The notes under the pieces: model-generated
Database searches by the model: none
Seen by the model: only the letters and a program-made list of their open reading frames with translations
What the model was told of the DNA's origin: nothing
Position numbers and translations under genes: made by a program
Shown: positions 1 to 17,924 of the stretch, piece by piece
Layout of the letters: every line of letters starts with the position of its first letter
Position numbering within the stretch: the stretch's first letter is position 1
From: Nitrospinota bacterium
Lineage (GTDB): Bacteria > Nitrospinota > Nitrospinia > UBA9942 > JAHJSF01
Direction: 5' to 3'
Assembly: GCA_018830405.1 (NCBI GenBank)
Contig: JAHJSF010000164.1
Coordinates: forward strand, 1-17,924
Length of the DNA stretch: 17,924 bases

Positions 1-914
1 ATGGTAGTGCAGCCGTGAAATAACGGCCCATAGATGATGTAGGAGTGTCCTACTACCCAACCGACATCGGAGGCAGACCAGAAGACATCCCCCGGTTCCA
101 TGCCGTAGATGTTTTTCATGCTCCACTTGAGAGCCACAAGGTGTCCTCCATTGTCTCTGACAACACCCTTGGGGATTCCGGTTGTCCCTGAGGTGTATAA
201 AATATAAAGGGGGTCGGTAGCGGCGACCGGCACGCAATCTACCGGTTCGGCCTTGCTTATAAGAGCCTTCCAGTCAAGGTCACGCCCTTTTATCATTGCG
301 GCCTTCTCTTGTGGGCGCTGCAGGATAATAACCTTGTCCGGTTTATGTTTGGCCTGCTCTATGGCCTCATCAAGAAGTGGTTTGTAGTGTATTATTCTCC
401 CTACCTCTATGCCGCAAGAGGCGGAGACGATAACCTTTGGTTTGGCGTCATATATTCTGGTGGCCAGCTCGTGCGGGGCAAAGCCCCCAAAGACTACAGA
501 ATGAACAGCTCCAATTCGGGCACAGGCCAGCATGGCTACGGCCGTTTCAGGGACCATCGGCATATAGATAATTACCCTGTCTCCTTTGGCGACCCCGAGT
601 TTTGTTAAGACCCCGGCGAATTTGGCGGTCAGGTCAAGGAGTTCGCTATAGGTATAACTCTTCTTTTTATTGGTAACAGGGCTGTCGTAGATGAGGGCGG
701 CCTGCTCTCCCCGCCCATCCTTTACATGGATATCGAGGGCGTTGTAGCAGGTGTTGACCATACCCCCCTGAAACCATCTGTAGAAAGGTTTGTTTGATTT
801 CTCAAGAACGGTGTCCCACTTTTTGAACCAGTGAACATCCTCAGCAGCTTTTTCCCAAAAACCTTTTGGGTCCCTGAGAGAACTCTTATGAAGCTTCTCC
901 TGTTTTCCCTGCAT
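1..914 (-). CDS. prpE: Propionate--CoA ligase (PrpE-like short-chain acyl-CoA synthetase), N-terminal part
   Basis: This is an AMP-forming acyl-CoA synthetase that activates propionate or acetate through an acyl-adenylate to the CoA thioester in the cytoplasm. The first 304 codons are present; the 3' part lies beyond the left edge (the family is usually about 630 residues). The N-terminal cap domain is followed by the adenylation core. The phosphate-binding A3 motif YTSGTTGIPKGVVRDNGGH is at about residues 240-258, and SASDVGWVVGHSYIIYGPL follows. The GVVRDNGGH version of this motif is typical of PrpE/ACSS3, whereas acetyl-CoA synthetases usually have GVLHTTGGY, so propionate is the better guess. 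The chosen ATG (914-912) has AGGAG 11 bases upstream. The gene begins only 32 bases past tRNA-Pro, so it may be co-transcribed with the tRNA. Substrate choice between propionate and acetate cannot be settled from sequence alone. Confidence 0.88.
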   Translation of the reverse strand, partial: MQGKQEKLHKSSLRDPKGFWEKAAEDVHWFKKWDTVLEKSNKPFYRWFQGGMVNTCYNALDIHVKDGRGEQAALIYDSPVTNKKKSYTYSELLDLTAKFAGVLTKLGVAKGDRVIIYMPMVPETAVAMLACARIGAVHSVVFGGFAPHELATRIYDAKPKVIVSASCGIEVGRIIHYKPLLDEAIEQAKHKPDKVIILQRPQEKAAMIKGRDLDWKALISKAEPVDCVPVAATDPLYILYTSGTTGIPKGVVRDNGGHLVALKWSMKNIYGMEPGDVFWSASDVGWVVGHSYIIYGPLFHGCTT

Positions 915-946
915 ATCCTTACTGCTGCTCCTAACTGTTTTTTAAA

Positions 947-1023
<77 letters not shown>

Positions 1024-1030
1024 ACTCTTA

Positions 1031-1121
1031 TACGATGCCTTATTCAAACCCTAACAACCCCCCATCCCCCTTTGTTAAGGGGGAATAAGGGGATTGTAAT
1101 CATTTTGAACGCAATTCTGTA
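1031..1121. repeat. MITE-like palindromic element, copy 1 (shortened, 91 bp)
   Basis: The left end TACGATGCCTTATTCAAA and right end TTTTGAACGCAATTCTGTA are diverged forms of the terminal inverted repeats seen at 8727-8848 and 17167-17288. The interior is a C/G-rich palindrome, ACAACCCCCC...GGGGATTGTA, around a core TCCCCCTTTGTTAAGGGGGA (1066-1085). It is about 30 bp shorter than the other two copies and lacks their left arm. It ends 7 bases downstream of the nrdJ stop codon (1131-1129), between nrdJ and tRNA-Pro. It has no coding capacity. Confidence 0.8.
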
Positions 1122-1128
1122 TATTTCT

Positions 1129-3471
1129 TTAACACCTTGAATAACCGCATATCCTACAGACCACACAGCCGTCTACATGCTCTATCTGGCCCCCGCAATC
1201 GGGACATACATTACTTCCGCCGACAATCAGAGTAGATTCGCCTTTTGATACCGAGACTGTTTTTTCGATAGCCTTGGTCTTTCCTTTAGCCTTGGCCGTC
1301 AATTTGGAGCCGTCCCTCTGCAGGAAGGCGGCCACTGCCTTTGATATGGCATCGGAACAGGAGAGGATTCGGGCCCCATTGTCCCAGGTCTGCATGTGGC
1401 AGCTGATACCGGTCATCTGTTTGACGATCTCATCCGGGTCAATACCTGACCTTAGTGACAGGGAGACAAGTCTGGCTATCGCCTCAGATTGGGAGGCGGC
1501 ACAACCTCCGGCCTTTCCCATCTGGGTAAATATTTCAAATGGTTTCCCATCGTCTGATTCGTTGATTGTTACATAAAGATTGCCGCAGCCTGTACTCACC
1601 ACACGGGTTGTTCCCCGAGTCACCTTTGGTCTGGGGCGGGGAACAATATGTGAGGTGGTTACCACTTCCTCTTTGGTATAGGTGGTTCCGGTACTCAATA
1701 CTTGGTTCTGGCGGCTTCCGTCTCTATATATGGTTACCCCTTTACAGCCGAGTTCGGCCGCTAATATGAAGGTTTCCCTTATATCATCCTCGGTGGCCGA
1801 GTTGGGGAAGTTGATGGTTTTCGATACCGCATTATCGGTATATTTCTGGAAGGCGCTCTGCATCATCATATGATACTTTGGTGATACGTTGTGCGAGGTT
1901 ACAAATACCTTCCGAACTCCCTCCGGGATAGATTTCATATCGTCAAGGTTTCCGGTCATGGCGATATCTTCCATGAGCTGTTTGGAGTAGAAGCCTCCTT
2001 TTTTGGCGGTCTCTTCAAATATGTTATGCACCTCGACAAGTTTGTCGTTATCCATTACATTACGCATGTAGGAGAGGGCGAAGAGAGGTTCTACCCCGCT
2101 GCTTGTATCGGCTATGATACTGATTGTTCCGGTGGGGGCTATTGTTGTAGTGGTGGCGTTTCTAAGCTTCATCCCTTTGTAGGGAGACTTGCTCTTAGCG
2201 TTATCCTTATCATATGTGCTTCCCTTATAGTTGGGGAATACCCCTCTCACTTCGGCCAAGGCCACCGAGGCCTTCTTTGATTCTTTGTCAATAAACTCCA
2301 TTATCTTTTCGCCGGTCTTTATCCCTTTGTCGGAGTTGTAGGCTATGCCCAGGCGAATAAGCATATCGGCAAAACCCATTACCCCCAGCCCTATCTTTCT
2401 GTTCCCTTTGGTCTGAGTGCCTATCTCAGGGATAGGGTAGTTGTTCATATCTATGACGTTATCCAGGAAATGAACTGCCCTATGGGAGGTATCCTTTAAT
2501 TTGTCCCAATCTATCTTGTAACTATCCTTCTCTTTGTCTTGGAGGAGCATATTGGCCAGGTTTATCGAGCCGAGATTGCACGATTCGTAGGGGAGGAGAG
2601 GCTGCTCTCCGCAGGGGTTAGTGCTTTCTATCTCTCCGATATGGGGGGTTGGGTTGTCTTTATTTATTCGGTCTATGAATATTATCCCCGGTTCTCCGTT
2701 GGCCCAGGCCGATTTTACAATCAGATCAAAGACATCCCTCGCCTTAATTTTCTTAGCGGCCACACCGGTATGCGGATCTATCAGCTTATATTCCGAGTCG
2801 TTGGTTACCTGCCTCATGAAGTCTTCGGTTAAGGCTATCGATATGTTGAAGTTATTGAAACCCTTCTCACTGCTTTTACAGGTGATAAATTCAAAGATAT
2901 CGGGATGGTCAACACGGAGTATCCCCATGTTGGCCCCTCTTCTCGTTCCCCCCTGTTTGATGGCCTCGGTGGCAGAATCAAATACATGCATGAATGAAAT
3001 GGGGCCGCTTGAGACCCCGTTTGTCGAGGCTACGCGGCTGTTGGCCGGACGGAGTTTGGAGAAGGAGAAACCTGTTCCCCCGCCGCTTTTATGTATTATG
3101 GCCGTGTTTTTAACTGTCTCGAATATATCCTCCATTGAATCCCCCACGGGGAGGACAAAACAGGCCGAGAGCTGCTGCAGTTTGCTTCCGGCGTTCATTA
3201 GGGTAGGGGAGTTGGGCATAAAATCGAGATTATGCATCATGTTATAAAAGTCATTCTCAGTCTTTTTGAGATTGGCCGATTCTTTATAATTTAGGTCGGC
3301 CTGGGCAATATTTTTGGCCACCCTCCTGAAGAGGTCTTCCGGGGTCTCCATCAGCTTTCCCTTGGCATCCTTTTTAAGATACCTTCTCTCCAGTACTGTC
3401 AGGGAATTTTTACTAATAGGCGATTTCTTCCTATCTTTTTTAGAATCAGTATCTTTCATCTTTTTTACCAT
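1129..3471 (-). CDS. nrdJ: Adenosylcobalamin-dependent ribonucleotide reductase, class II
   Basis: The enzyme reduces ribonucleotides to deoxyribonucleotides using a thiyl radical generated from adenosylcobalamin; it needs no oxygen and no partner subunit. The 780 residues lack an N-terminal ATP cone. The motif NSPTLMNAG (87-95) precedes Cys104. NPCGE (285-289) holds the radical Cys287 with Asn285 and Glu289. Cys298 in ESCNLGS pairs with Cys104 as the redox couple, with the same 11-residue spacing as between the corresponding cysteines of Thermotoga maritima NrdJ. ATTTTIAPTGTIS is the phosphate-binding loop region. A TSCPD domain (TGISCHMQTWDNGARILSC) and a zinc-ribbon-like cysteine tail (C756, C759, C769, C772, C775, C780) close the protein. 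GAGG lies 7 bases before the chosen ATG. The stop is TAA. Its cofactor links it to the cob operon at the right end; no riboswitch is visible in its own upstream gap. Confidence 0.96.
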   Translation of the reverse strand: MVKKMKDTDSKKDRKKSPISKNSLTVLERRYLKKDAKGKLMETPEDLFRRVAKNIAQADLNYKESANLKKTENDFYNMMHNLDFMPNSPTLMNAGSKLQQLSACFVLPVGDSMEDIFETVKNTAIIHKSGGGTGFSFSKLRPANSRVASTNGVSSGPISFMHVFDSATEAIKQGGTRRGANMGILRVDHPDIFEFITCKSSEKGFNNFNISIALTEDFMRQVTNDSEYKLIDPHTGVAAKKIKARDVFDLIVKSAWANGEPGIIFIDRINKDNPTPHIGEIESTNPCGEQPLLPYESCNLGSINLANMLLQDKEKDSYKIDWDKLKDTSHRAVHFLDNVIDMNNYPIPEIGTQTKGNRKIGLGVMGFADMLIRLGIAYNSDKGIKTGEKIMEFIDKESKKASVALAEVRGVFPNYKGSTYDKDNAKSKSPYKGMKLRNATTTTIAPTGTISIIADTSSGVEPLFALSYMRNVMDNDKLVEVHNIFEETAKKGGFYSKQLMEDIAMTGNLDDMKSIPEGVRKVFVTSHNVSPKYHMMMQSAFQKYTDNAVSKTINFPNSATEDDIRETFILAAELGCKGVTIYRDGSRQNQVLSTGTTYTKEEVVTTSHIVPRPRPKVTRGTTRVVSTGCGNLYVTINESDDGKPFEIFTQMGKAGGCAASQSEAIARLVSLSLRSGIDPDEIVKQMTGISCHMQTWDNGARILSCSDAISKAVAAFLQRDGSKLTAKAKGKTKAIEKTVSVSKGESTLIVGGSNVCPDCGGQIEHVDGCVVCRICGYSRC

Positions 3472-3504
3472 TGCTTGGCCTCAGATGCAGCCTAATGTTA
3501 ATGT

Positions 3505-3533
3505 TTATTACCACTACCAAAACTCTTGCTCAA
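3505..3533 (-). promoter_or_regulatory. Weak candidate sigma70 promoter for nrdJ
   Basis: On the minus strand TTGAGC (3533-3528) and TAATAA (3510-3505) are separated by exactly 17 bases. Each hexamer matches only part of the consensus. It lies in the 107-base gap between smc and nrdJ, where no hairpin terminator for smc is evident, so nrdJ could also be reached by read-through from smc. Confidence 0.3.
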
Positions 3534-3578
3534 AAAAAGTATGTTCAAGATTATCATGTTTTGGGAAAAGAGGCTACA

Positions 3579-6500
3579 CTATCCTAAACTTGTAACCTGT
3601 TCTCTCTTCTTCCCTTTTAGGCTCACCGATACTACCTTAGAAACACCATCCTCCTCCATGGTTACTCCGTAGAGTACGTCGGCGTCCATCATCGTTTTCT
3701 GGTTATGGGTGATGACGATAAACTGCGTATTATGGTTCATCTCGGCCAGCATAGCCTTGAATCTTCCTATGTTTACCTCGTCAAGCGGGGCATCTATTTC
3801 GTCCAGCAGACAAAATGGTCCAGGTTTGAGCATAAATATTGAGAAGAGGAGTGATATGGTGGTCATGGCCCTTTCTCCGGCCGAGAGGAGAGACAGGCTC
3901 TGTAGTTTTTTCCCTGGAGGTTGGACTACTATGTCGATTCCCTCTTCTTCCCCATCTTTCCCTTCCGTAATAACCAAGTCGGCCTTCCCTCCACGGAAGA
4001 GTTTCCTGAAGGTGCCCCCAAAGTTTTCATTGACCGCCTCAAATGTGTCGTTAAACATCTTGGTTGTTGTTGTATCTATCTTCTCTATGGTCTGCTCCAG
4101 ATTGGCAATAGACTGATTAAGGTCGTTCTCTTGATTGAACAGGAAATCGTATCTCTCTTTGACCTTTTCGTATTCACTTATGGCGGTCAGGTTGACCTCC
4201 CCATATTTTTCCAGTTCGCTTCTGAGGAGGGCTATTCTCTTTTCCGACTCTTCTCTGTTTATTCCATCTTCCTGAGGTGCAGGAATGTCGTTCGGCTCAA
4301 TGTTAAACTCCTCGACAATCTTCCTGTTGAGGTGTTCTATCCTTATCTCTGTCTCAGAACATTTGAGGCGTATATTGGCCAAGGCATCCCGAAGTTCTTC
4401 CCCCTCTTTATCGACCCCCTTGATAACCTCTTCGTCGTGGTTTATGGCATCTCTCTTTTGGGCGATGGCCTCCTCAACCACTCTCAAGAGGGCCTTATCG
4501 GAATCCATCTTTAGGGATATAGCACGGATCTCCTCCATATTTTTACCGATAGATTCCTTTAAACCCTCCTTTTTCCCGTTTTGGGCGGTTTCAACCTCAT
4601 TTATCCTTCTGATTCTCTCATGTATGGTTGCTTCTTCTCTCTTTATCTGTTCGATGGAGGAGCGGATATGTTCACTTCTCCCCCGCAGAGAGGTAAGTTC
4701 AATCTCCACCTTTTTGGCCTCTTCTAGGATAGAGTCGAGGGAGGACTGTTTTGAGACAATAGTCTCCTTTTTAGCCCGGTAATCCCTTTCGACTGTTTCC
4801 CTCTTAAGCTCCATATCTGCAATTTCGCCCGATTTTTCCCTATGATCATCCTCCATAGAGGTTGATTCGGTTGATGACTTTTCCATCTCTGCAATTATGG
4901 CCTGAATCTTCTTTTCCAGTCTGTCGAGCTCGTTATTTAAGCGGGTCAGGGTATCAGAGTTATTCCTGTTTATTATCTCCTCTTCCCTTACTTTAAGTTC
5001 TATCCCCTTTATCTCTTCCTTAATCTGCTCAATGCTGACCTTGAGTTTGGCGCTCCTCTCGTCAAGTTCTGTTATGGCTATCCTGTCTTTTTCTATCTCC
5101 CCTTTAAGCTCACCTATGCGGCGCTTCCTGGCTAGGAGACTCTCATTCCCCCCCTTCTCCCTACCGCCTATTATCGTGCCGAAGGTGCCTATGATGTCGC
5201 CATCAAGGGTTACGATGATGCAATCAATATTCTGCTTGGCCTTGAAGGCCAGTCCCCTTTCGAGAGACTCGGCTATCAGGACATTGTGTAGGATATGCCG
5301 GGCTATCTTTTCGTATCCACCGTCTAATCTGACTAGGCTTAGGGCTGTGCCGATGATATCTCCGTCGCTGACCTCTATGGGAGAACTATTCTGAGACAGG
5401 GCCTCTGAGGGGATAAAGACCCCTTTCCCCTCTCTGGTCTCCTTGAGCATCTTGACTGCTTGGCAGGCGGAACGACTATTGTTTACCACTATCCCGCTCA
5501 GGTGGTTGCCAATGGCCGTTTCTATGGCTGTCTCGTACCGGGCATCGGTGGTTATATGATCGACCAAGAGTCCTTCTATTCCCTGTAGATGCCCCGATTC
5601 CTTATGGGCCATGACCGATTTAACGCCGTTACCGAAGCCTTCGAAGCTATCCTTTAGTTCTACCAGAGAGTTAAGAAGCCCTTCTTTCCCGGCCAAGGAC
5701 TCCCTGAGGGAAGATTTTTTATTTTCCACCTCATCAAGTTCCCCTTTAAGGCTCTTCTCTTCCGGGATTAATCTATCGAGGGTCTGCCTCTTCTCTTTTG
5801 TTGAACTATTTATTTCTTCAATCTTTTGCTTGATTGAGGCGATTTTTTCTATCGTTGCCTCTTTTTCAACCAGGGTATCTTTACTCTCCCTCGACAGTTT
5901 ATCCTTACTTGTCTTTGAGGCCTCAAGGCGGGCCTCAATTGAGGCGATTAGATTTTTTTTCTGAGAAATTGAGCTTATCAGCGATATCATCTCCCTTTCT
6001 GATATCTCGACCGACGATTTAAGTTCCCTCAGGCTGGCGTTCTTCTCCTCTATGTGGGCCTTTTTTTCGCGGAAGATCTTTTCCATCTCGCTTAGGTTTC
6101 TATCTGTCTCGGCTATCTCCGCCCCTTTTTCTTTTTGTTTCTCGGACAGGCGGGTTAGTTCTACATTTAGCGAGTTTATTTCTCCGGCATTAGACAGGGA
6201 GGTCTGTTCAATCTCCTCTATCTGTTTCTCCATCATCCTGATGATATTTTCCTTTTCCTCTATACCCCTTTTCCCTTCAAACTCTGACTGACGTAGAGCC
6301 CCAGCCTCTTTTTCAGCCACGAGGAGCTCTGTCTTTAGGATTTCCAGTCTGTTTTTGAGTTCTGCAGAGTTGGCCGAAAGCTCTGTTTCCCTCTCAGCAA
6401 TAAGCCTTTTCTCCCCGGACTCTTTGGCCAGCCCACTTTTTAGAGAGTGAATCTCGGCTGAGGTAAGACTGAGGTTTAGGTTTCGAATCTCCTCTTTATG

Positions 6501-7163
6501 GCTTTTATATCTTTCTGCCTTTTTGGCTTGTCTCCTGAGAGAATTCATCTGGGTACTCAATTCTTTTACTATGTCGTTGACCCGGACGAGGTTTTGTTTG
6601 GAGGAGGTTAATTTTCCGAGGGCCTCTTTGCGGCGCTGCCTGTATTTCATCGTACCGGCGGCCTCTTCGATGAGGAAACGTCTGTCGGCCGGTTTGGAGT
6701 TCATGATACGGTTTACTAAGGCGAGATCGATTACCGATAGGTTTCTGGCGCTTAGACCGGTGTCGAGAAATATGTCGACGATATCTTTTAGGCGGCAGGG
6801 GGTGTTGTTTATCAGGTATTCACTCTCGCCCGATTTGAACAGTCGCCTTGTAATCGAGATTTCTTCAAAAGAGGATAGGGTGGGGGAGGTGATGGCCCCG
6901 TCTATATCGGCTAGGTTTAAGGTGACTTCGGCCATGCCGCCGGCTCGGCGCGTTTGGCTGCCACTGAAGATCAGTTCATCCATCTTGGTTCCACGGAGGA
7001 TTTTACTGCTCTGTTCTCCGAGGACCCACCTTATTCCGTCTGAAATATTACTCTTGCCGCAACCGTTAGGGCCGATTATCCCTGTAATGCCACTATTAAA
7101 GTCGAGCCTTATCTCTTCAGCGAAGGATTTGAATCCCGCCAGTTTTATGTTTTTAAGTCGCAT
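3579..7163 (-). CDS. smc: Chromosome segregation protein SMC
   Basis: This is the bacterial condensin ATPase, which works as a homodimer with ScpA and ScpB to organise and separate the chromosome. The two partners are not in the window. The full 1194 residues match the family length. Walker A GPNGCGKS is at 31-38, with the Q-loop region after it. Long charged coiled coils run at about 170-500 and 680-1020. A glycine-containing hinge lies at about 510-670 (GFGNG, GDIIGTFGTIIGGRE). The ABC signature LSAGERA is at 1093-1099 and Walker B FCLLDEIDAPLD at 1118-1129, followed by the ITHNQKTM switch. The start is fixed by the canonical N-terminus MRLKNIKLAGFKSF, though the Shine-Dalgarno is weak (GAGA about 12 bases upstream). 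A good promoter stands 45-73 bases upstream. The stop is TAG, showing that amber is a normal terminator here. Confidence 0.97.
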   Translation of the reverse strand: MRLKNIKLAGFKSFAEEIRLDFNSGITGIIGPNGCGKSNISDGIRWVLGEQSSKILRGTKMDELIFSGSQTRRAGGMAEVTLNLADIDGAITSPTLSSFEEISITRRLFKSGESEYLINNTPCRLKDIVDIFLDTGLSARNLSVIDLALVNRIMNSKPADRRFLIEEAAGTMKYRQRRKEALGKLTSSKQNLVRVNDIVKELSTQMNSLRRQAKKAERYKSHKEEIRNLNLSLTSAEIHSLKSGLAKESGEKRLIAERETELSANSAELKNRLEILKTELLVAEKEAGALRQSEFEGKRGIEEKENIIRMMEKQIEEIEQTSLSNAGEINSLNVELTRLSEKQKEKGAEIAETDRNLSEMEKIFREKKAHIEEKNASLRELKSSVEISEREMISLISSISQKKNLIASIEARLEASKTSKDKLSRESKDTLVEKEATIEKIASIKQKIEEINSSTKEKRQTLDRLIPEEKSLKGELDEVENKKSSLRESLAGKEGLLNSLVELKDSFEGFGNGVKSVMAHKESGHLQGIEGLLVDHITTDARYETAIETAIGNHLSGIVVNNSRSACQAVKMLKETREGKGVFIPSEALSQNSSPIEVSDGDIIGTALSLVRLDGGYEKIARHILHNVLIAESLERGLAFKAKQNIDCIIVTLDGDIIGTFGTIIGGREKGGNESLLARKRRIGELKGEIEKDRIAITELDERSAKLKVSIEQIKEEIKGIELKVREEEIINRNNSDTLTRLNNELDRLEKKIQAIIAEMEKSSTESTSMEDDHREKSGEIADMELKRETVERDYRAKKETIVSKQSSLDSILEEAKKVEIELTSLRGRSEHIRSSIEQIKREEATIHERIRRINEVETAQNGKKEGLKESIGKNMEEIRAISLKMDSDKALLRVVEEAIAQKRDAINHDEEVIKGVDKEGEELRDALANIRLKCSETEIRIEHLNRKIVEEFNIEPNDIPAPQEDGINREESEKRIALLRSELEKYGEVNLTAISEYEKVKERYDFLFNQENDLNQSIANLEQTIEKIDTTTTKMFNDTFEAVNENFGGTFRKLFRGGKADLVITEGKDGEEEGIDIVVQPPGKKLQSLSLLSAGERAMTTISLLFSIFMLKPGPFCLLDEIDAPLDEVNIGRFKAMLAEMNHNTQFIVITHNQKTMMDADVLYGVTMEEDGVSKVVSVSLKGKKREQVTSLG

Positions 7164-7207
7164 TTATATTTTGTCTCTATTTGGTGAATAAACAGATAAA
7201 GGTATTT

Positions 7208-7236
7208 ATGATAGAGATAATACGGGCATTTGTAAA
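7208..7236 (-). promoter_or_regulatory. Sigma70-type promoter for smc
   Basis: On the minus strand TTTACA (7236-7231) and TATCAT (7213-7208) are separated by 17 bases; each matches five of six consensus positions. Transcription would begin near 7201, giving a leader of about 38 bases before the smc ATG at 7163. The same TATCAT box is used in the cob promoter at 15277-15282. This makes smc separable from the upstream frr operon. Confidence 0.65.
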
Positions 7237-7409
7237 GAGTTCCCTACCAGCCCAAATGTTAGACAAATTGAAACCCCTTCGGTGCGGGGTACTGCCAGGT
7301 TGCAAACAAAGAAGCACCAATATGTTAAGTGACTCTTGAGCTTGATATTTAGAGTGGTCTGGCGAGTATTGGTTGCGGCACGGGGTATATTCACAATGCC
7401 CAACATGGT
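7237..7409. other. Intergenic region with nested inverted repeats between frr and smc
   Basis: This 173-base gap has no convincing gene. It holds an inverted repeat ACCAATA (7316-7322) / TATTGGT (7367-7373), enclosing ACTCT (7332-7336) / AGAGT (7351-7355). It also has an imperfect direct repeat, TTCGGTGCGGGGTA (7278-7291) and TGCGGCACGGGGTA (7374-7387), 11 of 14 identical. On the minus strand ACCCC-GCACCGAA-GGGGT (7290-7273) followed by TTTCAATTT could be a weak terminator for the rpsB-frr operon. A 66-codon minus ORF spanning 7406-7206 has no ribosome site and overlaps the smc promoter, so I treat it as non-coding. Confidence 0.4.
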
Positions 7410-7967
7410 TTATTCTTCCATTATCTCTTTTTCCTTCTTGGCTCCAATATCATCCGCCTTCTTGACATACGTATCGGTTAGACTTTGAATATCATCCTGT
7501 CCCTTTTTAAGGTCATCCTTGGAAATTTCTTTATCTTTCTCCAAGTCTTTCAAGCTGTCCATAGCATCTCGGCGAACATTTCTCAGGGCAACCTTACACT
7601 CCTCAATCTCTTTTTTAACTATCTTGGTAAGCTCTTTTCTTCTCTCTCCGGTTAGCATGGGGATAGATATCCTAACCATCCTCCCATCGTCAACCGGGTT
7701 TAGCCCAATGTCTGAGGCCTGTATAGCCTTAGTTATCTCCTTCATGGCCGATATATCCCACGGCTGGACAGCGATGGTTTGGCTGTCCGGTGTGGTTATA
7801 TTGGCCATCTGTTTGAGAGGAGTGGTGTTGCCGTAATACTCCACCTTGATATTATCGAGAAGAGATGCGGAGGCTCGGCCGGTGCGAATCCTTGTCAGCC
7901 CTTTCTGAAAATGGCTTAGGCAGATATCCATCTTTTCCTTGAGTGCATTATGTGTCTCTTGGGTCAT
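7410..7967 (-). CDS. frr: Ribosome recycling factor
   Basis: RRF acts with EF-G to split the post-termination ribosome and release mRNA and tRNA in the cytoplasm. The 185-residue length is exactly that of the family. The signature LTRIRTGRASASLLDNIKVE and then TTPLKQMANI are at about 19-56. QTIAVQPWD is followed by the DIGLNPVDDGRMVRISIP segment of domain II, and the C-terminal three-helix bundle contains RNVRRDAMDSLKDLEKD. AAAGGA stands 8 bases before the ATG. The gene begins 13 bases after the pyrH stop, as in the widely conserved rpsB-tsf-pyrH-frr order, so it is probably the last gene of that operon. The uppS-cdsA-dxr genes that often follow are absent. Confidence 0.97.
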   Translation of the reverse strand: MTQETHNALKEKMDICLSHFQKGLTRIRTGRASASLLDNIKVEYYGNTTPLKQMANITTPDSQTIAVQPWDISAMKEITKAIQASDIGLNPVDDGRMVRISIPMLTGERRKELTKIVKKEIEECKVALRNVRRDAMDSLKDLEKDKEISKDDLKKGQDDIQSLTDTYVKKADDIGAKKEKEIMEE

Positions 7968-7980
7968 ATCATGGGTCCTT

Positions 7981-8697
7981 TCAGTTACATACCATTGTGC
8001 CTATAGAACTGTCCATCAACACCTTTTTTATATTCCCCGGTTTCATAAGATTGAAAACAATTATCGGTATTTCATTATCCCTGCATAGGGTTATAGCTGT
8101 GGTGTCCATCACTTTAAGATCCATCTTTATGATATCAAGGTAGGTGAGGGTATGATACTTTTCCGCGTTGTCTACCTTCTTTGGATCGTGGCTGTATATA
8201 CCGTCGACCTTGGTTGCCTTTAATACTACATCAGCCCCTATTTCTACTGCCCTTAGGGCGGCGGTGGTATCCGTGGTGAAGTATGGATTCCCCGTACCGG
8301 CCGCAAATATGACAACCCGATTCTTTTCGAGATGACGGACGGCTCGTCTTCTGACAAACGGTTCCGCTATCTGTCTCATATCTATGGAGGTGAGCATTCT
8401 GGTTACTACCCCGTTTCTCTCCAGAGCATCTTGGAGGGCCATCCCGTTTATTACGGTGGCCAACATTCCCATGTAATCGGCGGTTACTCGGTCCATGCCG
8501 GCCTCGGCCGCCGTGGACCCGCGGAAGGTGTTTCCCCCGCCAATAACCAAACCTACCTCAATGCCAAGGTCATGCACCTCTTTGATTTGGAGTGCTATAT
8601 CCTCTAAAACCTCAAAATTTACCCCGAAACCGGCCTCGCCCGACATAGCCTCTCCGGTGAGCTTTAAGAGTATCCGCTTGTATTTTGGCTTAGACAT
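7981..8697 (-). CDS. pyrH: UMP kinase
   Basis: Uridylate kinase phosphorylates UMP to UDP with ATP as a cytoplasmic hexamer of the amino-acid kinase fold, feeding all pyrimidine nucleotide synthesis. The 238 residues match the family. The N-terminus [16 protein letters not shown] carries the phosphate-binding lysine. The glycine loop [12 protein letters not shown] is at about 49-60, [17 protein letters not shown] holds the UMP-contacting Asp, and [17 protein letters not shown] is the nucleotide-binding signature. [15 protein letters not shown] is the ATP-site loop. GAGG lies about 10 bases upstream of the ATG. Between it and tsf lies the repeat element at 8727-8848; without that element the tsf-pyrH spacing would be about 33 bases. 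The stop is TGA. Confidence 0.97.
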
Positions 8698-8726
8698 CTA
8701 TTCTGTCCCTCTTAAGAGTGGGTTTA

Positions 8727-8848
8727 TACGAATTGCATTCAAACGCTAACTTTGTTGGCTTCGTCGTCAAATCCTCGGCATACAACCCCCTTATTCCCCC
8801 TTAACAAAGGGGGATAGGGGGTTGTAGTCATTTGAATGCAACTCCGTA
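8727..8848. repeat. MITE-like palindromic element, copy 2 (122 bp)
   Basis: The ends TACGAATTGCATTCAAA and TTTGAATGCAACTCCGTA form terminal inverted repeats. The left arm (GCTAACTTTGTTGGCTTCG, from about 8743) matches copy 3 closely. The right half instead carries a C/G-rich palindrome, ACAACCCCC...GGGGGTTGTA (8782-8826), around TTCCCCCTTAACAAAGGGGG. That palindrome is the reverse complement of the one in copy 1. The element ends 4 bases from the tsf stop codon (8855-8853), inside the rpsB-tsf-pyrH-frr operon. There is no ORF in it. Its length equals that of copy 3. Confidence 0.88.
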
Positions 8849-8852
8849 GGAT

Positions 8853-9446
8853 TTATTCGCCTATTGCAAACCTGGCAAAACGGTTAATCGATATATTTTC
8901 TCCCAACTTGGCTATATACCTCTTAACCAACTCGTCTATGCTGATATCTTGATCCTTAACATAGGCCTGCTCGGTAAGACATATCTGGTTAAGATACTTG
9001 TCTATCTTGCCGTCCACCATCTTCTGGACGATGTTGTCAGGTTTCCCCGACTCCTTAGCCTGGTGGACATATATTTCTCTCTCTTTATTTATTAGTTCCT
9101 CAGGAACCTCATCCCTCTTGACATAGAGAGGGGATGAGGCTGCTATATGCATGGCCAAGTCATTCAGAAATCCCTGGAAATCATCTGTTTTAGCGACAAA
9201 ATCGGTTTCGCAGTTGACTTCAATCAGCACCCCAACCTTACCCCCCTGGTGGATATAGGAGGCTACGGAACCCTCCGAAGTGGAGCGCCCGGCCTTCTTG
9301 GCAGCCCCGGCTATCCCCTTTTTACGCAGGCAGACTATGGCCTCTTCGATATTTCCGTTTGTCTCCTTAAGGGCCTCTTTGCACTCCATTATGCCGGCCC
9401 CCGATTTTTCTCTTAAGTCCTTTACCATCTCTGCACTAATGCTCAT
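8853..9446 (-). CDS. tsf: Elongation factor Ts
   Basis: EF-Ts exchanges GDP for GTP on EF-Tu in the cytoplasm. At 197 residues it is the short form, as in Thermus, lacking much of the C-terminal region of the 283-residue E. coli protein. The N-terminal UBA-like domain reads MVKDLREKSGAGIMECKEAL (7-26). The TDFVA motif that inserts into EF-Tu is at 81-85, preceded by KVGVLIEVNCE, and DLAMHIAASSP follows. The ATG overlaps the rpsB TAA stop by one base (TAATG), so translation is probably coupled; AAAGGTG within rpsB serves as its ribosome site. The stop TAA is followed 4 bases later by repeat copy 2. Confidence 0.97.
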   Translation of the reverse strand: MSISAEMVKDLREKSGAGIMECKEALKETNGNIEEAIVCLRKKGIAGAAKKAGRSTSEGSVASYIHQGGKVGVLIEVNCETDFVAKTDDFQGFLNDLAMHIAASSPLYVKRDEVPEELINKEREIYVHQAKESGKPDNIVQKMVDGKIDKYLNQICLTEQAYVKDQDISIDELVKRYIAKLGENISINRFARFAIGE

Positions 9447-10474
9447 TACTTGTCACCTTTCTTATCTTCTTTTTTGGTAACAACCTTTTTGGCAATCGTC
9501 TTTTTAGGTGTGGTCTTTGTAGCGGCGGCGGCCTTTTTAACCGGAGCTGCTGACTTTTTGGTAAGTGTCTTTGTAGGAGCGACTGTTTTTACATGCTTCT
9601 CACCCCCCTCTTTGGACTTTTCTTCCTTCTCTTTAGGCTTCAATGTCTTCTTTTGATCATCCTCGGCCTTTTTAGCAGCCGCTACCTTTTCTCTTTCCTT
9701 ATCTTTGGCCTCTTTTATAGCCCTATCCAATTGGGCCTTTTTCTCTTTCTCCTTAGCCTCTTCTTCCTCCTTGGCCTTACGTTTTATTTCGAGAATAGTT
9801 TGTCCCTCAAGAACGGCATTGGCAATTTGGGAGGAGAGATATTGTATGGCCCGGACGGCATCGTCATTGCTGGGGATAACGTAATCTACGTTTTCAGGGT
9901 CGCAGTTTGTGTCGACCATGGCGATAAGCTTAGAACCCATGCGCTGCCCCTCTTGCAGGGCTATTTTCTCTTTTTTGATATCTATAATGAATATAATTTC
10001 CGGTATGGATGTCATATTTTTGATTCCGCCGAAAAACCTATCCAATCTCTCAGCTTCCCTTTCAAGGGTCAAGGCCTCTTTTTTGTGCAGAACTGAGAAG
10101 ACACCGCTCTCTTTCATGGTATCCAGTTCTTTTAAGCGGCCGGTGCTTTTGCAGATGGTGGCGAAATTGGTGAGGGTTCCCCCCAGCCAACGTTTATTTA
10201 TGTAGTACATCCCGCATCGGTTGGCCTCTTCGGCAACTATATCGCGGGCCTGTTTTTTTGTTCCGACGAAGAGAACCTTCTGTCCTTTGGCTACCGCCTC
10301 AGTTACAAACTTAAGGGCGGCATTGGCCAACTTAACGGTCTGGCTAAGGTCTATGATGTAGATTTTGTTACGAGAGCCAAAGATGTATGGTTTCATCTTC
10401 GGGTTCCATCTTTTAGTCTGGTGTCCGAAATGGGCCCCGGCTTCCAACAATTCACGCATGTTTACTTCTTGCAT
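9446..10474 (-). CDS. rpsB: 30S ribosomal protein S2 with long lysine-rich C-terminal tail
   Basis: S2 is a small-subunit protein needed for S1 binding and initiation. The core (about 1-230) carries MRELLEAGAHFGHQTKRWNP and NKRWLGGTLTNF, followed by DPENVDYVIPSNDDAVRAI. I place the start at the ATG 10474-10472, eight codons inside the longest frame. GGAGG lies there with 4-base spacing, and MQEVNMRELLEAG aligns with E. coli MATVSMRDMLKAG. The product is 342 residues, about 100 longer than E. coli S2 (241). The excess is a tail at 231-342: first Glu/Lys/Ala-rich and probably helical (231-295), then Lys/Thr/Ala/Pro-rich and histone H1-like (296-342). The first gene of rpsB-tsf-pyrH-frr, it is preceded by a candidate leader structure. 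The stop TAA overlaps the tsf ATG. Confidence 0.96.
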   Translation of the reverse strand: MQEVNMRELLEAGAHFGHQTKRWNPKMKPYIFGSRNKIYIIDLSQTVKLANAALKFVTEAVAKGQKVLFVGTKKQARDIVAEEANRCGMYYINKRWLGGTLTNFATICKSTGRLKELDTMKESGVFSVLHKKEALTLEREAERLDRFFGGIKNMTSIPEIIFIIDIKKEKIALQEGQRMGSKLIAMVDTNCDPENVDYVIPSNDDAVRAIQYLSSQIANAVLEGQTILEIKRKAKEEEEAKEKEKKAQLDRAIKEAKDKEREKVAAAKKAEDDQKKTLKPKEKEEKSKEGGEKHVKTVAPTKTLTKKSAAPVKKAAAATKTTPKKTIAKKVVTKKEDKKGDK

Positions 10475-10498
10475 ACTACCTCCGTAATGGTTTATCAT

Positions 10499-10559
10499 CC
10501 ACGCGCCTCACCTTTATACCGAAACCTTTGCAGGCACCCTCGGTAAAATCAGCGCGTGG
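10499..10559 (-). promoter_or_regulatory. Candidate S2 autoregulatory leader hairpin upstream of rpsB
   Basis: On the minus strand a perfect 8-bp outer stem CCACGCGC (10559-10552) / GCGCGTGG (10506-10499) encloses a 6-bp inner stem TACCGA (10545-10540) / TCGGTA (10522-10517). The apical loop is GGGTGCCTGCAAAGGTT. The structure starts just downstream of the candidate promoter and ends 25 bases before the true rpsB ATG, close to the GGAGG. S2-binding leaders upstream of rpsB are known in other bacteria. I cannot say whether this matches a described leader class, and binding of S2 here is an inference from position and fold. Confidence 0.5.
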
Positions 10560-10565
10560 GTTAAA

Positions 10566-10595
10566 TTAATAAGCATGGATTTTGCCGCCGAACAA
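10566..10595 (-). promoter_or_regulatory. Candidate promoter for the rpsB-tsf-pyrH-frr operon
   Basis: On the minus strand TTGTTC (10595-10590) and TATTAA (10571-10566) are 18 bases apart. The -10 match is partial. Transcription would start near 10560, exactly at the first base of the leader stem, which makes the assignment more attractive than the hexamers alone. A second good -35 (TTGACA, 10613-10608) has no -10 partner at the right distance. Confidence 0.38.
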
Positions 10596-10799
10596 TCTCC
10601 AATTATCCTTGTCAAAAGGGAGAATGTGGGGGAATACAAATCCATACAACTATTCCCCTCAACAGGTTAAACCTGAGAGGGAAAATGCTACAACAACCCA
10701 TACATTCAAACGCATGTCCGCCTTGGTGTCAAGAAAAATCGTCATGCAAGACAATAGTGGATTATTAAGGGGGGATTGTTGTTGTCTGGCTACCCCTAA
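10596..10799. other. Intergenic region with inverted repeat and possible decayed repeat element
   Basis: There is no gene here. It contains a perfect 8-bp inverted repeat GGGGAATA (10629-10636) / TATTCCCC (10651-10658), a near-palindrome CAGGTTAAACCTG (10663-10675), and CATTCAAACGC (10703-10713), which matches the terminal arm of the repeat family exactly for 11 bases. About 50 bases further on, TTAAGGGGGGATTGTTG resembles the inner palindrome of copies 1 and 2. This may be a degraded fourth copy. No U-rich terminator for the SYLF gene is evident on the minus strand. Confidence 0.35.
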
Positions 10800-11369
10800 T
10801 CAACGGGCTATTCTTGAGATCTTTGAACCTTCCAGTGTTAGGTTATACATTAACCCTTTATTCCCGAAGACAAAGGCTATGATGGGGTCCCTCAGGTTTA
10901 GAGAGTCTACGTTTTTTTCTCCGCCCCACTTTACTACAGTCAAATTTCCATCTACTCCTGCCTTCCAGCCGCTACTGTTTATGAATCCATTTAGGGCGTC
11001 TTCATCTAAAAATATTATTACCATTGATCTTGTTTGCGCGCCTAACTGCAGCCCAATAGAGGCGGAGGCTATATTGTAGTATTCAACCGTTTCCCCTCCT
11101 ATTTGCAGAGCCCCTTCTCCATATTCCCCGCCTACCCAAAAACCGGCTTTGATAACGCTTGGAAAAACCAATACCCCCCTGGCTATTGTCAGCAGATCGC
11201 TCCCTGCGGGGACTTCATGGATGAAACGTTTCAGGGTGGCTTCAACGTTGATATCAATTTCATAGGCCTCAGCGGCGGAAGTTGTTTTTGGGAATGAAAA
11301 CCAGACTACGGTAAAAAGCGCTGTCAGAGCCAGAAATGATAGTAATAATCGATACTTGGCGGATTTCAT
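10800..11369 (-). CDS. Secreted SYLF (Ysc84-like) domain protein, copy A
   Basis: The product is 189 residues with an N-terminal signal peptide: basic MKSAKYR, a hydrophobic stretch at about 8-24 and a likely cleavage near TTSA/A at 32-33. It should be periplasmic or exported. The remainder is a SYLF/Ysc84 domain, with RGVLVFPSVIKAGFWVGGEY, GLQLGAQTRSMVIIFL, SGWKAGVDGN and the terminal FGNKGLMYNLTLEGSKI. The eukaryotic members bind phosphoinositides and actin. The role of bacterial exported members is poorly known, often suggested to be lipid-related, so I give no function. AAGGAG lies 6 bases before the ATG. It is about 60% identical by eye to the next gene upstream, evidence of tandem duplication. 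The stop is TGA. Confidence 0.9.
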   Translation of the reverse strand: MKSAKYRLLLSFLALTALFTVVWFSFPKTTSAAEAYEIDINVEATLKRFIHEVPAGSDLLTIARGVLVFPSVIKAGFWVGGEYGEGALQIGGETVEYYNIASASIGLQLGAQTRSMVIIFLDEDALNGFINSSGWKAGVDGNLTVVKWGGEKNVDSLNLRDPIIAFVFGNKGLMYNLTLEGSKISRIAR

Positions 11370-11401
11370 CTTCTACTCCTTCATCATCTGTGGTTGCAAT
11401 A

Positions 11402-11458
11402 TGCTCAATGGTAAAACAGGGTGTCTTGGGGGGAATAAGCATTCAATACCATTGAGCA
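11402..11458. repeat. Perfect 12-bp inverted repeat between the two SYLF genes
   Basis: TGCTCAATGGTA (11402-11413) and TACCATTGAGCA (11447-11458) are exact reverse complements 33 bases apart, starting 33 bases upstream of the copy A start codon (11369). No run of T follows on the minus strand, so it does not look like an intrinsic terminator. It could be an operator or a leader stem. Nearer the copy B stop, ATTTCCCTATG (11480-11490) and CATAAGGGAAT (11513-11523) form a second, imperfect stem on the minus strand. The remainder of the 164-base gap shows nothing more. Confidence 0.6.
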
Positions 11459-11533
11459 CCTCTTGAAAGGATAGCAAACATATTTCCCTATGTGAAGTAA
11501 AAGATATGGCAGCCATAAGGGAATTAGACCTAA

Positions 11534-12103
11534 TCAGCGGATTATTTTTGTAAACTTGGACCCCTCTATTGTCAGGTTATACATTAATCCTTTATTCCCG
11601 AAAACAAAACCTACGATAGGGTCCTGTATGTTTAGCGAATCTACGCTTTGGCCGCTCCCCCATTCAACCACAGCTACCGCTCCGTCTACCCCGGCTTTCC
11701 AACCTTCGGCTTTTCTAAAGTCACGAAGAGATTCTTCAGTTAGAAATAATAAAATTACCGATTTTGATTGCGCCCCAAGCTGGAAACCTACTGAGGCGGC
11801 GGCCGTGCTGTAATAGGCTACAGTTTTGCCGCCGATTCGCAGAGCCCCTTCTCCATACTCCCCACCGATGCCGATACCGGCCTTGATAACGCTTGGAAAA
11901 ATCAAAACCCCTTTTGATTTGGCCATTAGTTCTGAGCCCCCCGGCACCTTTTTTCTAAAAAGTTTCAATGTTGCATCAGCCTTGATATTAATCTCATCGG
12001 CCGAGGCGGCCTGGCTGCTTTGAGGGCAAACGAGGGGAAACAGGGAGAAAAAAATGATAAAAATCGATATCTTTAAGAGTGATTTTTGTCTAATGAAATT
12101 CAT
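11534..12103 (-). CDS. Secreted SYLF (Ysc84-like) domain protein, copy B
   Basis: This is the tandem paralogue of the gene at 10800-11369, with exactly the same 189-residue length. The signal peptide is MNFIRQK followed by a hydrophobic run of Ile/Phe/Leu, with cleavage probably near QAASA (31-35). Cys26 is preceded by Val rather than Gly, Ala or Ser, so a lipoprotein signal is unlikely. SYLF landmarks are KGVLIFPSVIKAGIGIGGEY, GFQLGAQSKSVILLFL, EGWKAGVDGAVAVVEW and FGNKGLMYNLTIEGSKF. The signal peptides of the two copies have diverged while the domains stay close, arguing for retained function. AGGAGG stands 5 bases before the ATG. This copy is transcribed first; copy A could be read from the same transcript or from its own promoter. 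Confidence 0.9.
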   Translation of the reverse strand: MNFIRQKSLLKISIFIIFFSLFPLVCPQSSQAASADEINIKADATLKLFRKKVPGGSELMAKSKGVLIFPSVIKAGIGIGGEYGEGALRIGGKTVAYYSTAAASVGFQLGAQSKSVILLFLTEESLRDFRKAEGWKAGVDGAVAVVEWGSGQSVDSLNIQDPIVGFVFGNKGLMYNLTIEGSKFTKIIR

Positions 12104-12216
12104 TACAGCCTCCTGATATAATTATGAAACGTGTTTATTCTGCAACCCTTGGCAGCTTGCCGGTGTTTTTCGTACGTTCATATTCTATAGCAATTTCTCC
12201 CCATTATGTAATTTAC

Positions 12217-12245
12217 TTGCCCTTGTAGAATGGTCAAAATAACTT
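12217..12245 (+). promoter_or_regulatory. Weak candidate promoter on the plus strand
   Basis: TTGCCC (12217-12222) and TAACTT (12240-12245) are 17 bases apart on the plus strand, ahead of the hairpin cluster and the 61-codon ORF. The -10 match is poor (3 of 6). It is listed only because a ribosome site, an ORF, hairpins and a T-run follow in order. Confidence 0.2.
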
Positions 12246-12273
12246 ACCCCCCACTTGTTTTAACGGGAGGTAA
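12244..12273. repeat. Hairpin enclosing a Shine-Dalgarno-like sequence
   Basis: TTACCCCCC (12244-12252) pairs with GGGAGGTAA (12265-12273), nine positions with one C/A mismatch, across a 12-base loop. On the plus strand its 3' arm contains GGGAGG, the ribosome site of the candidate small ORF, so folding would mask it. On the minus strand the same stem is followed by GTTATTTTG and might act as a weak end for the histidine kinase transcript. Confidence 0.4.
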
Positions 12274-12278
12274 AAAAT

Positions 12279-12464
12279 GTGAGACTCAGGCCAAAACTGC
12301 TTGATGCCAAGGGGCCGGTAGCGCTTTGGAGAGAAGGTCTGCCGTCCAAAAATGGTTTGGGGGGCAGAATAGGGGGTATAAAAATCACCCCCGGTTGGTT
12401 CGATTTAAAGATAGCGGTAATTCCGAAGGATATATCAACGAATATCTGTAGCAGGTTTTTTTAG
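12279..12464 (+). CDS. Possible small protein, 61 codons, unrecognised
   Basis: GTG at 12279 is preceded by GGGAGG (12265-12270) at 8-base spacing, a strong ribosome site. An ATG one base earlier is followed directly by TGA. The frame gives a basic 61-residue peptide (MRLRPKLLDAKGP... ending TNICSRFF) with glycines in the middle (GLGGRIGGIKI) and no signal or membrane segment. I recognise no family. The segment also folds into hairpins (12339-12367 and 12372-12392) and ends in seven T (12456-12462), so a structured non-coding RNA is an equal alternative, and chance remains possible. The gap 12104-12278 otherwise holds only the copy B ribosome site. Confidence 0.25.
   Translation: MRLRPKLLDAKGPVALWREGLPSKNGLGGRIGGIKITPGWFDLKIAVIPKDISTNICSRFF
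12339..12392. repeat. Two adjacent hairpins
   Basis: CTGCC-GT-CCAAA (12339-12350) pairs with TTTGG-GG-GGCAG (12356-12367), giving two perfect 5-bp blocks around a small internal loop. Four bases later GGGGGT (12372-12377) pairs with ACCCCC (12387-12392). Both lie within the candidate small ORF or RNA. Confidence 0.4.
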
Positions 12465-12467
12465 AAG

Positions 12468-12510
12468 GGTAATCCAATCGGGAGATGTCTCCTGCCGATT
12501 AGATTATCCC
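12468..12510. repeat. Long hairpin overlapping the histidine kinase stop codon
   Basis: GGGTAATC-C-AATCGG-GAGA pairs with TCTC-CTG-CCGATT-A-GATTA-T-CCC across a 2-base loop (86-87 of the 12400 block), about 18 base pairs with a few bulges. It includes the last codons and the stop (12506-12504) of the kinase on the minus strand. No T-run follows on either side, so it is not a textbook intrinsic terminator, but it could protect the 3' end of the mRNA. Confidence 0.55.
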
Positions 12511-15134
12511 TTGTCCAAAACATTTCTTATGGTGGCGGCCAAGGTACTTCGGCTGACCGGTTTCATGATCAGGGCCCTAATGTTCAGATCTTTTGTCTCA
12601 TCTTCCGAAATTTTGGAATTGTACCCTGTATTAATTATTATGGGGAGTTTCGGTCTTATATTTAAGACCAGTTTGGCCAGTTCAACCCCTGTCATGGCTG
12701 GCATTGTCTGGTCGGTAATCAAAAGGTCGTACCCTTCAGGATTGTCCTTGAATAACTCCAACGCCTTGGAACTGCTCGTTGTGCCGGTTACCTTATACCC
12801 CAACTTTTGGAGAGATGTTTTGTAGAGGCCGACTATTATCTCCTCATCATCTACAATGAGTATCCGTTCGCCCCCTCCTCTAATCTCCTCTTTATTCTCA
12901 ATCTTTAGGGACTCTTCGGCGTCTATTACCGGTAGGAAAATATGGAAGGCCGACCCCTTTCCGACCTTTGTATCTACGCGAATGAGGCCATTATACTCAT
13001 CCACTATCCCCTTAACCATTGATAGCCCAAGCCCGGTGCCCTTTCCCAATTTTTTAGTGGTGAAGTAGGGCTCAAATATATGGTCTAATATCGAGCTGTT
13101 TATCCCCCGCCCATTATCACTCACGGTGAGCTCAACGAATGGGCCCGGGGGTATTTTAGGATTCCCTATCTCCTCCTTGGATAGTTCGGTCCGGTTCAGC
13201 TTTACCCTTATTATCCCAACCTCTCCCTCCATCGCCTGGGCGGAGTTGGCGCATAGATTTACAAGTATCTGCTATATCTTGGTGGGGTCGGCCACAATTG
13301 TTCCGCACGAACTTTCAATATCCTTCTGGATATCAATGGTGGTTGGGATAGAGGAACGGAGCAGTTTTAGCGATTCTGTTATGATAAATTTCGGGTCTAT
13401 AGGGCCATACTGCTCCCCTTTTGCCCTACGGCTGAAGGTTAGAATCTGTTTGACCAGTGCCCTGGCCTGTTCGCTCCCCTGTTGAATCTTTTCGAGGTAT
13501 TCTCTTGGTTCCTCCGGTGTCTGAGCCTTGTTGTGGAAATCGGCTAAAAGCTCGGTATAACCCATTATTACCGAGAGCATATTATTAAAATCATGGGCAA
13601 TCCCCCCGGCCAGGGTGCCGATGGCCTCCATCTTTCTCGCTTGGTAGAGGTCTTCTTCCAATTGTATGTTTTGGGTTACATCCTTGGCCGAGTGGACAAA
13701 CGATTCAAGGTCGAAATTTTCATCGAATACGGGGGCAATCGACACCTTAAAGGTTTTCCCCAACTTTTCCTGAGAAATTACTGTTTCTTGGTGGAGGAGG
13801 TCTTCCCTGTCTTTTACGAGGGGACATTCGGGGCAAATTTTTAGGTCGGCATTAAACAACTCATAACAGAATCGGCCTATAAGGTCCTCCTCTTTGGCCC
13901 CAAACATGGCACAGGCGGCGCTATTGGCCCTCAGAATACGCATATCCTTATCTTGTATGGTAATAATGTCCCTAATGGCGTTGAACGACTTTTCCCATTC
14001 CCTTTTAGACTTATTTAACCTCTTCTCGGCCTCCGCCTTTTCCGTTACATCTTGGAATACAAGGACTGCCCCTATACACTCCCCTCGGCTGTCGATTATT
14101 GGAGCCCCGCTATCGGCTATCGGATATTCCTTCCCGCTTCTGGAGATCAGGGCGGTATGGTTGGCCAGACCGACAATATACTTCTTCTTTAAGACCTCCT
14201 GTATCGGGTTTGTAACCGGTCGGCGGGTCTTCTCATTTACTATATGGAAGACTTCTCCGATATTCTTTCCAAGGGCCTCTTCCGCCGTCCAACCGGTAAG
14301 GCTTGAGGCCACGGGGTTAAGGTAGGTAACCCTGCCCGTTGTATCGGTGGAGATAAGGGCGTCCCCCATGGAGCGCATTGTTGTGCGCAGCCACTGCTCC
14401 TTTGTCTGGGCGTCCCTTTTGGCCTCTTCAATCTTCTCGTAGTGGTGGGCTCTGGTCTTCTCAAAGAGGTAAAAGAGGGTTATCAGGACGGCAAATAGGA
14501 GAAGATAGGTAAAAAATATTATATTCACCGTGGAGTCAAAACCTGAGACCTTATCGCTGATGAGCTGGTGTATCCTTACATCTATTGCCTCTATGGAGGC
14601 GATAAGTTCTTGAGAGATGTTATCGTACCGAGCCCGCAAATTAGGGGGGAACTCTTTCTTATCGGTTAGGCTATCCTCCAACTTTTCAGTAATTTCTTTC
14701 AGCTTGGCTACCTGTATCCGAAGGGGGGCGATATCTTTCCGAAGTATCGGGTCATCTGTCTTTTCGATAGTAAGTTTTTTTACGCGACCCCCATCAAGGA
14801 GGGCCTTTAAATACGACTCACTATTTTCCAGACCCTTATATATCTTCTCTATCTTAAGTAGTCTGTTTTCTAAATCATAATCATCCTGCCTGCCGGTAGC
14901 AGGCTGAACAGATTGGGTGAACATCAGATGGGCATTTGATATCTCATACTTTATCTCTGTCAGGCCACCGATCAGGGGGGCATCTCTGCTTATAAGGCGT
15001 TTACCGAGACTGAATTGATAGTAGACACAGTAGAGCATTATGACCATTATTATGGCCAAAAGGGGGTAGATTCTGCGGTAGCGGTAGGTCTCTTTTGCTT
15101 CGTCTCTGGTTTTAAGGAAATCGCTTAGCGGCAT
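12504..15134 (-). pseudogene. Hybrid PAS histidine kinase with C-terminal receiver, interrupted by an in-frame TAG
   Basis: This is a membrane sensor kinase of 876 codon positions whose frame is intact except for one amber codon at 13274-13272 (position 621). In order: TM1 at 22-40; an extracytoplasmic helical region; TM2 at 203-225; PAS 1 (about 246-366); PAS 2 (about 378-488) with C423, C434 and C437; a HisKA domain with GGIAHDFNN and phosphoacceptor His514. The interrupted N-box reads ADPTKI-stop-QILVNLCANSAQAM. The G1 box DNGRG, FEPYFTTK and GKGTGLGLS follow, and then a receiver with VDDE, acceptor Asp808 (LLITD) and Lys858 (IMKP). The downstream half has an ATG at 13232 but no ribosome site. 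No further decay is visible, so a very recent mutation, sequencing error or stop read-through are all possible. Truncation would remove ATP binding and the receiver. GAGG sits 8 bases before the start. Confidence 0.85.
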
Positions 15135-15191
15135 ATTTAAATCCTCGGTTATCTTTACAAAGGTTCTATGCTTAATGAGAAGCTACGCTTC

Positions 15192-15220
15192 AAAATATCG
15201 GAATTTTCCCCTATTATCAA
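15192..15220 (-). promoter_or_regulatory. Sigma70-type promoter for the histidine kinase
   Basis: On the minus strand TTGATA (15220-15215, five of six) and TATTTT (15197-15192, four of six) are 17 bases apart. Transcription would start near 15185, about 50 bases upstream of the kinase ATG at 15134. It is divergent from the cob promoter, whose -35 is 34 bases away. Confidence 0.55.
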
Positions 15221-15253
15221 CTATCTTTTAAGAATGGTTATTTTTTATATCCT

Positions 15254-15282
15254 TTGACAAGTTGCTCCCCCTTTTATATCAT
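15254..15282 (+). promoter_or_regulatory. Sigma70-type promoter for the cob operon
   Basis: A perfect TTGACA (15254-15259) and TATCAT (15277-15282, five of six) are separated by exactly 17 bases. Initiation about 7 bases downstream places the start at the first pairing base of the cobalamin riboswitch (15290), which strongly supports the assignment. Confidence 0.8.
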
Positions 15283-15289
15283 CACAGAT

Positions 15290-15450
15290 ATTGTAAGTCC
15301 TCTGAGGAGGATAAGAGGGAAGACGGTGTAACCCCGTCGCGGACCCGCCGCTGTAACCGAGGACGAAAACCGCCTATCGCCAATGTCTCTTGAGGGATGT
15401 GAAGGCGCGGTTAGTAGAATGATTCGGGAGCCAGAATACCTGCTTATAAT
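15290..15450 (+). ncRNA. Cobalamin (adenosylcobalamin) riboswitch
   Basis: The aptamer shows the conserved blocks in order: AAGAGGGAA (15314-15322), CGGTGTAACCCCGTCGCGG, CCCGCCGCTGTAACCGAGGA (about 15345-15364) and the B12 box AGCCAGAATACCTGC (15429-15443). Closing stem P1 is visible as ATTGTAAG (15290-15297) pairing with CTTATAAT (15443-15450) with one G-U. It is followed by a long hairpin and an intrinsic terminator ahead of cobU, so control is most likely by premature termination when adenosylcobalamin is bound. It should govern the whole cobU-cobT-cobS transcript. Confidence 0.95.
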
Positions 15451-15452
15451 GG

Positions 15453-15498
15453 AACTCTATATTTTGTGGAACCCCGTGGCTGAGGGTTTTATAGAGTT
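15453..15498 (+). promoter_or_regulatory. Hairpin between riboswitch aptamer and terminator
   Basis: AACTCTATA (15453-15461) pairs perfectly with TATAGAGTT (15490-15498), and inside it AACCC (15470-15474) pairs with GGGTT (15484-15488). It starts 3 bases after P1. It probably belongs to the expression platform, but I cannot show a clean antiterminator alternative by eye; CCCCG at 15472-15476 is complementary to CGGGG of the terminator. Confidence 0.55.
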
Positions 15499-15519
15499 AT
15501 TATTGAGGATTAAATACGG

Positions 15520-15557
15520 AATCCCCGAGCATATTGATTATGCGCGGGGATTTTTTT
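15520..15557 (+). terminator. Intrinsic terminator of the cobalamin riboswitch
   Basis: AATCCCCG (15520-15527) pairs with CGGGGATT (15545-15552). After one mismatch GCATA (15529-15533) pairs with TATGC (15539-15543) around loop TTGAT. A run of seven T ends at 15557. It stands 22 bases before the cobU start codon and is the likely off-switch of the operon. Confidence 0.9.
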
Positions 15558-15579
15558 GTTTAAAAATAGGAGGGCTCCG

Positions 15580-16107
15580 GTGAATAGGTTTACATTTGTC
15601 TTTGGGGGCGTGAGGAGCGGCAAGAGTGGTTACGCCCTTAATATGGCCAAGTCTATCTCCGATGATGTTCTCTACATCGCCACATCTACATTTGAGGATG
15701 AAGAGATGAGGGAGAGGATAAAAAGGCACAGAGATTCAAGGCCTGCTTCTTGGGGGTTGATAGAGGAGGGGCTTGATATTGGCAAGGCGCTACGTGCGGC
15801 GGATGAGAGATATAAGGTTGTCCTTGTTGATTGTTTAGGTGTCTTTATCTCGAACCTTTTATGTAATAACCTGGCCGAGGCCGAGATAGAAGAGAGGGTG
15901 ACGCGGTTGGCCCGATCAATTAGAGAGGTCGAGGCGGATATTATTGTAGTTTCAAATGAGGTTGGCTGCGGACTCGTTCCCGATAATCCGTTGGGGAGGC
16001 AATTCAGGGATTTGGTCGGTTTGGCCAATCAGATGATGTCCAAAGAGGCGGATGAGGTTGTTTTTATGCAGGCTGGGATTCCTGTCACAATAAAAGGGGG
16101 AAGATAG
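15580..16107 (+). CDS. cobU: Adenosylcobinamide kinase / adenosylcobinamide-phosphate guanylyltransferase
   Basis: A bifunctional cytoplasmic enzyme of the lower-ligand assembly branch: it phosphorylates adenosylcobinamide and then transfers GMP to give adenosyl-GDP-cobinamide, the substrate of CobS. I choose the GTG at 15580, which has AGGAGG at 6-base spacing; the longer frame would begin at a TTG inside the terminator T-run. The 175-residue product has the P-loop FGGVRSGKS at 8-16, the guanylylated histidine as His50 in RIKRHRDSRPASW (His46 in Salmonella), VVLVDCLGVFISNLL as Walker B, and NEVGCGLVPDNPLGRQFRD plus LANQM near the end. First gene after the riboswitch; cobT starts 3 bases beyond its TAG stop, so the two are surely one transcript. 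Confidence 0.96.
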   Translation: MNRFTFVFGGVRSGKSGYALNMAKSISDDVLYIATSTFEDEEMRERIKRHRDSRPASWGLIEEGLDIGKALRAADERYKVVLVDCLGVFISNLLCNNLAEAEIEERVTRLARSIREVEADIIVVSNEVGCGLVPDNPLGRQFRDLVGLANQMMSKEADEVVFMQAGIPVTIKGGR

Positions 16108-16110
16108 GGC

Positions 16111-17166
16111 ATGGGGAAGATAGAGGAAACGATAGCCAAGATAAAAGGTGTAGATCCGGCTCTCTTAGACGAGGCCCAGAAGAGGCTTGATAATCTGACC
16201 AAACCGCAGGGGAGTCTCGGAAAGTTAGAGGATACGGCCAAGAAGGTTGTGGGTGCTACTGGAGAGAAGAATCCCTCGACTAAGAGGAAGGTCATATTTA
16301 CGATGGCCGGGGATCATGGTGTTGTGGCCGAGGGGGTGAGCGCCTTTCCGCAAGAGGTGACTCCTCAGATGGTTTATAATTTCCTAAATGGTGGGGCGGG
16401 GGTAAATGTCTTGGCCAGACTGGCCGGGGCAAGGGTTGTTGTGGTTGATATAGGTGTGGCCACCGACCTAAACCCTCATCCTTATCTTATTGTCAAAAAG
16501 GTAAAATACGGGACGGCTAATATTGCCAAAGGACCGGCCATGACAAGAGAAGAAGCGATTAAATCTATCGAGAATGGGATAGATGTTTTTGAGGAAGAAT
16601 TTAAGAATGGGATAGATATTGCGGGAATGGGGGATATGGGTATCGGCAATACTACCCCATCCGCGGCCCTTGCCTCGGTTATAACAGGTAGCAGGGTAGA
16701 GGATATAACAGGGCGGGGAACGGGTATCTCGGATGAGGCACTATTAAATAAGATAGATGTAATTAAAAGGGCTATCGATATAAACAAACCTGATCCTAAT
16801 GATGCTATAGATGTCTTGGCCAAGGTTGGCGGTTTGGAGATAGGGGGGATTGCCGGAGTGATACTGGCTGCTGCTGCCCATAGAGTTCCGGTTGTGGTGG
16901 ACGGGTTTATCTCCGGAGCGGCCATGCTGATTGCCTATAAATTGGAGCCGAGTGTTAAAGACTATATTATTGCCGCCCATTCCTCTGTTGAGCGGGGGCA
17001 TAAGGCGATACTCGACTATGTAGGCGTAGAGCCTCTCCTTGATTTGGGGCTTAGACTTGGTGAGGGAACCGGGGCGGCCCTGGCCTTTGGGATAATCGAG
17101 GCGAGCCTAAAGATACTTGCCGAGATGGCCACCTTTGAGAGCGCGGCCGTTTCGGAAAAGATATGA
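16111..17166 (+). CDS. cobT: Nicotinate-nucleotide--dimethylbenzimidazole phosphoribosyltransferase
   Basis: This enzyme transfers the phosphoribosyl group of nicotinate mononucleotide to 5,6-dimethylbenzimidazole or a related base, making the alpha-riboside phosphate that becomes the lower ligand of cobalamin. The 351-residue length is typical. Landmarks are KPQGSLGKLE (31-40), TMAGDHGVVAEGVSAFPQEV (about 64-83), GMGDMGIGNTTPSAAL, GRGTGISDE, HSSVERGHKAIL and LGEGTGAALA near the end. The catalytic base corresponds to Glu318 (Glu317 in Salmonella). No gene for dimethylbenzimidazole synthesis is in the window, so the base could be imported or made elsewhere. A purine-rich GGGGGAAGATAGGG precedes the ATG. 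The TGA stop is immediately followed by repeat copy 3. Confidence 0.97.
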   Translation: MGKIEETIAKIKGVDPALLDEAQKRLDNLTKPQGSLGKLEDTAKKVVGATGEKNPSTKRKVIFTMAGDHGVVAEGVSAFPQEVTPQMVYNFLNGGAGVNVLARLAGARVVVVDIGVATDLNPHPYLIVKKVKYGTANIAKGPAMTREEAIKSIENGIDVFEEEFKNGIDIAGMGDMGIGNTTPSAALASVITGSRVEDITGRGTGISDEALLNKIDVIKRAIDINKPDPNDAIDVLAKVGGLEIGGIAGVILAAAAHRVPVVVDGFISGAAMLIAYKLEPSVKDYIIAAHSSVERGHKAILDYVGVEPLLDLGLRLGEGTGAALAFGIIEASLKILAEMATFESAAVSEKI

Positions 17167-17288
17167 TACAAAGTCGCATTCAAACGCTAACTGCGTTGGC
17201 TTCGTTGTCAGCTCCTCGACATACCAAACAGTATGCCTGTGTCGCTTCCTCCTTGCCGCCTTGTTATCATTTTGAATGCATTTCTGTA
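17167..17288. repeat. MITE-like palindromic element, copy 3 (122 bp)
   Basis: The terminal inverted repeats are TAC-AAAGTC-GCATTCAAA at the left and TTTGAATGC-ATTTCT-GTA at the right, with TA at both extremes. The interior has GCTAACTGCGTTGGCTTCG like copy 2 but lacks the C/G-rich palindrome; instead CGACATAC and GTATGCCTGTGTCG form a small hairpin around CAAACA (about 17217-17244). The left end abuts the cobT stop without a gap, and the last base is the A of the cobS ATG. It carries no ribosome site on the plus strand. Confidence 0.88.
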
Positions 17289-17924
17289 TGAAACAGCTTC
17301 TTATTGCCTTACAGTTTTTAAGCATAATACCGGTCAGGATAAAATCGGAATTGGAAGATAGGGATTTTGGGGAATCACTACTCTACTTCCCCCTGATTGG
17401 TCTGTTGATAGGGGTTATCCTATCAGCCGCAGCCATACTTTTAAGGGGGGGCAATCCCCTAGTCAGGGGGGCGGTTCTCCTTATTATATCGGTCATAGTA
17501 ACGGGGGGTATTCATCTTGACGGTCTGGCCGATACGCTGGACGGCTTCTATGGCGGGAGGGATAAAGAAAGAATCCTCGAGATTATGCGGGATAGCAGTA
17601 TAGGGGCAATCGGGGCAATCGGCCTAGCCCTGGTGCTGATATTAAAATTCAGCCTCTATGCCTCATATCCTACCCATACCCTTTGGAGGGTATTGATAGC
17701 CAGCTCAATTTTTTCGAGATGGGCTCAGACCTTGGCCTGCTCTATATCGACCTACGCCAGGGAGGATGGGAAGGGGAGGGCATTTGTTGAACATGCGGAT
17801 AAGAATAGACTCATAATCGCGACCCTCTTTACCGTAGGGGCATCCTTCATATTGATGGGCGTTAAAGGGTTTCTTATATTCTTTGTATCCTCACTATTAA
17901 TATTCATTTTTGTTCGCTACGTTG
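17288..17924 (+). CDS. cobS: Adenosylcobinamide-GDP ribazoletransferase (cobalamin synthase), 3' end missing
   Basis: An integral membrane enzyme that joins adenosyl-GDP-cobinamide with the alpha-riboside (or its phosphate) to give adenosylcobalamin (phosphate), the final assembly step after CobU and CobT. 212 complete codons are present of a family length of about 250. The N-terminus MKQLLIALQFLSIIPVRIK is canonical and fixes the start. Metal-binding GGIHLDGLADTLDGFYGGRD is at about 73-92, followed by RILEIMRDSSIGAIGAIGL. Hydrophobic segments lie at about 31-52, 59-74, 107-125 and from 175 onward. There is no Shine-Dalgarno; the bases before the ATG belong to repeat copy 3, which separates it from cobT. 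Expression may therefore be weak or dependent on unusual initiation. Confidence 0.94.
   Translation, partial: MKQLLIALQFLSIIPVRIKSELEDRDFGESLLYFPLIGLLIGVILSAAAILLRGGNPLVRGAVLLIISVIVTGGIHLDGLADTLDGFYGGRDKERILEIMRDSSIGAIGAIGLALVLILKFSLYASYPTHTLWRVLIASSIFSRWAQTLACSISTYAREDGKGRAFVEHADKNRLIIATLFTVGASFILMGVKGFLIFFVSSLLIFIFVRYV

Follow-up and report, generated by a model that had tools for sequence, protein, structure and literature searches.

A miniature inverted-repeat element with TNA target duplications at stop codons of a Nitrospinota genome

Three repeats in a 17,924-nucleotide stretch of DNA from a Nitrospinota bacterium (the window, meaning the whole stretch analyzed) are copies of a MITE-like mobile element that has no genes of its own. 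We consider it very probable that a DDE-type transposase cutting at TNA mobilizes the family in trans, and that the family's placement at stop codons results from restored codons together with selection. This reading builds on features observed directly in the genomes: the copies, their ends and the co-variation between them, the target duplication, an empty site, and the spread across unrelated genomes. Mobile DNA insertions into compact bacterial operons are mostly harmful; a TNA target and an end base A permit landing in a stop codon, or in a four-base operon overlap, with the reading frames kept.

Copies, ends and distribution

The three copies reported in the preliminary description are all present (Table 1) and lie 7 bp (nrdJ), 4 bp (tsf) and 0 bp (cobT) from the stop codon, within the range of 0–7 bases given there. 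Copy 1 occupies a spacer bounded by tRNA-Pro and the nrdJ stop. If the two ends of the element are termed L and R, the L end is the left end in all three cases. Copies 1 and 2 carry a nested hairpin of 44–46 bp (CCCCC...GGGGG), itself a repeat that recurs widely, with 100% identity over 45 bp; the interior of copy 3 is different, and it is therefore partly coincidence that copies 2 and 3 are equally long. Rfam models run against the window returned tRNA-Pro and a cobalamin riboswitch only, with no match to the element.

Table 1. Element copies and neighboring features in the window.
Feature	Position	Strand	Remark
Copy 1 of element, 91 bp, shortened	1031..1121	+	both ends recognized
Copy 2 of element, 122 bp, tsf-pyrH spacer	8727..8848	+	tsf stop 4 bp further
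Copy 3 of element, 122 bp, basic form without nested hairpin	17167..17288	+	TGA/TACAAAG...CTGTA/TGA
Nested 44-bp hairpin repeat ACAACCCCCC..GGGGATTGT in copy 1	1054..1097		second repeat family
Nested CCCCC..GGGGG hairpin repeat in copy 2	8781..8826		query positions 62-107
nrdJ stop codon TAA	1129..1131	-	ORF 1129-3471 minus
tRNA-Pro (CGG), other side of copy 1 from nrdJ	947..1023	-	ARAGORN and Rfam
tsf stop codon TAA	8853..8855	-	ORF 8853-9446 minus
cobT stop codon TGA, the left duplication copy	17164..17166	+	end of ORF 16111-17166
Right duplication copy TGA	17289..17291	+	with element's last A (17288) gives cobS ATG start, MKQLLIALQFLSIIPVRI...

Three copies in less than 18 kb had led to the prediction of many more genome-wide, and about 53 were found in the window's own genome (G000, a 1.42-Mb draft) after pairing of ends. 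Copy 3 alone matched 49 places in this genome (down to 8e-48), while the end pattern gave 79 matches vs. 3 for a reversed-pattern control; these numbers greatly exceed chance. Each copy is bounded by imperfect inverted repeats (TACGRAGTYGCATTCAAA..., 18–26 bp), which match one another within copies; complete copies measure 85–190 bp, with a basic length of 122 bp, and contain no gene. Co-variation between the ends of individual copies is evident from a second genome, the Deltaproteobacteria nzgw173 MAG (G060), where 602 of 630 positions match against a shuffled maximum of 580; the 26 copies of 121–123 bp in this genome show 92% mutual identity. Short and non-coding, with terminal inverted repeats, a target-site duplication and dozens of dispersed copies, the family shares these properties with bacterial MITEs, which supports the miniature inverted-repeat element originally proposed.

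The same 122-bp element is found in G060 (at least 35 copies in the stretches read), in HGW-Nitrospira-1 (G062) and in G364, and WY4.bin7 (G061) holds a close form that measures 127 bp; Nitrospirae MAGs are among the carriers. It was not found in 59 taxonomic relatives of G000, in 144 relatives of G060, or by blastn in plasmids and phages. Matches to the end pattern in viral contigs were mostly coding coincidences (codons for YEVAFK), and that in contig L400 looked like chance; one viral contig (L396) holds true-looking copies. That lineages unrelated to one another carry so similar a 122-bp element points to horizontal movement of the putative transposase system.

Target duplication and placement at stop codons

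Flanks, read as the 3 bp outside each end, reveal a 3-bp target duplication, TNA (preferred context YTNAR), lying outside the element's own TA. Identical TNA sequences are present on both sides of 13 of the 27 paired copies in G000 and 15 of 27 in G060; of 20 G060 copies flanked left and right by T.A, 5 differ in the middle base. Within the window, copy 3 has a perfect TGA duplication exactly at the cobT stop / cobS start. A matching duplication is absent from the other two copies (nrdJ and tsf): the flanks of copy 1 differ (TTA left, TAT right), hence the lack of an intact duplication, and those of copy 2 are TTA and GGA.

The duplication can be followed directly in a carrier genome other than G000. 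There the filled site reads yicC-CAATGA/122 bp/TGAAACC-remA; the empty counterpart, CAATGAAACC, comes from a relative whose YicC is 91% identical, and the pair documents a frame-preserving insertion base by base. The empty orthologous site that the preliminary description called for thus exists, but the TA duplication it expected does not: flanks and empty site rule it out, TA being part of the element. For the cobT copy, cobT was found in relatives of G000, none close enough to supply an empty site, and the cobT/cobS overlap is in none of the relatives examined.

Under the reading we favor, the transposase would cut TNA targets in the context YTNAR and leave the 3-bp duplication. Since TAA and TGA are themselves TNA sites, the duplication hands the upstream gene its stop codon back; and because the element ends in A, duplication of TGA also returns an ATG to a downstream gene that starts in the same ATGA. 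To judge from the sequences, landing on a stop codon or on an operon stop/start overlap is shown to be harmless to both frames, because stop and ATG are restored. The cobT copy lies within the cobT/cobS ATGA overlap, with both genes formally intact, and insertions at overlaps recur at L125, L230 and yicC/remA; in G000 such overlaps account for 21 of 3911 permitted TNA sites.

For G000, placement was analyzed in the sequence surrounding copies, approximately 350 kb in all, with genes called by a home-made hexamer gene caller. Among the 36 intergenic copies flanked by TNA, 13 fall exactly on a stop codon (null 6.0%, P=8.8e-8), and among copies 0–20 bp behind stops position 0 is occupied in 13 of 18 cases (expected 27–39%, P=8e-5 to 0.005). 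The excess at stop codons is therefore real in G000; the fractions for G060 (3/22, P=0.18) and G062 (2/12, P=0.14) are not significant, nor do the two together (5/34) show a significant excess. In G061 and in G364 a single copy likewise coincides exactly with a TGA stop. The earlier observation that the stop-proximal end varies holds for the window (right for nrdJ and tsf, left for cobT) but not genome-wide, where mostly the L end faces the stop (11 of 13 exact-stop cases in G000).

If insertions at other places were purged by selection, harmless landing and this removal together would account for the placement at stop codons. Judged by divergence, copies on stop codons are no older than the remainder (P=0.61), and accumulation by selection is thus not visible. 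Their equal youth is also what would be expected if the transposition complex itself prefers stops – drawn, for example, to translation termination or to a gene-end pause – a possibility that would make stop placement a property of insertion rather than of later selection and that we consider doubtful: the preference for position 0 over positions 1–20 in G000, the orientation of the L end and the single copies in G061 and G364 argue for it, while G060 argues against, given that its copies, 92% identical, conform to the null both in the exact-stop fraction and within 0–20 bp of stops (3 of 7 at the exact stop). Because the G000 excess is above the expectation of a simple filter, either some true targeting or a benefit of the hairpin behind a stop is likely to contribute.

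Candidate transposases and the end-to-end hairpin

A transposase-bearing element with the same ends was sought among DDE_3 (IS630-type) and DDE_Tnp_1 matches and not found, nor was a complete autonomous element found in the genomes searched. DDE_3 genes were detected in neither G000 nor G062 (incomplete assemblies, in which they could be missed) and elsewhere occur without element ends; PF01609 (DDE_Tnp_1) genes number 0 in G000, 0 in G062 and 2 in G060, neither with element ends. With no element ends found beside any of the genes detected, both groups were set aside as partners. Contig C164 of G060, with two ends 2 kb apart, was rejected as an autonomous transposon: between the ends are two peptidyl-prolyl isomerase-like genes, behind mfd (names by resemblance). 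There is one candidate partner, an ORF truncated at two G060 contig edges (end of contig C65, start of C27), where it adjoins TACTAAGTTGCATTCATAGAGG. At these edges TNA is followed by TACTAAGTTGCATTCATAGAGGAAC, then by a TATAAT that resembles a promoter and by a ribosome-binding site ahead of the ORF start MRIATPISNNQRRSIGKLLSKTKSKADFQRVQCM, and the ends share the element's first 16 bases. The fragment is without match in Pfam and NCBIfam; searches for it in plasmids and phages, and for its DNA in viral contigs, gave chance matches only.

Descent from an IS630/Tc1-mariner transposon, which the TA ends had been taken to suggest, is possible though doubtful. The start of the G060 ORF, behind a near-identical end, is reminiscent of IS630 transposase N-termini, but the duplication is TNA rather than TA, the fragment matches no Pfam or NCBIfam model, and DDE_3 genes of the same genomes lack the ends. 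Slightly less probable still is descent from an IS5-type transposon: the 3-bp TNA duplication and its YTNAR context would fit, as some IS5 subgroups use TNA, but the PF01609 genes stand apart from element ends, and the end TAC... is presumably unlike those of IS5-type elements.

RNA folds pair the ends of the element: the base stem of L125 is perfect over 18 bp, and two 150-bp copies form hairpins of -71 and -79 kcal/mol (z about -10). Folded in its mRNA context, the cobT copy has a minimum-energy structure without the end-to-end stem (z -0.14). An end-to-end hairpin would loop the element out of the mRNA and so may keep the upstream gene's ribosome-binding site near the restored start. It is unlikely, in our estimate, that the element is specialized for stops and ATGA overlaps through its TNA target, last base A, RBS-preserving hairpin and a machinery favoring stops; were it so, it would enter operons as a looped-out segment, breaking neither gene. 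Equally improbable is a domesticated 3'-end element whose hairpin is kept behind stops to protect mRNA 3' ends or end transcription, as proposed for REP-like repeats: the strong hairpins of the two 150-bp copies and the paired changes that maintain pairing of ends and apex stem would fit, but the basic 122-bp copy, taken with its mRNA surroundings, folds no better than shuffles, paired end changes could also come from template switching between inverted repeats, and a terminator would be harmful inside the operons cobT/cobS, tsf/pyrH and yicC/remA, where copies lie.

Comparison with known systems

REP and BIME sequences are likewise palindromic, intergenic and often behind genes, but the element differs from them in having long inverted ends and in duplicating 3 bp of its target; REPs mobilized by Y1 transposases are not known to leave a target duplication. 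The Chunjie MITE of Geobacter uraniireducens (178–235 bp) is also a bacterial MITE with dozens of intergenic and partial copies; the review description on which this comparison is based mentions no duplication of stop codons. RUP, Correia and similar repeats are approximately 100–200 bp long, hairpin-forming and mostly intergenic, with inverted ends starting in TA (PMC2229807), and the element resembles them in all these respects. RUP, however, has a TA target and ends in common with IS630-Spn1, whereas here TNA is duplicated, outside the TA that belongs to the element itself.

For translation of the gene behind the element, the split ribosome-binding sites of phage T4 may serve as a model by analogy: in genes 25 and 38 a hairpin between Shine-Dalgarno sequence and AUG sets the working distance (PMC3014915). 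The T4 spacers are 22–27 nt, compared to 122–150 nt for the element. The family bears on how far long hairpins separating a Shine-Dalgarno sequence from its start codon are tolerated, and offers a concrete, testable case of the spread of a mobile element through operons.

Structure and target duplication of the element

The three repeats placed by the preliminary description 0-7 bp past the stop codons of nrdJ, tsf and cobT were re-read and are all present. Its expectation of many genome-wide copies is borne out: 53 were counted in the window's own draft genome (1.42 Mb, 185 contigs), a count resting on ~350 kb of stretches read around matches. A search with copy 3 matched 49 places; a pattern of the element ends matched 79 times, and the same pattern reversed, as a control, 3 times.

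Features located in the window and in stretches read around copies (L-numbers)
Feature	Position	Description
Copy 1	window 1031-1121	91 bp, L end on left; 7 bp beyond nrdJ stop
Copy 2	window 8727-8848	122 bp, L end on left; 4 bp beyond tsf stop
Copy 3	window 17167-17288	122 bp, L end on left; 0 bp beyond cobT stop
Nested 44-46 bp hairpin ACAACCCCCTATCCCCCTTTGTTAAGGGGGAATAAGGGGGTTGT	window 1054-1097 and 8781-8826	
Other MITE-like family, window's genome (among its sites)	L119:1910-2032, L123:9428-9550, L128:3616-3771, L136:930-995	ends TACAGAGCGKCAGAAAAAAGTAGACCGAGG / TACAGAGCGACATAAATTTGTATACC, 65-155 bp; CTA or ATA flanks frequent
Element start with partial ORF, nzgw173	L351:2680-2840 and L357:1-119	
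Elements on viral contig (IMG/VR)	L396:7519-7617 and 14589-14686	98-99 bp
Tandem gene pair	window 10800-11369 and 11534-12103	189 aa each, paralogue-like by eye
Cobalamin riboswitch	window 15278-15461	upstream of cob genes (Rfam RF00174, 105.9 bits)

The basic 122-bp form carries no genes and consists of two imperfect inverted ends (L, consensus TACGAAGTCGCATTCAAACGCTAAC; R, read inward, TACGGAGTTGCATTCAAAATGATAAC), a self-folding inner part and an apex stem, CATAC..GTATG. Most ~150-bp copies and window copies 1 and 2 hold a second repeat at the apex, a 44-46 bp hairpin (ACAACCCCC..GGGGGTTGT) that also stands free at many sites and is occasionally tandem (L121); nested and free together, it gives 30 exact 24-mers in 350 kb of the window's genome.

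Where a copy is well preserved, the 3 bp preceding TAC equal those following GTA and have the form TNA (TAA, TGA, TTA, TCA) in the context YTNAR. The TA at the extremes, noted in the preliminary description, is part of the element, and the duplicated flank is TNA – also at the filled/empty pair described below. Identical TNA on both flanks was found for 13/27 paired copies in the window's genome (L115, outside these 13, becomes TGA/TGA once its end is shifted one base) and for 15/27 in Deltaproteobacteria nzgw173. Five nzgw173 pairs (L206, L212, L220, L221, L244) keep T and A with an unequal middle base, perhaps through recombination between copies or insertion of the ends at two TNA sites. 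Copy 3 is flanked by TGA on both sides; the duplications of copies 1 and 2 have been lost or altered, because a left TTA faces TAT (copy 1) or GGA (copy 2) on the right.

Insertion at stop codons and stop/start overlaps

An empty orthologous site was found for a pair of genomes other than the window's. G364, a carrier reached via relatives of HGW-Nitrospira-1, was compared with G358, whose YicC (from a search among relatives of G364) is 91% identical; yicC and remA are named by resemblance. In G358 (...CAATGAAACCTGT...) the yicC stop TGA overlaps the remA start ATG. The filled site, ...CAATGA/TACGGAGG...(122 bp)...TTCGTA/TGAAACCTGT, has gained exactly 122 bp plus the duplicated TGA: yicC retains its TGA and, A being the last base of the insert, remA retains an ATG. 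The junction downstream of copy 3, A/TGAAACAGCTTCTT, translates as MKQLLIALQFLSIIPVRI, resembling the start of CobS. This start begins with the element's last A, so the simplest reading is that cobT and cobS formerly overlapped at an ATGA. Similar insertions occur at L125 (window's genome, TTGA) and L230 (HGW-Nitrospira-1, ATGA); such overlaps are scarce, making up 21/3911 permitted TNA sites in the stretches read from the window's genome.

Copies also lie directly before genes, the last A plus TGA forming the ATG, at L120:5176 and L118:978 (window's genome) and L225:3219 (HGW-Nitrospira-1); the starts so built are MRYIPNTDSIVEEML.., RuvC-like MRVLGIDPGCTVTGYG.. and MKRCALSG.., and the ribosome-binding site is displaced. 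Some genes read 20-22 bases into the R end and terminate there at an invariant TGA (L119, L123, L133, L141 in the window's genome; L206, L207, L215, L222 in nzgw173), where insertion just ahead of the old stop swaps the C-terminus.

For the null model copies were removed, genes were re-called with a hexamer-based caller, and all TNA outside genes or on stops were counted. In the window's genome 13/36 intergenic TNA-flanked copies lie exactly on a stop, compared to 6.0% of TNA sites (p=8.8e-8). Among copies up to 20 bp behind stops, 13/18 have a distance of 0, where the null predicts 39% (p=0.005) or, once the YTNAR context is imposed, 27% (p=8e-5). In 11/13 exact-stop copies it is the L end that adjoins the stop, an orientation that is not random genome-wide. 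No significant excess was found in nzgw173 (3/22 vs 6.8%) or HGW-Nitrospira-1 (2/12 vs 5.6%); the single copies of Nitrospirae WY4.bin7 and G364 each lie exactly on a TGA stop. The excess is thus strong in one genome only. Stop placement, for which the preliminary description suggested either target preference or selection and to which either may contribute, holds for the window's genome; greater age of stop copies relative to others was not seen there (p=0.61).

Pairing of the two ends

The two ends of a single copy co-vary. Within-copy ends in nzgw173 match at 602/630 positions (shuffled partners: mean 558, maximum 580), and same-base double deviations number 27 vs 4.4 with shuffled partners. 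Compensating pairs of changes also occur in the apex stem (CATAC/GTATG, CATAG/CTATG, CGTAC/GTACG). Either template switching between inverted repeats or selection on pairing can produce such changes. Copies folded alone pair end to end, which the cobT copy did not do once its flanking sequence was included in the fold. Formation of the hairpin may hold the upstream ribosome-binding site close to the restored start, as demonstrated for T4 genes 25 and 38 (PMC3014915), although the spacers there are far shorter than this element.

Distribution and classification

When genome contigs were scanned with a pattern, elements sharing both ends and interior turned up in nzgw173, HGW-Nitrospira-1 and WY4.bin7; a Bacilli match looks like chance. 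In nzgw173 they number more than 35, and those 121-123 bp long are 92% identical to one another. Two relatives of HGW-Nitrospira-1, G364 and G211, have one copy each. The element was not found in 59 relatives of the window's genome (blastn) or in 144 relatives of nzgw173 (pattern search). Such a patchy spread would be consistent with horizontal movement. The two viral elements, in an apparent phage tail gene cluster, closely resemble it at the ends, have an unrelated interior and are flanked by TTA/TTA and TCA/TCA duplications.

The element is a MITE, as judged from its size, its ends, its target duplication, the number of copies and the absence of genes. It is not to be filed under IS630/Tc1-mariner, as previously suggested, because the duplication is not TA. 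TNA duplication is used by IS5 subgroups, which share this feature with the element; no IS5-type gene carrying its ends was found in the carrier genomes, and the ends do not lie near any DDE_Tnp_1 (IS5-type) or DDE_3 (IS630-type) transposase gene there. The search for a transposase-bearing element with the same ends yielded no complete one, but an incomplete ORF at two nzgw173 contig edges (TNA/TACTAAGTTGCATTCATAGAGGAAC, TATAAT, GGAGGG, ORF start MRIATPISNNQRRSIGKLLSKTKSKADFQRVQCM, then contig end), the best candidate for an autonomous partner. Compared with Pfam and NCBIfam to place it in a family, the ORF fragment gave no match.

The mode of operon entry is unusual and well documented. In the literature searched, mostly outside subscription journals, no bacterial MITE duplicating stop codons was described. 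The element makes up a new MITE family, nearest in behavior to Chunjie of Geobacter uraniireducens, which according to a review (PMC10969869) inserted into an operon and left it undisturbed.

Follow-up and report, generated by a model that had tools for sequence, protein, structure and literature searches.

A divergent leader upstream of rpsB in Nitrospinota is homologous to the S2 operator of E. coli

The DNA analyzed here, referred to as the window, is a stretch of 17,924 nucleotides from a Nitrospinota bacterium (assembly GCA_018830405.1, contig JAHJSF010000164.1). Its minus strand carries the operon rpsB-tsf-pyrH-frr, with rpsB as first gene. rpsB (9446-10474) encodes ribosomal protein S2 with 342 amino acids (Pfam PF00318, 3.6e-93; TIGR01011) and is followed by tsf (8853-9446), the gene for elongation factor Ts (Pfam PF00889). 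After the conserved 226 residues S2 continues into a long tail rich in lysine, glutamate and alanine (9446-9800, minus strand), and long S2 open frames occur in several relatives, too. The genome encodes both S2 and S1, the rpsA product (S1) being recognized with 627.7 bits. Upstream of rpsB, two Ysc84-domain proteins with signal-like N-termini are encoded in tandem on the minus strand (10800-11369 and 11534-12103) and are clearly paralogous. Directly upstream of rpsB, and on the strand of the operon, lies the structured leader described here.

A sequence-only reading of this DNA had proposed that an 8-bp and a 6-bp stem at 10499-10559 precede the rpsB ribosome site, and these stems are real. 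Read on the minus strand from 10559 to 10499, the outer stem P1 (CCACGCGC, 10552-10559, paired with GCGCGUGG, 10499-10506) encloses the inner stem P2 (UACCGA, 10540-10545, paired with UCGGUA, 10517-10522). The 17 nucleotides inside P2, GGGUGCCUGCAAAGGUU (10539-10523), are identical to those that had been quoted as a loop. They are actually composed of a junction strand GGGU (10536-10539), a third hairpin P3 (GCCU, the loop GCAA and AGGU; 10524-10535), which is seen in the fold and in the model alignment, and a single U that separates P3 from the 3' strand of P2. Downstream of P1 follow AUGAUAAACC, AUUAC, the rpsB Shine-Dalgarno sequence GGAGG (10479-10483), UAGU and the start codon AUG at 10474, so ordered that P1 ends 24 nt before the start codon. 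The extent given earlier is correct for the stems; the element as a whole reaches further in the 3' direction, to an ACC (10489-10491) within AUGAUAAACC that can form the 3' half of a pseudoknot with the highly conserved GGU of the junction (10538-10536). Less can be said for the predicted start of transcription, right behind which the stems had been placed. A promoter scan gave no site beyond chance expectation, its sole weak site on the correct strand lying around 200 nt upstream, and TGCTTATTAAT, directly upstream of the stem, is at best suggestive of a promoter.

Folding of the correct strand reproduces the stems with a z score of -1.96, and 7 of 200 shuffled sequences fold equally well. 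Since this is only mildly unusual, folding energy alone is no proof of a functional structure. The main evidence comes from comparative analysis. We aligned 25 leaders from the class of the window, the window itself being excluded (alignment A1, a plain sequence alignment), and built on it the covariance model R1 with a hand-written structure drawn from those same rows. R1 finds the leader as its sole match in the window with 50.1 bits and an E-value of 5.2e-13; all 16 of 16 pairs are standard, and the order required of the motif, P1, internal loop, P2 and P3 with the conserved GGUG junction, is present. In A1, 92.4% of the cells in paired columns hold a pair compared to 79.3% after shuffling, and double changes are found in 12 of 20 pairs. 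Sliding the partners by one to three columns lets pairing fall to 32-54%. For the covariation measures at most one of 500 shuffles reached values as high. A larger alignment of 80 leaders contains double changes in 16 of 16 pairs, with 95.2% of cells paired and none of 500 shuffles as high; A1 is the cleaner evidence because the 80-leader alignment is fitted to the structure. Because the leader sequences are related to each other, such shuffles overstate the significance. Among the 80 leaders compensatory changes affect every position of P1, P2 covaries as well, P3 covaries across phyla, and the junction GGUG is kept in nearly all of them. The sequence-only reading had looked to covariation in rpsB upstream regions of related genomes for confirmation, and compensatory changes are abundant there. 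In an extended P1 (seed alignment columns 12-78) only about 60% pair when judged by eye.

How widely is this leader distributed? We located rpsB in 112 of 120 relatives and read the upstream regions. Most genomes of the class follow a common pattern, CACRCG, P1, GGAUC, P2, GGUG, P3, the second strand of P2, GA, GAUG, the second strand of P1, G(U/A)GG and then AACC right before the Shine-Dalgarno sequence. R1 matches 59 of 77 Nitrospinota class genomes, the window included, with one match each. R1 also picks up leaders that stand immediately before rpsB in other groups, among them Desulfobacterota (Geobacter, Desulfobacteraceae, Desulfatitalea), Bacillota, Aquificota and Myxococcales. In E. coli K-12 it matches the leader with 33.2 bits (E-value 3.7e-9), and this match overlaps the annotated 'tff, putative small RNA T44' (189712-189847). 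A second model, R2, was built from the 80-leader alignment and used at a threshold of E 1e-4 with strict filters, by which weak matches are lost. It matches 135 of 387 genomes, and outside the class 76 of 310, about a quarter; Bacilli that R1 had missed are recovered. For ten of these matches outside the class the position of rpsB is known, and all ten lie just upstream of it. No genome has more than one match, and wherever both positions are known the match is directly upstream of rpsB.

The leader is absent from the sister family f2, which belongs to the same order, and from family f5; in the model searches rpsB was present there and the leader was not (G001 and G003-G006 with loci L020, L047, L032, L045 and L039; G009, G012 and G014 with loci L021, L012 and L015). 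Hence, the leader is dispensable in these families. By eye, the sequence preceding rpsB in f2 and f5 ends in an apparent C-terminus of ArgJ, and therefore an operon rearrangement may have removed the leader. Leaders of ribosomal protein genes are generally described as narrowly distributed, and this had also been supposed for the element in the window. The S2 leader is reportedly counted by Fu et al. 2013 among the few widely distributed ones. Our data contradict the usual picture for S2, since a model made from one Nitrospinota class recovers the E. coli operator and the broader model has matches in about one in four of the sampled bacterial genomes outside that class. The leader, known best from gammaproteobacteria, might then be an ancient, nearly pan-bacterial switch that has been lost repeatedly in single lineages, with a pseudoknot next to the Shine-Dalgarno sequence as the design common to Nitrospinota, Aquificota, Firmicutes and E. 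coli; we see this idea as evenly balanced between being right and being wrong.

The idea that the window holds an undescribed class has to be given up. The element belongs to a class that Meyer et al. 2009 (PMC2704228) defined, with P1, P2, P3 and the pseudoknot, as the rpsB motif, and that Rfam lists as t44. As in the published motif, P2 and P3 cap P1, the junction pairs with the 3' extension of P1, and the whole lies directly upstream of rpsB. There are differences, however. The motif was reported in alpha-, gamma-, a few beta-, delta- and epsilonproteobacteria, in Cyanobacteria and in some Firmicutes (PMC2704228), a list from which Nitrospinota are absent. Its pseudoknot has 5 bp in most groups and 3 bp in Firmicutes (PMC2704228), whereas in the window it has 3 bp, and P3 of the window is short and capped by GCAA. 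With the E. coli S2 operator (t44, RF00127, tff) the leader shares P1, the GGGUG junction, P3 and the AACC extension, and the models match in both directions; it differs in its lower score, in the 3-bp pseudoknot and in that its ligand is putative. Comparison with Rfam had been suggested earlier, and it gave a divided answer. In a permissive scan of the window t44 aligns over its full length (10490-10580, minus strand, model positions 1-95 of 95), yet the score of 27.9 bits (E-value 0.027) falls below the gathering score of 44 bits. In a whole-genome search with t44 the same site was the best match (E-value 5e-4), and among 60 relatives one other genome alone reached an E-value of 0.1. Within the class and in Desulfobacterota, related leaders score 34.1, 37.5 and 39.1 bits, those of Desulfobacterota being at 37-39 bits. 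All of these remain below 44 bits, and thus the Rfam model covers less than the whole motif; its cut-off misses divergent leaders such as that of the window. The leader is therefore a divergent member of a known, widespread class in a little-studied phylum and does not define a new class. The L13 leader of Bacteroidia has to be distinguished from it. According to Eckert et al. 2020 (PMC7247131), the genes regulated by that leader also include rpsB, but rplM is the first gene and L13 is most likely the ligand, so that gene order and ligand set it apart. Among the table entries seen in this survey of new ribosomal leaders, there is no S2 leader (PMC7247131).

The pseudoknot deserves particular attention. 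In the window it is predicted from the sequence and comprises three Watson-Crick pairs, GGU with ACC, while a fourth position would oppose G and A. About 77 of 84 aligned leaders have GGU/ACC (75 counted and two added after correction of the anchor), and an AACC stands at the equivalent place in relatives. The count was anchored on the alignment, in which L071 and L121 were mis-anchored and on inspection have GGU/ACC, and L140 is offset by one. Four Firmicutes leaders (L103, L130, L140 and L169) have UGU/ACA instead of GGU/ACC, and this exchange is compensatory. Lactococcus laudensis (L137) has, by eye, AGU/ACU. One uncompensated case, AGU/ACA, was seen (L172). The fourth pair forms in 55% of leaders compared to 35% after shuffling, which is moderate covariation. 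The covariance models leave the strand after P1 unpaired. A Shine-Dalgarno-like sequence follows the ACC at a median distance of 6 nt, and in the window at 5 nt. We had also considered GGUU at the end of P3 as partner of AACC. Such a 4-bp pairing is possible in the window, but it competes with P3, and we set it aside in favor of the junction GGU/ACC because the latter is fixed in position and compensated in Firmicutes.

What might the leader do? In E. coli, S2 represses translation of rpsB-tsf via the leader and needs S1 for this, and the detailed mechanism has been described as unclear, with the ribosome binding site lying outside the operator (PMC10931766). The sequence-only reading had taken the stems for a leader of the rpsB-tsf operon, and this has held up well: the leader is a conserved structure with many compensatory changes, placed directly upstream of rpsB and homologous to the E. 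coli operator. We consider it very probable that it is an S2-binding autoregulatory element of the rpsB-tsf operon, where S2 as ligand, repression, and S1 as helper are inferred from E. coli. S2 that exceeds the supply of new 30S subunits would bind the P1-P2-P3 element, probably with the help of S1. Bound S2 would hold the junction GGU paired to the ACC just after P1, and this complex would keep a 30S subunit from starting on rpsB; by lost coupling, tsf expression would be lowered as well. The role of the pseudoknot in this scheme is our own proposal. It ends 5 nt before the Shine-Dalgarno sequence, so that a bound complex would keep the 30S subunit off rpsB, and this nearness suggests a means of translation block. 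A compensated pseudoknot just before the Shine-Dalgarno sequence offers a concrete and testable idea for how S2 blocks translation.

The homologous structure could also serve another purpose in Nitrospinota and not act as an S2 switch; it might respond to S1 without S2, for instance, or influence how the mRNA is processed or how stable it is. Regulation by S2 has been demonstrated in E. coli only, with S1 helping (PMC10931766), conserved leaders can switch their ligand, and the conserved internal strands G(A/U)GG and GGAU..GAUGA have no assigned role. Against this, the rpsB context is identical at every checked locus across many phyla. E. coli also shares the letters with the strongest conservation (GGUG, AACC, CACACG and GGAGG), and a change of signal is improbable. 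Still less probable is that the element acts as an intrinsic terminator or transcription attenuator rather than as a translational operator. P1 is strong and some ribosomal leaders do use transcription attenuation; however, no run of T follows P1, the conserved extension is AACC and then the Shine-Dalgarno sequence, and a terminator scan of 10400-10900 found none. A chance or non-specific intergenic stem-loop, for which the folding energy just mildly below that of shuffles could speak, is ruled out to near certainty by the match to a model that excluded the window and by covariation that exceeds nearly all shuffles in every measure.

Beside the rpsB operon with its putative S2 switch, the window contains a cobalamin riboswitch on the plus strand (15278-15461; Rfam RF00174, 105.9 bits) just upstream of cobU (15556-16107), which is followed by a cobT-like phosphoribosyltransferase gene (16111-17166). 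A tRNA gene on the minus strand (950-1023; by eye with the proline anticodon CGG) adjoins a gene for a ribonucleotide reductase with a TSCPD domain (1129-3471, minus strand). This reductase looks B12-dependent, which would fit the cobalamin genes.
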